From Sphingomonas sanxanigenens DSM 19645 = NX02 (GTDB lineage: Bacteria; Pseudomonadota; Alphaproteobacteria; Sphingomonadales; Sphingomonadaceae): a DNA stretch of 64,000 nucleotides. The notes beneath the pieces were generated by a model that was not told where the DNA came from, did no database searches, and was given only the letters and a program-made list of their open reading frames with translations. Where the stretch lies: NCBI RefSeq assembly GCF_000512205.2, contig NZ_CP006644.1, positions 4,044,501-4,108,500 on the forward strand. The letters run 5' to 3'. Positions within the stretch are counted from its first letter, which is position 1. Each line of letters starts with the position of its first letter. The position numbers and the translations under genes are program-made. Shown piece by piece: positions 1 through 64,000 of this stretch.

Positions 1-392
1 TCGCGGATCGTCGTCACCCCCGACAGCAGGATCGCCCGCGCGTTGACCGTCGACGCGAGCGCCACGTCGAGCGGCGAATAGGTCATCGTCTTGGCGATCG
101 GATTGCCCGTGCGCGGCAGCGAGGTGATGTGGGTGTGGCCGTCGACAAGGCCGGGCATTACGGTCTCGTCCTTGAGATCGATCACCTCGGCACCGGCCGG
201 GGTGACGTGGCCCGGCACCACCGAGACGATCCGGTCGTCCCTGATGACGATGCTCGACGGGCCCTGCAGCACGCGCTTCTCGCCATCGAACAGCCGGCCG
301 GCATGGATCACCCGATCCTGCGCGGCGGCGCCGCCCGCGCCCAACACCAGCGCGAGCAGCGCTGCACCCGCCTTGACCCCATGAACTTGCAT
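1..392 (-). CDS. Amidohydrolase family protein, N-terminal part (cut by window edge)
   Basis: This is the first ~130 codons of a metal-dependent amidohydrolase; the rest lies left of base 1. A signal peptide is visible (ATG at 392, hydrophobic ALLALVLGAGGAAA, then AQD), so the product is probably periplasmic. After it come the small beta-sandwich region and the start of the metallo-barrel with the hallmark GLVDGHTH (two metal-binding His), followed by an SGVTTIRD stretch typical of imidazolonepropionase-like and prolidase-like amidohydrolases. The gene runs leftward and lies just downstream of the MFS transporter on the same strand, with an 18-base gap, so they may be co-transcribed. The substrate cannot be inferred. 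Confidence 0.85.
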   Translation of the reverse strand, partial: MQVHGVKAGAALLALVLGAGGAAAQDRVIHAGRLFDGEKRVLQGPSSIVIRDDRIVSVVPGHVTPAGAEVIDLKDETVMPGLVDGHTHITSLPRTGNPIAKTMTYSPLDVALASTVNARAILLSGVTTIR

Positions 393-409
393 ATTCGCCC
401 CCTTCGGCA

Positions 410-1639
410 TCACGTGATCGAAACCTGTCCGCCGCGCGCGCGCGCGCCATAGGGGCTGAGCAGCAGCACCAGCCCGGCGGCGCACATGCAGATGGGAACG
501 CCGACCGCGAGGATCGCGGTGTAGGATCCGGTCTGGTCGTACACGAAGCCGAAGGCGAGCGGCCCCAGCCCCATCGCCACCATCACCGCGGCGAACAAGG
601 TCGAGAAGATCTGCGCGAAGCTGCGCAGCCCGAAATAGCGGCTGGTGAGATAGGCGAGCATATCGACTTCCGCCCCCAGGCTGCCGCCCAGCAGCAGCGC
701 CGCCGGCAGAAAGGCCCAGAGCGGCAGCGGCAGCGCGAGCAGTGCGAGGCCGATGGCGGAGAGCGAGAAGAACAGGAAGGCGATGCGCCGCGCATCGTGC
801 CGATCGACCATGAAGCCGATCAGCAACCGGCCGGCAAAGGCGGCCATGCCGAACAGCGAGGCGATCCACGCCGCCTCCGCCGCCGGGACGCCGCGATCCA
901 GCAGCAGCGAAACGAGGTGCGGGATCAGCCCGTAGAGCACGAAGGCGAGCACCACGAAGATGCCGCCCAGCACCCAGAAATCGGGCTTGCGCATCGCCTC
1001 GCCCATCGTGGCGCCCTGCACGCCCGCATGCGCCTCCGGCCGGTCGTGCGGCGCTTCATGCGCGGGCGCCTCGCGCAGCACCAGCAGCGTCAGCGGCACG
1101 GTGGTCGCGAGCAGGAGCACGCCGAGCCCGATATAACCCGCGCGCCACCCCATGTCCGCGACCAGCGCCTGCGTGAGCACGGGCACATAGGCGAAGCCGA
1201 GCCCGGTGCCGCTGCCGGCGATGCCGATCGCCAGCCCTCGCCGGTGATCGAACCAGCCGGTGATGATCCGCATATAAGCGGTGCTGTTCGATCCCACCGC
1301 GATCGTACCGATCGCCACATAGAGCGCGATGAACTGCCAATAGGCCTGCACGAACCCCAGCCCGATCATGCAGCCGGCGAGCAGCAGCACCGACGGGATG
1401 AGCACCCGGCGCGCGCCCAGCGTATCGATCAGCCGGCCGGCGATCGGCATGCAGGCGGCGGTCGCCAGCATCATGATCGAGACCGCGGCGCTGATCTCGG
1501 TGCGGCTCCAGCCGAATTCGCGCGCCAGCGGCTCGGCGGCGATGCCCAACGAGGAAAGCCCGAAGGCAGCCGGACCGGTCGAGATCCCGAACAGGCTGAC
1601 GATGACGACCAGCCATGGCCGGATGCGTGAATTGGGCAT
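410..1639 (-). CDS. MFS transporter (monocarboxylate / oxalate-formate antiporter-like)
   Basis: This 409-residue inner-membrane protein has about 12 hydrophobic segments. The loop motif GWFDHRRGLAIGIAGSGTG, followed by a second six-helix half, is typical of the monocarboxylate and oxalate/formate group of the major facilitator superfamily, so uptake of an organic acid is likely. The ATG at 1639 begins MPNSRIRPWL. It lies downstream of the GntR-type regulator on the same strand with a 94-base gap holding a perfect inverted repeat (1709-1727) that resembles the repeats beside the regulator's own promoter. Transporter and regulator therefore probably serve one inducible catabolic unit. Confidence 0.85.
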   Translation of the reverse strand: MPNSRIRPWLVVIVSLFGISTGPAAFGLSSLGIAAEPLAREFGWSRTEISAAVSIMMLATAACMPIAGRLIDTLGARRVLIPSVLLLAGCMIGLGFVQAYWQFIALYVAIGTIAVGSNSTAYMRIITGWFDHRRGLAIGIAGSGTGLGFAYVPVLTQALVADMGWRAGYIGLGVLLLATTVPLTLLVLREAPAHEAPHDRPEAHAGVQGATMGEAMRKPDFWVLGGIFVVLAFVLYGLIPHLVSLLLDRGVPAAEAAWIASLFGMAAFAGRLLIGFMVDRHDARRIAFLFFSLSAIGLALLALPLPLWAFLPAALLLGGSLGAEVDMLAYLTSRYFGLRSFAQIFSTLFAAVMVAMGLGPLAFGFVYDQTGSYTAILAVGVPICMCAAGLVLLLSPYGARARGGQVSIT

Positions 1640-1708
1640 GTGCGCGAAATCCCCGAAGCCGCATCTATGCGTGCGGGGCTTACGATAGGGCCGTGCCGAT
1701 CCCTGTCA

Positions 1709-1727
1709 ATGTATGACAATCATACAT
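1709..1727. promoter_or_regulatory. Inverted repeat upstream of MFS gene, probable GntR operator
   Basis: The sequence ATGTATGA-CAA-TCATACAT is a perfect inverted repeat with 8-base arms and a 3-base spacer. It lies between the GntR-type gene and the MFS gene it could control. Its ATGTAT core matches the repeats at 2466-2500. Binding is inferred, not shown. Confidence 0.55.
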
Positions 1728-1733
1728 CGATCG

Positions 1734-2381
1734 TCACGATCGGCCGCGCAGCGCCGATCCACCCACCCGATCGAGAAAGGCGGTGACTTCGTGCTCGGCT
1801 GCGTCCGCATCGCCGCGGCCGATCGCCGCGATCAGCAGTCGCTCGGCCGCCAGCGTCGCCTCGCGGTTGGCGGCGATGCGATAGAGTTGCTCGCGGCCCA
1901 GCCGGAAGGCGTCGTCCACCAGCGCCGCGCAGCGCGCCAGAAGCCGGTTGTCCGCGAGCAGACGGATCTCGTCGCGCAGGCGATAATGCGCCGTCGCGAA
2001 GCTCTTGGCGCGGCCCGCCTGATGCGCCGCGGCCATCTTCTCGATTTCGCGCTCCATTGCGGAGATGCCGGCGCCCCCGCGCACCGCCACTGCCGCTTCT
2101 CGCGCGATCGCGATGTCGAGCACCCGTCGCGCCGCCAGCCGTTCCCGCCGCGCCGACGCATCCTCGCGCGGCAGCGCATAGCCGCGATCGGCGGGGTCGA
2201 GCACGCCCTCCCGCGCGAGCCGGATCAGCGCCTCGCGCACCGGCGTGCGGGAGACGCCGAAGCGTTCGGCGATATCCACCTCGATGATGCGGTCGCCCGG
2301 CGCGATCGCGCCGGCCTCGATCTGATCGCACAGCCGCGCCGCAACCTTGTCGCTCAACCGCTCCGTCGCTCGCTTGGCCAT
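1734..2381 (-). CDS. GntR family transcriptional regulator (FCD/FadR-type)
   Basis: This 215-residue regulator has an N-terminal winged helix-turn-helix (about residues 28-63, with GVSRTPVREALIRLAREG, the GntR signature) followed by an all-helical ligand-binding domain of the FCD type. The start MAKRATERL at 2381 was chosen because the reading frame upstream of it runs through the repeated GTATACATT sites and is not protein-like. It diverges from the TauD-type dioxygenase gene, with three phased repeats in between, the usual layout for an autoregulated local repressor that responds to an acid or acyl-CoA intermediate. Confidence 0.85.
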   Translation of the reverse strand: MAKRATERLSDKVAARLCDQIEAGAIAPGDRIIEVDIAERFGVSRTPVREALIRLAREGVLDPADRGYALPREDASARRERLAARRVLDIAIAREAAVAVRGGAGISAMEREIEKMAAAHQAGRAKSFATAHYRLRDEIRLLADNRLLARCAALVDDAFRLGREQLYRIAANREATLAAERLLIAAIGRGDADAAEHEVTAFLDRVGGSALRGRS

Positions 2382-2465
2382 AATTTCCCAGTCGTCTCGC
2401 TCGCCCGTGTACCGCGCGGGCCCGGCACTGACAAACCCCCGCCTCCGACAGGCTGCATCGGCCGC

Positions 2466-2500
2466 AATGTATACATTCAGTATACATTGCGTATACATTG
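2466..2500. promoter_or_regulatory. Three phased GTATACATT repeats in a divergent promoter, probable GntR operator
   Basis: The 9-mer GTATACATT occurs three times, at 2469, 2480 and 2491, each exactly 11 bases apart, roughly one helical turn. The first copy lies in the perfect 12-base palindrome AATGTATACATT (2466-2477). The array sits between the divergent GntR and TauD-type genes, so it could control both. Confidence 0.65.
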
Positions 2501-2544
2501 ATGGTCGAATCAGCGCTCCGGCCCGGCCGGACAGAGGAGAATCC

Positions 2545-3357
2545 ATGGCCTACCGCACGATCACCGCCGAACAGCTCACACCGCGCATCGGCGCCATCGT
2601 CTCGGGCATCGATCTCACCGCGCCGCTTTCGGCCGGGCAGGTGGCCGACCTTCACCAGGCCATCGCCGACCATCAGGTGATCTTCTTCCGCAACCAGCCG
2701 CTCGATCCGGTGTCGCTGAAGCGGCTGGGCCTCCATTTCGGCAATCTCCAGGCGCACGCGCTGAAGGGGCTTCCCGACCATCCCGAAGTGCGCAAGCTCC
2801 ACGCCGACGAGACCTCGAAGCATGTCGCCGGAGAGGAATGGCACAGCGACATGACATGCGCGACGAAGCCGCCGATGGGCAGCATCCTCTATCTTCACAC
2901 CTTGCCCACCGCCGGCGGCGATACCGCCTTTTCCAGCATGTATGCCGCCTATGACGCGCTGTCTGACCGGATGAAGGCCTATCTCGAAGGGCTCACCGCC
3001 ACGCACGACGGCCGGCTGGCGTTCGGCCGCTTCGATCCGACCGGAAGCTATCCGGTCGCCGTCCACCCGGTGATCCGGGTCCATCCCGTCACCGGCCGCA
3101 AGGCGCTGTTCGTCAACAAGGGCTTCACCAGCCACATCAACGAATTGCCGCCAGCGGAGAGCGAGGCGGTGCTCGACTTCCTCTATCGCCATGTCGAGAA
3201 CGCCTATTTTCAGTGCCGCTTCAAGTGGGAGCAGCATTCGGTGGCGTTCTGGGACAATCGCTGCACCCAGCATTTGGCGATCTGGGATTATTTCCCGCAG
3301 GTCCGCTCAGGCTTCCGCGTCCAGATCGAAGATCCGGATCTCGCTGCCGCGGCGTAA
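2545..3357 (+). CDS. TauD/TfdA-family Fe(II)/2-oxoglutarate dioxygenase
   Basis: This 270-residue cytoplasmic dioxygenase would couple oxidative decarboxylation of 2-oxoglutarate to hydroxylation of a substrate, as TauD does with taurine and TfdA with 2,4-D. The facial triad is visible: His100 and Asp102 in EEWHSDMTC, and His243 in CTQHLAIWD. Arg258 in FRVQIED would bind the 2-oxoglutarate carboxylate. The length is normal for the family. ATG at 2545 follows GAGGAGAATCC, a good ribosome site. It diverges from the GntR regulator and shares its operator array. The substrate is unknown; taurine is only one option in this family. Confidence 0.9.
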   Translation: MAYRTITAEQLTPRIGAIVSGIDLTAPLSAGQVADLHQAIADHQVIFFRNQPLDPVSLKRLGLHFGNLQAHALKGLPDHPEVRKLHADETSKHVAGEEWHSDMTCATKPPMGSILYLHTLPTAGGDTAFSSMYAAYDALSDRMKAYLEGLTATHDGRLAFGRFDPTGSYPVAVHPVIRVHPVTGRKALFVNKGFTSHINELPPAESEAVLDFLYRHVENAYFQCRFKWEQHSVAFWDNRCTQHLAIWDYFPQVRSGFRVQIEDPDLAAAA

Positions 3358-3374
3358 AGGCACAGCCGATCATC

Positions 3375-3405
3375 GAAGCCACCGCAGCTTTCCTGCGGTG
3401 GCTTC
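3375..3405. terminator. Hairpin between convergent genes, probable bidirectional terminator
   Basis: The 13-base stem GAAGCCACCGCAG pairs perfectly with CTGCGGTGGCTTC across a 5-base loop. It lies 17 bases after the TauD-type stop codon and before the end of the convergent MucR-type gene. There is no clear T-run, which is common in GC-rich genomes. Confidence 0.6.
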
Positions 3406-3439
3406 GGCATATGGTTCCGCCGGCAGGCGCCGGCGCTCG

Positions 3440-3922
3440 TCAGCGCGGCCGCTTGGTCGGGGGTTTATTCGACGTGGAGATGCCCAGCTTCCGCCGCGTC
3501 GGCTTGGGGGCCACGGCCAGCGCCTCGGCGGGTTTCGGCTTCCGCCCCAGTCCTGCCGCCAGCGCCAGTTCCTTGCGGCGCGCGGAATAGTCCGGCGCGG
3601 TCATCGGATAGTCGGCGGGCAGCTTGTACCGTTCCCGATAGGCCTGCGGAGTCAGGCCATGCGCCGAGAGATGCCGCGTCAACGTCGCATAGGGCTTGCC
3701 GTCGATCATCGAGATGATCTTCGCAGGGTTCGCGAGGCTTTTCCGGAGCGTCGTGGCAGGCTCATAAACGACCTCGGCAGGCGCCGGCGCAGCTTGCAGG
3801 CCTACAAGCGCCCCATGAACCTCTGCGATCAGCCCACCGACATCCCCGATCGGCAATTCATTGTTCGCAACATAGTTGGCGACGATGTCCGCCGTCATTT
3901 CGGTGAGATCGGATTCAACCAA
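3440..3922 (-). CDS. MucR/Ros-family transcriptional regulator with degenerate zinc finger
   Basis: The 160-residue product has the family's N-terminal pattern (LTEMTADIVANYVANN, oligomerisation region) and a C-terminal DNA-binding region with TLTRHLSAHGLTPQAYRERY and DYPMTAPDYSARR. In Ros and MucR this region holds a C2H2-like finger. Here both Cys positions are replaced (ISMIDGKPY) while the two His remain, as in zinc-free Ml-type homologues. I chose the TTG at 3922 because GGGAG lies 7 bases before it; the internal ATG at 3898 would remove conserved residues. It stands alone and is probably a global regulator rather than pathway-specific. The 274 bases upstream hold no recognisable gene. 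Confidence 0.8.
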   Translation of the reverse strand: MVESDLTEMTADIVANYVANNELPIGDVGGLIAEVHGALVGLQAAPAPAEVVYEPATTLRKSLANPAKIISMIDGKPYATLTRHLSAHGLTPQAYRERYKLPADYPMTAPDYSARRKELALAAGLGRKPKPAEALAVAPKPTRRKLGISTSNKPPTKRPR

Positions 3923-4196
3923 ACGAAGTCTCCCTTGTGCCGCGTACGCGAGGCACGCCGTCTCTCTGCTCGCTGAACAGCGCGGCCATGGTGCCATGTT
4001 CTTGCGACGATGGCGACCTCTCTCGGTCGCGACCACGCAGGATTGCGCCGCATGACGCAGGCAATGCGCGCCAACGGGTCGGCCGATCCGGCAACTCCCG
4101 CTTCAGCACCTTGCCGAGGGCGCCCCACGGCGGATCATCGCGAAGCACGACGACCGCCGCCGGCGTATCGCCTGGCCGGCGCGGCTTCGCGCCGTC

Positions 4197-5333
4197 TCAA
4201 TAACCCGAGAGCCGGGCGAGACGATCGGCGTGGAAGTCGGCATCGCCGAACAGTTCGGCAAGCACGCGCTGCCGCTTCATGAAGAAGCCGATATCATATT
4301 CGTCGGTCATGCCGATGCCGCCATGCATCTGCACGCCTTCCTGCACCGCGAGCAGGCTGGCGAGGCCCGCCATGCCCTTCGCCACCGAGACCGCGCGATC
4401 GGCGCCCTCGCTCCCCTCGTCGAGCAGTTGCTGCGCCTTGAGCACCGCGGCGCGCGCGACTTCAAGCTCGGCATAGAGATGCGCGGCGCGGTGCTGCAGC
4501 GCCTGGAAGCTGCCGATCGCGACGCCGAACTGCTTGCGCTCGCGCAGATAATCGACCGTCATGTCCATCGCGCCGCCGCCGACACCGAGCATCTCGGCCG
4601 CGGCACCGGCACGCACCGCGCCGAGCACGCGGTTCAGCGTTTCCCTGCCCTCGCCCACGGCGCCGATCACCGCGTCGCCATCCACCTCGACGCCGTCGAA
4701 GGCGAGCCGCGCCGCCATGCTGGCATCCGCAAGGCGGTCGGCGCCGATTGAGAGCCCCGCGACATCCTTTTCCACCGCGAACAATGTCACACCGCCCGCG
4801 TCGGCATCGCCGCCCGCGGTGCGCGCGGCGACGATCAGCAGGTCGGCGACATGGCCCAGCGGCACGAAGCGCTTGGCCCCGCTCAGCCGGAAGCCATTGC
4901 CCGAAGGCTCGGCGCGCAGCCCGATCGATTGCGGCCGATGCCGCGCGCCCTCGTCGACCGCGAGCGCCGCCACGGTCTCGCCCGCGGCAATGCCGGGCAG
5001 CCAGCGCTCCCGCTGCGCCGCGCTGCCGTCCTTCAGCGCGGTCACCGCGCCGATCGCGGTGCCGAGAAAGGGCGACGGCGTGAGGTTGCGTCCGACCTCC
5101 TCCAGCACGATCCCCGCCTCGACATGGCCGAGCCCGAGCCCGCCGTCCGCCTCGGGAATCAGGATGGCGTTGAACCCCATCTCGCCGAACTGCCGCCACA
5201 GCGCCGGCGAGAAGCCCGCCGCGTCACCGGCATCGCGCAGCGCGCGCATATGGCCGACCGGTGCCGCCCCGGCGACGAAGCCGCGCGCGGTATCGGCGAG
5301 CATCGCCTGCTCATCGTCATGGAACATCGGCAT
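4197..5333 (-). CDS. Acyl-CoA dehydrogenase subunit lacking the usual catalytic Glu
   Basis: This 378-residue protein has acyl-CoA dehydrogenase N-terminal, middle and C-terminal domains, with the flavin-contact region MHGGIGMTDEYDIG near residue 335. The position that holds the catalytic Glu in isovaleryl-CoA-type enzymes reads VLGAVRAG instead of the partner's LLGHERE, and the C-terminal YEGT or GGTSEIQ motif is replaced by LFGDADFH. It follows the next acyl-CoA dehydrogenase gene by only 3 bases. The pattern matches obligate heteromeric (alpha2beta2) FadE pairs of steroid-degrading actinobacteria, in which only one subunit carries the base. The role as a non-catalytic partner is inferred. 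Confidence 0.85.
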   Translation of the reverse strand: MPMFHDDEQAMLADTARGFVAGAAPVGHMRALRDAGDAAGFSPALWRQFGEMGFNAILIPEADGGLGLGHVEAGIVLEEVGRNLTPSPFLGTAIGAVTALKDGSAAQRERWLPGIAAGETVAALAVDEGARHRPQSIGLRAEPSGNGFRLSGAKRFVPLGHVADLLIVAARTAGGDADAGGVTLFAVEKDVAGLSIGADRLADASMAARLAFDGVEVDGDAVIGAVGEGRETLNRVLGAVRAGAAAEMLGVGGGAMDMTVDYLRERKQFGVAIGSFQALQHRAAHLYAELEVARAAVLKAQQLLDEGSEGADRAVSVAKGMAGLASLLAVQEGVQMHGGIGMTDEYDIGFFMKRQRVLAELFGDADFHADRLARLSGY

Positions 5334-5336
5334 GGC

Positions 5337-6533
5337 TCAGGCTCCCGGCAGGCCAAGGATGCGCTTGGCGATGATGTTGAGCTGGATCTCGGACGTGCCG
5401 CCCTCGATCGAATTGGCCTTGGTGCGCAGCCAGCTCCGCGCGGCGGCACCGCCATGCGATCGTTCGCTGTCCCATTCCAGCGCGTCCGATCCGCCGGCCG
5501 CCATCGCCAGTTCGTGGCGCTGCTTGTTCAGCTCGGTGCCGTAATATTTCATCATCGACGGCTGGGCGGGATGCGCCTTGCCCGCCTTCAACTGATCGAT
5601 GAAGCGTTCGGACATCGCCCGGAACGCCTCGGCACGCAGCTCGAACAGGGCGATGCGCGCACGCAGCACGGGATCGTCGAGCCGACCGTCGGGCTCGGCG
5701 CCGAGATGCGCGAGCGCCATTTCCCCCAGCGACGCCTCGCCTGCGCGCAATCCCATGCCCGAGATCATCTCGCGCTCATGGCCGAGCAGATATTTGGCCA
5801 CATCCCAGCCGCGGTTGAGGTCGCCGACCAGATTGTCCTTGGGCACCTTCACATCGTCGAAGAAGGTCTCGCAGAAGGGCGAATAGCCCGAGATCAGCAG
5901 GATCGGCCTGGTCGAGACGCCGGGCGAGGCCATATCGAACAGCACGAACGAGATGCCTCCATGCTTGTTCTCCGGATCGGTGCGGACGAGGCAGAAGATC
6001 CAGTCCGCCTTGTCGGCATAGCTGGTCCACACCTTCTGACCGTTGACGAGGAAATGATCGCCCTTGTCCTCCGCGCGCGTCGCGAGCGAGGCGAGGTCTG
6101 ATCCGGCATTGGGTTCGGAATAGCCCTGGCACCAGCGGATTTCGCCGCGCGCGATCTTCGGGAGATGATCGCGCTTCTGCGCCTCGCTGCCATATTTGAG
6201 CAAGGCCGGCCCGAGCATCGAGATGCCGAACGAGCTCAGCGGGCTGCGGCAGCCGAGCGCGGCCATCTCCTGCTGGAGGATCTTCGCCTCGGCCGGCGCC
6301 AGCCCGCCGCCGCCATAGGCGGCCGGCCAGTCGGGCACCGTCCAGCCGCGCGCGGCCATCACGTCCAGCCATTGCTTCTGCGCCGGGGAGGTGAAGCGCG
6401 CATTGCGTCCGCCCCAGCAGATATCGGCCTCCGAACGCATCGGCGTGCGCATCTCGGGCGGGCAATTCTCGATCAGCCATGCGCGCGTCTCCGCGCGGAA
6501 GGCGTCGAGCCCGGTCTGCACCGCCTCACCCAT
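5337..6533 (-). CDS. Acyl-CoA dehydrogenase (probable catalytic partner subunit)
   Basis: This 398-residue FAD enzyme would oxidise an acyl-CoA to its 2-enoyl-CoA. Visible marks are [16 protein letters not shown] (flavin and substrate region), [13 protein letters not shown], Glu near residue 253 in LLGHERE at the alternative catalytic-base position, and a C-terminal IEGGTSEIQ motif about 20 residues from the end. It overlaps the upstream hydratase/dehydrogenase fusion by 8 bases and is followed at once by a second, partner-like acyl-CoA dehydrogenase. The three genes form one leftward beta-oxidation operon. Chain length or ring specificity cannot be read from the sequence. Confidence 0.9.
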
Positions 6534-8577
6534 TGAAGGTCTCGCCCTTCGCTGCCCTGGCCTTCAGCAGCTCGGAAACGCGCAGTGCCGGCATCCGCGC
6601 GGCATGCTTCTCCAGCCCCGCGACGACGGTATCGAGGCCGATCGTATCCGCCCAGAACATCGGGCCGCCCGTCCAGGCCGGCCAGCCATAGCCGTTGAGC
6701 CAGACGATATCGATGTCCGAGGCACGCTGCGCGATCCCCTCTTCGAGGATCAGCGCGCCTTCATTGACCATCGGGTAGAGCAGCCGCTCCAGGATCTCCT
6801 CGTCGGAAATGCTGCGCTGTTCCGTGCCCGCTTTCGCGGCGAAGTCGGCGATGATCGCCTCAGCCTCGGCCGAGGGGGTGCGGTTGCGGCTGGCGTCATA
6901 ATCGTAGAAGCCGCGGCCGTTCTTCTGCCCGCGCAGGCCCGCTTCACAGAGCCGGTCCCGCAGCGTCTCGCCGTTCGATTTCGCCGGATCCCAGCCGATG
7001 TCGAGCCCGGCGAGATCGGCCATCTGGAACGGCCCCATCGGGAAGCCGAAATCGAGCAGCACGCGATCGACATCGACCGGCCGCGCGCCTTCCATCAGCA
7101 GCGCATTGGCCTCGCGCTGGCGCGGCGACAGCATGCGGTTGCCGATGAAGCCGTGGCAGACGCCCGAGACGACCGCGATCTTCCCGATCCTGCGTGCCAG
7201 CCCCATGCAGGTCGCCAGCACCGCCGGCGCGGTCTTCGCCCCGCGCACGATCTCGAGCAGCTTCATGACGTTGGCGGGGGAGAAGAAATGTAGGCCGATC
7301 ACCGCTTCCGGCCGGCTGGTTGCCGCGGCGATCTCGTCGACGTCGAGATAGCTCGTATTGGTCGCGAGGATCGCGCCCTGCTTGACGATGGCGTCGAGGC
7401 GGCCGAACACCTCCTTCTTGATCTCCATCAGCTCGAACACCGCCTCGATCACGAGGTCGCAATCGGCGAGGTCGGCATAATCGAGCGAACCGGCGAGGTT
7501 GCCCATCGCCTTTTCCACCGCCTCGGCGGTCATCCGCCCCTTGGCCGCGCTCGCCTCGTAATTCTTGCGGATGATGGCGATGCCGCGATCGAGCGCGGCC
7601 TGCTCGCGCTCGATGATCGTCACGGGGATACCCGCGGTCAGGAAGTTCATCGCGATGCCGCCGCCCATCGTGCCGGCACCGAGGATGCCCACCTTCGCGA
7701 TCGGCAGCGTCTGCGTGTCGGCGGGCAGCCCGTCGATCTTGGCCGCCGCGCGCTCGGCGAAGAACAGGTGGCGCAATGCCCTGGACTGGGTACCGTTCAT
7801 CAGCTTGAGGAACAGCGCACGCTCCTTCGCCACGCCCTCGGCATAGGGCAGCGCCACCGCCGCCTCGACCGCCTGGATGCAGGCTTCCGGCGCCTCGAAG
7901 CCCTTCAGCCGCCGCGCGTTGGCCTTGCGGAACGCGGCGAAGGTGGCGGCATCCGCGCCGGCGATGCGATCGGCGCGCGTGCTCGCGACCGGATGCGCGT
8001 CCTTGTCGGCGACGGCGCGCGCAAAGGCGATCGCCTCGGCGAGCAGCAGATCGTCCGCGACCAGCGCGTCGACCAGCCCGATCGCCGCAGCCTTCTTCGC
8101 CGGGATCGGATCGCCCGTCACGATCATCGCCAGCGCCGGTTCGACGCCGACCACGCGCGGCAGCCGCTGCGTGCCGCCGGCGCCAGGCAGCAGCCCCAGC
8201 TTGACCTCGGGCAGGCCGAGCTTCGCCGATGCGGCAGCGATGCGATAATGGCAGCCCAGGGCGACCTCCAGCCCCCCGCCGAGCGCGGTGCCATGGATTG
8301 CGGCGACCACCGGCTTGCCGCTCGCCTCGATCGCGTCGATCACCGCAGGCAGGCCGGGTTCGCGCGGCGGCTTGCCGAATTCGGTGATGTCGGCACCGGC
8401 GAAGAAGGTGCGGCCGGCCGCGGCGATCACCACCGCCTTCACCTGCGGGTCGCCTTCCGCTTCGGCAATCGCCGCGGCCAGCCCCTGCCGGACATCCGCG
8501 GAGAGCGCGTTCACCGGCGGATTGTCCGAGGTGACGATCAGGACGTCGCCGTCGCGGCGCGTGGTTATCGCAGGCAT
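6526..8577 (-). CDS. Bifunctional enoyl-CoA hydratase / 3-hydroxyacyl-CoA dehydrogenase (FadB/FadJ-like)
   Basis: This 683-residue fusion would carry out two successive beta-oxidation steps: hydration of 2-enoyl-CoA and NAD-dependent oxidation of 3-hydroxyacyl-CoA. The N-terminal crotonase domain has both catalytic acids, Glu104 (GGGLEVALG) and Glu124 ([15 protein letters not shown]), and the oxyanion loop. The dehydrogenase domain begins near residue 295 with the Rossmann motif [10 protein letters not shown] and has the catalytic His near residue 429 in [13 protein letters not shown]. The ATG at 8577 follows AAGGAGAAGAC, an excellent ribosome site. It is first in the operon with the two acyl-CoA dehydrogenases and diverges from the acyl-CoA synthetase. 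Confidence 0.93.
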
Positions 8578-8798
8578 GTCTTCTCCTTGGGCGGTCGTTC
8601 GGCGAGGGCCGACCCGGCGAGGATGCAACGCCGCGCGACGATCCGCCACGCTGCCGCCGAAGCCCCTCTCCGAAACATACCCTCTTTCTTAATTTCTCGA
8701 CTCATCGTCGTGATGAAGCTAGGGATAATCACTGTGATGCGGAAGAATCAAGGATAAGCCGCACATACCGACATTTGAGATTGTAGGGAGAGGTGCCG

Positions 8799-10568
8799 AT
8801 GCCCACCGAGGATATGGCGGCCGTCGCCGTCCGTGAGGGCGCCGCCATGTGGCCCGCCATGTCGATCGAGGAGGCCACCCGCCGGCTCTGCGCCCCGGGC
8901 GCGCTGTTCGAAATGGAGACGGTCTCCATCGCCGGCGTGCCGACGCGGACCTGGAAGAACCAGCCACCCACCTTGGCCGCGCTCGCGAAGGCGGTGCATG
9001 CCGGCTATGCCGACCGTGAATTGATGGTGCTGGAGGGTGATCGCGTCACCTATGATGGCTGGTTTCGCGCCGTGGCCGCCCTGGCCGCAAAGCTGGCGGA
9101 AGCGGGCATCGGCAAGGGCGACCGGGTGGCGATGGCGATGCGCAACCTGCCCGAATGGCCGGTCGCCTTCTTCGCGATCGCCAGCCTGGGCGCGATCGCG
9201 GTGCCGCTCAACGCATGGTGGACCGGCGCCGAGCTTGCCTATGGCCTCACCGATTCGGGCGCCCGCCTGCTGATCTGCGACGGCGAGCGCTGGCAGCGCA
9301 TCGCGCCGCTCGCGGAAGGAATCCCCACGCTGCAGGCTGCCTGGGTCGCCCGCGTCGGCGCGACCGAACTGGCCGGGATCGCCCGCGCGTTCGAGGACGC
9401 GGTCGGCCCCGTCGCCGGCTATGGCGACCTGCCGCCGGGCGAATTGCCGGCGGTGGACATCGCGCCGGACGACGATGCGACGATCTTCTACACCAGCGGC
9501 ACCACCGGCGCGCCCAAGGGCGCGCTGGGCACGCATCGCAACATATTGACCTGCAGCCTGGCCAACGCCTTCTCGATCCACCGCTCGCACCTGCGCCGCG
9601 GCGAGACCCCGCCCCAGACCACGCCGCGGGTGACGCTGCTCGTCATCCCGCTGTTCCATGTCACCGCCTGCAACGCCGTGCTGATGGGCACGCTGGCGAC
9701 GGGCAGCAAGCTGGTGCTGATGCGCAAATGGGATCCGCTGGTGGCGCTCGGCCTGATCGAGCGCGAGCGGATCAACAATGCCGGCGGCGTTCCCACCATC
9801 GCCTGGCAGATCCTCGAACATCCCGAGCGTGCACGCTTCGACCTCTCCTCGCTGGAGACGATTGCCTATGGCGGCGCGCCCTCCGCGCCAGAGCTGGTGC
9901 GCCGCGTCCATGGCGATCTCAACGCGGCGCCCAACAATGGCTGGGGCATGACCGAAACCTCCGCGACCGTGACGCATCATGGCGCCGAGGATTATCTTCA
10001 CCGGCCCGACAGCTGCGGCCCGCCCCTCCCCGTCTCCGACCTGCGCATCATGGCGCCCGACGGCCGCACCGAATTGCCGGTGGGCCAGGTCGGCGAACTG
10101 TGGGTGTCGGGGCCGCAGGTGGTGAAGGGCTATTGGCGCAACCCGGAGGCGACGGCAGCCACATTCGTCGATGGCTGGGTGCGCACCGGCGACCTCGCCC
10201 GCCTCGACGACGAAGGCTTCTGCACGATCGTCGACCGCGCCAAGGATATCGTCATTCGCGGCGGCGAGAATATCTATTCGACCGAGGTCGAGAACGTCCT
10301 CTACGCACATCCTGCGGTGACCGACGCGGCGCTGATCGGCCTGCCCCATCGCACATTGGGCGAGGAACCGGGCGCCGTCGTCCATCTCGCGCCGGGCGAA
10401 CAGGCGACCGAGGCCGAACTGCAGGACTGGGTGCGGGAGCGGCTGGCGCCGTTCAAGGTGCCGGTGCGGATCGTGTTCGCGCACGATACCTTGCCGCGCA
10501 ACGCCAATGGCAAGATCCTGAAGACCGAACTCCGCCCATTCTTCGAGCCGTTCCGCTCCGGCGTCTAG
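8799..10568 (+). CDS. AMP-dependent acyl-CoA synthetase
   Basis: This 589-residue ligase would activate a carboxylic acid to its CoA thioester through an acyl-adenylate. Family motifs are present in order: the P-loop YTSGTTGAPKG (about residues 231-241), GWGMTETSATV, RTGDLARLDDEGF, and the C-terminal catalytic Lys in NANGKILKTEL. I chose the ATG at 8799 because GGGAG lies 8 bases upstream, whereas the GTG at 8793 sits too close to it. It diverges from the beta-oxidation operon across a ~220-base region that probably holds both promoters, so it likely provides that operon's substrate. The acid itself is unknown. Confidence 0.92.
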   Translation: MPTEDMAAVAVREGAAMWPAMSIEEATRRLCAPGALFEMETVSIAGVPTRTWKNQPPTLAALAKAVHAGYADRELMVLEGDRVTYDGWFRAVAALAAKLAEAGIGKGDRVAMAMRNLPEWPVAFFAIASLGAIAVPLNAWWTGAELAYGLTDSGARLLICDGERWQRIAPLAEGIPTLQAAWVARVGATELAGIARAFEDAVGPVAGYGDLPPGELPAVDIAPDDDATIFYTSGTTGAPKGALGTHRNILTCSLANAFSIHRSHLRRGETPPQTTPRVTLLVIPLFHVTACNAVLMGTLATGSKLVLMRKWDPLVALGLIERERINNAGGVPTIAWQILEHPERARFDLSSLETIAYGGAPSAPELVRRVHGDLNAAPNNGWGMTETSATVTHHGAEDYLHRPDSCGPPLPVSDLRIMAPDGRTELPVGQVGELWVSGPQVVKGYWRNPEATAATFVDGWVRTGDLARLDDEGFCTIVDRAKDIVIRGGENIYSTEVENVLYAHPAVTDAALIGLPHRTLGEEPGAVVHLAPGEQATEAELQDWVRERLAPFKVPVRIVFAHDTLPRNANGKILKTELRPFFEPFRSGV

Positions 10569-10577
10569 GGGCCGCAG

Positions 10578-10592
10578 CGGAACGACGTTCCG
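10578..10592. terminator. Short hairpin between convergent genes
   Basis: CGGAAC and GTTCCG pair perfectly across a GAC loop between the end of the acyl-CoA synthetase gene and the convergent quinone oxidoreductase gene. The stem has only 6 bases and no T-run, so this is a weak terminator candidate. Confidence 0.3.
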
Positions 10593-10641
10593 GAGATGAA
10601 CGGCTGGACAAGCATCCCTGCCGACCGACAGGCGATCGGTG

Positions 10642-11640
10642 CTACGCCACCGTCACCACCACCTTGCCCACCGCCCGGCGGTCGGCGAGCCACCGGATCG
10701 CATCGCCGCCTTCCGCGAGCGGCCACGACCGGTCGATGCGCGGGCTGATCTGGCCCTTTTCCCACCAGTCGAACAGTTGCGCGACGTTGGCGCGGTTGCG
10801 CTCCGGCTCGCGGCGGGCGAACGCGCCCCAGAACACGCCGCGGACATCGCAGCTCTTGAGCAGGGTGAGGTTGAGCGGCAGCTTCGGAATGCCGGCGGGA
10901 AAACCGACGACGAGATAGCGCCCTTCCCATGCGATCGATCGCAACGCAGGCTCGCAATAATCGCCGCCGACGGGATCGTAGATCACATCGGCGCCGCTCT
11001 CGCCCACCGCCTCCTTGAACGCCTGCGCCAGCGCCTTGGACTGTTCCGGCGTGAAGGGCGCGCGGCCATAGAGCAACGTCGCATCGGCACCGGCCTCGCG
11101 CGCGGCGGCCGCCTTCTCCTCGCTGGAGACCGCCGCGACGACGCGCGCGCCCAGCGCCTTGCCGATCTCGATCGCCGCCAGCCCGACGCCGCCCGCGGCG
11201 CCCAGCACGAGCAAGGTCTCGCCGGGGCGCAGCGTGCCGCGATCCACCAGCGCATGGATGGTGGTGGCATAGGTCATCAGCAGCGCCGCCCCTTCTGCCG
11301 GATCGCGTCCGTCGGGGAGCTTGAAGGCGCGCCCGGCCTCCAGCACCATCTGTTCGGCGAGGCCGCCATGGCCGGTGACCGCAATCAGCCGGTCGCCGAT
11401 CGCCCAGCCCTGCACATCGGCGCCCACCGCTTCGACGACGCCGCTGATCTCGCTGCCCGGCGCGAAGGGACGCTGCGGCTTGAACTGATATTTATCCTCG
11501 ATGATCAGCACGTCGGGATAGTTGATGCCGCAGACAAGCACACGCACGCCCAGTTCGCCCGCCCCCGGCACGGGTACCGGCAGATCGAGCAGGGACAGGG
11601 TTTCGGGGCCGCCAACCGCGGTGGAGACAAGCGCTTTCAT
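10642..11640 (-). CDS. NADPH:quinone oxidoreductase-type zinc-independent dehydrogenase (MDR family)
   Basis: This 332-residue medium-chain dehydrogenase begins MKALVSTAVGGPETL and carries the NADP-binding motif GAAGGVGLAAIEIGKALGA, the signature of the zeta-crystallin/quinone oxidoreductase branch; the structural zinc ligands of alcohol dehydrogenases are absent. It probably reduces a quinone or an enoyl-type alkene. The ATG at 11640 follows AGAGAGGAAACCGG. It is the last gene of a leftward operon (MaoC hydratase, phosphatase-like protein, this gene) with gaps of 16-17 bases, which suggests a role in the same acyl-CoA pathway, for example as an enoyl-CoA reductase. Confidence 0.88.
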   Translation of the reverse strand: MKALVSTAVGGPETLSLLDLPVPVPGAGELGVRVLVCGINYPDVLIIEDKYQFKPQRPFAPGSEISGVVEAVGADVQGWAIGDRLIAVTGHGGLAEQMVLEAGRAFKLPDGRDPAEGAALLMTYATTIHALVDRGTLRPGETLLVLGAAGGVGLAAIEIGKALGARVVAAVSSEEKAAAAREAGADATLLYGRAPFTPEQSKALAQAFKEAVGESGADVIYDPVGGDYCEPALRSIAWEGRYLVVGFPAGIPKLPLNLTLLKSCDVRGVFWGAFARREPERNRANVAQLFDWWEKGQISPRIDRSWPLAEGGDAIRWLADRRAVGKVVVTVA

Positions 11641-11656
11641 CCGGTTTCCTCTCTTC

Positions 11657-12460
11657 TCAATCCTGCTCGACGAGCCGCGCGCGCAGGCGCGCCACGACCT
11701 CGTCGTCCACGCCGATCGACGCAAGATAGGCGGAGATCGTTCCGTGCCCCCGCGCGACCGCGTCGAACGCGGCGGCGATATAGCCGGGATCCGCCGCCAT
11801 CATCGCCGCGATCGCCTCGGGCGGATAGCGCCGTCGAAATTCCTCATCGCCGCCGGTGCGGACAACGGCGCGCGCCATGTCCCCCGCCTGCCGGCCCGGA
11901 ATGGCGCTCGTGAACGCATAGTCCACGGCGATTTCCGCGCGGTCGACGCCCAGCGCCGCGAGCAGCAGCGCAACCGCAACGCCGGTACGGTCCTTGCCCG
12001 CCGAACAGTGGATCACGCAGGGCGCGGCGCCGTCCGCGACATGACGGATGATCGCGCCGAACGTCTCGCCCATCGCGGTCGGCATCTCCGCGTAGAAATC
12101 ATGCATCAGCGCCTGCGCGCCCGCCGCTGTCGGCGGATAGTCCAGCGCCATGTCGACCAGGCGGCGCTTGTGGCCGGGGCGAAAGACGTGGGTGATCGAC
12201 GCGGGGTCGGTCCAGACGGTGGGATCGGCTTCCCGCTCGCGCCGCGCGCGCAGGTCGAAGATGGTGGTGACGTCCAGCGTGGCGAGGCGATCGAGATCCG
12301 CTGCGGTCAGCTTCGACAATCGGTTCGAGCGATAGAGCCGCCCGCGCCGGATCCGGCCGCCTCCGCTGACGGCATAACCGCCGAAATCACGAAAGTTGCG
12401 CGCCCCCTCCAGCCCGATCAGCCGCCCGGCCAGACCTTCGGGGAGCGCGATGCCGTGCAT
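11657..12460 (-). CDS. Tyrosine-protein phosphatase-like protein
   Basis: This 267-residue cytoplasmic protein has the Cys-X5-Arg phosphatase loop HCSAGKDRTG near residue 150 and an upstream NFRDFGGY segment typical of the bacterial Y_phosphatase3 group, related to MptpB and LipA. Such enzymes hydrolyse phosphotyrosine, phosphoserine or phosphoinositides. It lies between the MaoC hydratase and the quinone oxidoreductase genes with gaps of 17 and 16 bases, so it is part of a catabolic operon; why such an operon needs a phosphatase is unclear. With an APH-like kinase gene nearby, a phosphorylated intermediate is possible but speculative. Confidence 0.85.
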   Translation of the reverse strand: MHGIALPEGLAGRLIGLEGARNFRDFGGYAVSGGGRIRRGRLYRSNRLSKLTAADLDRLATLDVTTIFDLRARREREADPTVWTDPASITHVFRPGHKRRLVDMALDYPPTAAGAQALMHDFYAEMPTAMGETFGAIIRHVADGAAPCVIHCSAGKDRTGVAVALLLAALGVDRAEIAVDYAFTSAIPGRQAGDMARAVVRTGGDEEFRRRYPPEAIAAMMAADPGYIAAAFDAVARGHGTISAYLASIGVDDEVVARLRARLVEQD

Positions 12461-12477
12461 CGGTCAGAGCGCGCGGA

Positions 12478-12948
12478 TCATGCCGCGACGACGAACTGGG
12501 TGATCCAGCGCGCGACGAGCGCGGGCGCCTCCGCCCCATCGACCAGCAGTTCGACATCGAGCGTCTGCTGGAAACGCCCGGGCTGCTTCTCGACGAGTTC
12601 GGCAACGGTGAAGCGCGCCCGCACGATCGCGCCCGCACGCACGGGCCGCACGAAGCGCACCCGATCGAAACCATAATTGATCCCCATCGCGATCGGCGGC
12701 TGCGTCGGCCGCGGCGCGCGCTCGTGGAGGTGCGGCAACAGCGACAGCAGCAGGAAGCCATGCGCGATCGTGCCGCCGAACGGCGTCGCCGCGGCGCGCT
12801 CGGGATCGATGTGGATGAACTGGCGGTCGAACGTCGTCTCGGCGAACGCGTCGATCATCGGCTGATCGATCAACAGCGTTTCCGAAACATAGGTCCGGCC
12901 GACCAGCCGGACGGCGACATCCTCGTCCAAGATCGTTTCAGGTGCCAT
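12478..12948 (-). CDS. MaoC-family (hot-dog) enoyl-CoA hydratase/dehydratase
   Basis: The 156-residue product is a single hot-dog domain of the R-hydratase/MaoC type. The hydratase segment DRQFIHIDPERAAATPFGGTIAHGFLLLSL holds the Asp and His used to add water to 2-enoyl-CoA. The start at ATG 12948 is supported by GGGAG about 8 bases upstream. It is first in a leftward operon with the phosphatase-like and quinone oxidoreductase genes. A second hydratase beside the FadB/FadJ-like fusion suggests either opposite stereochemistry or a separate round of side-chain removal. Confidence 0.88.
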   Translation of the reverse strand: MAPETILDEDVAVRLVGRTYVSETLLIDQPMIDAFAETTFDRQFIHIDPERAAATPFGGTIAHGFLLLSLLPHLHERAPRPTQPPIAMGINYGFDRVRFVRPVRAGAIVRARFTVAELVEKQPGRFQQTLDVELLVDGAEAPALVARWITQFVVAA

Positions 12949-13116
12949 TCGCGCACTCCCTTGTCGTCGCTGTTTGGCCGCGGTTGTCGTGCGGGGCAAC
13001 TGAAAACGACGTGGACGGATGATTTTTCGTAAAACAGGTATGCTCGGGCAGGCGGCGAAGCGGATGTGCAATATACTGCATTCCGGCTTAATTCCGGCAG
13101 GCGACTTGCCTTCCTT

Positions 13117-13241
13117 CCCGTTCGTCCCGAGCGAAGTCGAGGGAGCCGTCGAGCGAAGCCGAGACGGGGGACACACTCCGGGCGGGGCTCGGTTCTCGGC
13201 TGCGCTCGAACCACCCCTCGACTTCGCTCGGGGCGAACGGG
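13117..13241. repeat. Nested inverted repeat, REP/BIME-like element
   Basis: The outer arms at 13117-13143 and 13214-13241 are inverted copies of CCCGTTCGTCCCGAGCGAAG and the following bases, with one mismatch over 27 positions. Inside lies a second, weaker pair around GTCGAGCGAAGCCGAGA and TCTCGGCTGCGCTCGAA. The element occupies the 345-base gap between the MaoC and TetR genes. Such arms recur between genes in many sphingomonad chromosomes (general knowledge); copy number cannot be checked here. Confidence 0.7.
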
Positions 13242-13293
13242 GCAGGGATCAGGGGTTTAGGAATCCCGGTATGCCCACCCTCGAGCCCGCCCT

Positions 13294-14556
13294 TCAATCC
13301 CCAGCCAGCACATGATCGTCGAACATGCCGTCCATGATCACCGACGCGTAGATCGCGATCGCCCGGTCGCGCGGCAGGCGGGATGCCCATTTGCGCAGGT
13401 CGAACGCCGCATTGAGCATGGCGATGATCATCTGGCTGGCGACCAGCGGATCGACCACGCGCAGCGAACCCTCCGCCGCCCCCTCGGTGAGCGTGCCGGC
13501 AAAGCGGAGCGCGGTGCGGTTGGAACGCTGGACGACCTCGAGGCGCACCGGCGCCGGCAACGCCTGCAACGCGGTGGTGCGGGTCAGCGGCCAGCTCGCC
13601 TCGAACTGGATGTCGAGCAGCGAGGCGATCGCGGTCGACAGGCTGTCCCACTCATTGCTGCGGCTGCAGTGCGCGCGGCTCTGCATGTTGGCGACGCGCT
13701 TGTAGCTGCGCCGGAAACATTCGAGCACCAGATCGTCCTTGGCGTCGAGATGGTGATAGAAGCTGCCCTTCGTCACCTTCAGCTTCTCGACGATGCGTTC
13801 GACCGAAGCGCCGCGATAGCCGCTCTCGTTGATCAGCTGGGTCGCGACGCGCAGGAAATTCTCGCGCCCGCCTTCCCCCGCGCCGAAATCGCCGCTGTCC
13901 TCCGCCAGTGTCCGCGGCCGCCACACCGCGCCCGGCACCGCCATGCCCCTGGCGAGGATGTCGAACAGCCGCTTGGTGACGCGCGGGAAATCGTCCAGCG
14001 CATATTGGCTGATCCAGATCGGCAGCCAGAACACCAGCTCGAGCAGGATGTGCGCGCGGGCGGTGAGCAGATCCTTGTGCGCTTCATCCGCCGGCGCGCC
14101 GAAGAAGGCGCGCACCTCGCGGAACAGCGCCTGATACTGCTTCTCCAGCGGCACGCGCAGCGGCTCTTCCAGCGCGCGCACGTCCGAAAGGCTGGCGAGC
14201 GGCCGGGCATCGCCGCGCAGCACGGCGGCGCGCAGTTCGGCATGGAGTTGGACGAAGCGGCGGACACGCGCCTCCGGCGTCGCCTCGGCGCCTGCGACGC
14301 GAACCATTTCGGTCAGCCGCTCGGTCGTCCGTTCGAAGACGGCGGCGGCCAGCTGGTCCTTGCGGCGGAAATAATAGGTGACGCTGGTGGTGTTGAGCCC
14401 GACCGCGCGCGCGACGTCGAGCAGCGCGGTGCCCTTCGCGCCGCGCTCGTTGATCAGGTCGGTGGCCGCGTCGAGAATATCGTCGCGCTTGCGCTCGAAG
14501 CGTTGTCGACTGCGCGGTGCGCGCAGCGGGGCAGTCGGAGCGGTTTCGGTCGTCAT
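13294..14556 (-). CDS. Tandem two-domain TetR-family regulator
   Basis: This 420-residue protein is about twice normal TetR length and contains two TetR DNA-binding domains. The first is near residues 25-70 (DILDAATDLINERGAKG ... TSVTYYFRRKDQL). The second is near 235-285 (FLRVATQLINESGYRG ... KGSFYHHLDAKDDL). Each is followed by a helical ligand or dimer region. A single chain could therefore recognise a full operator or two different sites. It diverges from the APH-kinase/SDR/thioesterase operon with ~135 bases between, and is probably the local repressor of this acyl-CoA gene group. Confidence 0.88.
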   Translation of the reverse strand: MTTETAPTAPLRAPRSRQRFERKRDDILDAATDLINERGAKGTALLDVARAVGLNTTSVTYYFRRKDQLAAAVFERTTERLTEMVRVAGAEATPEARVRRFVQLHAELRAAVLRGDARPLASLSDVRALEEPLRVPLEKQYQALFREVRAFFGAPADEAHKDLLTARAHILLELVFWLPIWISQYALDDFPRVTKRLFDILARGMAVPGAVWRPRTLAEDSGDFGAGEGGRENFLRVATQLINESGYRGASVERIVEKLKVTKGSFYHHLDAKDDLVLECFRRSYKRVANMQSRAHCSRSNEWDSLSTAIASLLDIQFEASWPLTRTTALQALPAPVRLEVVQRSNRTALRFAGTLTEGAAEGSLRVVDPLVASQMIIAMLNAAFDLRKWASRLPRDRAIAIYASVIMDGMFDDHVLAGD

Positions 14557-14692
14557 GGATAAACTCTTATGCCCGATGCCGGCGGATCACAAAGCCGTAT
14601 CGATGGTATGGCGCTCAGCACTTGCAAAACAGAACAATTTGAACATAGGGTATCACCAATTACGACAATGATAGCGATCTGCGAGGATGACG

Positions 14693-15748
14693 ATGGGAGG
14701 CCAGGACGGCGGTGGCGCGCGCGTGCCCGCGGCGGACTTCGACGCGACGGCGCTGGGCGCATGGTTGTCGGCGCATGTCGGCGGATTCGGCGCCGTCACC
14801 CGCATCGCCAAATTTCCGGGCGGCCAGTCCAATCCGACCTATCGGGTTGAGGATGGCGCGCGCGCCTATGTCGTTCGCCGCAAGCCGTTGGGCGCCATCC
14901 TGCCCTCCGCCCATGCGGTGGAGCGCGAATATCGGCTGATCGCGGCCCTCCATCCCACCGGTTTCCCGGTCGCCCGCCCCCATGCGCTGTGCGAGGATCC
15001 GGCGGTGATCGGCGCCCCCTTCTATGTGATGGAGCTGGTCGAGGGCCGCACCTTCTGGGACGGGGCGCTGCCCGAATCGGCTCCCGCCGAGCGCCGCGCG
15101 ATCTACGAACAGATGGTCGACGTGCTCGCCGGTCTCCACATGATCGATCCGGAAGCGGTCGGCCTCGCCGACTATGGCGCGCCGGGCAATTATTTCGACC
15201 GGCAGGTCCGTCGCTGGACCAAGCAGTATCGCGCCTCGCAGACCGACGAGATCGAGGCGGTCGAGCGGCTGATCGCCTGGCTGCCAGCGACGCTGCCGAC
15301 GCAGGCGCGCACCTCGATCATCCATGGTGATTACCGCATCGACAACATGATCTTCGATGCCGCCGCCCCGCGCGTGCTGGCGGTGCTCGACTGGGAACTG
15401 TCGACCCTGGGCGATCCGTTCGCCGACTTCGCCTATTTCGCGATGAACTGGGCCTTGCCCAGCGGCGAGCGGCGCTCGCATCTCGGCGGGCTCGATCTCG
15501 CGGGGCTGGGCATTCCCGATCTCGACGCGATCAGCGAACGCTATTGCGCGCGCACCGGCCTCTCCGGGGTCGGCCAGCTCGACTGGTATTTCGCCTACAA
15601 CCTGTTCCGCCTCGCCGGCATCGTCCAGGGCATCCGCAAGCGCTTTCTCGACGGCAACGCCTCGAGCGCGGAGGCCGAGGAGGCCTCGAAACGCGTCCGG
15701 CCGCTCGCCGAACAGGCGTGGGCGTTCGCGGTTCGCGCCGGCGCCTGA
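14693..15748 (+). CDS. APH-family phosphotransferase, ACAD10/11-like kinase domain
   Basis: The ~351-residue protein has an aminoglycoside phosphotransferase-like kinase fold: FPGGQSNPTYRV (nucleotide region), the catalytic loop IIHGDYRIDNMIFD and the metal site VLDWELSTLGDPFADFAYF. Proteins with this pattern occur in acyl-CoA catabolic clusters and as the N-terminal domain of mammalian ACAD10/11, which phosphorylates 4-hydroxyacyl-CoAs before removal of the phosphate. The ATG at 14693 (spacing 6 from GAGG) was preferred to the one at 14687, which abuts GAGG directly. It is first in an operon with two SDRs and a thioesterase. Phosphorylation of a hydroxyacyl-CoA is a reasonable hypothesis, not a certainty. 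Confidence 0.85.
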   Translation: MGGQDGGGARVPAADFDATALGAWLSAHVGGFGAVTRIAKFPGGQSNPTYRVEDGARAYVVRRKPLGAILPSAHAVEREYRLIAALHPTGFPVARPHALCEDPAVIGAPFYVMELVEGRTFWDGALPESAPAERRAIYEQMVDVLAGLHMIDPEAVGLADYGAPGNYFDRQVRRWTKQYRASQTDEIEAVERLIAWLPATLPTQARTSIIHGDYRIDNMIFDAAAPRVLAVLDWELSTLGDPFADFAYFAMNWALPSGERRSHLGGLDLAGLGIPDLDAISERYCARTGLSGVGQLDWYFAYNLFRLAGIVQGIRKRFLDGNASSAEAEEASKRVRPLAEQAWAFAVRAGA

Positions 15749-15777
15749 GCCGCACGCACCTACCAAGGGAGAGAGTG

Positions 15778-16542
15778 ATGGAATTGTTCGACCTGAAGGG
15801 CAAGGTCGCGGTCGTGACCGGATCGTCGCGCGGCATCGGCCGCGCGATCGCCGAGGAACTGGCGGCGCATGGCGCGAAGGTGGTGATTTCCAGCCGCAAG
15901 CAGGATGCGTGCGAGGCGGTGGCGGCGGAGATCAACGCGAAGCACGGGCCGGGCGCGGCGACGGCGATCGCCGCCAGCATCTCCTCCAAGGAGGCGCTGC
16001 AGGAGATGGTGGCGAGCACGCAGCGCACGCTCGGCCCCATCGACGTGCTCATCTGCAACGCGGCGAGCAATCCCTATTACGGGTCGATGGACGGCATCTC
16101 GGACGAGCAGTTCCGCAAGATCCTCGACAACAACATCCTCTCCAACCACTGGCTGATCCAGCTCGCGCTGCCCGACATGCGCGCGAAGCGCGACGGCGCG
16201 ATCGTGGTGATCTCGTCGATCGGCGGGCTCAGGGGTTCGGACACGATCGGCGGCTACAACGTTTCCAAGGCGGCCGATTTCCAGCTCGTGCGCAACTATG
16301 CGGTCGAGAACGGCCGGCACAATATCCGCATCAACGCGATCGCGCCCGGCGTGGTGAAGACCGATTTCGCGCGCGCGCTGTGGGAGGATCCCGCCACGCA
16401 CGACGCCACCGCCAGCCGCACGCCGATGCGCCGGCTGGGCGACCCGCGCGACATCGCCGGCGCCGCGGTGTTCCTCTCCTCGCAGGCGGCGGCGTGGATG
16501 ACCGGCCAGGCGATCGTGGTCGACGGCGGCGTGACGATATGA
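15778..16542 (+). CDS. Short-chain dehydrogenase/reductase (SDR)
   Basis: This 254-residue classical SDR has the coenzyme motif TGSSRGIG near residue 15, the NAAS structural motif, and the catalytic Ser with Tyr-Lys in the YNVSKAA segment. The C-terminal WMTGQAIVVDGG is typical of the family. It would oxidise or reduce a hydroxy/keto group with NAD(P). ATG at 15778 follows AAGGGAGAGAGTG, a strong ribosome site, 29 bases after the kinase stop. It overlaps the next SDR gene by 4 bases (ATGA), so they are translationally coupled. The substrate is unknown. Confidence 0.9.
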   Translation: MELFDLKGKVAVVTGSSRGIGRAIAEELAAHGAKVVISSRKQDACEAVAAEINAKHGPGAATAIAASISSKEALQEMVASTQRTLGPIDVLICNAASNPYYGSMDGISDEQFRKILDNNILSNHWLIQLALPDMRAKRDGAIVVISSIGGLRGSDTIGGYNVSKAADFQLVRNYAVENGRHNIRINAIAPGVVKTDFARALWEDPATHDATASRTPMRRLGDPRDIAGAAVFLSSQAAAWMTGQAIVVDGGVTI

Positions 16543-17342
16543 GCGGCGTGCTTTCGGGCAAGGTCGCGGTGGTCACCGGCGCCGCGTCCGGCATCGGCCG
16601 CGCAAGCGCGCGCCGCTTCGCCGCGGCGGGGGCGCGGGTGCTCGCCTTCGATCGGGCGGCGGCGGTGGATGAGGTTGCCGCCGGGATCGGCGATGGCGCG
16701 ATCGCGATGGAGGGCGATGCCGGTGCCGAGGCGGATGTGGCGGCCGCGATCGAGCGCGCGGTCGACGCCTTCGGGCGGATCGACATCTTCTATGCCAATG
16801 CCGGCATCGTCGGCCAGGCGTCCGGCGGCATCTTCGACACGACGCCGGAGGTGTGGGCGGAAACCTTGCGGGTCAACCTGATCGGCCCCTTCCTCACGGT
16901 GAAACATGCCGCGCCGCGGATCGCCGGCTTCGGCGGCGGTGCAATATTGTGCACAGCCTCGGTCGCCGGGCTGCGATCGGGCGCCGGGCCTGCGCATTAT
17001 TCTGCATCCAAGGCGGGGGTGATCAACCTCGTGCAGACCGCGGCGCAGCAGCTTGCCGGCACCGGCGTCAGGATCAACGCGATCTGCCCCGGCCTGATCG
17101 AGACCGGCATGACCCGTGCCGCCTATGACCATGCCCGCGCCGCCGGCAAGCTCGACCGGATCGGCCAGCTCAACCCGCTGCTGCGCGGCGGCGAGCCCGA
17201 GGAGATCGCGGAGGTGGCGCTGTTCCTCGTCTCCGACGCGGCGAGCTATGTCCATGGCCAGGCGATCGCAGTGGATGGCGGGCTCTCAACCTCGCACCCC
17301 ACCGTCAAGCGCCCCGGCGACCAGCGCGGTGCGGCATGGTAG
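16539..17342 (+). CDS. Short-chain dehydrogenase/reductase (SDR)
   Basis: This 267-residue classical SDR has TGAASGIG near the N-terminus, NAGIVG, a Ser followed by Tyr-x3-Lys in YSASKAG, and YVHGQAIAVDGG. The C-terminus extends ~20 residues beyond the usual end. It overlaps the preceding SDR by 4 bases and the following thioesterase by 7 bases, so the operon is tightly coupled. Two different SDRs in one operon would suit oxidation of two hydroxyl groups or of two stereoisomers of one intermediate; which applies here is not visible. Confidence 0.9.
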   Translation: MSGVLSGKVAVVTGAASGIGRASARRFAAAGARVLAFDRAAAVDEVAAGIGDGAIAMEGDAGAEADVAAAIERAVDAFGRIDIFYANAGIVGQASGGIFDTTPEVWAETLRVNLIGPFLTVKHAAPRIAGFGGGAILCTASVAGLRSGAGPAHYSASKAGVINLVQTAAQQLAGTGVRINAICPGLIETGMTRAAYDHARAAGKLDRIGQLNPLLRGGEPEEIAEVALFLVSDAASYVHGQAIAVDGGLSTSHPTVKRPGDQRGAAW

Positions 17343-18112
17343 GCATCGCCGCGCTGCTCGACGCCGCCGGTCGCGATCCCGGCCGGCTGGAACTCGACCT
17401 GCCCGAGGGCTGGACGCAGGGCCGAACCGCCTATGGCGGGCTGAGCGCGGCGATCGCCTATCGCGCCGCGCGCTCCGTCCAGCCCGATCTGCCGCCGCTC
17501 CGCGCGGCGCAGATCGCTTTCGTCGGCCCGGTTTCCGGTGCCCTCTTCGCGCAGGCGACCTTGCTCAGGCGCGGCCGGACGAGCGCCTTCGTCCGCGCCG
17601 ACCTGTTCAACGGGGATGCCGTGGCGCTGAGCGCGACCTTCCTGTTCATGGACGAACGCGCATCGGAGGTGCAGTTCGACGCGCCGGCCATGCCCGAAGT
17701 CCCCGCCCCCGAAGACGCGGCGCCGGCGATGCGCGACGGCGCGCCCGCCTTCACCGAGCGGCTGGATTATGGCCATGGCCTGCCGTTCAGCGAACGCGGC
17801 CACCCCGAACTGCTCCGTTGGGTGCGCCTGCGCGACCGCGACGGCCTCGACGCGGCGACCGAGATGCTGCTGGTCGGCGATGCCTTGCCGCCGGGCGCCA
17901 CACCGCTGATGCCCCGCCCTGCCCCGATCAGTTCCGCCAACTGGACGGTGAACCTGCTCACCCCGGCGCCGGCCACGACGGACGGCTGGTGGCTGCTCCA
18001 GTCCCGCGCGGAACATGCCGCCGGCGGGGTCAGCAGCCAGGCGATGCGGGTTTGGAACCGGGCCGGCGCGGGGGTGATGACGGGCAGCCAGACGGTCTCG
18101 ATCTTCGGTTGA
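17336..18112 (+). CDS. Acyl-CoA thioesterase, double hot-dog
   Basis: The 258-residue protein matches TesB-like acyl-CoA thioesterases made of two hot-dog repeats: GWTQGRTAYGGLSAAIAYRAA with AAQIAFVGPVSG in the first, and WTVNLLTPAPATTDGWWLLQSRAEHAAGG with SQAMRVWNRAG in the second. It would release a free acid and CoA from a dead-end or product thioester. ATG at 17336 lies inside the end of the SDR gene. It is the last gene of the kinase-SDR-SDR operon; a ~540-base gap follows. Confidence 0.85.
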   Translation: MVGIAALLDAAGRDPGRLELDLPEGWTQGRTAYGGLSAAIAYRAARSVQPDLPPLRAAQIAFVGPVSGALFAQATLLRRGRTSAFVRADLFNGDAVALSATFLFMDERASEVQFDAPAMPEVPAPEDAAPAMRDGAPAFTERLDYGHGLPFSERGHPELLRWVRLRDRDGLDAATEMLLVGDALPPGATPLMPRPAPISSANWTVNLLTPAPATTDGWWLLQSRAEHAAGGVSSQAMRVWNRAGAGVMTGSQTVSIFG

Positions 18113-18651
18113 CCCGTCGAGGCGGACACGCTGCGCGGATCGCTCGACAGCTTGAACGTCTCCGAGCGGCGAAGGATGATCGAACGCATCGCCGGCGTGC
18201 GCCGCGATCATGCCCGCCAGCGGCCAGGCCGGCGCGAACACGATGCCTGGGGTCGGTGCGGCCATCCATCGTGCCATTCGGCGCAGGTGGACGGGACTGC
18301 CGTCATGCCTGCGTCGAGGTATATAGTCAGGACGAGGACGGCCGCAAAGATACGCAATATGTAAATATATGACCACAAACCCCTTCACATGCGTAACTGG
18401 CGGGGATATCTGAAAGCCGCAATGGCCGATCGGCGCGGCCGATGACAACTACCGGAGAGAAACTTGGCGACTGCTCCCGACAGGATCGCGCTCGCGCATC
18501 CCGACCGGCGATGCGGACTGCCGCCCTATCTCGAATCGAAGACGATCCTGCTGGCGGGCGAACCGGCCAAGCTGGCGCCGTGACCGAGATATCGGCGGCT
18601 CGCCGCCGCGGCCGATCGCTGAGCGGCGGCCCCATGACGGGAGAACGTCAA
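18113..18651. other. Long intergenic region, probable promoter of the amidohydrolase group
   Basis: This 539-base gap holds no well-supported gene. An AT-rich patch near 18355-18372 (around ATATGTAAATATAT) stands out from the GC-rich surroundings and could belong to a promoter. A 39-codon ORF with a plausible ribosome site (18464-18583) is listed separately. No tRNA-like or strong terminator structure was seen. Confidence 0.4.
18464..18583 (+). CDS. Possible small ORF (39 aa), function unknown
   Basis: A TTG start at 18464 with GGAG 6 bases upstream opens a 39-codon frame (starting MATAPDRIALAHP if initiated) that stops at 18583. It has no recognisable domain. It may be a real small protein, a leader peptide of the amidohydrolase gene 68 bases downstream, or chance. 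Weak support. Confidence 0.25.
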   Translation: MATAPDRIALAHPDRRCGLPPYLESKTILLAGEPAKLAP

Positions 18652-20379
18652 ATGGCAGCGTATGACCTCGTGCTGCGTGGTGGCCTGATCGTCGACGGCA
18701 GCGGCGACGAACCCTTCACCGGCGACGTGGCCCTCAGCGGCGGCCGCATCGCCGCCGTCGGCCGCGTGGACGGGCCCGGCTTGCATGAGATCGACGCGAC
18801 CGGGCGGATCGTCACCCCCGGTTTCGTCGACATCCACACCCATTATGACGGACAGGCCGTGTGGTCCGAGAGAATGACGCCATCGTCCGCGCATGGCGTC
18901 ACCACCGTGGTGATCGGCAATTGCGGCGTCGGCTTCGCGCCCTGCCGGGCGGCTGACCATGACTTGCTCATCGAGGTGATGGAAGGCGTGGAGGACATCC
19001 CCGGCGTGGTGATGGCCGAGGGATTGCCGTGGGACTGGGAAACCTTCCCCGAATTTCTCGATACGCTGGCGGCGCGGCCGCGCGATATCGATGTCGCCGC
19101 CTACCTGCCGCACAGCCCGCTGCGGGTCTATGCGATGGGCGCGCGGGGTGCGGCGCGCGAGGCAGCGACCAGCGACGACTTGCGCCGCATGCGCGATCTG
19201 GCACGCGAGGCGGTGGAGGCCGGCGCGCTCGGCTTCGCCACGTCGCGCACGTTCATCCACCGCACCGCTAACGGCACCCCGATCCCCAGCTTCGAGGCAT
19301 CGGGTGAGGAACTCGCCGCGATCGCGATGGGGCTGGCGGACGCGGGCGCCGGCATCGTGCAGGCGGTGATGGACGTGCCGCAGCGCAGCTGGGACGAGGA
19401 ACTCGCGATGCTGCGCGACGTGATCCGCCGTTCGGGGCGCCCCGCCACCTTCACCTTCGGCGCGCCCAACGGCGGCCCGCCGATCTGGCGGCCGGTGCTG
19501 GATGCGCTGGACGAGGCCCAGGCGGCGGGCGAGGTGCTGAGCGCACAGATCTTCCCCCGGCCGATCGGCATGATCGTGGGACTGGAGCTTTCCACCCACC
19601 CGTTCGCGCTCTCGCCGAGCTTCCAGCCGATCGCGCGCCTGCCGCTGGCGGAGAAGGTAGCGGCGCTGCGCGATCCGGCGATGCGCGCGCGGCTGATCGC
19701 GGAGCAGCCGGCGGTGGGGCATCCGCTGGCCGCGATGGGGCGCAGCTGGCCGTTCATGTTCCCGCTCGGCGATCCGCCGGTGTACGAACCCGCCGCCTCG
19801 GAAAGCGTCGCCGCGCGCGCTGTGTGCGCCGGCGTCACCCCGGAGGAGATCGCCTACGACCTGCTGCTGGAGGAGGGCGGCCGCGCGATGCTGTACGTCG
19901 CGCTCGGCAACTTCCACGAGAACCGGCTGGATGCGGTGCGCGAGATCATGGCGCATCCCGCCACCGTGCTGGGATTGGGCGATGGCGGCGCGCATTACGG
20001 ATCGATCTGCGACGCCAGCTACCCCACCTTCATGCTCGCCTACTGGGTGCGTGACCGGGCGAACGGGTTCCCGCTGGCGCAGGCGGTGCGGATGCTGGCG
20101 CGCGATCCGGCGATGGTGGTGGGGCTGGCCGACCGGGGATTGATCGCGCCGGGATACAAGGCCGATCTGAACGTGATCGATCTCGACCGCGTGGCTCTGC
20201 ACAAGCCGATGCTGCGCAGCGACCTGCCCGCCGGTGGACGCCGGCTGGACCAGGGCGCGGACGGTTACGACCTGACCATCGTGGCGGGCGAGATTATCGC
20301 CGAGCGGGGCGCGCCGACCGCCGCCCGCCCGGGCCGGCTGGTGCGGGGTGCGCAGGCGGCGCCCGCGACGGCGGCATGA
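18652..20379 (+). CDS. D-aminoacylase/N-acyl-D-amino-acid deacylase-like amidohydrolase
   Basis: This 575-residue cytoplasmic metal hydrolase has the N-terminal sandwich LVLRGGLIVDGSGDEPFTGDVA, the HxH metal motif in VDIHTHYDGQ near residue 60, the VIGNCGVGFAPCR segment with the bridging Cys of D-aminoacylases, and GLGDGGAHYG with the catalytic Asp region. Such enzymes cleave N-acyl-D-amino acids or related amides. I chose ATG 18652 because GGGAG lies 8 bases before it; the ATG at 18634 has no such site. It overlaps the next small ORF by 4 bases. In this catabolic setting it may cleave an amide-linked substrate rather than D-amino acids. Confidence 0.88.
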   Translation: MAAYDLVLRGGLIVDGSGDEPFTGDVALSGGRIAAVGRVDGPGLHEIDATGRIVTPGFVDIHTHYDGQAVWSERMTPSSAHGVTTVVIGNCGVGFAPCRAADHDLLIEVMEGVEDIPGVVMAEGLPWDWETFPEFLDTLAARPRDIDVAAYLPHSPLRVYAMGARGAAREAATSDDLRRMRDLAREAVEAGALGFATSRTFIHRTANGTPIPSFEASGEELAAIAMGLADAGAGIVQAVMDVPQRSWDEELAMLRDVIRRSGRPATFTFGAPNGGPPIWRPVLDALDEAQAAGEVLSAQIFPRPIGMIVGLELSTHPFALSPSFQPIARLPLAEKVAALRDPAMRARLIAEQPAVGHPLAAMGRSWPFMFPLGDPPVYEPAASESVAARAVCAGVTPEEIAYDLLLEEGGRAMLYVALGNFHENRLDAVREIMAHPATVLGLGDGGAHYGSICDASYPTFMLAYWVRDRANGFPLAQAVRMLARDPAMVVGLADRGLIAPGYKADLNVIDLDRVALHKPMLRSDLPAGGRRLDQGADGYDLTIVAGEIIAERGAPTAARPGRLVRGAQAAPATAA

Positions 20380-20555
20380 ACGGCGCGGCCTTTACTCGAG
20401 GCCTCCTGCAGCACCCCGGCGATTCCGGCAGCTGTTACGAACCGATCGAGGAGACCGGCATGCACGCAACGATCGACGAAGGACTCGCGGAGGCGGCCAG
20501 GTGGGACGGCCGCGATCCGATCCACGACATCGACATGCGCGGTGACGCGGCATGA
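20376..20555 (+). CDS. Small coupled ORF (59 aa), unknown function
   Basis: The frame starts with an ATG overlapping the amidohydrolase stop by 4 bases and ends by overlapping the GMC oxidoreductase start by 4 bases, so it is coupled on both sides and is probably translated. The 59-residue product is acidic, with a Cys in DSGSCYEPIEETG and no membrane segment or signal. I do not recognise the family. It could be the relic of a larger gene kept as a translational bridge, or a small partner protein of a neighbour. Confidence 0.6.
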   Translation: MNGAAFTRGLLQHPGDSGSCYEPIEETGMHATIDEGLAEAARWDGRDPIHDIDMRGDAA

Positions 20556-22165
20556 GCGCGCTGCCGGATACCGCCGACTATGTCGTGATTGGCGCAGGCT
20601 CCGCCGGCTGTGTCGTCGCCAACCGGCTGAGCGCCGATCCGGGCACCCGCGTGGTGGTGTTGGAGGCGGGGGGCCGCAATGCCGGGCTGCTCGCCACGAT
20701 GCCCGCCGGCATGGCGACACTGATGCGGGCCGCGAACGCCAGCAACTGGGCGTTCGAGAGCGAGCCGGTTGCGGCGTTGGGCGGGCGGCGGATGTTCGTG
20801 CCCCGCGGCAAGGGGTGGGGCGGTTCCTCCTCGATCAACGGCATGCTCTACGTTCGCGGCAACCGCGCGGATTACGATCAATGGCGGCAGATGGGACTGG
20901 CCGGCTGGAGTTACGACGATGTGCTCCCGCTGTTCCGCCGCATGGAGGACTTTTGCGGCGAGGCGGACACGTGGCATGGCAAGGGCGGTGAGTTGCCGGT
21001 GCGCTACGGCACCTCGCACGATCCGATCTATCGCGCCTTCATCGCGGCGGCGCGCGCGGCGGGTCACCCGGAGACGGACGATTTCAACGGCCGCGATCAG
21101 GAGGGCGTCGGCCGTTATCAGGTGAACATCGAGGGCGGCCGCCGTGCGGGCGCCCGGCGCGCCTTTCTGCTGCCGGCACTGAAGCGACCCAACCTGACGG
21201 CGGGGACGGAGCTGCACGTGACGCGGATCGTGGTGGAGGGCGGCCGCGCCGTCGCGGTGGAGTATGTCCGCGGCAAGGATCGCACGCCCGGCCGCATTGC
21301 CGCTGATCGCGAGATCATCCTGTGCGCGGGCACGATGCAGTCGCCGCAACTGCTCGGCCTGTCCGGGATCGGCGATCCGGAGGATCTGCGCGCGCTCGGC
21401 CTGGCTGTCGTTGCGGCGCTGCCGGGGGTGGGGCGCAACCTGCAGGATCATGTCGATATCGCCGTCACGTATCGCTCTCGCCTGCCCTTGTTGTGGAGCC
21501 GAACGAAGGGGTGGCGCGCGGGCCTTGTCGGGCTACGCTATCTGCTGTCACGCAGTGGGCTCGGCGCCAGCAACTCGCTGGAGGCGGGCGGCTTTCTGCG
21601 CACACGCCCCGAACTGGACCGGCCCGACGTGCAGATCCAGTTCATTCCCGGGGCGATGGTGAACCACGGGCAGAAGGGCATGCAGCCGTTCGATGGTTTC
21701 TCGATCGACATGATCGCGCTGCATCCCGAGAGCCGCGGCACCGTGCGGCTGCGTTCGGCCGATCCGTTCGCCCCGCCTGAAATCCACCCGAACCACCTCG
21801 CCACCACCGGCGATGTCGCGACTTTGCGCGCCGCCGTCCGCCTTGCGCGGGCGATCGGCGAGCAGCCTGCGCTGGCGCCGTGGCGGATCGCGGAGGACGA
21901 GCCGGGCGCCGATGCGGTAAGCGATGCCGCGATCGACGCATGGTTGTACGAACGTGCCGCGACGATCTTCCACCCTGTCGGCACCTGCCGGATGGGCGCG
22001 GCGGACGATCCCGGCGCGGTGGTGGACGCGGCACTGCGCGTCCGCGGCGTTGCCGGGCTGCGCATCGCCGATGCCTCGATCATGCCGACCATCGTCACAG
22101 GCAACACCAATGCCGCCTCGATGATGATCGGCGAGAAGGCCGCCGATCTCATACTGGCAGGTTAA
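20552..22165 (+). CDS. GMC-family FAD-dependent oxidoreductase (choline/alcohol dehydrogenase-like)
   Basis: This 537-residue flavoprotein has the N-terminal FAD motif VVIGAGSAGCVVANRL, the GGSSSINGMLYVRGN signature near residue 90, and the C-terminal active-site pair: His in HPVGTCRMG (~residue 474) and Asn in TGNTNAASMMIGEKA. Members oxidise alcohols to aldehydes or ketones in the cytoplasm and pass electrons to the respiratory chain. It is the last gene of the forward group and is coupled to the 59-residue ORF. A primary or secondary alcohol intermediate of the same pathway is the likely substrate; choline itself is not implied. Confidence 0.92.
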   Translation: MSALPDTADYVVIGAGSAGCVVANRLSADPGTRVVVLEAGGRNAGLLATMPAGMATLMRAANASNWAFESEPVAALGGRRMFVPRGKGWGGSSSINGMLYVRGNRADYDQWRQMGLAGWSYDDVLPLFRRMEDFCGEADTWHGKGGELPVRYGTSHDPIYRAFIAAARAAGHPETDDFNGRDQEGVGRYQVNIEGGRRAGARRAFLLPALKRPNLTAGTELHVTRIVVEGGRAVAVEYVRGKDRTPGRIAADREIILCAGTMQSPQLLGLSGIGDPEDLRALGLAVVAALPGVGRNLQDHVDIAVTYRSRLPLLWSRTKGWRAGLVGLRYLLSRSGLGASNSLEAGGFLRTRPELDRPDVQIQFIPGAMVNHGQKGMQPFDGFSIDMIALHPESRGTVRLRSADPFAPPEIHPNHLATTGDVATLRAAVRLARAIGEQPALAPWRIAEDEPGADAVSDAAIDAWLYERAATIFHPVGTCRMGAADDPGAVVDAALRVRGVAGLRIADASIMPTIVTGNTNAASMMIGEKAADLILAG

Positions 22166-22204
22166 ACATTATATGACATGGACCGGGCTGCCGCCGGCTT
22201 GCTG

Positions 22205-22396
22205 CTCCCTCTGCGCCGATGCCAAGCGCCTCCACCTGCGCCGCCAGCGGCTTCGAATGATCCAGGACGTGGTGTGCGCCAAGCTCCTTCACCCAATCCT
22301 GCGTTTCGGGGCGCGAGGCGGTCGCGATCACCGTCAAGTCGGTGCGCTGGCGCGCGATCTGCACTGCGACGGATCCAACGCCGCCAGCGCCGCCGA
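22205..22396 (-). pseudogene. Fragment of a zinc-type alcohol dehydrogenase/quinone reductase gene
   Basis: Read leftward, this segment encodes GGAGGVGSVAVQIARQ, then TASRPETQDWVKELGAHHV and KPLAAQVEALGIG, clearly the nucleotide-binding middle of a zinc-binding alcohol dehydrogenase family protein. Both the N-terminal catalytic part and the C-terminal part are missing, and the frame runs into unrelated sequence at both ends. It directly abuts the truncated LysR gene on the other strand, so a deletion or recombination joined the two. Confidence 0.75.
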
Positions 22397-23222
22397 GACG
22401 GCGTCATTGGTCAGCCGCCGGCTCGCCCGCCTCGAGGAAGAGTTGGGCATCCAGCTCCTTGCGCGCACGACGCGCGGCGCCACGCTTACCGAAGCTGGCG
22501 GTGCGTTCCGTGACTATGCCATGGGGGTTTGTGCCGGCCTCGACGCGGTGCGGGAAGCGATCCTTCCTGAAGAAGATCTTCAAGGGCTGTTACGTATTAC
22601 GGCGCCTCTATCCTTCGTCCCAACGATCTTCGCACCCGTCATCGCAGATATGGCTGTGCAGCACCCACGCCTGCAAATCCACGCCTCCTACAGCGATCAT
22701 TATGTCGATCTGGTCGGCGGGGGTTTCGACTGCGGAATTCGTGTCGGCTATCTTGAGGATTCAAATCTGATCGCTAAGCGCGTCGGGCCGATCTATGGCT
22801 CGCTCGTGGCAAGCCCGGCTTATGTCGCCGCTCACGGCGCCCCCGAAACGCTCGAGGAATTCCTCGATCACGAGGTTCTCATGCATGGAACGGAAGCTTG
22901 GCAGTTGATGGACGGCGATAAAGCCGTCATGGTTCGACCCCAAGGGCGATTGAAAGCGGACAACATCATAGCCTTAATGACGGCGGCCATAGCGGGGCTG
23001 GGCATAGCCAGGCTGCCCGACGGCATTGCCCATGAGCATCTGGCAAGCGGGGCTCTGATAAGAGTTTTGCCGCAACACCCACTGCCGATAGCGGGAATGT
23101 TCGTTGTGCGCCCACATAGCCCACATCCAGCACGCAAGGTGCGCGTCTTCACAGAGATGCTGCAGAACTTTCTTGGCAGCTGCCCATTTATCTCAAAGCC
23201 GTATTCTGACGACCAGCCGTAA
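22391..23222 (+). pseudogene. LysR-family regulator missing most of its DNA-binding domain
   Basis: From about 22391 the forward frame reads as a LysR regulator: LVSRRLARLEEELGIQLLAR (recognition helix end and wing), then a full substrate-binding domain ending near FTEMLQNFL. The first ~30 residues of the helix-turn-helix are absent; instead the open frame extends back to 22173 through the antisense of the alcohol dehydrogenase fragment. A 349-residue product could be made on paper, but it would lack a normal DNA-binding domain, so I treat it as a relic. Confidence 0.75.
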
Positions 23223-23252
23223 TCAAGCGCGTTCGAAAATTGCGGCACATTG

Positions 23253-23516
23253 CTTGAGCGCATATCAAAGGGGTCAGACAAACCTTATGTCATCATTGGC
23301 GATGTCGAAGGACAGTATTTGACCGATGTGCAGCGCCCTTGGCAACGGCTCCGCAGGCGCGCCAAACTCGACGATGTCCACATTCACGATCTGCGTCATT
23401 CCTTCGTTTCGGACGCTCTCGAAAGGGGTAATTACTGACGACGATCGGAAAACTGCCGGCCCGCACACAGGTCCAGACCACCGCGCGATACGCTTATCTT
23501 AAAACAGCGTCGGTGC
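23253..23516 (+). pseudogene. C-terminal relic of a tyrosine-type integrase, frameshifted
   Basis: The frame encodes RISKGSDKPYVI, then DVHIHDLRHSFVSDALERG, the HxLRHS box of tyrosine recombinases, and stops at 23438. In another frame right after it comes GKLPARTQVQTTARYAYLK, which holds the nucleophile Tyr motif (normally HxQxxTTxRYAH). So the 3' end of an integrase gene survives with one frameshift, and its 5' two-thirds are missing. It marks an old mobile-element boundary. Confidence 0.8.
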
Positions 23517-23531
23517 AACGCTTGCCAATCC

Positions 23532-24551
23532 TCAACGGACGAGCAGATAAATGCGCTTACGGGGATAGTCCCACACCGTTTTGAACTGGCTCAAGATGTT
23601 ATAGCCGAGGGACAACAGGTCAGGTTCGGTGATGCCGATCGGCGCGGCTGCGGGGGAAGGCGTTGTTTCGACCTCGATGCCCTTCAGGTCGGGCATGGGA
23701 TGGCCGCTCAACTCCCAGCCATGAAGATCGAAGCTGTCCGGTTTCGTTTTCGATGGGGTCAGTCGGCCTTCTTTTAGCAACCGGGCCTTGCCCGCTTCGC
23801 TCGTGCGGAGACTCCCATATTGGCCGGTGTCCCAGTCGGTGATGACGGGCATGTCGCCGATGTAGCCCGGCACAAGGGGAATATTGGGCAGCTTGCGGGT
23901 CTCGAACGGCAGTTCGGCGATCACGCGCTCCCCTTTCAGATAATCAGCCTCGCCATGCTTGTAGAAGGTTGCACGTAGATTTCGATAATCGAGCTTCATC
24001 GCGTGGTTCGCAAAGGCGGTGTAGCCGAACCAGCCGATGAAATCCGGGGTGACGTCGTTTTCCAACAGACGGGAATCCTTGGATGTGACGAGGGTTACGC
24101 TCGGGTAAGACAGCCCGCCAATGTGAACGGCCCGCACTTCGGGCACGAGATGAATCTCGAACGTCTGCCCGCTTCCAAAAAATCCCGTGCCGATTGTTCG
24201 TGCGCCCGTTACCGGCACGCGATGATCGTTGATCGACAGCGCCGATTCAATACCGGTGTCGAGCATGAATTTGCCTCTGACGCCGGCGGCTGAGCCTTCG
24301 ATGAAGGGATATTCTCGCACCATAACGATAGGCAGAGTCACAATCTTGTCGGTTAGTCTTACTTCGGGCGCTTCCTCGGACCGGGGGGGCCTTGCGGCGT
24401 CGCCCGCTGCCAAGACCGGCGCAGCGATTGCCGCCAGCAGCGCCGTGGCGCCAAATTTCCGAAGGCCGCCCAGTGTGGGCGCATATGGCGCGCGAAAGAT
24501 GTCGCAATTGATCAATGGTATGATGAAATTATATTTTTCCGAAATGGTCAT
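23532..24551 (-). CDS. Two-repeat retropepsin-like aspartyl protease family protein
   Basis: The 339-residue product has a hydrophobic export segment near residues 34-50 (ALLAAIAAPVLAAG). It then has two retropepsin-like repeats: the first with FMLDTG (Asp98) and a closing GWFGYTAFANHAMKLDY, the second with DWDTG (Asp241) and a closing LGYNILSQFKTVWDY. Each repeat supplies one DTG, so one chain could form the two-Asp active site that viral proteases build from a dimer. It is probably periplasmic. The ATG at 24551 follows AAGGTG in an unusually AT-rich patch. Catalytic activity is not certain, because similar bacterial proteins are poorly characterised. Confidence 0.75.
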   Translation of the reverse strand: MTISEKYNFIIPLINCDIFRAPYAPTLGGLRKFGATALLAAIAAPVLAAGDAARPPRSEEAPEVRLTDKIVTLPIVMVREYPFIEGSAAGVRGKFMLDTGIESALSINDHRVPVTGARTIGTGFFGSGQTFEIHLVPEVRAVHIGGLSYPSVTLVTSKDSRLLENDVTPDFIGWFGYTAFANHAMKLDYRNLRATFYKHGEADYLKGERVIAELPFETRKLPNIPLVPGYIGDMPVITDWDTGQYGSLRTSEAGKARLLKEGRLTPSKTKPDSFDLHGWELSGHPMPDLKGIEVETTPSPAAAPIGITEPDLLSLGYNILSQFKTVWDYPRKRIYLLVR

Positions 24552-24746
24552 GATAATTCACCTTGATATAGTTAAATTCATGATCATGCCGAGCTTATCT
24601 GTGAATCACATCAAATTCATGAGGCAATAAAAATCAAATATGCGCGCGTCTGCTCGACGGCAAATTCGGATCGGTGACGGTTAGCGTCATGCCCACGGGG
24701 CAGCGCTCCATTGCCATGTCGGCCGTCGCGGCGAGAGGCGCACGCG

Positions 24747-25778
24747 TCACTGTGCTGCCCTGATCATCGGCGCAACCTCTGTGCCGAGCAGTGCAATGGA
24801 GCGCATCATTGCTTCGGTTTCCAGCGATGCCGTACTCATCTGGAAAGTCACGCGCGATACGCCGCCCAGCACCTCGTCGAGGCGGCGTAGCTTTGCCGCA
24901 ACCGTTGCAGGTGCTCCGATCAGATAGGCGCCTTCGAAGCTGGCGGTATTGTCGAACTGCTCGCGCGTTGGCGGCGACCATCCGCGTTCGCGCCCGATCG
25001 TCGTCGTCAAGTGCAACCAGCCGGGAAAGAAAATGTCCCTTGCGGCTCCGTCGGTCTCGGCGACGAACCCCATGGCGTGGACGCCGATCTTCAGCCTTTC
25101 GGGGCTATGGCCCGCGCGTGCGCCTGCCTCCCGGTAAAGGTCGATCAACGGACGGAACCGGTCGAACGTGCCGCCGATGATGGCGACCATCAGCGGCAGG
25201 CCAAGGGCACCTGCCCGCGCAAAGGATTGGGGCGTGCCACCCACGCCGATCCAGACGGGCAATCTCGGCTGATGCGGACGCGGGAAGATGCCTTGGCCGT
25301 GCAGCGCGGGCCGGAAACGGCCCTGCCACGTGATTTCGGTGCTCTCACCCAGTTGGAGGAACAGGTCGACCTTTTCCGCGAAGAGATCGTCATAGGCGCG
25401 TGTGTCGAGGCCGAAGAGCGGATAGGCTTCACCGAAGGATCCCCGGCCCACGACCAGTTCCGCGCGGCCTTTCGAGATGAGATCGAGCGTGGCGAACTCC
25501 TGGAAGACGCGCACCGGGTCAGCCGCGCTCAGGACCGTGACCGCGCTGGTCAGGCGGATGCGGCTGGTGCGTGCCGCTGCCGCTGCCAGGATGATGGCGG
25601 GCGCGGAATCGAGGAATTCGGCGCGATGATGTTCGCCAATGCCAAAGACGTCGATGCCGGCCCGATCGGCCGCTTCCACCTCAGCCAGAAGGGCGGCCAT
25701 GCGATCGGCCGGCGATGGGCGTTCGCCCGTTACCGGGTCCGGGAGAATGGCTGCGAAGCTGTCGATACCGATTTCCAT
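24747..25778 (-). CDS. LLM-class flavin-dependent oxidoreductase (bacterial luciferase-like)
   Basis: This 343-residue protein has the luciferase-like monooxygenase pattern: GIGEHHRAEFLDSAPAIILAA, TSRIRLTSAVTVLSAADPVRVFQEFATLD, ELVVGRGSF and a later VWIGVGGTPQSFARAG. Members use reduced FMN and oxygen to oxidise or desulfonate organic compounds. It runs leftward behind the outer-membrane channel gene with a 58-base gap, so uptake and oxidation of the same compound is possible. No flavin reductase gene is adjacent. Confidence 0.9.
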   Translation of the reverse strand: MEIGIDSFAAILPDPVTGERPSPADRMAALLAEVEAADRAGIDVFGIGEHHRAEFLDSAPAIILAAAAARTSRIRLTSAVTVLSAADPVRVFQEFATLDLISKGRAELVVGRGSFGEAYPLFGLDTRAYDDLFAEKVDLFLQLGESTEITWQGRFRPALHGQGIFPRPHQPRLPVWIGVGGTPQSFARAGALGLPLMVAIIGGTFDRFRPLIDLYREAGARAGHSPERLKIGVHAMGFVAETDGAARDIFFPGWLHLTTTIGRERGWSPPTREQFDNTASFEGAYLIGAPATVAAKLRRLDEVLGGVSRVTFQMSTASLETEAMMRSIALLGTEVAPMIRAAQ

Positions 25779-25836
25779 GCATCTTCCTTACAGGCGCAAT
25801 GAGGGGTTGGACGGGGAGAGAGAGGACATGGCGCCT

Positions 25837-27240
25837 TCAAAACCGGAAGTTGGCCATGCCACCGGCCACGCGCATCGTCCGCGCCGGACCTGTCTCTCGA
25901 ATGAAGCGGCCGGGAGCAAACGAACTCATCGACGCCGACAGGTTCAGTTCGGGCGTAGCCTGCCATGCCATCGCGAATTCGATCTGTTTGCCGACGAACC
26001 GTGCATCGCTGTGCCGGCCGCTGCGCACCAGGAAACCGGGGATCGCGTAGATCCCGTCGTGCCTGCTCTCCCGCCAATAGGCCACGCCTTTCAACGACAA
26101 GGTGACGGCTTCGTGCGGGTGGATAGTGGCCGATGGCTGGATATGGATGATATTGCGCGGGCCGATGGGCGCTTGGGACGCAAAATAGGATCCTCTTGGG
26201 AACATGGGGTTGAAGGTGCCCAGGGTTGCGTCATCAGGATCATGATCGCCGGAGATGACGTCCGTCGTCAGCGCGATTTCCGGCCGCAGCGACGTCTGGG
26301 TGAAGCGATATCCGATCTCGCTGGCAAAACCCCACGCCGCCACTCGCCCATCCCCGAATGTCCCGCGCTGGAGCAGAGTTTCCAGGTTCCAGTGCAGCTT
26401 CCCTGTGTCGCCGAACAAACGGGCACCGAAGGAATGGATCATCTGCTTGTCGGCGCCCTGGTCGAAGACGGCGGCGGCGTCGCGATATCCAAGATAATAG
26501 AGGTCGATGCCCGACTTCCGGTCGCCCTTGAACCAGTTTGTCGCATAGGCACCCCACACCGCCTTTTGTCGGGAGGTGCGATCGTTGAAGCCGCCAGGCG
26601 AAGTATCGACCGGCCGGACGTAAATGGCCGTGATCTGGTAGGTCGGACCTGTCAGCCTTGCTTCAGAGCCGTCGAAAGCCTGTGGGACATTGGGGCCATA
26701 GCGCGTGTCGATCAGTCGACCAGCGCCAAGGGAAAGAAGCTTGCGGCCGGCAGAGATCCGGAGCGACGTTCGAGCTGCGATATCCAGCTCAACTTCGGCG
26801 AACGCCTGCAATATATCGACACCGGTCGTATCGACCGGCGCCTTGGGCCGGTCCACGTCCGAGATTGCGGAAAGGATCGGCTGAGCGAACAGGCGCACCT
26901 TTCCGGCATGGAGATCGGCATAAGGCATCAGCCGGTGCCAAACATAGGAATCGTCGGGGCGTGCCCCCCAATCCGTGTTTGCATATCCTTCGAACCGGGA
27001 ACGCGCCTCCACGCCCGTCGTCAGGTAAACGGACGCATTCTTGTCCAACTCGATATATTTGAACGGCTCCGTCCATCTTCCCGTGCGGAGATCGGGATCG
27101 GCCAGATGCGACCAGTCTTCCGAATAGCGCTCGACGGTGAGCGTCGGCGCGCGCGTGACATCCGTGCCGGGCTGTGCATGGGCGGTGACGGGAATGACCG
27201 TGGCTGCGGCTGCCGCAACCGAAGCGAAGCTCCACCTCAT
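25837..27240 (-). CDS. Outer-membrane beta-barrel channel, alginate-export (AlgE-like) family
   Basis: The 467-residue protein starts with a clear signal peptide (cleavage after AHA, ~residue 22). Alternating-strand sequence follows, ending in FRF, the terminal aromatic signal for outer-membrane assembly. Segments such as EARSRFEGYANTDWG, LRISAGRKLLSLGAGRLIDTRYG and FKGDRKSGIDLYYLGYRD match the alginate-export/porin-like family found in sphingomonad and pseudomonad catabolic loci. It likely lets a small aromatic or acidic compound cross the outer membrane. It precedes the LLM oxidoreductase on the same strand. Confidence 0.82.
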   Translation of the reverse strand: MRWSFASVAAAAATVIPVTAHAQPGTDVTRAPTLTVERYSEDWSHLADPDLRTGRWTEPFKYIELDKNASVYLTTGVEARSRFEGYANTDWGARPDDSYVWHRLMPYADLHAGKVRLFAQPILSAISDVDRPKAPVDTTGVDILQAFAEVELDIAARTSLRISAGRKLLSLGAGRLIDTRYGPNVPQAFDGSEARLTGPTYQITAIYVRPVDTSPGGFNDRTSRQKAVWGAYATNWFKGDRKSGIDLYYLGYRDAAAVFDQGADKQMIHSFGARLFGDTGKLHWNLETLLQRGTFGDGRVAAWGFASEIGYRFTQTSLRPEIALTTDVISGDHDPDDATLGTFNPMFPRGSYFASQAPIGPRNIIHIQPSATIHPHEAVTLSLKGVAYWRESRHDGIYAIPGFLVRSGRHSDARFVGKQIEFAMAWQATPELNLSASMSSFAPGRFIRETGPARTMRVAGGMANFRF

Positions 27241-27323
27241 AGGCTACCAATCTTCGGGCGGACGGGACCACCCATGGTCGTGGCCAAGCTGCAGATTGCG
27301 CGATTGTCGGTTGCAAACGATGA

Positions 27324-27660
27324 TCATGATCCATGCTCCCGAAGCTGAAAGCGGACTGCGCCCAGTCCGGCAGCCGAGACGGCGACGAGACCACCGACGA
27401 TGGCGAAATGCTCCCTTGCGGTCGTGAACTGCCGGCGAAAACCGCCGCCTGCGAAGCCCCAGACGGAACGGCCGATCAGCGTCGCCATGACCGTGAAGGC
27501 CGCCACAGCGCGGCCTGGCTGCTCAGCCAACCGATCGCCAGCGCCGGCATGGGCAGGCGGTGCCAAAAAAGCCGAGCGCCCTGAAGACAACCAGCAATGC
27601 GCCGACGATCGGGGGCGGCGCAGGCAGCGGCAGGTCGAACCAGCAGCAACCGGCGCAGGG
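27324..27660 (-). pseudogene. Broken DoxX-like membrane protein gene
   Basis: Leftward, one frame gives LPLPAPPPIVGALLVVFRALGFFGTA and then stops. Another frame continues MPALAIGWLSSQAALW, and a third gives AAFTVMATLIGRSVWGFAGG through AIVGGLVAVSAAGLGA to the stop at 27324. Put together these resemble the four-helix DoxX family, but at least two frameshifts interrupt the gene. The region further upstream (to ~27760) is GC-rich and shows no start I can defend. Confidence 0.5.
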
Positions 27661-27761
27661 GCGGGGGGCCCGCGGGGTGGGGCATTACAGGCCCCCCGCA
27701 TGTGGCGACAGCGGCAGACGGCTGGGGGGAGCGGTCTGTCGATGCCGGCACATTGCAAAGG

Positions 27762-28460
27762 CTAAGCCGCGGCAATACCAGCCGATCTAGCCGCCATGGG
27801 CTCGAGGCGGGGTCCGTGCGTCACGCGCTCCGCCGCTTTATGGACCATGGTATATGCGTAATCGACGCCCATTCCATATGCGCCGGAGTGCTCCCGCACG
27901 ATGCTCATGACGCCGTCATAGGTGTCCCGGCGCGCCCAGTCGCGCTGCCATTCGAGCACGACCTGCTGCCAGGTGACCGGCACCACACCCGCCTGAATCA
28001 TGCGCTGCATCGAGTAGTCGTGCGCATCCTTAGTCGTTCCGCCGGAGGCATCGGCGACCATGTAGATTTCGTAGTCGCCCTCGCTCATCGCGGAAAAGGC
28101 GAAGCTGTTATTGCAGACCTCCGTCCAGAGGCCGGACACGATCACCTTTCTCTGTCCGTTCTTCCCGAGGGCATCGCGCACCTTCTGGTCATCCCAAGAG
28201 TTCATCGAGGTGCGCTCAAGCAGGGGGTGCTCGGGGAAAACGGCCAGCAGTTCCGGATAGGTGTGACCGGAGAAGCTTTCGGTTTCGACCGTCGTGATCG
28301 TGGCGGGGATGCCGAAGAGCTTCGCGGCTTTGGCGAGCGCTACGGTGTTGTTCTTCAGCACCTGCCGGTCAATCGACTGCACGCCAAAGGCCATCTGCGG
28401 CTGATGATCAATGAAGATGATCTGACAGTTCCCGGGCGTCAGAAGTTCCGGCTTATTCAT
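27762..28460 (-). CDS. Isochorismatase-superfamily hydrolase (YcaC-like)
   Basis: This 232-residue cytoplasmic hydrolase has the YcaC-type triad: Asp18 in FIDHQ, Arg83 in LERTSMNSW and Cys116 in GLWTEVCNNSF, with the cis-peptide region just before the Cys. YcaC relatives are cysteine hydrolases of unknown or amide-type substrates. The start MNKPELLTPG at 28460 gives normal family length; the upstream extension is not conserved-looking. It stands alone, ending just before the broken DoxX-like gene. Another hydrolase of this superfamily survives only as a short relic ~550 bases upstream on the other strand. Confidence 0.88.
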   Translation of the reverse strand: MNKPELLTPGNCQIIFIDHQPQMAFGVQSIDRQVLKNNTVALAKAAKLFGIPATITTVETESFSGHTYPELLAVFPEHPLLERTSMNSWDDQKVRDALGKNGQRKVIVSGLWTEVCNNSFAFSAMSEGDYEIYMVADASGGTTKDAHDYSMQRMIQAGVVPVTWQQVVLEWQRDWARRDTYDGVMSIVREHSGAYGMGVDYAYTMVHKAAERVTHGPRLEPMAARSAGIAAA

Positions 28461-29016
28461 CACTGCTTTGCTCCAGCTTGATCCTGTCTCACCAATGCCT
28501 TTTCTGAGCATTGCGGCCACACGATAGGCTTTAGAGATAGTCGGCGCGAGGAGCGGCGCAGATCATGCCGAAGGGGTGCCGATCTTGCGGCATTTTCCCC
28601 TATTTGAAAAAGCGCCCCGGGATTGCCGGGTATTCCGATGCATGCCGCGATGAAGCGTAGCCATCTCACGATCGCGCTCGCTACGACATAGCCCAGCGCA
28701 GCCCACCGCCTCGAGTTAACCGAGGGCGAGTAATCGGGCCGCTGTGGCGAGCGCGCCGAGCGATCTTGGCGTGGTCGATCTGCACATTTGCGAGATTGCC
28801 CCCCCCCGCCCGCGCCTCTGGCATACGGAGAAGCCGGCAAACCCCGATGCACAAGCATCTCTCGGGCAGCTTGCAGCGACAAAGGCCCGCCCGTTCCAAA
28901 GCAGACATTGCAGCAAGATCGGCACCTTCGCGGCAGCCTTCACGCCGCATGGCTCAATACACTTGATACTCTCCGACAAACGAACCTGCTCTCGCTATGA
29001 GACAAAGGGTGAAGCC
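28461..29016. other. Intergenic region without a recognisable gene, probably decayed
   Basis: This ~555-base stretch has short open frames on both strands, none with a recognisable domain, good start or consistent length. It includes a run of nine C (about 28799-28807). Its flanks are a hydrolase gene and the relic of another, so it looks like remnant sequence between rearrangement points. Confidence 0.4.
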
Positions 29017-29094
29017 ATGGCCTATCGAAAAAACCTTGACCCTCTGCTTCGTTCCGATGATTCTGTCCTGTTTATGATCGATCACTATCTCTAA
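29017..29094 (+). pseudogene. 5' relic of an isochorismatase-superfamily hydrolase gene
   Basis: MAYRKNLDPLLRSDDSVLFM followed by IDHYL and a stop matches the first ~25 residues of isochorismatase-like hydrolases, up to the Asp-His of the active site. The stop and the unrelated AT-rich sequence that follows show that the rest of the gene is gone. It may be transcribed but has no catalytic domain. Confidence 0.65.
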
Positions 29095-29162
29095 CAGCGA
29101 CCAAACCGTAATGATCATGACTCAAAATCTATATTGAACAACACAACAGCACTGACAACTGC

Positions 29163-29178
29163 TGTCAAATTTTTGACA
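29163..29178. promoter_or_regulatory. Inverted repeat upstream of DUF3089 gene, possible operator
   Basis: TGTCAAA-TT-TTTGACA is a perfect inverted repeat with 7-base arms, in an AT-rich region ~80 bases before the start of the DUF3089 gene. A second, shorter pair (TGACA/TGTCA) overlaps it to the left. It looks like a regulator binding site or a promoter element (TTGACA); no regulator gene is adjacent. Confidence 0.45.
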
Positions 29179-29256
29179 CTTTCACGATTCTCACGTAGAA
29201 AAACACCAGTTTCTCAAATCAATAGATTTCCCTTACGGTAGGTAGACACGTATAGT

Positions 29257-30384
29257 ATGAATGGTTCCTACATAACATCCCGAGCGCGCAATCCGCTCTG
29301 GTTGATATCCGCCCTCGCGGGTGCATTTGCCCTAGCGGCGTGTGCCGGAGGCACTCCGCCACGACCGTTCGACGCATCGGCCACCCCTCCCGCGCCCAAC
29401 TATGCCCGCCCGAACGCCTGGCTGGCTTATCCCGGACGAAACGGCCTTGAGCGATCGACGCCTCCCGGTTTGACGGCAGTCAATGAGGCAAACGCGCCCG
29501 CCGATGTTTTCTTCGTTCATCCAACGACCCTCTCCGACAAGACGGTCTGGAATGCGCCATTCGACGCGGCAGACGATATGGTGGAGCTGGAACCGTCCGT
29601 GCTCACGGGCCAATTGAGCGTCTTCAACGGATGCTGCCGCCTCTTCGCACCGCATTACCGGCAGGCCTCGCTGCCGGGTCTGGAGGATCGCCAGGCGAGC
29701 GGTCTCGCCTATTCGGATGTGGCCCGCGCCTTCCGCCACTTCATCGCACGTGAGAGCAATGGGCGCCCATTCATCATCGCTTCGCACAGCCAGGGCAGCG
29801 GCCATGCTGTAGAACTGCTGCAGCGCGAGATCATCGGCACGCCGCTTCAGGGGCGCATGGTCGCCGCTTACCTGATCGGCGGCTATGTCCCGCGCGCGTT
29901 CGCCGATATCGGTGTGCCAGTGTGCGACAACCCGCGTCAGACCGGATGTGTGCTGTCCTACAACGCCAGCAAAGGCGGGCGGCTCGCCCGGATGGTGATC
30001 GAGGGCAAGGAATACTGGTGGCAGGGGAAGTGGCGTCAACAAGGTGACCCCGAGGCGATCTGCGTCGATCCGCTGACCTGGCGCGCCGACGGTTCGGGCA
30101 CATCGGCCGCGAACAAGGGAAGCCTTCCGCTGCCCAAGGCACCATTTCCGCAGAAGGCAGGGCCGCTAGCCAGCCTCACGCCGCGTCTGACGGGAGCTAT
30201 CTGCCGCAATCAGATGCTAGAGGTGCAATTGGCCCCATCGGCCCCCAAGGGCTTCTCTGACATGCTCAGCATGTTGGCCGGGAGCTATCACCTCAATGAT
30301 TACGGCCTGTTCTACGTCAATTTGCGAGAAAATGCGACCGACCGGGTGGCGGCCTGGCACGCTGCTTATCGCAATCGCGACTGA
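29257..30384 (+). CDS. DUF3089 family lipoprotein, alpha/beta-hydrolase-like
   Basis: The 375-residue protein begins with a lipoprotein signal: hydrophobic [14 protein letters not shown] with Cys29 in an LAAC lipobox, so it should be membrane-anchored. DUF3089 features follow: [22 protein letters not shown], and the nucleophile-elbow-like [12 protein letters not shown] near residue 176. This suggests an esterase or lipase-like fold with Ser as nucleophile. The substrate is unknown. The gene stands alone on the forward strand behind an AT-rich region with the inverted repeat at 29163. Confidence 0.82.
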
Positions 30385-30565
30385 GCCGTCCGCTCGCACG
30401 CGGTGGTAAAGCTTTTGCACTCCGCGGCGAGCTTGGTGGTCACGAACAACGCGTCTCGTTCGACGCCGCTGGCGCGTACGGTCTCGGCAACGCCACGCTC
30501 GTTGCCGTAGGCCTGAGCGGTGTGGTGACGCCATTGGCGAGCGTGAATGTTTCATCGCGGATCAT
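30366..30565 (-). pseudogene. Aldo/keto reductase relic with internal deletion
   Basis: Leftward from ATG 30565 the frame gives [17 protein letters not shown]. After a frame change it reads [18 protein letters not shown] and [13 protein letters not shown], then ends at 30366. In intact aldo/keto reductases about 30 residues lie between the LANG and QAYGNE segments and ~200 follow TKL. So an internal deletion with a frameshift and loss of the 3' end inactivated the gene. It sits 5 bases after the cupin stop, so it was once the last gene of that operon. Confidence 0.75.
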
Positions 30566-30570
30566 GCGGT

Positions 30571-31092
30571 TCACGCCTTCGGCTCGCCGAGCGGGGCAAG
30601 ATATTGCTCCTCGGTTACCTTCTCCATCCACGTGACCGGCGTGCCGTTCACCGATTCTTGGATTGCGATGTGGGTCATGGCATCGCGCGGCGTGGCGCCG
30701 TGCCAATGCTTGTGCTCGGCCGGGCACCAGAGGATGTCGCCGGCTCGGAACTCCAGCTTCGGCCCACCCTCGATCTGGGTCCAGCCGACGCCTTCGGTGA
30801 CGATCAGCGTCTGGCCAGCCGGGTGCGCGTGCCAGGCGGTACGTGCTCCGGGTTCGAAACGCACGATCGCCCCGCCAACGCGCGACGGGTCGGGCCGCTG
30901 GAACTGACCGGTGATGGTGACCTTGCCAGTGAAATATTCCGCCGGGCCGTCGATGGTCTTCAATTCAGATTTATGATCAATCTGCACGAGAGGCACTCCT
31001 TGTCGGGACGATGTCTTCTGCACCTGCGCATCCGCTGCACTCGGCAGCCAAACGCTTGCGAGGCTCGCAGCGGCCAGAATCGATTTCATCAT
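30571..31092 (-). CDS. Exported cupin-domain protein
   Basis: The 173-residue protein has a signal peptide ([22 protein letters not shown]) and a single cupin barrel with metal-binding motifs: [21 protein letters not shown] and [14 protein letters not shown]. Such small cupins often accompany carboxymuconolactone decarboxylase-like proteins, aldo/keto reductases and alpha/beta hydrolases. It is separated by 2 bases from the upstream Tat-exported hydrolase gene, and an aldo/keto reductase relic follows. Enzymatic role unknown; it could be a periplasmic isomerase or a binding protein. Confidence 0.85.
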
Positions 31093-31094
31093 GG

Positions 31095-32174
31095 TCAGAG
31101 TCCCCGGCTGAAGAAGGCGGCGATCCGGTCGAACGGGATCTTGTCCTCACGGTCGTAGAGGTCGACGTGGTTGGCACCGGGTATCATCACGAGTTCCTTC
31201 GGCTCGGCAGCGGCGGCAAAGGCAGTTTCGCTGAAGTAGCGCGAATGCGCCTTCTCGCCATGGATCAGCAGCATCGGCCGCGGCGCGATCTCCTTGATGT
31301 AGCTCAGCAGCGGCATGTTCATGAACGACAGTGGGTTGGTGACCGTCCACGAGGAGTTCGAGTTCACCGACCTCGGATGGAAGCCTCGCGGCGTTTTGTA
31401 ATAGCCATGGTAGTCGACCAGAAACTGCGCCTCGCCGCCGTTAAGCTCGTTCATCGGCGGGCCGTAAGCGGGCGCTCCCCGCTCGGCATCCTGCCAGCGC
31501 TGTTGGCCCAGTTGCTCCGGTGTCTTGGTGCGTTCTTCAAGCGTGACACTATCGTTATAGCCCTTCGACATCACGCGGGTCATGTCATACATCGTGACCG
31601 CGACGACCGCCTTGACGCGCTTGTCCACAGCAACCGCGTTCAATGCCATCCCGCCCCAGCCGCAGATGCCAATCACGCCGATGCGCTGGCGATCGACGAA
31701 GGACTGGAGGCCGAGATAATCGACCGCGGCGCCGAAATCCTCCGTGTTGATGTCGGGCGAGGCGACGTTGCGCGGCTCGCCGCCGCTCTCACCGGTAAAG
31801 GATGGGTCGAACGCAATCGCCGCGAAGCCGCGCTCCGCCATCGTCTGGGCATAGAGCCCCGACGATTGTTCCTTCACGGCACCGAAGGGACCGCTGATCG
31901 CCAATGCCGGCAGCCGACCGCCTCCCCGATCCTTAGGAAGATAGAGATCGCCGGACAGCGTGATGCCGTAGCGGGTCCTGAAGCTCACCTTGCGGTGATC
32001 CACGCGGCTGCTCTTCGGGAACACCTTGTCCCAGTTCGCGCTGCCTTGCGCGGCGAAGGCGCTCGTTGCGGGTAGCGTCACCACGCCGGTCGCGGTGACC
32101 GCCGCCCCGCTGAGTTGCAGGATGCCGCGCCGGGTCAGCCGGCTGCTGCTATCGGCTTGCGGTTCGATGTTCAT
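31095..32174 (-). CDS. Tat-exported alpha/beta hydrolase with Cys nucleophile
   Basis: This 359-residue hydrolase starts with a twin-arginine signal ([13 protein letters not shown], then a hydrophobic stretch to SAFAAQG). The nucleophile elbow reads GICGWGG (~residue 171), so the nucleophile would be Cys, as in dienelactone hydrolase relatives; the late [10 protein letters not shown] gives the catalytic His. The ATG at 32174 follows GGAGAAACCAG; the upstream ATG at 32201 overlaps the MFS gene and lacks a site. It lies in the leftward operon LysR-MFS-hydrolase-cupin. The substrate is unknown. Confidence 0.87.
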
Positions 32175-32197
32175 CTGGTTTCTCCGAAATCGATCGT

Positions 32198-33403
32198 TCA
32201 TGAAAGCGAGGGCTTGCGGCTGCAGAGCACGCCAAGCAGGGCCGAGCCCGCGAGCAGAACCGCGCTGGCGAGGAAGGTCGCCCGGTGGCCCGCTGCGTCG
32301 AACAGCAGCCCGCCACCAGCCGCACCCAGCGTGATTGCAAGCTGGATGACGGCGACCATCAATCCACCACCCGCTTCCGCATCGTCAGGGAGGGTGCGGC
32401 TGAGCCACGTCCACCAGGCAACCGGGAGCGCCGTCCCGATCAGGCCCCAGCCGGCGAGCAGCGCCGCGGTGGGCAGCGACATCGTGCCCAGCGCGATGAG
32501 ACCGATAGCAATCGCCGCCATCGCTAGCGGCGCGCCTATCAAAGTGGCGGAAAGGCTCCGCGTCACGGTTCGCCCGATCAGCCAGGTGCCGATGAGGCCC
32601 GCCCCGCCCATGCCCAGCAGGACCAGTGAGAGTAGCGAGACACTGAGTTGCGTGACGCCTTCGAGGAACGGCCGCAGATAGGTGAAGAGCGCGAACTGGC
32701 CCATGAACAGCAGTGCGACCGCGACCATGCCAACCCGCGCCTCGGACCGCCGCAGCACGGCCAGCGGGCTGGCGGCACGCGTGCTGCGCTGTGACGGCAT
32801 CTCAGGGAGCGTGCGCCACAGCCAGACGAAGGTGAGCGCCGCGAGTGGAACAACTATGGAGAACGCGCCGCGCCAGCCGATATATTGGCCCAGGAAACTG
32901 CCGAGCGGGGCCGCAATCGTGGTCGCCAGAGCATTACCGCCGTTCAGCATCGCCAGTCCCCGGGGCACCTGGTCCTCGGGCAGCAGGCGCATGACCGTCG
33001 CCGCCGAAATCGACCAGAAGCCGCCGATGACGATGCCGAGCAGCGCGCGGCCGGCCATCAGCACCGCATAGGTTGGCGCGAACGCAACCATGGCGCCCGA
33101 CACGAGCATCAGCGCGGCGAGCCCAAGGAGAAGCGTGCGGAGATCGAGGCCACGGGTCAGCGACGTGATCGTCAAGCTCGCCAAGACCGCGAACAGGCCG
33201 GACACGGAAATAATCTGGCCCGCTGCGCCTTCGGTCAGTCGTAGGTCGTTGGCGATGGGGGTGAGGATGCTCACCGGCATGAATTCCGACGCGATCAGCG
33301 TCGCAACGCACAGGGTCAGGGCAACCACCGCGCCCCAACCGCCGCTGCCTGCGCGCGTCGTTGGATGCGTTTCTGCAAATTCGAGATCGACGCCGATCGC
33401 CAT
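32198..33403 (-). CDS. MFS transporter, AraJ/DHA1-type efflux-like
   Basis: This 401-residue inner-membrane protein has 12 predicted helices and motifs of the drug:H+ antiporter DHA1 group: FMPVSILTPIANDLRLTEG at the first loop and GRALLGIVIGGFWSISAATVMRL in helix 4-5. It probably exports a small molecule. It follows the LysR-type gene by ~120 bases and precedes the Tat-exported hydrolase gene by 23 bases, so it is likely controlled by that regulator. A LysR-MFS-hydrolase-cupin-AKR set is a common accessory arrangement in proteobacteria. Confidence 0.88.
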   Translation of the reverse strand: MAIGVDLEFAETHPTTRAGSGGWGAVVALTLCVATLIASEFMPVSILTPIANDLRLTEGAAGQIISVSGLFAVLASLTITSLTRGLDLRTLLLGLAALMLVSGAMVAFAPTYAVLMAGRALLGIVIGGFWSISAATVMRLLPEDQVPRGLAMLNGGNALATTIAAPLGSFLGQYIGWRGAFSIVVPLAALTFVWLWRTLPEMPSQRSTRAASPLAVLRRSEARVGMVAVALLFMGQFALFTYLRPFLEGVTQLSVSLLSLVLLGMGGAGLIGTWLIGRTVTRSLSATLIGAPLAMAAIAIGLIALGTMSLPTAALLAGWGLIGTALPVAWWTWLSRTLPDDAEAGGGLMVAVIQLAITLGAAGGGLLFDAAGHRATFLASAVLLAGSALLGVLCSRKPSLS

Positions 33404-33522
33404 GCAATCCCACCTTCATCCAGTTGTCCGAATTTTCCGGACAAGACGATTATGGTGAGCGTCGACGTGATGAATTAGACGGGGCTGCGTTGATGAACCA
33501 ATGAGCGATGTTCAACGATCGA

Positions 33523-34425
33523 TCAGCGCGAGTCGCCGCCCCGGATGTGATCGATCAGCAGGCGAAGTGCTGTCGGCAGCTGCCGCCGCCCAGGATAATA
33601 GATATGGAAGCCCGGGCCGTCCGACGCCCAGTCCTCAAGCACAACCCGCAGGTCGTCACGTTCCACGTAGGGCAATGCCAGAGGCTCCGGCACATAGGCG
33701 ATCGCCGCGCCGCGCCGGGCGAGATCCAGCGCCAGCGCGCTGTTGTCGATCGTGATCGCGCCGGGCACGTCCACGGCTAAATTCTCGTCGCCGCGATCGA
33801 ATTCCCAGGCATACCGGCTGTCATCGCCCAAGCGGAAGCGAAGGCAATTGTGCGACATGAGATCGTTCGGGTGAAGCGGGGTCCCGAACCGCTCGAAATA
33901 GGACGGCGCACCCGTTGCCACCCAGCGCATGTCGGGGGAGAGCCGCTGCGCCACCATGTCCTCGGGCACCGTTCCGCCGTAGCGGATGCCGGCATCCGCA
34001 CCTGCCTCCACCACATCTACCATGTGATTGCTGACGAAAACGTCGACCTCGATCTGGGGATAGCGCTCGATGAAGCTCGGCAGCGCTGGTGCGAGCAACA
34101 TCGTCGCCGCATGTTCCAGGACATTCAGCCGGATACGACCGGCCGGGTCGTCGCGGTAGCGGTTCAGCACGTCCACTGCCGTGCCGATTGCATCGAAATG
34201 CACGGAGATCGCCGCGCGCAGCTCCTCTCCTGCAGCGGTCAGCGTAACGCTGCGGCTGGTCCGATTGAGCAGGCGCACGCCGAGCCGGGCTTCCAGGCCT
34301 TTAAGCGAATGGCTCAGCGCCGACGCGCTGACACCGACTTCAAGCCCCGCGCGCCGAAAACTGCGATGCCGCGCGATCGCAAGGAAATAGCTGAAGTCAG
34401 CGAGATCGGCCCGGTTTAACTGCAC
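33523..34425 (-). CDS. LysR-family transcriptional regulator
   Basis: The 300-residue protein has the N-terminal winged helix-turn-helix (about residues 8-66, RSFRRAGLEVGVSASALSHSLKGLEARLG) followed by a typical inducer-binding domain (DVFVSNHMVDVVEAGADAGIRYGG). This is a complete LysR gene, unlike the relic at 22391. It lies upstream of, and on the same strand as, the MFS-hydrolase-cupin genes and probably controls them. The ~250 bases upstream, up to the insertion sequence, show no clear gene. Confidence 0.9.
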   Translation of the reverse strand: MQLNRADLADFSYFLAIARHRSFRRAGLEVGVSASALSHSLKGLEARLGVRLLNRTSRSVTLTAAGEELRAAISVHFDAIGTAVDVLNRYRDDPAGRIRLNVLEHAATMLLAPALPSFIERYPQIEVDVFVSNHMVDVVEAGADAGIRYGGTVPEDMVAQRLSPDMRWVATGAPSYFERFGTPLHPNDLMSHNCLRFRLGDDSRYAWEFDRGDENLAVDVPGAITIDNSALALDLARRGAAIAYVPEPLALPYVERDDLRVVLEDWASDGPGFHIYYPGRRQLPTALRLLIDHIRGGDSR

Positions 34426-34480
34426 GTCGCCATAGTGCCCCGGAGCGACCAGAACGGCAACAGCGCTGAGATGTGCTCAA

Positions 34481-34650
34481 CGTTGTGACATCCTTCCTTG
34501 GCGGGCGTGCCTAGCGTTTGCGTCGATAATCTGCGCTTCCGAAAGCGATCTGGCAGCAACGTCCCCACAGCCCTTCGCACGCGAACCCAAAGCGCCGGAC
34601 CTGTCCCGCTACGACCGCGAACAGGGCCTGCGATGAACGATGTCACAACG
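34481..34650. repeat. 12-bp inverted repeat flanking ~146 bp next to the insertion sequence
   Basis: CGTTGTGACATC at 34481-34492 is exactly inverted as GATGTCACAACG at 34639-34650. Between them is a short forward open stretch ending APDLSRYDREQGLR and a stop, whose TGA overlaps an ATG that opens MNDVTTPLPLAGPC before the insertion sequence cuts in. This may be a miniature element or transposon-end remnant; nothing in it was recognised. Confidence 0.4.
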
Positions 34651-34675
34651 CCGCTGCCGCTGGCTGGCCCCTGCC

Positions 34676-34755
34676 TGTGTAGGGCGGTGACAAACCCGGC
34701 CACGGGAGCGCCGGCATAGGTGCCGGTGCGGCGGAGAGAAATCCTGCCAGTGGTA
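34676..34755. repeat. IS21 left terminal repeats (two copies)
   Basis: Copy one, GGGCGGTGACAAACCCGGCC, lies near 34682-34701. Copy two, GCGGAGAGAAATCCTGCCAG, lies near 34731-34750. Both resemble the two copies at the right end in inverted orientation and are likely transposase-binding sites. Confidence 0.65.
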
Positions 34756-34780
34756 AGCTGCTCGTTTTGGGGCGGCGGGG

Positions 34781-36268
34781 ATGTTTGCCTTGGAGAGTTA
34801 CGCGGCCGTTCGGCGTTTTGTGTTCGTGGAAGGTCACAGCCGCCGGGAGGCGGCGAAGGCGTTCGGTCTGAGCCGGGACACGGTGGCGAAGATGTGCGCG
34901 TTCTCGCTGCCGCCGGGCTACCGGCGCACGAAGCCGCCGGAGAAGCCGAAGCTAGGTCCGCTGTTGCCGGTCATCGACGCTATCCTGCGCGAGGATCGCC
35001 TGTCGCCGGCCAAGCAGCAGCACACCGCCAAGCGGATCTTCGAGCGGCTGCGCGACGAGCATGGCTATGGCGGCGGCTACACGGTGGTGAAGGACTATGT
35101 CCGGCAGAGCCGCGCACGCAGCCGCGAGACGTTCGTGCCGCTGGCACACCCGCCGGGCCATGCCCAGGTCGACTTCGGCGAGGCGTGGGCAGAGATCGGC
35201 GGCATGCGGCAGAAGGTCCATTATTTCTGCATGGACCTGCCGCACTCAGATGCGTGTTTCGTGAAGGCCTATCCGCGCGAGACGACCGAGGCGTTCCTCG
35301 ACGGTCATGTTTCGGCCTTCGCCTTTTTCGGCGGCGTGCCGCTGTCCATCCTCTACGACAATCTGAAGATCGCGGTGGCGAGGATCTGCGGCGACGGCAA
35401 GCGCGAGCGCACGCGGGCCTTCACCGAGCTGGTCAGCCACTATTTGTTTGCCGACCGCTTCGGTCGTCCCGGCAAGGGCAACGACAAGGGGAAGGTCGAA
35501 GCGCTGGTGAAGCACGCCCGCGCGATGTTCATGGTGCCCATTCCGGTAGCGCGCAGCTTCGACGAGTTGAACGAGCGCCTGGCGAAGGATTGCCTGGCTC
35601 GACAGAACGGGCATGCCGGGCGCCATGCCGACACCATCGCCGAGCGCCTCGTCGCCGACCGGCAGGCCTTCCGGGCCTTGCCGGCGGTGCCGTTGGAGCC
35701 GTGCGAGAAGCGGTCGGCGCGCGTATCGTCGACCGCGCTGGTGCGCTATCGGACCAACGACTATTCGGTGCCAACCGTCTATGGCTTCCGCGACGTCCTG
35801 GTGAAGGGGTTCGTCGACGAGGTGGTCATCAGCATCGCCGGCGAGGAGATCGCCCGGCATCCGCGCAGCTATGGCGAGGGCGCATTCGTCGCCAACCCGC
35901 TGCATTATCTCGCGCTCATCGAGCAGAAGCCCGGCGCGCTCGACCAGGCGGCCGCCTTGCAGGGCTGGGATCTGCCCGAGATCTTCCAGCATCTGCGCCA
36001 CCTTCTGGAAGCTCGTATGGGCACCAAGGGGAAGCGCGAGTTCATCCAGGTGCTGCGGCTGCTCGAAGCCCTGCCGCTCGCCGTCGTCACCGACGCGGTG
36101 ACGCAGGCCGTGCAGCTCGGCGCCATCGGCTTCGACGCGGTGAAGCTCATCGCGCTGGCGCGTATCGAACGGCGACCGCCCCGTCTCGATCTGGCCGCCT
36201 ATCCGCACCTGCCCCGGACGGACGTGAAGACGACACGGGCGGCGGACTATGGGGTGCTGGCGGCATGA
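34781..36268 (+). CDS. istA: IS21-family transposase IstA
   Basis: This 495-residue DDE transposase has an N-terminal helix-turn-helix (SRREAAKAFGLSRDTVAKM) and an integrase-core domain with catalytic Asp near residue 132 (AQVDFGEAW), Asp near 194 (ILYDNLK) and Glu near 240 (KGKVEALVK). It cuts and joins the IS ends with help from the ATPase IstB. Length and motifs are complete, so it looks functional. The ATG at 34781 gives normal family length. Its TGA overlaps the istB start by 4 bases. Confidence 0.96.
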   Translation: MFALESYAAVRRFVFVEGHSRREAAKAFGLSRDTVAKMCAFSLPPGYRRTKPPEKPKLGPLLPVIDAILREDRLSPAKQQHTAKRIFERLRDEHGYGGGYTVVKDYVRQSRARSRETFVPLAHPPGHAQVDFGEAWAEIGGMRQKVHYFCMDLPHSDACFVKAYPRETTEAFLDGHVSAFAFFGGVPLSILYDNLKIAVARICGDGKRERTRAFTELVSHYLFADRFGRPGKGNDKGKVEALVKHARAMFMVPIPVARSFDELNERLAKDCLARQNGHAGRHADTIAERLVADRQAFRALPAVPLEPCEKRSARVSSTALVRYRTNDYSVPTVYGFRDVLVKGFVDEVVISIAGEEIARHPRSYGEGAFVANPLHYLALIEQKPGALDQAAALQGWDLPEIFQHLRHLLEARMGTKGKREFIQVLRLLEALPLAVVTDAVTQAVQLGAIGFDAVKLIALARIERRPPRLDLAAYPHLPRTDVKTTRAADYGVLAA

Positions 36269-37116
36269 CCGGCGACAAGATGCCGACCGGCACGACCGGC
36301 GGGACACCCCAGGTGCTGCTCGCCCACCACCTCAAGCAGCTCAAGCTGCCGACCGTGCTGCGCGAATATGAGAAGGTCGCGCGCGAATGCGCTCGCGACG
36401 GTGTCGACCACCCACGCTACCTGCTGCGCCTCATCGAGCTTGAGCTCATCGACAGGGAGCGGCGCACGGTCGAGCGGCGGATCCGCGCCGCCCGCTTCCC
36501 GGCGGTGAAGAGTCTCGACACCTTCGACTTCACAGCCATCCCCAGCCTCAACAAGATGCTGGTGCTCGAGCTCGCTCGCTCGGAGTATATCCTTCGGCGG
36601 GAGAACGTCATTGCGCTGGGCAACAGCGGCACGGGCAAGACGCACGTCGCTCTCGCGCTCGGCCTGGCTGCTTGCCAGAAGGGATTCACCGTCGCCTTCG
36701 CGACCGCCGCTTCGCTGGTCAACCAGCTGATGGAGGCGCGCGACGAGCGGCGCCTGCTCAAGCTCCAGCGGGAACTGGCGGCCGTGAAGCTGCTCATCGT
36801 CGACGAGCTCGGCTATGTGCCGCTGTCGGCGACTGGCGCCGAACTTCTCTTCGAGGTGCTGTCGCAGCGCTACGAGCGCGGCTCGACCATCATCACGTCG
36901 AACTTGCCGTTCGAGGACTGGACCCAGGTCCTCGCCTCAGAACGGCTTACCGGCGCGCTGCTCGACCGGCTCACCCACCACGTCTCCATCCTCACCATGA
37001 ACGGCGACAGCTACCGCCTCAAACAGTCCGCCGGCCGGCGATCAGCCAGAAGGGCGGAGCAAAACCAGGCCACCGTGTCGGCCGACCCGAACACCGGCGA
37101 GATCCCGTCGCCATAG
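36265..37116 (+). CDS. istB: IS21-family transposition helper ATPase IstB
   Basis: This 283-residue AAA+ ATPase is related to DnaC. It has Walker A GNSGTGKT (~residues 119-126), Walker B LLIVDELGY (~176-184), the sensor region STIITSNLPFEDW, and a C-terminal extension. IstB oligomerises on DNA and selects the target for IstA. It overlaps istA by 4 bases and is intact. A perfect 44-base palindrome begins 18 bases after its stop. Confidence 0.96.
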   Translation: MTGDKMPTGTTGGTPQVLLAHHLKQLKLPTVLREYEKVARECARDGVDHPRYLLRLIELELIDRERRTVERRIRAARFPAVKSLDTFDFTAIPSLNKMLVLELARSEYILRRENVIALGNSGTGKTHVALALGLAACQKGFTVAFATAASLVNQLMEARDERRLLKLQRELAAVKLLIVDELGYVPLSATGAELLFEVLSQRYERGSTIITSNLPFEDWTQVLASERLTGALLDRLTHHVSILTMNGDSYRLKQSAGRRSARRAEQNQATVSADPNTGEIPSP

Positions 37117-37134
37117 CCGGGAGAAAACGGTCGC

Positions 37135-37178
37135 GACGATATGGAAAGGGCCCCGATCGGGGCCCTTTCCATATCGTC
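37135..37178. terminator. Perfect 44-bp palindrome after istB, probable terminator
   Basis: GACGATATGGAAAGGGCCCC and the two central bases GA are followed by their exact inverted copy, with no loop and no mismatch over 44 bases. A GGGCCCC core this strong would form a very stable hairpin in RNA and could stop transcription in both directions or block read-through into the element. Confidence 0.7.
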
Positions 37179-37190
37179 ATCACGCCTCGA

Positions 37191-37245
37191 CCGCTGGCCT
37201 GCTTTTACTCCGCCCCGCTGGCCGGGTTTTGCTCCGCCGTTGACA
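37191..37245. repeat. IS21 right terminal repeats (two copies)
   Basis: On the reverse strand the end reads TGTCAACGGCGGAGCAAAAC and carries two copies of a ~23-base unit, GGCGGAGCAAAACCCGGCCA (37215-37238) and GGCGGAGTAAAAGCAGGCCA (37191-37214). This is the mirror of the left-end arrangement. Confidence 0.7.
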
Positions 37246-37278
37246 CTCAAGCTCGGCGATGATGCGGGCGATCAGCAT
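37246..37278 (-). pseudogene. 5' end of a phage gene cut by the IS21 element
   Basis: Leftward, GGAGG followed by five bases and an ATG at 37278 opens MLIARIIAELE, and the IS right end begins at the next base (37245). The start overlaps the stop of the preceding phage gene by 7 bases, as is normal in this operon. The rest of the gene is not recognisable on the far side of the element. Confidence 0.6.
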
Positions 37279-37553
37279 GACGCACCTCCCGCCAACCGCC
37301 TAAGATCATCCAGCACCGGTTGCAGGTGCGCGGCTTCTAGTGTGCCGCCCGACCAATCCACGATCTCGGAAAGGATAATTTCGAGCTTGGTGTGAACGTC
37401 ACTGAATGTCGCTGCCGGCACTTGCTGCAGCGCCGTGAACCGGCTCATCACAACCTGATCCGCTGCCTCCGCAGCGACTTCGCCGCGGGACGCTCGATAG
37501 GCAGCTTTCGCGTCGCGGTATGAGGCCAGCGCCTTACGGAACTCTCCCATCAT
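37272..37553 (-). CDS. Phage hypothetical protein (93 aa)
   Basis: The product is helical and soluble, with YRDAKAAYRASRGEVAAEA and DVHTKLEIILSEIVDW segments and no recognised domain. There are two adjacent ATGs (37553 and 37550); the second has better spacing (5 bases) from GGAGG. The start overlaps the stop of the preceding gene, so it is the third gene of a coupled leftward operon beginning at 38823. Function unknown; related short proteins recur in sphingomonad prophages beside the repressor. Confidence 0.6.
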   Translation of the reverse strand: MMGEFRKALASYRDAKAAYRASRGEVAAEAADQVVMSRFTALQQVPAATFSDVHTKLEIILSEIVDWSGGTLEAAHLQPVLDDLRRLAGGASC

Positions 37554-38203
37554 GCCCTCCCGGCCGCAGCGAGGCGGGCGATGTCGGCAGTGATCGCCTG
37601 GGCGGTGAACCCCAGTTCAAAGCCTTCCGTCTCGTTGATGATCGCCATCTTTTCGTTGAGTTCGGCGATCGTCGTAACGGGGTGAAGAATGGCTGCTTCC
37701 AACGCTTCGCACTCGGTATCGCAAAGGACGCCGGATTGAGCGTCGATAGCGTCCAGCCCGTGCCGTTCGTGGAAGGCGTGCCGCTTCGCGTCGCGCAGGT
37801 CAGCCTGCGCCACAAAGGTCAGCATGTCGTCTCGCCAACTTTCGTTGAGACGGAGGCCCTTCCGCACCGACGCGCTATCAGGCGAACGTCCGTCATCCAG
37901 TGGCGCGCTGAAAGATCGGGCGAACTTCACATCGGCGGCATCTCGTGTCGAGAGTATGCACCGGCCGCCCATCGCATCATAAGCCATGGTGTGATGCGGG
38001 ATCGCCGCGACATCCCGGTCGTAGGCCCGCAGCGCTGGCTTATAGATATCGCGCTCGAATGACTTTCGGTCGGCTTCCGCCTTACGATAGGCGGCGAGTA
38101 TTTTCGCCCATCCTGATGCCCGCGCGGTAGTGGCGGCAGCCGGAAGAGCTGCGGCGGGCGCGAGCGCGATTGCGCCGAGAACGGCGCGTCGTGTGGCGCT
38201 CAT
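37550..38203 (-). CDS. Phage hypothetical protein with exported-looking N-terminus (217 aa)
   Basis: The protein begins MSATRRAVLGAIALAPAAAL, a twin-arginine-like or Sec-like signal with an alanine-rich h-region, so it may be exported. The mature part is mostly helical and charged (WAKILAAYRKAEADRKSFERD, DRDVAAIPHHTMAYDAMGG) with Cys residues in GGRCIL and GVLCDTECEAL. No known domain was recognised. It overlaps both neighbours by 4 bases. Its place in the leftward operon beside the repressor suggests expression in the lysogen and a possible role in host conversion; that is inference. Confidence 0.65.
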   Translation of the reverse strand: MSATRRAVLGAIALAPAAALPAAATTARASGWAKILAAYRKAEADRKSFERDIYKPALRAYDRDVAAIPHHTMAYDAMGGRCILSTRDAADVKFARSFSAPLDDGRSPDSASVRKGLRLNESWRDDMLTFVAQADLRDAKRHAFHERHGLDAIDAQSGVLCDTECEALEAAILHPVTTIAELNEKMAIINETEGFELGFTAQAITADIARLAAAGRA

Positions 38204-38823
38204 TGGCTTGCCTCCGCAGCATCCGACCTGTCGTCTTCGGCAAGGGCGTGCGACACGAGGTCCAGTCCGGCGGTGATCAGAAGGCTGCACTGCAGAGAGC
38301 ATTCTTGCTGCGTCGCGGCTTCAAGGACGGCGCCAACCTGCTGGAGGGCGACGCGCAACTCGCCATGCTGCCACATGAAGGAGGGCTCGCGCGCCGTCGC
38401 GGCCTCTTGCGGCCCATCGCGCCCCGTCAGGAACAGTTGCGCCTCGTCGAAGAGCGCGCGGATGTCGCCGTCATTGACATCGCTTCTGTCCCAGCGGTGG
38501 CCGTCGACCGTCATGAAAGCGGTCAGCAGCTTGCGGATCATCTGTTCCGGTGTGGATGCCGGGACGGCTAGGAGAGTGCGCCCGGCAGCTATTTCGATCT
38601 GCGTGGCAAGTTCGGCCGCGTCGTCGTTCGGAGCAGTGTCCACTGCGCGGAGCGCGGCGGCCATCGCAGCTGTGGTGGCCTCCCACGCGCCGCCCGTATC
38701 CGGCCTGATCCGGTCTGCCGCTGCCTTCAGGTTGTCGTAGGCGCGGATGCGCGGCGCACCGGCGTTGATGGTCTCGAAGCCGGCGCGGGCGCGGCTTGCA
38801 GTATCTGAGCTGTCACCAGCCAT
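38200..38823 (-). CDS. Phage hypothetical protein (207 aa), first gene of leftward operon
   Basis: The product is soluble, alanine-rich and helical, with an acidic N-terminus and no recognised domain. The start at ATG 38823 is supported by GGGGAG 7 bases upstream; the ATG at 38829 is too close to that site. It is first in a three-gene coupled operon and lies downstream of two palindromes (38936-38989) that match the repressor's own operator, so the lysogenic repressor probably controls it. Function unknown. Confidence 0.65.
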   Translation of the reverse strand: MAGDSSDTASRARAGFETINAGAPRIRAYDNLKAAADRIRPDTGGAWEATTAAMAAALRAVDTAPNDDAAELATQIEIAAGRTLLAVPASTPEQMIRKLLTAFMTVDGHRWDRSDVNDGDIRALFDEAQLFLTGRDGPQEAATAREPSFMWQHGELRVALQQVGAVLEAATQQECSLQCSLLITAGLDLVSHALAEDDRSDAAEASQ

Positions 38824-38935
38824 GCACATTCTCCCCAGCGTGGACAGGGAGATCTGCGGAGGCTGCCGTGGCTAGCGCGCTTTACTTCCCTGCGCGTCGG
38901 GGTCTGCGCTTCCGGCTCACCCGACAGGGAGCTGA

Positions 38936-38989
38936 GTAGCCCATATGGCTACAAACGGTCAAACGCTTTCTGTAGGCATATCGGCTACA
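38936..38989. promoter_or_regulatory. Two palindromic operators upstream of the leftward phage operon
   Basis: GTAGCC-CATAT-GGCTAC lies at 38936-38952, and the imperfect TGTAGGCATATCGGCTACA lies at 38971-38989. Both share the GTAGCC/GGCTAC arms of the site at 39590-39605 and lie just after the repressor's 3' end, in front of the gene starting at 38823. Confidence 0.65.
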
Positions 38990-39562
38990 TCACACTTCGT
39001 TCATGAACATGAAGATCCTGCCGACAACCTGGAAAGGCTCAGCGCCAAGTAACATCGGTTTGTGATCGGGGTTGGCCGAGTCCGGTTCCAAGCGTGGCGG
39101 ATTGTTGCGGAACCGCTTTGCGGTTGCTTCGCCCTCACCGGTGCGAACCGCGTAAATCTTGCCGTCGAACAAAGCGATATCGTCCGGATCGATCAGCACA
39201 ATTGCGCCGGGACCAAAGACGCGATCCATGCTGTCGCCCGAAACCCGAAGCGCGAACGCGTTTGGCCCGCCGCCCACAGCGGGCACCATCCCCATTGGGT
39301 CTTCCACCGCCAGACGCAGCGGCCCGGCGGGAATGCTGCCGATGAGCGGAACCATTCGCAACTGAGGCTTGACCGGTGCTTCGATCAATTCAGTGGGCGT
39401 AACCTCGAGCGCAGACGCGATGCGTTCCATCCATTCAAGGGACAGCCGCCTTTCGCTGCGTTCGATCTTGGCGAGAGTGGTGAAGTGCACCCCCATCTTG
39501 TCGGCCAGATCCCGCATCGTCAGGCCCTTGGCGTTGCGAATTTCGCGGATTCTGTTCGGCAT
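38990..39562 (-). CDS. LexA/CI-like phage repressor (HTH plus S24 peptidase)
   Basis: This 190-residue repressor has an N-terminal helix-turn-helix (about residues 16-37, TMRDLADKMGVHFTTLAKIE) and a C-terminal S24 self-cleavage domain with Ser111 in SGDSMD, Lys149 in EATAKRF and a likely Ala79-Gly80 cleavage site. It would hold the prophage in lysogeny and be inactivated by RecA after DNA damage. ATG 39562 was chosen because GGAG lies 6 bases upstream. It diverges from the Cro-like gene over a 115-base operator region. Confidence 0.92.
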   Translation of the reverse strand: MPNRIREIRNAKGLTMRDLADKMGVHFTTLAKIERSERRLSLEWMERIASALEVTPTELIEAPVKPQLRMVPLIGSIPAGPLRLAVEDPMGMVPAVGGGPNAFALRVSGDSMDRVFGPGAIVLIDPDDIALFDGKIYAVRTGEGEATAKRFRNNPPRLEPDSANPDHKPMLLGAEPFQVVGRIFMFMNEV

Positions 39563-39589
39563 TGCTCGCTCCATTGTGCTGTGCAACAT

Positions 39590-39669
39590 GTAGCCATTTG
39601 GCTACGCTTCGGCTAGGGGATTTCGTTATGGCGACACCCCCCTTTGCAAATGTCGCCATGATGGCTACA
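39590..39669. promoter_or_regulatory. Repressor/Cro operator region
   Basis: A perfect palindrome GTAGCCA-TT-TGGCTAC lies at 39590-39605. A looser inverted pair, ATGGCGACA (39628-39636) and TGTCGCCAT (39651-39659), follows. A half-site ATGGCTACA lies at 39661-39669, just before the Cro-like start. The arrangement is that of a divergent repressor/Cro switch. Confidence 0.7.
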
Positions 39670-39677
39670 AAGAAGGC

Positions 39678-39911
39678 ATGAAGCTTTCCGACTATCTGGC
39701 AGCGAACTCCATCTCTTACGCGGAGTTCGCCCGCAAAATCGGCGCTCAGCACCGGCGGACGGTTGAGCGGTATGCAAAGGGCGCTCGCATCCCGATTGGG
39801 AAGATGATGGCGGCCATTGCAATCGCGACCGGCGGGCAGGTGCAACCTAACGACTTCTTCGCGCCGCCGGATCCTGGCGGCGCTGAGGACGCCACCGCTG
39901 AGGCAGCGTAA
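39678..39911 (+). CDS. Cro-like phage regulator (77 aa)
   Basis: The small protein is a helix-turn-helix domain (KLSDYLAANSISYAEFARKIG ... RTVERYAKGARIP) followed by a short acidic tail, the usual form of a Cro-like antirepressor. It lies opposite the LexA-like repressor across shared operators and is the first gene of the rightward early operon, with primase following at once. It probably represses the repressor promoter during lytic growth. Confidence 0.8.
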   Translation: MKLSDYLAANSISYAEFARKIGAQHRRTVERYAKGARIPIGKMMAAIAIATGGQVQPNDFFAPPDPGGAEDATAEAA

Positions 39912-39912
39912 C

Positions 39913-40950
39913 TTGGCGCGGGGGCGGCACGGGCAGGACGACGCCGAGTTCCGGCGGCGGGTCGACGCGGCGCGCGGGCGGGTTGCGCTATCGGATGTAG
40001 CTGGGCGCTATACAAAGCTGACCCGCTTCGGTCGGGAACTGGGCGGGCTTTGCCCATTCCACAAAGAGAAGTCACCGTCGTTTCGCGTCAACGATGCGAA
40101 GGCCACCTATTATTGCTTCGGCTGTGGGGCGTTCGGCGATGTCATCAAGTTCCTCGTCAAGAAAGCCGGGCTGTCGTTCATGGACGCGCTGCGCGACATC
40201 GAAGGCGGCACGTATGCCGAGGTCGACCCCGCCGAGCGGGCGCGCCGCACTGAAGAGGACGCCGCCGATCGCGAAGCTGCCATCGCTGAGGCGCGTCGGA
40301 TCTGGGATGATGCGTCGGAGGCGGCCGACTCGCCCGCCGAGGTCTACGCGCGCAGCCGCGGCATCATCATGCCGCTGCCACCGTCGATCCGCTTCACGCG
40401 GGTCTACGCCTGGATCGATCGGGAGAACGGCGAGGTCGGCCCTGACCTTCCCGCGCTGATCGGCGCGGTCACGGACGGCAATGGCGAGGTCATTGGTCTC
40501 CAACGCATCTTTCTCGCCAAGGGCGGGCACGCCAAGGCCAGCATGAGGAAGCCGAAGAAATCGCTCGGGCGTATTCGGGGCGGTGCGCTGCGGCTGGATC
40601 ATGCCATTGTTCGTGACGCATGGGCCAACGAAGGCGTCGGCCTGCTGCCGCCAGACGATCCCCGTAGCGAGGTCATCATCACTGAAGGGCCGGAGGATGG
40701 CCTGTCGCTGGCGCAGGAGATGCCGGCTCGACGCGTCTGGGTCGCGCTCGGCACTGCCATGATGCCCGAGGTGCAGTTCCCGCCTGAGGTCCGCTCGATC
40801 GTCATTGCCGGCCAGAATGACAAGGCCGGGCACGATGCGGTGAAGAAGGCTGGCGAGGCATTGGCCGAACGCGGCTTCGGGGTGCGCACGATGTTCCCGG
40901 CCCCTGAGTTCAAGGACTGGAACGACCAGTTGCGGGGTATCCGCAAATGA
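39913..40950 (+). CDS. Phage DNA primase (zinc finger plus Toprim)
   Basis: This 345-residue primase-like protein has an N-terminal CHC2-type zinc finger (CPFHKEKSPSF near residue 47 with YYCFGCG near 69) and a Toprim domain with the acidic motif ITEGPEDGLSLAQ near residue 257. It would make RNA primers for phage replication with the helicase encoded next. The TTG at 39913 was chosen: GAGG lies 9 bases upstream, and any earlier start would run back through the Cro-like gene in another frame. It overlaps the helicase start by 4 bases. Confidence 0.9.
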   Translation: MARGRHGQDDAEFRRRVDAARGRVALSDVAGRYTKLTRFGRELGGLCPFHKEKSPSFRVNDAKATYYCFGCGAFGDVIKFLVKKAGLSFMDALRDIEGGTYAEVDPAERARRTEEDAADREAAIAEARRIWDDASEAADSPAEVYARSRGIIMPLPPSIRFTRVYAWIDRENGEVGPDLPALIGAVTDGNGEVIGLQRIFLAKGGHAKASMRKPKKSLGRIRGGALRLDHAIVRDAWANEGVGLLPPDDPRSEVIITEGPEDGLSLAQEMPARRVWVALGTAMMPEVQFPPEVRSIVIAGQNDKAGHDAVKKAGEALAERGFGVRTMFPAPEFKDWNDQLRGIRK

Positions 40951-42425
40951 GCGGGGCCTTTGATGAAGAGATGGGGGGCGCCCTGCCGATCGAGCCGCTG
41001 GCAACGTCGGCTATTCGCGCGCTGTGCAACCCCGAGGCCGAGCTCTACCTGATCGAGGAACTGATTGCCGACAACAAGCTGATCGAACAGGCGGCAGACG
41101 AGGTAAGAGCGGTGGACTTCTCAGCCGCGCTTCACGCCCGGATCTTCACGCGAATGATTGCGGAACATGCCTCCGGCCGCCGGGTCGAAGCGATCACGCT
41201 CGAACCCTTCTTTCGTGAGGATGAGGATTGGATCAGCGGCAAGATGTTCGGCCGGCTGTCTGGCGCCGATATCAACGCATCGCGGGATCGATCCCGGATC
41301 CGTGGCTATGTCGACCACCTCGTCGAACTGTCGAAGCGTCGGCGGCTGGTCGCTGGCCTCCAAGATGCCATCGCATCTGCGCGCACGATCGAAGTGCCGC
41401 TGCTCGAACTGGCGACCCACATCGACGAAGCAGTTGCCGTCATCACCGAGGCGGAGCAAACCGAGGAGCATGGCACGCTCGGCGAGTATGCCGCCCAGGT
41501 CATCGCTGATTGGGGTAAACCGATCCACGGCGTGCGCAGCGGCCTGATCAAGTCGCTCGACGATGTCACTGGAACACTGGAGACCAGCGACACTGTAGTC
41601 GTGGCCGGCGGGACCGGCATGGGCAAGACGGCGTTCGCCAGCAGCTACGCGATCGGCGTCGCGCAGGTCGGCCAAGGCGTGCTCATGATCAGTCAGGAGA
41701 TGACCGGCGTGCAGCTCGCCCGGCGTGCCATCGCTGACGCCTCTACCCTGATCGGCCAGGCGGTCGATCATCGCGGGATCCGCAACCAGTCGCTCGATGG
41801 CGAGCACATGATGCGCATGACGCGCACCGCGGAGAAGCTGAGCGAACTGCCGATCGAGGTCGTTCCCGCCGCGGGTATGACCGTGGACAAGCTGCGCCGC
41901 GTGATCCGCCGGCAACGCCGCCGGTTCCAAGCGAAGGGCACAGAGTTGATGCTCGTCGTAGTCGACTATCTCCAGCTCATGCAGCCGTCGCGCGCGGGAA
42001 TGTCAGCCTACGAATCCGCGACCGAGATCAGCAAGGGCCTAAAGCTGCTGGCAGGTTCAGAGAACGTCGTGATGATGGCGCTCTCGCAGTTGAACCGCAA
42101 CATGCACAAGCGGGCATCGCACAAGCCGGAACTGGCGGATCTGCGCGACAGCGGCCAGATCGAGCAGGACGCATCGACCATCATCCTGCTGCATCGCGAA
42201 GAGCAATTCGTGAGGAACGAGGAGCCCAAGACGAAGCCTCGGGACAGCCTCGAATACACGGACTGGGAGACACAGTTGCGCGCCTGCCTCGGCCGCATCG
42301 AGTTCATCGTTCCGAAGTCGCGCCACGGCACGACCGGCAAGGCGCTGGGCTGGTTCTTCGGCAAATATCAGGCCGTCCGCGGCAACGAGCATGATCCTTC
42401 TGACTATGGTGGCTTCTATGTCTGA
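40947..42425 (+). CDS. DnaB-like replicative helicase
   Basis: This 492-residue helicase has a DnaB N-terminal helical domain (about residues 15-115) and a RecA-like core with Walker A GGTGMGKT (~222-229), Walker B LVVVDYLQLM (~335-344) and the later DLRDSGQIEQDAS region typical of DnaB. It would unwind the phage replication fork. It is coupled to the primase by a 4-base overlap, and the next gene starts inside its last codons. Confidence 0.93.
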   Translation: MSGAFDEEMGGALPIEPLATSAIRALCNPEAELYLIEELIADNKLIEQAADEVRAVDFSAALHARIFTRMIAEHASGRRVEAITLEPFFREDEDWISGKMFGRLSGADINASRDRSRIRGYVDHLVELSKRRRLVAGLQDAIASARTIEVPLLELATHIDEAVAVITEAEQTEEHGTLGEYAAQVIADWGKPIHGVRSGLIKSLDDVTGTLETSDTVVVAGGTGMGKTAFASSYAIGVAQVGQGVLMISQEMTGVQLARRAIADASTLIGQAVDHRGIRNQSLDGEHMMRMTRTAEKLSELPIEVVPAAGMTVDKLRRVIRRQRRRFQAKGTELMLVVVDYLQLMQPSRAGMSAYESATEISKGLKLLAGSENVVMMALSQLNRNMHKRASHKPELADLRDSGQIEQDASTIILLHREEQFVRNEEPKTKPRDSLEYTDWETQLRACLGRIEFIVPKSRHGTTGKALGWFFGKYQAVRGNEHDPSDYGGFYV

Positions 42426-43341
42426 CGCGGCGCTCCCCGACCCTCTCACGCCGCCGGACTGCGATCTGCGCGGGCTGGAGTATATGCCCCTGCTGGGCAA
42501 TCACCTGTTCGGCAGCGAGTTCAACGCGCGCGCAACGGACAGCGAGTGGCGCGCGGCACTGACGCTATGGTGGGCTGCATGGGGACAGGTGCCGGCCGCT
42601 TCTTTGCCGGACGAGGATACGGCTCTGTGTCGCTTCGCGGATCTCGGAAAGGATGTGAAGTCGTGGCGCAAGCTTCGCGCTGGTGCGCTGCACGGATGGG
42701 TGAAGTGCGCTGACGGGCGGCTCTATCACCCGCTGCTGGCCAAGCAGGCTTTGATCGCCTGGGAAAAGCGGCAGCAGGATCGGCAGGCGCGGACGACCTC
42801 GGCAGAGCGGAAGGCACGGGAACGCGCGGATCGATCGCGCATGTTCGAGGATCTCGCTGCGGTTGGCGTCACGCCGGCATGGAACATTCCAACAGGTGAC
42901 CTACGCGCTCTCGTCACCGAGCATGTCCGTGACCAGTCACGCGAAAAAGTCACACCTGTCACGCCTCCTGTCACACGAAATGTCACGGCTAAGACGGGAC
43001 GGGACGGGACAGTATATTCCGATACTAACGTATCGGGCGCTGACGCGCCGCCGATCGATGTCGTGAAAGCGATGTTCGACGAGGGCGTCGCCTTGCTTGG
43101 CCAGTACGGCCGGAACGCCAGTTCCTCGCGAAGCATCATCGGGAAGTGGCGCAACGCTCGCGGACCCGATTGGGTGTTGAGGGCGATCCGCGCTGCCAAG
43201 GCCGAAGCGACGGGCGATCCTGTGGAATGGATCCAGGGCCGCCTTCGGCGCGAGAACTCCGACGAGGATGAGCGGGCGGCGTACAGGCGGCTCGCGGTTC
43301 AGGAATATCTGGAAGCCGACAAAGCGGCAGGGAGGGCATGA
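42418..43341 (+). CDS. Phage replication-region protein, DUF1376-like N-terminus (307 aa)
   Basis: The N-terminal ~100 residues (LTLWWAAWGQVPAASLPDED ... FADLGKDVKSWRKLR ... GWVKCADGRLYHPLL) match the DUF1376-type domain found in phage replication proteins. A basic helical stretch follows (QQDRQARTTSAERKARERAD). A variable linker and the C-terminal MFDEGVALLGQYGRNASSSRSIIGKW complete it. It starts in the last codons of the helicase gene. It may load helicase or bind the origin; that is inferred from family and position. Confidence 0.75.
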   Translation: MSDAALPDPLTPPDCDLRGLEYMPLLGNHLFGSEFNARATDSEWRAALTLWWAAWGQVPAASLPDEDTALCRFADLGKDVKSWRKLRAGALHGWVKCADGRLYHPLLAKQALIAWEKRQQDRQARTTSAERKARERADRSRMFEDLAAVGVTPAWNIPTGDLRALVTEHVRDQSREKVTPVTPPVTRNVTAKTGRDGTVYSDTNVSGADAPPIDVVKAMFDEGVALLGQYGRNASSSRSIIGKWRNARGPDWVLRAIRAAKAEATGDPVEWIQGRLRRENSDEDERAAYRRLAVQEYLEADKAAGRA

Positions 43342-43958
43342 TGGAGAACGGAAACTGGTGCATCCTGCGCACGGCTGCGCCTAGCACCCTGCGATTGATG
43401 GAGTCTCTGGTCTCGGCCGGCTTCGATGCCTGGACACCGACTGTCACGCTTTCCCGCCGCCTGCCTCGATCGAGGAAGCGTGTTCAATACCCGGTGCCAC
43501 TGGTCTCTCGGTTCGTGTTCGCTCGTGCCGATCGGATCGACGATCTCGTCAGGTTGGCCGCCACCGAGCGCAAAGCTCAACCGGCCTTCTCGGTGTTCCG
43601 GTACATGGGCGGATACCCGCTGATCTCTGACCGCAACCTCGAGCCGTTGCGCACGGCGGAACAGCGGGAGAAGCCGAAAGAGGATCGACGCGCCTTCGCA
43701 AAAGGTGAAGCGGTCCGCTTGGCCGAGGGCGCCTTCGCCGGCATGTCGGGAATCGTGGAACTCGCCAAGGGCAGCCATGTGCTGGTGTGCTTTCCGGGCT
43801 GGCGGATCCCCATCAAAATAGAGGCTTTCCATCTGCGCCCGGATGTTGCAAAAGTCGGTACGCCTTCACGGGCGCGGCTGGCACGACCGGCAGACGAGAG
43901 AAATGAAGCGGCGCCCAAGACGGTGGCCGGCCTCGTCCCAACCGAGCAGGTGCAATGA
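43338..43958 (+). CDS. NusG-like phage transcription elongation/antitermination protein
   Basis: The 206-residue protein has a NusG N-terminal-like domain (NWCILRTAAPSTLRLMESL, TLSRRLPRSRKR, VSRFVFARADRIDDL) and a C-terminal KOW segment (GEAVRLAEGAFAGMSGIVEL). Such phage homologues of NusG or RfaH could act on RNA polymerase to allow read-through into the late genes. It sits at the end of the replication genes and before the terminase, a suitable place for a late-gene regulator. The basic tail is phage-specific. Two adjacent ATGs (43338 and 43341) are possible starts. Confidence 0.8.
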   Translation: MMENGNWCILRTAAPSTLRLMESLVSAGFDAWTPTVTLSRRLPRSRKRVQYPVPLVSRFVFARADRIDDLVRLAATERKAQPAFSVFRYMGGYPLISDRNLEPLRTAEQREKPKEDRRAFAKGEAVRLAEGAFAGMSGIVELAKGSHVLVCFPGWRIPIKIEAFHLRPDVAKVGTPSRARLARPADERNEAAPKTVAGLVPTEQVQ

Positions 43959-44281
43959 TGCACTTGGGCGGTCGTCAAAAACTCGTCCAGAGCACATCGG
44001 GTAAGCCCCAGCATGATAGCTGGTACAAGACAGCGCGCTGGCAACGGCGCCGCGCTGCCCAGCTAAGAGACGAGCCCCTCTGCCGGATGTGCCAGGGCGA
44101 GGGGCGCATCACGGCGGCGACCATTGCCGACCACGTCATCCCCCACCGCGGCGACCCCGTGCTGTTCTGGCAAGGCGAACTGCAGTCCCTGTGCAAGCCT
44201 CACCATGACCGGGACAAGCAGCGCATCGAGCGCGGCGGTAAGCCTCGGCAAGCGATCGGACTAGATGGATGGCCCGTGTGA
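43955..44281 (+). CDS. HNH endonuclease
   Basis: This 108-residue nuclease shows zinc-binding Cys43 and Cys46 (CRMC), the HNH core ADHVIPHRGD (His60, His64) and the closing LCKPHHDRDK (Cys80, His83, His84). Small HNH nucleases next to terminase genes in HK97-type phages assist DNA packaging by nicking. It starts in the overlap with the NusG-like gene. It is complete and probably active. Confidence 0.9.
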   Translation: MMHLGGRQKLVQSTSGKPQHDSWYKTARWQRRRAAQLRDEPLCRMCQGEGRITAATIADHVIPHRGDPVLFWQGELQSLCKPHHDRDKQRIERGGKPRQAIGLDGWPV

Positions 44282-44457
44282 CCGTGACCCTTCGATCCGT
44301 ATCGCGCTGGTGGCTGCGCCCCGCGATAGGTGGCGTTGTGTTCGTGACCTGGCTGGCCGGCAAGATGCGGCCGTCACGGCAGGACATCTACATCGATAGG
44401 CTCAAGGCTGCGATCTCGTGGCTCGTCGAGCGCGGTGTGAAGGTGAGGGCCGAGTGA
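44269..44457 (+). CDS. Small phage membrane protein (62 aa)
   Basis: The product has one probable membrane helix (WLRPAIGGVVFVTWLAG) and a basic, helical tail (IDRLKAAISWLVERGVKVRAE). It begins inside the HNH gene's last codons and overlaps the next small ORF by 4 bases. Position and topology would suit a membrane-associated accessory protein; there is no specific evidence for holin activity. Confidence 0.5.
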   Translation: MARVTVTLRSVSRWWLRPAIGGVVFVTWLAGKMRPSRQDIYIDRLKAAISWLVERGVKVRAE

Positions 44458-44639
44458 CTGTCATCGATGCATCGGATGCGATCAGGACGGCGATGGCGAG
44501 CCTCGGGCTGGTCGGATCGTTCGACGTGCGATGGCAAGGATCACGGTCGACCGGATGGGTTGGGAAGCCTGGTGAGGGTGACGACGTTGCGGTCGTCGTG
44601 ACGATCGAAAAACTGCCTCCCCTTTCACCGACGCCATGA
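44454..44639 (+). CDS. Small phage hypothetical protein (61 aa)
   Basis: GTG at 44454 overlaps the previous stop (GTGA) and opens 61 codons beginning MTVIDASDAIRTAM. There is no recognised domain. It is supported mainly by its coupling and its open frame; it could be a minor early gene. A ~260-base non-coding region follows. Confidence 0.5.
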   Translation: MTVIDASDAIRTAMASLGLVGSFDVRWQGSRSTGWVGKPGEGDDVAVVVTIEKLPPLSPTP

Positions 44640-44898
44640 TGTCCAAGCGGGTCGGCGTAAAATGCGACGAACCGTTGCCGGTTTCCCTTGCGGCGTAATA
44701 AAATTTCGTTCGCTCGACACAAAATGTCCCACGATATGGAATTGCTATTCAACGCAATGAAATTACGTGCGTTTGGATTGAAATATTCTTGCGCGTAACA
44801 AAATTGCGGCGGGGGGACATGAAAAGTCCGGAGCCCTTCGCTTCTAGGGCGGGCCTGAAAAACACATTTTTGCAAATTGATGTCCCGGAAGGTCCAAT
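44640..44898. promoter_or_regulatory. AT-rich gap before the late (packaging) genes, probable late promoter and packaging region
   Basis: This 259-base gap is richer in A and T than its flanks (e.g. AATAAAATTTCGTTCG and ATTGAAATATTCTTGC) and lies directly before the terminase small-subunit gene. A late promoter, a cos or pac site, or both would be expected here. No specific sequence could be assigned. Confidence 0.4.
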
Positions 44899-45291
44899 AT
44901 GGCGACACGCGGAGCGAAGCCGAAGCCGGTCGCGTTGCGGATCGTCGACGGTACGAACAATGTCACCCGGCACGGCACTGAGGCGGACGCGCGCAAGGCG
45001 GTCGACGCGGCGGTGACCAGCTTCGGGAAGCTGACCCGCCCAAGCAAGATGAAGGGCGAAGCGCTGGCGGCGTGGAAGCGCTACATTGAGCCGGCGGCTT
45101 GGCTGGATGGATCACGCGAGCCGGCCGCCATCGCGTTCTGCGAGCTATGGGCCGAGTTCCGGCTCAACACGACCGGCTTTCCGGCGTCGAAGCACGGTCA
45201 GATGCGCGCTTACATGAGCGAGCTCGGCCTGACCGACGAGCGGAACCGCGGCGACACCGGCACCGAGGAACCGGATGAGTTTTTCGGCTGA
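44899..45291 (+). CDS. Phage terminase small subunit, P27 family
   Basis: The 130-residue protein matches the P27-type terminase small subunit: a basic start MATRGAKPKPVALRIVDGTN, then a helical region (KGEALAAWKRYIEPAAWLDG ... AFCELWAEFRL), and an acidic C-terminus. It would bind phage DNA and guide the large subunit for packaging. ATG 44899 follows GGAAGG. It overlaps the large-subunit start by 17 bases. Confidence 0.88.
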   Translation: MATRGAKPKPVALRIVDGTNNVTRHGTEADARKAVDAAVTSFGKLTRPSKMKGEALAAWKRYIEPAAWLDGSREPAAIAFCELWAEFRLNTTGFPASKHGQMRAYMSELGLTDERNRGDTGTEEPDEFFG

Positions 45292-47128
45292 CCGCGCCAC
45301 CGCCTATGCGGAGCGCGTGCTGGCGGGTCTGGTGGTCGCGGGGCCGCATGTTCGCAATGCATGCCGCCGGCATATCGATGATCTGGATCGCGGCTCCGAT
45401 CGCGGCTTGTCGCTCGACCTCGAAAGCGCCGATCGCGCTATCCGCTTCTTCGAAACGAAGCTGAGGCTGAGCGAAGGTCAGTTCGAAGACGCGCCGCTGA
45501 TCCTGCATGAGAGTCAGGCGTTCAAGGTCGGCTCGATATTCGGTTGGAAGCGCGACGGCGGCGTCCGCCGCTTCCGCCGCGCCTACATCGAAGAGGGCAA
45601 GGGCAACGGCAAGAGCCCAATCGCGGGCGGCGTCGGTCTGTACGGCATGATGGCCGACGGTGAGGCAGGCGCCGAGATCTACGCGGCCGGCGCGACGAAG
45701 GACCAGGCGGGCATCCTGTTTCGCGACGCCGTGAACATGGTCGACAAGTCGCCCGACCTGAAGAAACGGATCAAGCAGAGCGGCGGCGCCGGCCGGGTCT
45801 ACAACCTCGCCTATCTGGCGAAGAGCAGCTTTTTCCGTCCGATCAGCCGGGAGGCAAAGCGCACCGGCTCGGGTCCCCGTCCGCACTTCGCGCTGTGCGA
45901 CGAGGTGCACGAACATCCTGACCGCGGCGTGATGGAGATGCTTGAACGCGGCTTCAAGTTCCGCCGCCAGCCGCTGCTGTTCATGATCACGAACAGCGGC
46001 AGCGACCGCAACTCGGTTTGCTGGGAAGAGCACGAACACGCGGTCAAGGTCGCGGCCGGCAACTACGACGCGAAGGACGGGGACGCGCCCTACATCGGCG
46101 AGCCGATCGACGACACCACCTTTAGCTACGTCTGCGCGCTCGACCCGGGCGACGACCCGCTGGAGGATCCCGCCTGCTGGCCGAAGGCCAACCCGCTGCT
46201 GGGGGTGACGATCACAGAGGATTACCTCGCCGGCGTCGTCGCCCAGGCGAAGGCGATGCCGGGCAAGCTCAACGGCATCATGCGGCTGCACTTCTGCCAG
46301 TGGACGGACGCCGAGACCGCATGGATCACACGCGAAACGCTCGAGCCCTGCATCGCGGATTTCGACCCGGCCGAGCACCACGGCAAACCAATTTCGGTCG
46401 CGCTCGACCTTTCGCAGAGCCGCGACATCACCGTGAAGGCGTGCGCCGTCGAGACTGGTAGCGTTGCTCGCGAGGTGGAGATCGATGGCGAAAAGCGGAC
46501 CATTGCCAAGCCGACGTTTGATGTTTGGGTGGAAGCGTGGACGCCGGGCGACACGATCGCGGCCCGCGCGCTGCGAGACAAGCAACCCTACGAGGAATGG
46601 GCCCGAGCCGGCTTCATCCACGCGCCCAAAGGGCAAAGCATCCGGTTCGACCATGTAGCCCAGGCGCTCGCGGAAGATGCGCACGACTTCGACATCCGCA
46701 TGGTGGCTTATGACCGGTACGCGTTCCGCCGGCTCGAGGACGAATGTCACAAGCTTGGGCTGTCGCTTCCCTTCGTTGAGCACCCGCAAGGCGGCACCAA
46801 AAAGGGCAAGCCATCCGAGGCGATGCGGGAGACCGCAAAAGCGGAGGGGCGCGATCCCGAGGGGCTGTGGTTTCCTGGCTCCCTGCGGATCATGGAAGAG
46901 GCAATCCTCGAAGGGCGCGTCCGCTTTCGGCGCAACCCGGTCTTCATTTCCGCGATGATGTCCGCCGTCACCGACGAGGACAAATGGGAAAACCGGTGGC
47001 TCTCCAAAGAGCGCGCCACGAACAAGATCGACGCGGCTGTTGCGGCGTGCATGGCGATAGGAGCGGCTATGACGACGCAGATTTCTCAACGGTCGGTGTA
47101 TGAAACCCGCGGCGTGCTGGCGTTCTGA
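45275..47128 (+). CDS. Phage terminase large subunit
   Basis: This 617-residue packaging motor has an N-terminal ATPase with Walker A-like EEGKGNGKS (~residues 107-115) and Walker B LCDEVHEH (~207-214), followed by an RNase H-like nuclease with Asp in VALDLSQSRD (~377) and a late acidic stretch near EDKWENRW. It is the HK97/P27 type, packing DNA into proheads and cutting it. Its long reverse-strand open frame is a GC-rich shadow. The ATG at 45275 lies in the small-subunit end. Confidence 0.93.
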   Translation: MSFSADRATAYAERVLAGLVVAGPHVRNACRRHIDDLDRGSDRGLSLDLESADRAIRFFETKLRLSEGQFEDAPLILHESQAFKVGSIFGWKRDGGVRRFRRAYIEEGKGNGKSPIAGGVGLYGMMADGEAGAEIYAAGATKDQAGILFRDAVNMVDKSPDLKKRIKQSGGAGRVYNLAYLAKSSFFRPISREAKRTGSGPRPHFALCDEVHEHPDRGVMEMLERGFKFRRQPLLFMITNSGSDRNSVCWEEHEHAVKVAAGNYDAKDGDAPYIGEPIDDTTFSYVCALDPGDDPLEDPACWPKANPLLGVTITEDYLAGVVAQAKAMPGKLNGIMRLHFCQWTDAETAWITRETLEPCIADFDPAEHHGKPISVALDLSQSRDITVKACAVETGSVAREVEIDGEKRTIAKPTFDVWVEAWTPGDTIAARALRDKQPYEEWARAGFIHAPKGQSIRFDHVAQALAEDAHDFDIRMVAYDRYAFRRLEDECHKLGLSLPFVEHPQGGTKKGKPSEAMRETAKAEGRDPEGLWFPGSLRIMEEAILEGRVRFRRNPVFISAMMSAVTDEDKWENRWLSKERATNKIDAAVAACMAIGAAMTTQISQRSVYETRGVLAF

Positions 47129-47130
47129 CA

Positions 47131-48408
47131 GTGGGCGTTATCGATCGAATCGCGACATGGCTTGGCGGCGAAGTCGCACCGCCGGCTGCAGCAACGCCGC
47201 CAGTCGTCGCGCCGGGCGTGCAGGCCTATTCCACCTTCGACCTGAACGATCCCAATCTGCCCGACTTCCTGCGAGACGGCATTGCCAACGCTGCTGGTCG
47301 GCCGGTGACCGAGCGCGGCGCTCTGCGGAACGCAACGTTCTTTCGGGCAATCAATCTGATCTCGTCGGCGGTCGGCATGCTGCCGCTCCACCTGTTCGAG
47401 CGCGAGGCGGATGGCGATCACCGCAAGGCCCGCGAGCATCCTGTGTTCGGGCTGCTGCATGCGAAGCCGAACGGCTACCAAACACCGCTCGAGTTCAAGA
47501 GCTACATGCAGGCGAAGGCGCTGCTGCATGGGGACGGGTTTGCTTACAAGGTCCGGTCGCGCGGGCGCACCATGGCGCTGATCCCGATGGATCCGCGCAA
47601 GGTCGAGGTCACGCTTTCGGCGGAGTGGCGCAAAACGTTCAAATGGACGCGCACCGACGGCCATCGAGTGACGCTCGACCAAGACGAAGTCTTCCACCTG
47701 CGCGCGCCGCTGTCGTCCAATGGGCTCACCGGTGACGCTCTGCTGAAGGTTGCCGCCGAGGCCTTGGGTCTCGCTGACGCCGCCGACAATGCCGCGGCTC
47801 GCCTGATGCGTCATGGCGCCTACGTCGGGGGCGTGCTGAAGCATCCGAAGCAATTGAGCCCGGAAGCCATCGCAAACCTCGCGACGCAATTCGAGCAGCG
47901 TCACAGCGGCCCGGAGAACGCGGGGAAATGGATCGTCGCTGAGGAAGGCATGGAGCCGGCGCCGTTCGGAATGAGCGGCAAGGACGCGCAGGGGCTGGAG
48001 CAGCGCAAGTATCAGGCGGAGGAAGTCTCACGCTTTACCGGTGTCCCGCGCCCATTGCTCATGTTCGATGAAACGAGCTGGGGCAGCGGCATCGAGCAGC
48101 TTGGCCTGTTCCTCGTCACCTACTGCCTGATGCCTTGGTTCGTCGCGTGGGAAGAGGCCATTGCGCGTGATCTGCTGACCGATGCGGAGCGAGAGGTCTA
48201 CTTCGCCAAGTTCAACGAGGGCGCGCTGCTGCGCGGGTCGCTGAAGGAGCAGTCCGAGTTCCTGTCCAAGGCGCTCGGTGGGCCGGGCGCGGCGGGCTTC
48301 ATGGTCCCCAACGAGGCGCGCGAGAAGATGAACATGAACAAGATCCCAGGCGGCGATGAGCCCGCCTGGGGGCAGACGGCGGCCACCCCGCCGGCCGAGG
48401 GAGAGTAG
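47131..48408 (+). CDS. Phage portal protein, HK97 family
   Basis: This 425-residue protein of the HK97 portal family forms the 12-subunit ring through which DNA enters the head. Diagnostic stretches are RNATFFRAINLISSAVGMLP, MALIPMDPRKVEV and SRFTGVPRPLLMFDETSWGS. It starts with GTG at 47131, 2 bases after the terminase stop. The next gene, the head protease, starts 1 base after its stop, as expected for this module. Confidence 0.92.
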   Translation: MGVIDRIATWLGGEVAPPAAATPPVVAPGVQAYSTFDLNDPNLPDFLRDGIANAAGRPVTERGALRNATFFRAINLISSAVGMLPLHLFEREADGDHRKAREHPVFGLLHAKPNGYQTPLEFKSYMQAKALLHGDGFAYKVRSRGRTMALIPMDPRKVEVTLSAEWRKTFKWTRTDGHRVTLDQDEVFHLRAPLSSNGLTGDALLKVAAEALGLADAADNAAARLMRHGAYVGGVLKHPKQLSPEAIANLATQFEQRHSGPENAGKWIVAEEGMEPAPFGMSGKDAQGLEQRKYQAEEVSRFTGVPRPLLMFDETSWGSGIEQLGLFLVTYCLMPWFVAWEEAIARDLLTDAEREVYFAKFNEGALLRGSLKEQSEFLSKALGGPGAAGFMVPNEAREKMNMNKIPGGDEPAWGQTAATPPAEGE

Positions 48409-48409
48409 C

Positions 48410-49291
48410 ATGGCCAACCGATTCCCCGTCTTTGCGAAGGAACGTCCTGGCGCCATGCCGCTGCCGGGCGACCGCACCGTGTCCGCGCTGACCAAGCCGA
48501 ACGTGCTGGAGCGCTGGTCCGAGGACGGCGCCGGCGTTCGGTCGCTGGCGATCGACGACAACGTCATCACCATGTTCGACATCATCGGCGAGGATTTCTG
48601 GTCGGGCGGCGGCATCACGGCGAAGAAGATCGGCGCGCAGCTCCGGGCGATCGGCGCCAAGCCGATAGAGGTGCATCTGAACTCGCCGGGCGGCGACATG
48701 TTCGAGGGCATCGCCATCTACAATGTCCTGCGCGAGCATCCGCAGCCGATCACCGTGAAGATCATGGGCATGGCCGCGAGCGCCGCCTCCATCATCGCGA
48801 TGGCCGGCGACACGATCGAGATCGGCGCCGCCAGCTTCATGATGATCCATAATTGCTGGGTCATGGCGGTCGGCAATCGGCACGACATGGCGGAGACGGC
48901 CGAATGGCTGGCGCCGTTCGACCAAGCGATGGTCGATGTCTACACCGCTCGCACCGGCGCCGAGGGCAAACAGGTCGCGCGCTGGATGGATGCCGAGACC
49001 TACATGTCGGGGACCGTTGCGATCGAGCGCGGCTTCGCTGATGCGCTGCTGCCGTCCGACCAGATCAAGGTCGACGAGAACGCCAAGGCGGCCGACCGCG
49101 AGATCAACGAAATTCGCGCGATGGAGCTGACGCTCGTCGCCGGGGGCATGCCGCGCAGCGATGCGCGCGCCCGCATCAAGAACCTCAAGGGCACGCCAGG
49201 CGCTGCCACTGAGCCTGACGGCACGCCGGGCGCTGCCGATACCGACCTGATGGGCGCGCTCGCCCGTCTGGCAGCATCCACCCGCTCATAG
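48410..49291 (+). CDS. Phage head maturation protease, ClpP-like
   Basis: The 293-residue protein is a ClpP-type serine protease: VHLNSPGGDMFEGIAIYN, the catalytic Ser in GMAASAAS (~residues 119-126) and the His in MMIHNCWVMA (~144). It would cleave the capsid scaffold and delta domain during head maturation. ATG 48410 follows GGAGAGTAGC. A Pro/Gly-rich tail carries two copies of GTPGAA (AGAATEPDGTPGAA region) that could be linker sequence. It lies between portal and capsid genes as usual. Confidence 0.9.
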   Translation: MANRFPVFAKERPGAMPLPGDRTVSALTKPNVLERWSEDGAGVRSLAIDDNVITMFDIIGEDFWSGGGITAKKIGAQLRAIGAKPIEVHLNSPGGDMFEGIAIYNVLREHPQPITVKIMGMAASAASIIAMAGDTIEIGAASFMMIHNCWVMAVGNRHDMAETAEWLAPFDQAMVDVYTARTGAEGKQVARWMDAETYMSGTVAIERGFADALLPSDQIKVDENAKAADREINEIRAMELTLVAGGMPRSDARARIKNLKGTPGAATEPDGTPGAADTDLMGALARLAASTRS

Positions 49292-49302
49292 GGAGCACCA
49301 GA

Positions 49303-50556
49303 ATGAAGCATTATTCGACCGCCGCGCTTCTTGCGGCCGGTGCCGTCGTCGCTGTGCCGCGTGCCGTGGCAGCCGCACCCCGCGCCGACGCCTCCAATCC
49401 CGCCGCGCTGATCGCCCAGATCCAGGCGGGCTGGGAAGAGTTCAAGGGCACCATCGAGGCGAACCTCGGCAAGAAGGCCGATGACGTCGTCGTCAACGAC
49501 AAGCTCGACAAGATCAACGGTTCGCTGGTCGAGCTGGAGAAGGCGCTGGACGAGCAGGCCACCCTCATCGCCGCGAACCGCCTCGGCGGCGCGCCCGGCG
49601 ACATGGAGCCGACCAACCCGGAATATGTGGCCGCCTTCAAGGCGCACATGCGCCGCGGCGATGTCTCGGCGGCCATGTCGGTCGGCACCGCGGCGGACGG
49701 CGGTTATCTCGCGCCGGTCGAGTGGGATCGCACCGTCACCAACAAGCTCAAGCTGCTGTCGCCGATCCGCGCCAATGCGCAGGTCATCTCGATCAGCGGC
49801 AATGGCTTCTCGCGCGTCTACAACGACGGCGTGATCGGCTCCGGCTGGGTCGGTGAAACGGCGGCGCGTCCGGCGACCGCCACCCCGGGCCTGACCTCGC
49901 TGACGTTCAACACGGGCGAGCTTTACGCCAATCCGGCGATCACCCAGACCGCGCTCGACGACGTGGCGATCGACCTCGAGCAGTGGCTCTCGGACGAGGT
50001 CGACGGCGAGTTCTCCATTCAGGAGAACATCGCGTTCCTGTCGGGCAACGGCGTCAACAAGCCCGACGGCATCCTGACCTACGTCACCGGTGCGGCGAAT
50101 GCGGCGAAGCACCCCTTCGGCGCGATCCAGCTCACCACTGCGGCTGCTGCGGCGGCGATCACGACCGACGAGATCATCGACCTCGTCTATTCGCTCCCGA
50201 GCGAGCGCAACGGCATGGCGAAGTTCTATCTGAACCGCTCGTCCCTTGGCCGCCTGCGCAAGCTGAAGGACGGCCAGGGCAACTACATCTGGCAGCCGAC
50301 CTATGTCGCGGGCGAGCCCTCGACTCTGGCCGGTTATCCGGTGATCGAGGTGCCGGGCATGCCGAACGTCGCCACCGGCCTGGTGCCGATCCTCTTCGGC
50401 GACATGGCCGCGACCTACCTGGTCATCGATCGTATCGGCATCCGCGTGCTGCGCGATCCCTTCACCAACAAGCCGTTCGTCCACTTCTACACCACGAAGC
50501 GGGTCGGCGGGGGCGTGCAGAACCCGGAATACATGCGCGCCCTGAAGATGGCCTGA
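49303..50556 (+). CDS. Major capsid protein, HK97 fold
   Basis: This 417-residue HK97-type capsid protein has a helical N-terminal region (residues ~35-95, IQAGWEEFKGTIEANLGKKA, the delta domain removed by the protease) and the capsid core from about GTAADGGYLAPVEWDRTVTN to the end. Unusually, its first ~25 residues (KHYSTAALLAAGAVVAVPRAVA) look like a signal peptide; this is probably part of the delta domain. ATG 49303 follows GGGAGCACCAGA. A small accessory gene follows. Confidence 0.92.
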   Translation: MKHYSTAALLAAGAVVAVPRAVAAAPRADASNPAALIAQIQAGWEEFKGTIEANLGKKADDVVVNDKLDKINGSLVELEKALDEQATLIAANRLGGAPGDMEPTNPEYVAAFKAHMRRGDVSAAMSVGTAADGGYLAPVEWDRTVTNKLKLLSPIRANAQVISISGNGFSRVYNDGVIGSGWVGETAARPATATPGLTSLTFNTGELYANPAITQTALDDVAIDLEQWLSDEVDGEFSIQENIAFLSGNGVNKPDGILTYVTGAANAAKHPFGAIQLTTAAAAAAITTDEIIDLVYSLPSERNGMAKFYLNRSSLGRLRKLKDGQGNYIWQPTYVAGEPSTLAGYPVIEVPGMPNVATGLVPILFGDMAATYLVIDRIGIRVLRDPFTNKPFVHFYTTKRVGGGVQNPEYMRALKMA

Positions 50557-50608
50557 TCGGCCACGGCGCCGCGCCGTGCGGCGCCGTCCCTTCCACAGGA
50601 GAAGATCC

Positions 50609-50896
50609 ATGACCGTGAAGAAGACCGTCGACACGAGCGGCGTGAAGCTGTCTGACGTGCCGGGCAAGCCCGACACCGCCGGCCTGGAGCCGGACAAGCT
50701 GAAGCCGGCCACCGACGTTGCCGCTTCGGGCGCGCTGATCGAGCCGACCATCGTCGAGCGCATCGACACCAAGCATCCGGCCGTTGACGACGAGCCGCGC
50801 AAGGGTGCGTCGAAGGTCAGCAATCAGATCGATTTCAACGATCCGACGCTGACACCGGAAGAGGCCGTCGAACAGAACCTCAAGGCGTCCGACTAA
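50609..50896 (+). CDS. Phage hypothetical protein after capsid (95 aa)
   Basis: The acidic, Pro/Lys-rich protein (KLSDVPGKPDTAGLEPDKLKP ... NDPTLTPEEAVEQNLK) looks mostly disordered. The start at ATG 50609 is supported by AGGAGAAGATCC. Genes in this position often encode head-decoration or fibre proteins or small connectors; there is no direct evidence here. A 56-base gap with a good ribosome site leads to the next gene. Confidence 0.7.
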   Translation: MTVKKTVDTSGVKLSDVPGKPDTAGLEPDKLKPATDVAASGALIEPTIVERIDTKHPAVDDEPRKGASKVSNQIDFNDPTLTPEEAVEQNLKASD

Positions 50897-50952
50897 GTCG
50901 AATCCTCCCGCAGGCGGCCGGGCAAGCCGCCACAAGTTTCACGGAGGTGGCA

Positions 50953-51495
50953 ATGCCCGAGCCTATCACCTTGGCCGAAGCTAAGGCGCATTGCCGCGTG
51001 CTCGACGATAGCGAGGACAGCCTGTTCCCGGGCTGGATCGCTGCCGCTCGGGAGGTTGTCGAGAATTTCACAGGACACATCCTTGCGCCGCGCGAGGTGA
51101 CGCAAACCTTCGATGACTTCGGACGGGTGGAGTTGCGGGCGTGGCCGATCGCTGCGGATGCGGTGTTCGTGGTCAGCTACACCGATCCCGCCGGGGTGGA
51201 TCACGTCGTAGGCGATGCCCGCTTGATCTCGGGGGTGCGCCCCGCGAGGCTTCGACCGGCTTTTGGCGCCGCATGGCCCATGCCCCTCTATTCGCCTGGC
51301 GCTGTCAGTGTCACTGTCACTGCCGGATATGCGACGCCCGCCGATGTGCCGCAGTCGCTCAAGCAGGCGATGCTCCTGCTCATCGGCCACTATTTCGCCA
51401 ATCGCGACGCGGTGATCACCGGCACGATCTCCGGCGAACTGCCGCTCGGTGTTGAAGCCCTTTGCCGGCCTTATCGAATGGTGTGGATCGCGTGA
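50953..51495 (+). CDS. Head-tail connector protein (gp6-like)
   Basis: The 180-residue protein matches phage head-tail connector (gp6/YqbG-type) proteins: LAEAKAHCRVLDDSEDSLFPG followed by helical AAREVVENFTGHILAPREVTQTF and a C-terminal TAGYATPADVPQSLKQAMLLL. ATG 50953 was preferred over GTG 50947 because GGAGG lies at the right distance. It would form the ring below the portal. It overlaps the next gene by 4 bases (GTGA). Confidence 0.85.
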   Translation: MPEPITLAEAKAHCRVLDDSEDSLFPGWIAAAREVVENFTGHILAPREVTQTFDDFGRVELRAWPIAADAVFVVSYTDPAGVDHVVGDARLISGVRPARLRPAFGAAWPMPLYSPGAVSVTVTAGYATPADVPQSLKQAMLLLIGHYFANRDAVITGTISGELPLGVEALCRPYRMVWIA

Positions 51496-51821
51496 ACAAC
51501 GGCCGGCGAAACCGCCTGATCCGGGTCGAACGGGCGACGATCACCACCAACAATTACAATGAAGAGGTTCAGACCTGGGGCCCGCTGGTTTCCGCCTGGG
51601 CGCGGGTCATCTTCGCGAAGGGCACAGAGCGGCGGGAAGCCGCTCAGGAGCAGGCGCAAGCGGCGGCAACCTTCATCGTGCTCGCCAACTCCGACACGGC
51701 GGGCATCTCGGTTGAGGATCGCATCGTGTTCGACGGCAGCAACTGGAATGTCACCAGCAATATCCCGAGCGAAGAGTTCAACGCCGAACGCGAGATCGAA
51801 GCTGTGAGGGACGTTGGCTGA
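51492..51821 (+). CDS. Head-tail adaptor / head closure protein
   Basis: This 109-residue protein begins MNNGRRNRLIRVERATIT and holds a beta-rich small domain (WARVIFAKGTERREAAQEQA ... VEDRIVFDGSNWNVTSN) typical of the phage SPP1 gp16-like head-tail adaptor family. GTG at 51492 overlaps the connector stop; the gene ends at the start of the next. It seals the head after packaging and joins the tail. Confidence 0.85.
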   Translation: MNNGRRNRLIRVERATITTNNYNEEVQTWGPLVSAWARVIFAKGTERREAAQEQAQAAATFIVLANSDTAGISVEDRIVFDGSNWNVTSNIPSEEFNAEREIEAVRDVG

Positions 51822-52309
51822 TGGCAGGCACGACCATTCCCGTTCAGGGGCTCAAGGAGCTCGACGACGCGCTGGCGTCGATGTCGAAGGCGACGGCGCG
51901 CAATACCCTGCGCCGCGCCGGCCTTCGCGCGCTGGAGCCGTTCCTCGCGAAGGTGAAGGAACTGGCGCCGGTGTCCGACCCCGAGGAAAGCCCCGGCCGC
52001 GCCCCGGGCACTCTGCGGGATAGCTACATCATCGGCACCAAGCTGACCAAGCGGCAGGCGCGCTTGGTGCGCAAGGAAGGTCAGAGCTTCGTCGAAGTGT
52101 ATGCGGGCACGACCGATCCGGCCGGCATTCCGCAGGAGTTCGGCACCGAGGATCACGCAGCGCAGCCGCACGTCCGCCCGGCGTGGGATACCACGTCGTC
52201 GCGCGTTCTTGTGCTGGCGCAGGAGTTCATTGGGGAAGAGATCGAGAAGACCCGCCAGCGCGCCGCAGCCCGCGCGGCCCGGCGGGCTGCCCGTTCCGGG
52301 ACCGTCTAG
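51821..52309 (+). CDS. HK97 gp10-like tail component
   Basis: The 162-residue protein matches the HK97 gp10 family: VQGLKELDDALASMSKATAR, AGLRALEPFLAKVKELAPV, and FGTEDHAAQPHVRPAWD near the C-terminus. It would be a neck or tail-terminator component. It is coupled to the adaptor gene by one overlapping base and is followed 2 bases later by the DUF3168-like gene. Confidence 0.85.
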   Translation: MAGTTIPVQGLKELDDALASMSKATARNTLRRAGLRALEPFLAKVKELAPVSDPEESPGRAPGTLRDSYIIGTKLTKRQARLVRKEGQSFVEVYAGTTDPAGIPQEFGTEDHAAQPHVRPAWDTTSSRVLVLAQEFIGEEIEKTRQRAAARAARRAARSGTV

Positions 52310-52311
52310 GC

Positions 52312-52707
52312 ATGGACATGCAAGCGGCGCTTGCGCAGCGCCAGGTCGACGCCGCGCCGGTCGCGGCGCTCGTCGGGCGCCGGATCCATTGGGTGACATC
52401 GCCACAGGGCACGCCGCTGCCGCGCATCACGATGCAGGTCATCACCGAGCAGCGCGAGCAGCACTACAAGGGCTTCTTCGGGATGCAGTTCGCGCGCGTG
52501 CAGATCGACGTGCGCGCGAAGTCGTACAGCGAGGCGAAGGCGCTGGCCGACACGGTGATTGATGCTGTGGTGCCGGCGGGCACCTTCCACGGTGTGAAGT
52601 TCCGCCGCGGCATCGTCGATCGGATCACAGACTTCGAAGAGAAGGCCGGCAACGAGCAAGTCATGCGCCGCTCGTTGGACGTGCTGCTTTGGCATTCGCA
52701 GGCGTAG
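52312..52707 (+). CDS. Tail completion / tail terminator protein (DUF3168-like)
   Basis: The 131-residue protein matches DUF3168-type phage tail completion proteins: MQAALAQRQVDAAPVAALVG, PRITMQVITEQREQHYKGFFG, RVQIDVRAKSYSEAKALADT. ATG 52312 lies 2 bases after the gp10-like stop. It caps the tail tube at the head-proximal end. Position between gp10-like and tail-tube genes is normal. Confidence 0.85.
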   Translation: MDMQAALAQRQVDAAPVAALVGRRIHWVTSPQGTPLPRITMQVITEQREQHYKGFFGMQFARVQIDVRAKSYSEAKALADTVIDAVVPAGTFHGVKFRRGIVDRITDFEEKAGNEQVMRRSLDVLLWHSQA

Positions 52708-52717
52708 GAGGAAAGTT

Positions 52718-53155
52718 ATGGCAGGCGAGACGACCGGCTGGGGCAGCGAGTTTCATCTCGCCAACGCCTCCGGCACATTGATCGAACTGGACGGCGTCTT
52801 CGACATGGGCATCCCGGAGGAAACCGTGTCGGAGGTCGAGAAGACGCACTACAAATCGCCGCAGAAGCGGCGCGAGTATATCGGCGGCCTGATCGACACC
52901 GGCACCTTCTCGATCCAGATGAACTATGTGCCTGGCTCCGCGACCGACGCGGCTTGCCGCGAAGCGCGCGGCAAGGTGCGCGAGTTCATGACGCGGCTGC
53001 CAGATGAAGATGGGGAGCCCGCGTGGGAGATCTCGGGCACCGTTCTGGTGCTGGGCTATCAGCGCGCGATCCCGCTCGACGACCGGCTGACCGCCACTCT
53101 CAACGTCCGCGTCACGGGCGCGGTCGATGAAGACGCCGCGGTGGTGACGCCGTAA
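52718..53155 (+). CDS. Major tail (tube) protein
   Basis: This 145-residue protein is of the phage tail-tube family: GWGSEFHLANASGTLIELDG, VEKTHYKSPQKRREYIGGLI, DTGTFSIQMNYVPGSATD and a C-terminal LTATLNVRVTGAVDED. It polymerises into the hollow tail tube through which DNA passes. ATG 52718 follows AGGAGGAAAGTT. It is followed immediately by the tail chaperone gene. Confidence 0.87.
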   Translation: MAGETTGWGSEFHLANASGTLIELDGVFDMGIPEETVSEVEKTHYKSPQKRREYIGGLIDTGTFSIQMNYVPGSATDAACREARGKVREFMTRLPDEDGEPAWEISGTVLVLGYQRAIPLDDRLTATLNVRVTGAVDEDAAVVTP

Positions 53156-53517
53156 TGGCCAATCCGCTCAAGGGGGAGGCCACCCTCAAAATCGGCGAGG
53201 GCGATGACGCCGAAGAGTTGACGATCGTCATCGACATCAACGCGCTGATCGAGGCCGAGGACGCGTCGGGCCTCGATCTCGATCAGTTGCTTGATGGGCT
53301 CCAGCGCGGCCGATCCCTCAAGGTTCAGCGCGCTCTGCTGTGGGCCGGCCTTCAGGCAAAGCATCCCTGCTCGATCGGCTGGGCGGGCAACATCATCTCG
53401 CTCGCCACGCCCGGCTCCGTGCATGAGGCTTTGACCCGAGCGGTTATCGGCGCCTTTCCGCCGGCGCCGACTGAGCCGAAAGCCAAGAAGGCAAACCCTC
53501 GCAAGGCGGCGGCGTAG
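53155..53517 (+). CDS. Tail assembly chaperone, short (G-like) product
   Basis: The 120-residue protein (start MANPLKGEATLKIGEGDDAE) resembles the first of the two overlapping tail assembly chaperones of GTA-like and lambdoid siphoviruses: IVIDINALIEAEDASGLDLD, QRGRSLKVQRALLWAGLQ, then a Lys/Ala-rich tail. It coats the tape measure protein before the tube forms. A slippery heptamer (53493) near the end and an open -1 frame point to a second, longer product. Confidence 0.85.
   Translation: MANPLKGEATLKIGEGDDAEELTIVIDINALIEAEDASGLDLDQLLDGLQRGRSLKVQRALLWAGLQAKHPCSIGWAGNIISLATPGSVHEALTRAVIGAFPPAPTEPKAKKANPRKAAA
53493..53499 (+). other. Programmed -1 frameshift site AAACCCT
   Basis: In the chaperone frame the codons read GCA AAC CCT, so A AAC CCT is a canonical X XXY YYZ slippery heptamer. 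The -1 frame is open from just before it to 53834, where the predicted protein continues SQGGGVDWRKWFGIWVRWG, typical of the second chaperone. A -1 slip gives a ~226-residue G-T-like fusion. Confidence 0.75.
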
Positions 53518-53543
53518 ACTGGCGGAAATGGTTCGGCATCTGG

Positions 53544-53834
53544 GTGAGGTGGGGTTTCGAACCCGATGCATTCTGGAAGCAGACGCCAGCCAGCTTCGCC
53601 GCCGCCGTGCAGGGGCGAGTGGAAGCGGCGGAAGAGGCGATTGAGGAATCCTACTTCAATGCCTGGGCGACCGAGCGGTTTGCCCGCGAGAAGAAGCTAA
53701 AGGCCTTCCAGCACTACGCGGCCGACCTGAAGCCGAAGCGACCGAAAACTCCCAAGGAACTGCTGACCATGTTCAAGGGGTTCGGGGACAAGGTGCGGAT
53801 CAAGCGGGCGGCGTCAGCGCCTTCGAAAAGCTGA
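53544..53834 (+). CDS. Tail assembly chaperone, -1 frameshift extension (T-like)
   Basis: The frame continues the tail chaperone after a -1 shift at 53493-53499 (open from 53499). A GTG at 53544 also gives a 96-residue start MRWGFEPDAFWKQTPASF, but without a clear ribosome site; the real product is probably the fusion. The sequence FGIWVRWGFEPDAFWKQTP matches the second chaperone of GTA-type tails (GLW...FW..TP pattern). The last part is basic (LKPKRPKTPKELL). It overlaps the reverse-strand zinc-ribbon gene by 35 bases. Confidence 0.75.
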   Translation: MRWGFEPDAFWKQTPASFAAAVQGRVEAAEEAIEESYFNAWATERFAREKKLKAFQHYAADLKPKRPKTPKELLTMFKGFGDKVRIKRAASAPSKS

Positions 53835-54378
53835 CGCTCGCGCCCAGTTCGCTCTTGTCGATCAGGGGACCGGTGAACTTCGAATAGTCGTCGCCGATCG
53901 CAGGCCGCACCGCTTCGGGCTGCACATCGGTTATGCCCGCGCTGACGCTCAGTTCGTAAGGCGCCTTGGGCCCGGCAAAGAGGCGTAGCGGTTCGAACGC
54001 GAACCGGCCGTTACGCACTAGCCCGTGTGATTGGGCCATGTTCGGCGCGCCCTTTGATCGGAGCGTCACCATCAACTCAACGCCATCGGGCAGATTGGTT
54101 GTGCCGGTGACGATGACCTGGTCGCCGCGGTAGCGTTCCGCCGTTTCCAAGGCGAGAACCTGCGGACCCTCGACGCTCTGGCTCGCGGCCGGCGCTGGCG
54201 CCGCCGTCGGCTGGTCGCCGCCCTTGCCGCACTGGCTGACGGTAGCAGCGACAAGCGCAATCACGATCAGCGTTCCGCAGCCGGTCAGCGGCCAGCGGAA
54301 GCCGAAGCGGCGACCGCAATTCGGGCAGACCTTCGCTTCGTCTGGGATCTGCTGCGCGCAGCTCGGGCACTTCTTCAT
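53800..54378 (-). CDS. Zinc-ribbon membrane protein, probable moron
   Basis: The 192-residue protein starts MKKCPSCAQQIPDEAKVCPN with a four-Cys zinc ribbon (Cys4, 7, 18, 21). It then has one membrane helix (LTGCGTLIVIALVAATVSQ, ~29-48), a Pro/Ala linker and a beta-rich outer domain. It runs against the late genes, in the gap between tail chaperone and tape measure, the usual place for a moron expressed in the lysogen. The outer domain is not recognised. A role in the host envelope is possible. Confidence 0.7.
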   Translation of the reverse strand: MKKCPSCAQQIPDEAKVCPNCGRRFGFRWPLTGCGTLIVIALVAATVSQCGKGGDQPTAAPAPAASQSVEGPQVLALETAERYRGDQVIVTGTTNLPDGVELMVTLRSKGAPNMAQSHGLVRNGRFAFEPLRLFAGPKAPYELSVSAGITDVQPEAVRPAIGDDYSKFTGPLIDKSELGASVSFSKALTPPA

Positions 54379-54425
54379 GGCCGGCGAATCTAAGAGGCGC
54401 CGAGCAAGATCGCAATGAGGTGCGC

Positions 54426-56876
54426 ATGGCAACCAGTGGCGGTTTGATCGGGGCGCTGCGCGTCACGCTGGGGCTCGACAGCGCCAATTTCGAGGCGGGG
54501 ACGAAGCGCGCGCGGCAGGAAGCCGCCGCCGCATCGAAGGACATTCAGGCGAAGCTGGCGGGCATCTCTGCCGGTCTGAAGGGATTGGCGACTGGCGCGG
54601 TGGCCGCCGCGTTCATCGGGGCTTCGCAGCGCGCTCTTGATTACGCGTCATCGCTCGGCGAGGTTGCAGCGCAGCTCGGCGTCTCGACCAAGGAACTGCA
54701 AGAGTTTCGCTATGCCGCCACGCAAACCGGCGTCGAGCAGGATCAGATGGACAAGGGGCTGCAGAAGCTCACGAAGACCATCGGTGAAGCGCACGCCGGC
54801 ACGAAGGCTGCGGCGCAGGTATTCCGCGACCTCAACGTCAGTATCTATGACGGACAAGGCAACGTCGTCTCGGCTGGCGTTGTTATCGTTCGTTTGGCTG
54901 ACGCCCTATCTGCGATCAAGGATCCAGCCACCCGCGCAAAGCGCGAGGTCGAGCTTTTCAGCAAGGTGGGCCAGGAACTCGAGCCGCTCCTGAAGGAGGG
55001 CAGCGGCGCCATCGAAGAGATGGCGCAGCGTGCGCAGAAGCTGGGCCTAGTTCTCAGCGATGATCTCATCGGCAACGCCGACGAGGCGGCCGACAAGCTG
55101 TCGGAGATGAAGCAGGTCCTCGAACTGCGGTTCGCCGCGATCGTGGCCGAGAATACCGATGGCATCATGAAGCTAGCCGACGCAATCGGGTGGGCGACGG
55201 AGAAGGCGCTCGTGTTCTTCTCGACGATGAAGGGCGTCGAGCGGATCAAGCGGGATGAGGGCTTCTGGCGGGGGTTTACGTCCGGGCCTGCCGAGCAGGC
55301 GGAAGCGGCGGACCCCGTGCGCTACGTGTCAATGCGAACGCGGGCAGCGACACAGGCGACCGAGCGGCGGCGAGCGGCCGAACTGCGCGATCCGAGCAAG
55401 AAGGGTTGGGCCTATCGCCAAGCGCGCCGTGATGAGCTGGAGGCCGGCCGCTTGCTTGAGGCTGCGCGGAAAGACCCGGACTTTCAGGCCCGTCTCGCCG
55501 CATCGCAGGCGGGGCCGACCGCCCCGTCGGTGGGGGAGCTTCCCGAGGTCAAGGACGACAAAAAGAAGAAGGGCAGTTCGGGCCCGACCGATGCCGATCG
55601 CGCCCGCAACCGCGCTGAAGAACTGGATGCGCTCAACGATGAATATCTGGGGCTTCAGATCCAGTTGGCGAACAACGCCGATGAGCGGGCCCGGCTGGAG
55701 CATATCCGCTTGGCGAACGGTCGCGAGGCCTACAACGCCGAGATCGACGAGAAGGTAAAGAAGAAGGAACTGTCCCCGCTCGCCGCAGAGGAATTGAAGC
55801 TGCGGAACGAGCAGGTCGACGATCTTCGGGCGGGCGTCACCAATCGCGAATACGATGAGGCGATGGACCGGCAGTCACTGGCCGCGAAGCAGGCCAGCCT
55901 CCAGAACGAAAACGACATCCTGCGGTCACAGGCATCTCTCGCGGACACGGCCAAAGAGCGCCGGGCGATCGAACTGAAGCTGCTCGAAAATCAATATGAG
56001 ATGGAGCGCGTCCAGCTTGAGGCCATCAAGAACTCCGTGTCGGCTAGCGACGCCGAGAAGGCGCTCGCGCAGCAGCGGCTGGATATGCTGGGGCAGCTCA
56101 AGGCGAACGATGTCGAGCGCGTGACCCGCGACACCGCCGGCCCCGGCGAATCCTATCTGGATGAGCTGACCAAGTCCGCCGCGGAGGCGAACGAGGAACT
56201 GGAAGAGATTGGCGTCGGCGGTCTGAAGACCCTCAACGACGGGCTGGCGGATGCGATCATCGGCGCCGGCTCGGTGACGAAGGCCTTCAAGAACATGTCG
56301 AACCAGATCATCGGCGAGCTTGCCCGCATTGCGGTCCAACAGGCGATCATCAAGCCGCTGGCTCAAGCGCTGTTCGGTTCGGGCGAATCGTCTGGCGGAG
56401 GCGGGGGCATCTTCGGCTCGTTGCTGAGCGCGGGCAGTTCGCTCGCCGGCCTGTTCGGTGGAGCCCCGACGGCCAACCAAACCGGTATCGTGTTCCAAGG
56501 GTACAAGCCCGGCTATGGCCCTGGCACCTTCGGCGGCGGGCCGAACCCCGATGGCTCGATCAGCCTGACCTCCCTGCCGCGTTTTGCGAAGGGCGGCGCG
56601 GGCGTGATCAGCGGGCTTTCGGGCATCGATCGTAACATCCTGTCGCTGAACGGATCGCCGATCGCGCGCGTGGGCAAGGGTGAACTGCTGTCGGTGGCGC
56701 CAGCGAACGACGGCGGCGGCCGGATCGCCCAAGTCGTGCCATCGCCCTATTTCGACGTGATCGTCGATCGCCGTGCGACCAGTGTTGCTGCGCCCATTGG
56801 CCTGCGAGCGGCGACCGCAGGTTCGCAGGGCGCGCAGATCGCGGCGGCGCGCAAGCAGTCGAGGGTTCTTCCGTGA
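54426..56876 (+). CDS. Tape measure protein
   Basis: This 816-residue protein is long and helical, with a typical N-terminal tape measure segment (GALRVTLGLDSANFEAGTKR ... AAFIGASQRALDYASSLGEVAAQLG), extended coiled coil in the middle (ERARLEHIRLANGREAYNAE ...), and a C-terminal Gly/Ser-rich, weakly hydrophobic part (GESSGGGGGIFGSLLSAGSS) that could enter the host membrane. ATG 54426 follows GAGG with 5-base spacing. Its length sets tail length. Confidence 0.9.
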   Translation: MATSGGLIGALRVTLGLDSANFEAGTKRARQEAAAASKDIQAKLAGISAGLKGLATGAVAAAFIGASQRALDYASSLGEVAAQLGVSTKELQEFRYAATQTGVEQDQMDKGLQKLTKTIGEAHAGTKAAAQVFRDLNVSIYDGQGNVVSAGVVIVRLADALSAIKDPATRAKREVELFSKVGQELEPLLKEGSGAIEEMAQRAQKLGLVLSDDLIGNADEAADKLSEMKQVLELRFAAIVAENTDGIMKLADAIGWATEKALVFFSTMKGVERIKRDEGFWRGFTSGPAEQAEAADPVRYVSMRTRAATQATERRRAAELRDPSKKGWAYRQARRDELEAGRLLEAARKDPDFQARLAASQAGPTAPSVGELPEVKDDKKKKGSSGPTDADRARNRAEELDALNDEYLGLQIQLANNADERARLEHIRLANGREAYNAEIDEKVKKKELSPLAAEELKLRNEQVDDLRAGVTNREYDEAMDRQSLAAKQASLQNENDILRSQASLADTAKERRAIELKLLENQYEMERVQLEAIKNSVSASDAEKALAQQRLDMLGQLKANDVERVTRDTAGPGESYLDELTKSAAEANEELEEIGVGGLKTLNDGLADAIIGAGSVTKAFKNMSNQIIGELARIAVQQAIIKPLAQALFGSGESSGGGGGIFGSLLSAGSSLAGLFGGAPTANQTGIVFQGYKPGYGPGTFGGGPNPDGSISLTSLPRFAKGGAGVISGLSGIDRNILSLNGSPIARVGKGELLSVAPANDGGGRIAQVVPSPYFDVIVDRRATSVAAPIGLRAATAGSQGAQIAAARKQSRVLP

Positions 56877-57466
56877 TCGATCTCCCGACGGACATCGGCG
56901 GCGTTCAGGCGACACCGCGCCTGCTGGATTTCGGCGGCTTTCTAGAGCCTTCGCTCGGCGGCGAGGTCCAGCGCCTCAACCGTCTTGGGAGCCGGTTCGC
57001 GCTGTCGGTGACGCTGCCGCCGCTCGAAAGCGACCGCGAGGGGCGCATCTGGGTCTCGCGCCTTCTGCGGGGCAAGACGGAGGGCGCGCGCTGGGAATAC
57101 CCGCTGCTCGATTTCGACCCGGGCAACCCCGGTTCGTTCGTCGTCAACGGCGCCGGCCAAGCCGGCAAGCAGTTGGCGGTTCGTGGCGGCACGTCGCGCT
57201 ATGCCTTCAAGGAAGGGCAGCCGCTTTCGATCTTCATCGGCGGGCGCCACTACCTCCATTTCGTCGACAGCCAGGTCATCGCCACCGCGAGCGGCACCGC
57301 CACGATCATGATTACGCCAATGCTGCGCGTCCCGCCGGCGGATGGCGATGCGCTGCATGTCGCCCGGCCGATGATCGAAGGTCTCCTTATGGGGGACGAG
57401 ACCCAGTGGCAGATCTCGGCCGACCGGCTCCTTGCCATTGCATTCGAAATTCATGAGCGCCGCTGA
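56873..57466 (+). CDS. Distal tail protein (Dit-like, minor tail)
   Basis: The 197-residue, beta-rich protein (ARLGSRFALSVTLPPLE-like region; WEYPLLDFDPGNPGSFVVNG; IFIGGRHYLHFVD) lies just after the tape measure where RcGTA gene 12 and lambda M lie, so it is probably the distal tail protein. GTG at 56873 overlaps the tape measure stop by 4 bases. The family assignment rests on position and size more than on motifs. Confidence 0.65.
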   Translation: MIDLPTDIGGVQATPRLLDFGGFLEPSLGGEVQRLNRLGSRFALSVTLPPLESDREGRIWVSRLLRGKTEGARWEYPLLDFDPGNPGSFVVNGAGQAGKQLAVRGGTSRYAFKEGQPLSIFIGGRHYLHFVDSQVIATASGTATIMITPMLRVPPADGDALHVARPMIEGLLMGDETQWQISADRLLAIAFEIHERR

Positions 57467-58017
57467 TGTTCGCCAGTCCCTTTCTTACGATCACCGGACT
57501 GATGGAGATCGCGCTCCCCGGCGGACGCTTCATCCGGCTGTGCGACGGCGGGTTCGTTTACTGGGGGCCGACGCTCTACGAATCCCTCGATCCCGATTTC
57601 GGCGCCATCGAGGCGGCGGAAACGTTCGAGGAAAAGGTCGGCGATGAGGCGCCGGGCGGGAAGGTAACCTTTCTTCCGACCTCTACCGCTGCCGCGGTCG
57701 ATCTATCTCGACCGGAGTATCAGGGCGCCCGCATGCGCTTTTGGCTGGCCGAGGTCGATCCGAACAGCGGGCAGATTGTTGGGACGCCAGAACAGACGGC
57801 AGACCTTGCGATCGACACCACCACGCTGAAGCTGTCGAAGGGCGAACGAAAGCTCGATGTCGAGTTCGTCTCGTCGGCCGAGCGCCTGTTCCTGATCTAC
57901 AAGGGCAACGCGTTGAACGACCGGTTTCATCAAGCGTGCTATCCGGGCGAGCTGGGCATGGCGAACGCAACGGGCGTTCCGCGATCGACGGCGTGGGGCG
58001 TGGAGTCGCCCGAATGA
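57466..58017 (+). CDS. Tail hub-like protein (DUF2163/gpL-like)
   Basis: This 183-residue protein is beta-rich (LMEIALPGGRFIRLCDGGFVY ... VDLSRPEYQGARMRFWLAEVD) and has a C-terminal Cys region (FHQACYPGELGMANATG) that resembles the iron-sulfur or Cys-containing end of gpL/DUF2163 hub proteins. The position between the Dit-like and peptidase-like genes matches RcGTA gene 13. It is coupled to both neighbours. Whether it binds a metal cluster is unknown. Confidence 0.65.
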   Translation: MFASPFLTITGLMEIALPGGRFIRLCDGGFVYWGPTLYESLDPDFGAIEAAETFEEKVGDEAPGGKVTFLPTSTAAAVDLSRPEYQGARMRFWLAEVDPNSGQIVGTPEQTADLAIDTTTLKLSKGERKLDVEFVSSAERLFLIYKGNALNDRFHQACYPGELGMANATGVPRSTAWGVESPE

Positions 58018-58412
58018 AGGGCGACTTGCTGCGGCGGCAGGAGGCCACCCAGGCAACGCTCGATCGCTTCAAATCGAAGGCAATGGTCTGGGGGCGCACC
58101 GACTGCATTGCGATCGGCCGCTGGCACTTGGTGCAACTGGGCTACGTGCCGCCGCCGTTGCCGCGCTACCGTTCGCTTCTTGGTGCGCGCCGAGCCGCGG
58201 CGAAAGTGGGCGGCATCGAGGCGCTGCTCGATAGCCTCCTTGAGCGCATCCCGCCCGCATCGATGTTGCTTGGCGATCTGGCGCTGATGGAAGGTGACGG
58301 CATGGACGCGCTGACGATCTGTGTCGGCGCCAAGGTTTGGGGCTGGCATCAAGACAGCGATCGGCCGGCCGCGATGACCCCGCTCGCTCTCAAAGGCGCT
58401 TGGCGGGTCTAG
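58014..58412 (+). CDS. Tail-associated peptidase-like protein (NlpC-like, DUF6950)
   Basis: The 132-residue protein has the motif AMVWGRTDCIAIGRWHL near residue 25, placing a Cys where NlpC/P60 peptidases have their nucleophile, and a later MLLGDLALMEGDGMDALTIC. It fits the small cell-wall peptidase between hub and tip genes (RcGTA gene 14, lambda K). It may cut host peptidoglycan during DNA entry. The catalytic His is not certain. It overlaps the previous gene by 4 bases. Confidence 0.75.
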   Translation: MKGDLLRRQEATQATLDRFKSKAMVWGRTDCIAIGRWHLVQLGYVPPPLPRYRSLLGARRAAAKVGGIEALLDSLLERIPPASMLLGDLALMEGDGMDALTICVGAKVWGWHQDSDRPAAMTPLALKGAWRV

Positions 58413-58416
58413 CCGA

Positions 58417-58758
58417 TCAGACGCAGAGCTGGAGGTCGTCGCTGACCTTCTTGAAGCGGGCGCCCTTCGCCGCATAGGCGGTGAGGGCGCGTTCAGATCC
58501 GCGATCCTCGATGTCTGCCGCATACATCGTCAGGACGTTGAAATCCTGCATCGTGAGGGTGACCGAAGTCCCGTTCGGCCGCGGCGTGCTGGCCACCGCT
58601 CCATTCTGCTTTGACCACTGGTCAGCAACGCAGGCGGCAATCTCGTTCACGGCCTTGGTCGACGACAGCGAGGCAATCGGCGCCCGAGCGCGCAGATCGC
58701 TGGCAGTGACGGCGCAGCCAGAAAGCATGACGGCGAGCAGGCAGATGGACCGATGCAT
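58417..58758 (-). CDS. Small lipoprotein, probable moron
   Basis: The 113-residue protein starts MHRSICLLAVMLSGC, a short signal peptide with lipobox and Cys15, so it should be lipidated and sit in the envelope. The rest (FNVLTMYAADIEDRGSERAL) has no recognised domain. It is encoded against the late genes in a small gap before the tip protein, like the zinc-ribbon gene at 53800. Phage lipoproteins of this type often block superinfection; that is inference. Confidence 0.7.
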   Translation of the reverse strand: MHRSICLLAVMLSGCAVTASDLRARAPIASLSSTKAVNEIAACVADQWSKQNGAVASTPRPNGTSVTLTMQDFNVLTMYAADIEDRGSERALTAYAAKGARFKKVSDDLQLCV

Positions 58759-58787
58759 GTTTGCTCCGAGAAAGGTCGGTTGATCGT

Positions 58788-60968
58788 ATGTCGAAGACGC
58801 TGCGGACGGTAGCCCTGATCGCTGGCGCTGTCGCCTTGGTGGCGACGGGCGTCGGTGCGGCCGGTGGTGGTGCGGCGTTCGCCAGCACCTTCGGCGCCAC
58901 AACCGCCACGGTTGCCTCGGTCGCGTCCGCCGTGGCAACGGCCGCCTCTCTCGGCGCAACGCTGCTGGCGAAAAAGCCCGGCGTACTCGGCAGCGTGAAC
59001 AACATCACGATCAGCGCCAATGGTCCGATCCCCTACAGCATGGGCCGCAGCTATGTTGCCGGTTCGCAGATGTATGATGTCGGCTACGGCCAAAAATCGA
59101 ACGGTGTGAAGAACCCCTATCGCGCGCTGGTGCTGATCTGGTCTGCAACGACTGCGCACGCGCTTGAAGACTTCCTCGTCGATTGGCAGCCGGTCGCCTT
59201 CGCCGGTACCGCGGCGATCGGCTATTACAGCGATTTCCTGTTCCTCTCGAAACAGATCGGCCTCCGACCGGAGCCGGCGGCGCTTGCGGGCCGATACACG
59301 CCGATCCCGGATTGGGGCCCGCAGCACAAGCTGTCGGGCTATGCCGCCGGCCTCATCAACATGCGCTTCGACAAGAAGGGCAAGCGGTGGGCGTCAGGCG
59401 TCCCGCCGATGGGCATGGTCGGCCGCTGGTCGAAAAGCTACGACCCGCGCAAGGACGGCACCTTTCCCGGAGGTAGCGGCGCGCATCGCTGGGCAGACGA
59501 AGAGACGTTCGAATATGACCCGAGCGTCGGTCTCAACGCGCTGGCCTATGCACGCGGGCGCTTCGCGCTGAACGGTGTTCAGGTCGTGGGCTGCGGCTTT
59601 CCTCAAGATAGCATCGATTGGCCGAGCTGGCTGGCGTGGATCAATGTCTGCCAGGCGAACGGCTGGGAGGCGTCGGGCACTGTCTACGACGGGCCCGGCC
59701 TGTCGCGTTGGGAAAACCTCAAGCGCATCTGCCAGGCGGGCGCGGCTTTGCCCTGCTTCTCGGGCGGGAAACTCGCGGTGCGCTTTCAGGCGCCCAAGGT
59801 CGCGCTTGATACCATCACGGCCGACGACTTGGCGGACGGCGAACTGGTCGCCCCAGCGATGCCGACCTACCGCGGCCGGATCAACTCAATCGTTCCCCTC
59901 TATCGCAGCGAACAAAACAAGTGGGAGTTCGTCCAATCGACCGCCGTCACCGATGCCGGATATGTCGCGCTCGATGGCGAACCAAAGGAGGAAGAGCTCA
60001 AGCTGGAGCTGGTCGCCGACAAGGATCAGGCGGCCCAGATCGGCGCCTACGAACTGGTCAACCGCCGCGAGATCAGCGGCATCACGCTGCCCTGCAAGCC
60101 GCGCCTATGGGAGTATCGGCTCGGCGAATGCCTTCATCTCGACATTCCCGAGCTCGGGCTCGACCTGCTCGGGACCATCGTCGCGGTTTCGAAGGACATC
60201 GGTTCAGCGATCACCACGCTGACCTTCGACACGGAGACCAACGCCAAACACGCCTTCGCGCTGGGTCAGACCGGCACCGCGCCGCCGCCGCCGACGCTGA
60301 CGCCGCATGGCGACAGCGACGACGTGATCTGGAACAACGACGGCAACGAAGTCGACAATCCCGTCCCGGCCGAATGGACGGTCACGACCAAACTCGCATT
60401 CGACAGCACCGGCACGCTCCGGGCCTCGATCGCGTTCGACGGCGAGCCGGGTGATCAGAACGTCGCGGCAGTGACATTCGACTATCGGGCAGTCGGAGCG
60501 ACCGCCTGGACGACATCGGCAACGGTGGCCGCACAATCACCAACGCGGCATGAGATCCTCGGGCTCGATCCCGATGCCGCCTATGAGATCGGCATCCGCT
60601 ATCGCGGTAGCGGGGCGGGCGCAGACGAAAGCTCGCGGCTAGTGCTTGGCCCCTACACCTTCAACAGCGCTTCGCTTGCACCGGCGCCAGCGACGCTGCT
60701 GACCGCCACCGGCGGCACCGGTTCCGCCGCGATCGGCTGGCGCAACCCGGTCTCGTCGAACTTCGGCCACTGCCGGCTATATCGCGGCACGACGACGGTC
60801 TTTGCTGACGCCACCGAGATCGCTGGCCCATTGGTGGGCGGGCTCGGCCAAGTCATGGCGGTGACCGACACGGTCGCAGCCGGCTCCTATCGATATTGGG
60901 TTCGAGCGTTCAGCGATGCCGGCGTACCGGCCGCGGCAACCGGTCCCGCCAGCGCAACGGTGGCATGA
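58788..60968 (+). CDS. Phage tail tip / host-specificity protein (gpJ-like)
   Basis: The 726-residue protein is the central tail tip. Its N-terminal Ala/Gly-rich hydrophobic segment (ALVATGVGAAGGGAAFAST) is followed by a hub region (GVLGSVNNITISANGPIPYS ... VSKDIGSAITTLTFDTETN). The C-terminus from ~residue 520 resembles fibronectin-III repeats (AAVTFDYRAVGATAWTT; AYEIGIRYRGSG) that bind host surface. ATG 58788 was chosen for its better frame start; an earlier extension overlaps the moron. Length fits gpJ or RcGTA tip proteins, though shorter than most. Confidence 0.88.
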   Translation: MSKTLRTVALIAGAVALVATGVGAAGGGAAFASTFGATTATVASVASAVATAASLGATLLAKKPGVLGSVNNITISANGPIPYSMGRSYVAGSQMYDVGYGQKSNGVKNPYRALVLIWSATTAHALEDFLVDWQPVAFAGTAAIGYYSDFLFLSKQIGLRPEPAALAGRYTPIPDWGPQHKLSGYAAGLINMRFDKKGKRWASGVPPMGMVGRWSKSYDPRKDGTFPGGSGAHRWADEETFEYDPSVGLNALAYARGRFALNGVQVVGCGFPQDSIDWPSWLAWINVCQANGWEASGTVYDGPGLSRWENLKRICQAGAALPCFSGGKLAVRFQAPKVALDTITADDLADGELVAPAMPTYRGRINSIVPLYRSEQNKWEFVQSTAVTDAGYVALDGEPKEEELKLELVADKDQAAQIGAYELVNRREISGITLPCKPRLWEYRLGECLHLDIPELGLDLLGTIVAVSKDIGSAITTLTFDTETNAKHAFALGQTGTAPPPPTLTPHGDSDDVIWNNDGNEVDNPVPAEWTVTTKLAFDSTGTLRASIAFDGEPGDQNVAAVTFDYRAVGATAWTTSATVAAQSPTRHEILGLDPDAAYEIGIRYRGSGAGADESSRLVLGPYTFNSASLAPAPATLLTATGGTGSAAIGWRNPVSSNFGHCRLYRGTTTVFADATEIAGPLVGGLGQVMAVTDTVAAGSYRYWVRAFSDAGVPAAATGPASATVA

Positions 60969-61522
60969 TGAGCGTGCGTCTGAACGTCGTCGGCGGTGCC
61001 CTGATCAACGGCGCCCGGATCGAGCCGTATATGGCTCAGAAGGGCGACAGCGTTAAGGGCGACATTGGGCCATCCGGTTGGACGCCAGTGCTCGCGGGCG
61101 AGGCGGATGGCACGCGCACGCTGATCAAGGTGGTAGATTGGCTCGGCGGCCAAGGCGTGAAGCCACAGGTCGGGATGTATATCGGACCCGCCAACAGCGG
61201 CGGCTATGTCCAAGCCAAAGCGGACGCGTTCAACTTCAACGCCGCGAAGCGCGTCTTTGTCCTTGCGGCGGCCACGAACGCGCAGGGAGCGGCAAACTTC
61301 CTCTTCAACGCCGCGGCGGGCATCAATCCGTCCTTCACGCTACCCCCGATCGTCAAGGCGCTGCCGGCGACGACATCGGTTCTGTCCGGCCCGACGCGGA
61401 CGGCGATCACGGCGGTCACCGCGACAGGCTGCACGGCCAACGTTCAGCAGCAGGCGATCCTCACGGGCGTCCTGTCTGCACTGGCTGGCGCCACGGCCAA
61501 CATCCTCGTCATCGAAGCCTGA
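60965..61522 (+). CDS. Phage tail fibre-associated protein (185 aa)
   Basis: The product has a KGDSVKGDIGPSGWTPVLAG segment like the short Gly/Pro repeats of fibre proteins, then a beta-rich region and an Ala-rich C-terminus (LTGVLSALAGATANILVIEA). It overlaps the tip protein by 4 bases. It is probably a small fibre or a fibre connector; the family was not recognised further. Confidence 0.65.
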   Translation: MMSVRLNVVGGALINGARIEPYMAQKGDSVKGDIGPSGWTPVLAGEADGTRTLIKVVDWLGGQGVKPQVGMYIGPANSGGYVQAKADAFNFNAAKRVFVLAAATNAQGAANFLFNAAAGINPSFTLPPIVKALPATTSVLSGPTRTAITAVTATGCTANVQQQAILTGVLSALAGATANILVIEA

Positions 61523-61544
61523 ACCTTCACCATCGGAGAATGAC

Positions 61545-61967
61545 ATGGCGGCAATCGTCGAGCCGCTCGGAGCGGCGCGCAATCGTCCGTTCGGGGCGAC
61601 CCTGTTGACTGACTATCTGGGCGACCCTCTGCCGATCACCGGCGCGACCGCGATCATGGAGGTTCGTCTTTATCCCGGCGCCGCCGGCGCGGCGCTCGCG
61701 TCTGACGCCGATGTCACGATGGTCGATGTCGGACAGATCGGCACGATGGTGGATCCCGCTGACGGCGTGTCGAAACCGCTGCGCCGGCTCAGGTTGGAGC
61801 CATCCATCCCGATGGAAGCTATCCGCGATCTGCCTGGACAGAATGCGCCAGAGGCGGGCGATCCGCAGTCCTTTTCCTACGAAGTTCTCATCGAATACGC
61901 CGACGGCCTCCGCGATCCGCTGTGGCTCGGCGAGTTCATTGTCGAAGCGGGGGTCGTTGCACCATGA
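61545..61967 (+). CDS. Phage hypothetical protein in fibre region (140 aa)
   Basis: The protein is beta-rich, starting MAAIVEPLGAARNRPFGATL and ending PLWLGEFIVEAGVVAP. No domain was recognised. GGAG 7 bases before ATG 61545 supports the start, and it overlaps the next, larger gene by 4 bases. It may be a baseplate or fibre-attachment protein. Confidence 0.65.
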   Translation: MAAIVEPLGAARNRPFGATLLTDYLGDPLPITGATAIMEVRLYPGAAGAALASDADVTMVDVGQIGTMVDPADGVSKPLRRLRLEPSIPMEAIRDLPGQNAPEAGDPQSFSYEVLIEYADGLRDPLWLGEFIVEAGVVAP

Positions 61968-64000
61968 ACCAGATCAAGCGTGGCATCGTCGGCGGTTTGC
62001 GTGGGCCTGGTCTCACCGATGCGGACCAGATCAATCTTGATGCGAAGGTTGAGGAAGCGGCCGGCTATGCCGAGCAGGCGGGGGAGCAACTCGGGCTTGT
62101 CAACACGGCTCGCGCAAATGCGCTGACCCAGATCGGCACCTCGCGCGACATGGCGGTCACGGACCTGAACGCCATCGTTGCCGGCGCCAGCACCGAACTG
62201 GACACGAAGGTCAATTCCGCCAGCTCGTCGGTGGCCCTCGCCGCTGCGCAAGCCGAGGCGGCGCGTCAGGCGGCGGCCGAGATCAAGCCGGCCGGCGGCT
62301 CGATCCGCTTCCCTTATGACAACAATAGCCAGTTTCCGCTCCAGGAGTCGCGGCCGAACCTGTCGAACACGGGCGTTCGCGGGCTGCTGACGCAGAGCTT
62401 CGGCAGCCGGACCACGCCGATCCTGCGCTATGGCGTCGACTGCTGCCATTATCGGGCGCTGGAGAAGGACGATCGCGTCTACCCTGCAGTCGAGATGTTG
62501 CTCGAAGGCGCGACCACGCTCACGCAGGGTACGGGTCAGGGCTGGTCGCTCGTCTATTTCACTGCGGGCTATGGTAGCAGCGATGCGACCCGCCGGCAGG
62601 CGCGGCGCTTCCGCTTCTACGCCAACGCGGGCGCAGGCGGCGGCGGCTCCATCACGGTCTGGAGCCGGCTGGTTCCGATGTCGTGGCGGCGTATCGGTGT
62701 CGCAGTGCACCGCGCAAGTGGCGTTTTCCGCATCGATGTCCACAGCCTCGATACAGACGAGATCCTGACCGGCACCGGCACTGACAATGCGGCATTCGCT
62801 GCCGAGTTGAGCGCCACCAACAATGCGCTGCTGATCAGCGCGATGGGGCCGAGCGGCAGTGTCCCGAGCAAGTTCGCGATCGGCGGCACTATCTTCAACG
62901 ACGTGACCAGCGCCACGCTGTCTCAGCCGTTGACGCAGTCGTTCTCTATGATGGCGCACGGCCTGTCCTTCTATGCCGAGGAAGCCGTGACGAATGCCGA
63001 TCTGCTGGCGATCCACCGCGGCGCGCATCCGACGACCGTGATCACGCCGTCGACCATCAAATGGCTGCGGCGCTTCACCAGCGACCCGACATCCTTCGTC
63101 CGCGATCCGCTCTGCGTCGGCGACACCTCGGCGCCGTGCGAAGGTGTTGGTCGGTGGGCTGCCGGCTCCGACCTGTTCCGCAAGGGAACGGGCACGGCGA
63201 CGGTCGCGCCGGCCCCCCGCAACCGGTACGTCTATGGGCTGCGGCCCGGTCAGCAGGCGTTCCGCATCAAGCTGTCGGGGCGTTGCTGGCCGACCGAAGA
63301 CAGCACCGTCAGCGTTCGCTTCCGCGACGCCTCGGGTGTCGTGGTGCGCGACTGGACGGCGGTTGCGACGGTGCAGGTGGCGGGTAGCTGGACCGGCTAT
63401 TCGTCCAAGGTGAACGGCACCGGCGGCACGACCGGCACCTATGCCCTGATCATCACCGGCAACGGCACCGGCGCCGCGGGGCGATTCGTCGTCAATAGCG
63501 GCGGGGTGACGGCGATCTATGTCGACAATCCCGGCAGCGGCTACACGTCGATCAATCTCGACTTCTCCAATGCGCCCGGCCTGACCGGCGCAAGCGCGGT
63601 TGCCACGTTGGCGCCGGCGGACACGTCGAACTGGTCGGGTGCGCTGGACTGCCCGAAGCACAGTGACTGGCTGTTCCGCGAGGTCCGCCTGGTCGGCAAG
63701 TCGGGGGCGACCAGCGTTACCTATAGTGACTGCTCGCAGTTCGCGGTCGGCTATAAGTGGGCGCTGATCGGTCAGTCGCAGGTATCTAACGGCCTCAGCG
63801 CGGCGACGCTGGAAGTCCAGTATAAGGGCGTGCCGGCGAACTTCGTTCGCAATGGTGCGAATGCCTGGACGGCAAACATCCCGCCGTTTCCCGAGGTCGA
63901 GCCGCTCGGCCTTCGGATCGGCGCCGATCAATACAAGTCGCTGGCGCTTGAACTGAACCGCTGGGTTGACGCGCCTTTCGAGGTGGTCGTCGCGGCGCAG
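61964..64000 (+). CDS. Tail fibre protein, incomplete at right edge (at least 679 aa)
   Basis: The open frame starts at ATG 61964 and continues past base 64000. It begins with a helical stretch (VEEAAGYAEQAGEQLGLVNT) followed by long beta-rich segments with Gly/Thr-rich repeats, including GTGGTTGTYALIITGNGTG. Near residue 600 it has WALIGQSQVSNG, which resembles the first block (GQS) of SGNH-type carbohydrate esterases, so the distal part may deacetylate a surface polysaccharide. Esterase activity is inference, since the later blocks lie outside the window. Confidence 0.8.
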   Translation, partial: MNQIKRGIVGGLRGPGLTDADQINLDAKVEEAAGYAEQAGEQLGLVNTARANALTQIGTSRDMAVTDLNAIVAGASTELDTKVNSASSSVALAAAQAEAARQAAAEIKPAGGSIRFPYDNNSQFPLQESRPNLSNTGVRGLLTQSFGSRTTPILRYGVDCCHYRALEKDDRVYPAVEMLLEGATTLTQGTGQGWSLVYFTAGYGSSDATRRQARRFRFYANAGAGGGGSITVWSRLVPMSWRRIGVAVHRASGVFRIDVHSLDTDEILTGTGTDNAAFAAELSATNNALLISAMGPSGSVPSKFAIGGTIFNDVTSATLSQPLTQSFSMMAHGLSFYAEEAVTNADLLAIHRGAHPTTVITPSTIKWLRRFTSDPTSFVRDPLCVGDTSAPCEGVGRWAAGSDLFRKGTGTATVAPAPRNRYVYGLRPGQQAFRIKLSGRCWPTEDSTVSVRFRDASGVVVRDWTAVATVQVAGSWTGYSSKVNGTGGTTGTYALIITGNGTGAAGRFVVNSGGVTAIYVDNPGSGYTSINLDFSNAPGLTGASAVATLAPADTSNWSGALDCPKHSDWLFREVRLVGKSGATSVTYSDCSQFAVGYKWALIGQSQVSNGLSAATLEVQYKGVPANFVRNGANAWTANIPPFPEVEPLGLRIGADQYKSLALELNRWVDAPFEVVVAAQ

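Follow-up and report, generated by a model that had tools for sequence, protein, structure and literature searches.

The genes at 4197-18112 of the window, the 64,000-nucleotide stretch of Sphingomonas sanxanigenens NX02 DNA analysed here, probably form the larger half of one β-oxidation pathway for a bulky acid bearing a hydroxyl or keto group, with a step resembling that of LvaA/LvaC (ACAD10/11) to judge from homology and gene neighbourhoods. The pathway is split, because an ACAD10/11-type ortholog and its operon sit 287 kb away in the same genome. The phosphorylated hydroxyacyl-CoA step that a preliminary description of this DNA had proposed is likely, since the kinase is accompanied by an ACAD10/11-type dehydrogenase in all 47 of the kinase-bearing loci compared.

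Gene content and conservation of the island

All the genes named in the preliminary description are present at the positions it gave, as intact open reading frames. The features of the locus are as follows:

4197-5333, minus strand: acyl-CoA dehydrogenase ACADd, PimD-like small-subunit class (Pfam, NCBIfam pimD_small)
5337-6533, minus strand: acyl-CoA dehydrogenase ACADc, PimC-like large-subunit class (Pfam; nearest PDB chains 4x28 and 6wy9)
6526-8649, minus strand: enoyl-CoA hydratase/3-hydroxyacyl-CoA dehydrogenase fusion, FadJ/FadB type (profile match)
8793-10568, plus strand: acyl-CoA synthetase (AMP-binding), CoA ligase (PF00501, 283 bits)
10642-11640, minus strand: quinone-type MDR reductase, QOR (profile match, locus comparison)
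11657-12460, minus strand: PF13350 phosphatase, MptpB-like atypical lipid phosphatase class (PF13350, 214 bits; P-loop)
12478-12948, minus strand: MaoC-type hydratase (profile; start picked by comparison)
13294-14556, minus strand: tandem (double) TetR regulator of 420 aa (two TetR_N stretches)
14687-15748, plus strand: ACAD10/11-type (LvaA-like) kinase, APH-like (PF01636, tree)
15778-16542, plus strand: SDR oxidoreductase 1
16539-17342, plus strand: SDR oxidoreductase 2
17336-18112, plus strand: 4HBT_3 acyl-CoA thioesterase
18442-20379, plus strand: amidohydrolase_3 family protein, outside the conserved set
20552-22165, plus strand: GMC oxidoreductase, choline-dehydrogenase subfamily, outside the conserved set
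22173-23222: LysR gene, outside the conserved set

The double TetR and LysR genes are not named in the preliminary description. Within the gene runs, overlaps measure 4-8 bases and gaps 3-29 bases, a spacing compatible with operons. A genome from a different genus (locus L046 and its continuation L184) has 11 of the genes grouped in the same way, with identities of 58-82%, so their grouping is more than chance.

The island was compared with the best 80 loci found with the window ACADc (71-83% identical), and co-occurrence of kinase and ACAD10/11-type dehydrogenase was scored within the same 21-kb stretch. ACADd is found in 78 of the 80 loci, double TetR copies with 40% identity or more in 37, and the kinase in 47. 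As the preliminary description would predict, the kinase is repeatedly accompanied by the ligase, the fusion protein, the dehydrogenases and the SDRs. An ACAD10/11-type dehydrogenase shares the stretch in 47/47 kinase-bearing and 4/33 kinase-less loci; it lies no more than 2.5 kb from the kinase in 41/47 and 9.7-12.5 kb away in six type-P loci. Full-length stretches account for 21 of the 33 kinase-less loci, so ACADc, ACADd and FadJ often occur without a kinase nearby.

Copies of the amidohydrolase, GMC oxidase and LysR genes above the identity limits used (45% for the GMC oxidase) are found in 0/80, 0/20 and 0/15 compared loci; below the limits there is one GMC relative (41%), in locus L056 only. 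At E 1e-15, the plasmid stretches likewise gave no amidohydrolase or GMC oxidase. Both enzymes, which the preliminary description had included in the island, were rejected as pathway members, since none of the 115 compared loci has a copy above the limits.

The kinase and the dehydrogenase encoded 287 kb away

The window kinase matches PF01636 (204.7 bits), the ACAD11 kinase domain (8v3v; 3e-79) and 3dxp (3e-116). It keeps the catalytic Asp220 and Asn225 of ACAD11 and the CoA-contacting Arg176 in an alignment in which Arg86 is not placeable (the printed chain numbering is one lower than that of the paper), and its description as ACAD10/11-like holds.

The two window dehydrogenases were considered as the phosphate-eliminating enzymes and rejected. 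The Arg626/Arg631/His634/Arg637 pattern is absent from both, two matches to it in the window belong to other open reading frames, and the best match of a type-P ACAD10/11-type protein to either is 26%. They score far below the NCBIfam PimC and PimD equivalog cut-offs (290.6 against 623.85 bits and 220.8 against 652.7 bits).

The enzyme of the eliminating type is encoded elsewhere in the same genome, at C1:3759511-3760851, as an ortholog (80%) of the ACAD10/11-type dehydrogenase; this location rules out its loss from the genome. All five of Arg626, Arg631, His634, Arg637 and Asp753 are present in it (8v3u alignment, E 9.7e-129). The surrounding block (C1:3755944-3762033) also holds a thiolase (77%), Bc (83%), Bd (67%) and a reductase (73%). 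Kinase and dehydrogenase are thus not adjacent as in an lva-type operon, and the counterpart of the distant block lies next to the island in each of the remaining 11 distinct clusters that have the phosphatase. Counting against the proposed step, besides this separation, are two further kinases of the same genome (L041 and L042), which have ACAD partners of their own. Within the branch of the window kinase, an ACAD10/11-type dehydrogenase of 74-86% identity is present in 10/10 genomes tested. In three genomes of this branch the gene is farther off, at 36 kb, at more than 1 Mb or on a different contig, so strict pairing with the kinase is not proven for these three. The sequence TTGCAAAAnAG was dropped as a shared operator of the two halves: it matches two promoters in this genome and is not conserved (1/8 TetR-kinase regions and 1/8 ACAD10/11-reductase regions, the second set including one empty region), and no common operator was found.

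A kinase acting on another hydroxyl (e.g., at C3 or C5) or on a non-CoA alcohol, with the distant ACAD10/11-type gene serving other kinases only, is improbable. The split itself parts kinase from dehydrogenase, and the genome has 10 APH-family matches, four of them strong kinases; in two other genomes (G159 and G097) a second kinase adjoins the best ACAD10/11-type gene. These observations would suit such a kinase, but its relatives share a stretch with an ACAD10/11-type gene throughout the kinase-bearing loci, and none of the genome's APH-family matches lies near the 3.76-Mb dehydrogenase.

Proposed pathway and known systems

In the pathway that we infer, the ligase would form the CoA thioester of the acid. 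The nearest solved ligases, spread over ferulate/coumarate, malonate and fatty-acid enzymes, were uninformative about the substrate. Ordinary β-oxidation rounds could be carried out by the PimC/PimD-like pair, the FadJ-type fusion and the MaoC hydratase together with the thiolase of the distant block. The pair probably acts as one α2β2 enzyme, the make-up of PDB entries 4x28 and 6wy9. It resembles other pairs of the PimC/PimD class in having adjacent large- and small-subunit genes and differs in its low equivalog scores. A hydroxyl at C4 (gamma) would block β-oxidation, and one of the SDRs may set its redox state. The window kinase would phosphorylate this hydroxyl on the CoA ester, and the distant dehydrogenase would then eliminate the phosphate with the help of FAD; the resulting 2-enoyl-CoA could re-enter β-oxidation. 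Position 4 is inferred by analogy with LvaA and ACAD10/11. The PF13350 phosphatase would be an accessory of one cluster branch.

The preliminary description regarded the kinase step as rarely described for bacteria. However, kinase/elimination chemistry is already known in bacteria, in LvaA and LvaC of Pseudomonas putida, and preceded the mammalian work (Rand et al., 2017, as cited in PMC11342911, PMC12440821 and PMC6692424). The lva levulinate pathway likewise combines an LvaA-type kinase, an ACAD10/11-type dehydrogenase, an SDR and a CoA ligase. In contrast to lva, the window adds a PimC/PimD-like pair, a FadJ fusion, a MaoC hydratase and a thioesterase beside the kinase, as well as the PF13350 phosphatase, while its LvaC-like gene is distant and accompanied by a thiolase. 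There is also no LvaB between the kinase and SDR1, since the 29-base gap holds no gene. The window kinase and the distant dehydrogenase are homologous to the two domains of mammalian ACAD10 and ACAD11, but are separate proteins; ACAD10 has, in addition, an HAD domain with a phosphatase fold (PMC11342911), whereas the window phosphatase is of an unrelated fold and has its active-site motif intact. If the proposed pathway is correct, the hydroxyl-moving kinase/dehydrogenase pair of levulinate and mammalian metabolism would be a regular module of larger sphingomonad pathways.

The PF13350 phosphatase

The phosphatase is predicted to belong to the atypical lipid phosphatase class by family, motif and fold. 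Its P-loop, HCSAGKDRTG, fits the motif HCXXGKDR[TA]G given for that class in the accessible text of PMC3091653, and its predicted structure (pLDDT 83.7) matches 8dhj (E 2.7e-14) and 1ywf (E 8e-13), the latter listed with 2oz5 among structures of the MptpB family. The window protein differs from that family in its identity of about 25-29%, its position among catabolic genes and a clade-specific basic patch, H97-K98-R99-R100, which is invariant in the cluster phosphatases and rare in 31 other PF13350 proteins.

The preliminary description had read the mix of kinase and phosphatase as a hint of the phospho-step. The phosphatase is a clade-specific extra: the type-S clusters lack it (0/30 and 0/11 loci with the SQOR marker), as do the stretches read for 4/16 distinct clusters of the kinase branch, and genome G091 has kinase and dehydrogenase with no such phosphatase at E 1e-5. 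PF13350 phosphatases were also rejected as general partners of such kinases, none of which is found in 14/15 phosphatase neighbourhoods.

There is close to an even chance that the enzyme is a regulatory or hitch-hiking phosphatase of proteins or lipids, with a target unrelated to the kinase and a position owed to co-inheritance. Relatives are common (105/199 genomes of the family), all but one of the 15 neighbourhoods just mentioned are kinase-free, and other lineages have kinase modules without this phosphatase. This sits less easily with the cluster copies, which group together on one side of a branch with SH-aLRT 99 and keep their place beside QOR in several genera despite changes in the surrounding gene order. 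The same features would suit a dedicated pathway enzyme that dephosphorylates 4-phosphoacyl-CoA, or the free phospho-acid that would be released from it by a thioesterase, and so returns dead-end or misphosphorylated intermediates to the ligase; that role is possible but doubtful. The phosphatase gene directly adjoins QOR in 12 distinct clusters, all of one kinase branch, the HKRR patch could bind CoA phosphates, and tested members of the MptpB-type class act on lipid phosphates (PMC3091653, accessible text). Other phosphatase folds also accompany such kinases: besides the HAD domain of ACAD10, a histidine phosphatase is found with one in P. citronellolis LA18T (PMC6692424, accessible text) and beside such kinases in two Deinococcus plasmids. 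Nevertheless, the clusters without the gene argue against a dedicated role, the HAD domain of ACAD10 showed negligible phosphatase activity (PMC11342911), and among 13 annotated plasmid regions that contain both the kinase and an ACAD10/11-type gene, only 3 have a phosphatase gene adjacent to the kinase or one gene from it. An unrelated role is somewhat more likely than one in clearing phosphate from a phospho-acyl-CoA or phospho-acid that has stalled or been made wrongly. It seems rather unlikely that the phosphatase serves the phospho-acyl-CoA step in repair or overflow and reads CoA through the HKRR patch.

Judged by title or abstract, none of the papers listed in the literature searches links a PF13350 phosphatase to an LvaA/ACAD10-type kinase. 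If the repair role were true, the PTP-fold would be a third unrelated phosphatase fold beside such kinases, after the HAD and histidine phosphatase folds, and cells with this chemistry might repeatedly need a phosphatase-type partner to hold the intermediate in check. A family known mainly for virulence factors would then be linked to an ordinary metabolic phosphate ester, and MptpB-like phosphatases would gain a natural substrate class in the phosphate esters of hydroxyacyl-CoAs or hydroxy acids. In actinobacteria, an MptpB-type gene presumably neighbours fadE2. In the accessible parts of two sources, ptbB (Rv0153c) appears in a table of cholesterol catabolic genes (PMC6429209) and PtpB is treated in the context of the macrophage (PMC12323669).

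Gene content of the island

The genome of S. sanxanigenens NX02 (6.58 Mb, two contigs) carries the window at C1:4044501–4108500. All genes named in the preliminary description proved to be intact, real reading frames where it had placed them.

Genes of the island (4197–18112) and its flank, in window positions
4197–5333, − strand: PimD-like small acyl-CoA dehydrogenase (ACADd)
5337–6533, − strand: PimC-like large acyl-CoA dehydrogenase (ACADc); 3-base gap to ACADd
6526–8649, − strand: FadJ-type hydratase/dehydrogenase fusion; 8-base overlap with ACADc
8793–10568, + strand: CoA ligase
10642–11640, − strand: quinone-type MDR reductase (QOR)
11657–12460, − strand: phosphatase; 16-base gap to QOR
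12478–12948, − strand: MaoC; 17-base gap to phosphatase
13294–14556, − strand: double TetR regulator (TetR2), 420 aa
14687–15748, + strand: kinase
15778–16542, + strand: SDR1; 29-base gap after kinase
16539–17342, + strand: SDR2; 4-base overlap with SDR1
17336–18112, + strand: thioesterase; 7-base overlap with SDR2
18442–23222: amidohydrolase, GMC oxidase and LysR genes; 329-base gap after thioesterase

The regulator at 13294–14556, found in 37 of 80 related loci, has two TetR DNA-binding domains in a single chain. The motif ATGGTATC is common to seven of eight intergenic regions between TetR2 and the kinase gene, and at 13117–13242, between the MaoC and TetR2 genes, is an inverted repeat, long but imperfect (CCCGTTCGTCCCGAGCGAAGTCGAGGG ... 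CCCCTCGACTTCGCTCGGGGCGAACGGGG).

ACADc and ACADd belong to the PimC/PimD large and small classes, with scores far below the equivalog cut-offs. The nearest solved chains to ACADc are 4x28 and 6wy9, both α2β2 enzymes that act on steroid side chains. Both window dehydrogenases lack the ACAD10/11 pattern Arg626/Arg631/His634/Arg637, and thus the phosphate-eliminating enzyme is not encoded in the window. The kinase matches PF01636 as well as the solved proteins 3dxp (3e-116) and 8v3v, the ACAD11 kinase domain (3e-79). Asp220 and Asn225 (catalytic) and Arg176, named for the ACAD11 kinase (PMC12440821), are identical in the window kinase in the 8v3v alignment, whose chain numbering is one below that of the paper.

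A conserved pathway, split in NX02

An ACADc search of named genomes was followed by comparison of the best 80 of at least 578 related places, mostly from Sphingomonas but also from Sphingobium, Croceicoccus, Stakelama, Aurantiacibacter and others. Gene presence was scored by fixed identity limits in stretches of up to 21 kb. The preliminary description had taken the kinase and phosphatase together as signs of a phosphorylated hydroxyacyl-CoA step. Among these best 80 loci, the kinase occurs in 47, and all 47 have an ACAD10/11-type (LvaC-like) dehydrogenase in the same stretch, as do four of the 33 loci lacking the kinase. The phosphatase is present in five of the 80. The paired genes lie no more than 2.5 kb apart in 41 of the 47 loci; in the other six the gap is 9.7–12.5 kb. 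The 33 kinase-less loci comprise 12 short stretches and 21 full ones, and the latter show that the ACADc block often occurs without a kinase nearby. Other best-80 counts are ACADd 78, FadJ 69, ligase 58, ACAD10/11-type 51, SDR2 48, SDR1 38 and TetR2 37. The amidohydrolase and GMC oxidase, previously counted as island members, each occur in none of the best 80 loci under these limits and are removed from the island; the window LysR gene is likewise found in none. Below the limits, a single weak GMC match (41%, in L056) was seen. From the kinase side, 20 of 226 matching genomes among 396 were sampled (ranks 2–19 plus two lower), the two samples overlapping in L073 and L155, loci with identical kinases on contigs of equal length (812,642 bases) that were counted once. 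The ACAD10/11-type gene lies inside the stretch in 13 of these 20 loci and outside it in seven (four within 2 kb beyond the stretch, one at 36 kb from the kinase, one at >1 Mb and one on another contig).

Two layouts were recognised. Type S, found mainly in Sphingomonas and variable in gene set, has a first part of ligase, beta-lactamase-family hydrolase, FadJ, amidase, ACADc, ACADd and thioesterase genes, and a second part ordered SDR2-SDR1-kinase-zinc reductase-ACAD10/11-type gene with TetR2 divergent. In type P, QOR-phosphatase-(MaoC)-(TetR2) adjoins kinase-SDR1-SDR2-(thioesterase)-FadJ-ACADc-ACADd. The neighbouring block B holds a second dehydrogenase pair (Bc/Bd), the ACAD10/11-type gene and a thiolase gene; a further reductase gene is divergent from these. 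Distinct type-P clusters are the window and 11 others, including those of the Croceicoccus marinus megaplasmid and Sphingobium naphthae (where the phosphatase lies 70 bases beyond the first stretch compared). Block B adjoins the island in all 11 others. In NX02 it lies 287 kb away, at C1:3755944–3762033, with identities of 80% (dehydrogenase), 77% (thiolase), 83% (Bc), 67% (Bd) and 73% (reductase). Its ACAD10/11-type protein aligns to 8v3u (9.7e-129) and keeps Arg626, Arg631, His634, Arg637 and Asp753. Together, the island and block B make up one conserved pathway that NX02 carries in two separate places; a search for an operator common to both found none.

NX02 has two further kinase/ACAD modules (1.26 Mb and 1.24 Mb), the former with an ACAD10/11-type protein 63% identical to the type-P protein, the latter with a more distant form (38%). 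The former module, at C1:1255000–1274900, also includes a thiolase, a TonB receptor and an MFS transporter, and its layout resembles the one annotated on Novosphingobium resinovorum plasmid pSA2.

The PF13350 phosphatase

The window phosphatase belongs to PF13350 and has the P-loop HCSAGKDRTG; atypical lipid phosphatases share HCXXGKDR[TA]G, with phosphoinositide activity in tested members (PMC3091653). It was modelled from a six-sequence alignment (pLDDT 83.7), and the structures that the model matches are those of Clostridioides difficile and mycobacterial PtpB. The 12 type-P phosphatases form one side of a branch (SH-aLRT 99) against 31 others, and all 12 carry H97-K98-R99-R100, letters rare among the 31. 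In a kinase tree built by a quick method, with SH-aLRT as sole support, the window kinase, all type-P kinases and four others form one 17-row branch (SH-aLRT 99), outside which the NX02 paralog kinases fall.

The phosphatase is absent from loci with the type-S marker SQOR (0/30 and 0/11) and from the stretch read in four of the 16 distinct clusters of the kinase branch, and such a kinase is missing from 14 of 15 phosphatase neighbourhoods sampled among the 105 matching genomes, all of which argues against a tight phosphatase-kinase tie. Of the four genomes in the kinase branch, three have only 32–38% relatives elsewhere, and the fourth (G091) has none at E 1e-5. The phosphatase is thus specific to one clade of these clusters.

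Phosphatases do appear beside such kinases elsewhere. The ACAD10 HAD domain has negligible phosphatase activity and restrains the kinase (PMC11342911). P. citronellolis LA18T has a levulinate cluster in which a histidine phosphatase adjoins the lvaA homolog; the authors who described it suggest that this phosphatase acts on the phospho-intermediate (PMC6692424). We compared 22 plasmid stretches, one around a phosphatase and 21 around ACAD10/11-type genes, hand-picked from 60 of 173 records. Twenty are annotated, and 13 of these have a phosphotransferase-family gene. A phosphatase gene adjoins the kinase or lies one gene away in three of the 13: two Deinococcus histidine phosphatases and a C. 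marinus PF13350 gene, found by tblastn and absent from the plasmid gene table. One Streptomyces stretch has a HAD hydrolase ~6 kb away, and the other nine have no phosphatase in the gene table, itself incomplete. The association amounts to a pattern that merits testing rather than to a rule. In the Deinococcus plasmids (L188 8644–10477; L199 7238–9026) the histidine phosphatase gene directly follows and overlaps the kinase gene.

Proposed route and related modules

Beta-oxidation would proceed through the ligase, the PimC/PimD-like dehydrogenases, the hydratase/dehydrogenase and thiolase, with a C4 hydroxyl moved out of the way by the window kinase and the distant ACAD10/11-type dehydrogenase. 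By analogy with LvaA/LvaC and ACAD10/11, for which the same hydroxyl-moving chemistry is described, these two enzymes most likely act on that hydroxyl; the kinase chemistry is of an already known kind. Related clusters carry esterase-type, amidase and TonB-receptor genes, which may indicate that the substrate is larger and joined through an ester or amide bond; it could be a lactone.

In a Streptomyces sp. NBC_00388 plasmid (L182 10853–19487), a kinase/ACAD10/11-type pair lies near an AfsA-related gene, with a HAD hydrolase nearby; the AfsA-related gene suggests that gamma-butyrolactone signals, too, may be subject to this chemistry. Sphingomonas sp. MM-1 plasmid pISP1 (L194) has an ACAD10/11-type dehydrogenase, with no annotated kinase in 13 kb, adjoining linX and linA (lindane breakdown) between IS6100 copies. 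Sphingobium herbicidovorans plasmid pMSHV (L204) has a kinase/ACAD10/11-type/FadJ module near a LysR-type gene, which has no match to the window LysR at E 1e-15, and a choline-dehydrogenase gene almost wholly beyond the stretch. Elsewhere in the window, 34781–64000 is likely a prophage or other mobile element, with a Mu-type transposase-like gene (34781–36268), a DnaG-like primase (39817–40950) and then a mostly co-directional gene run.
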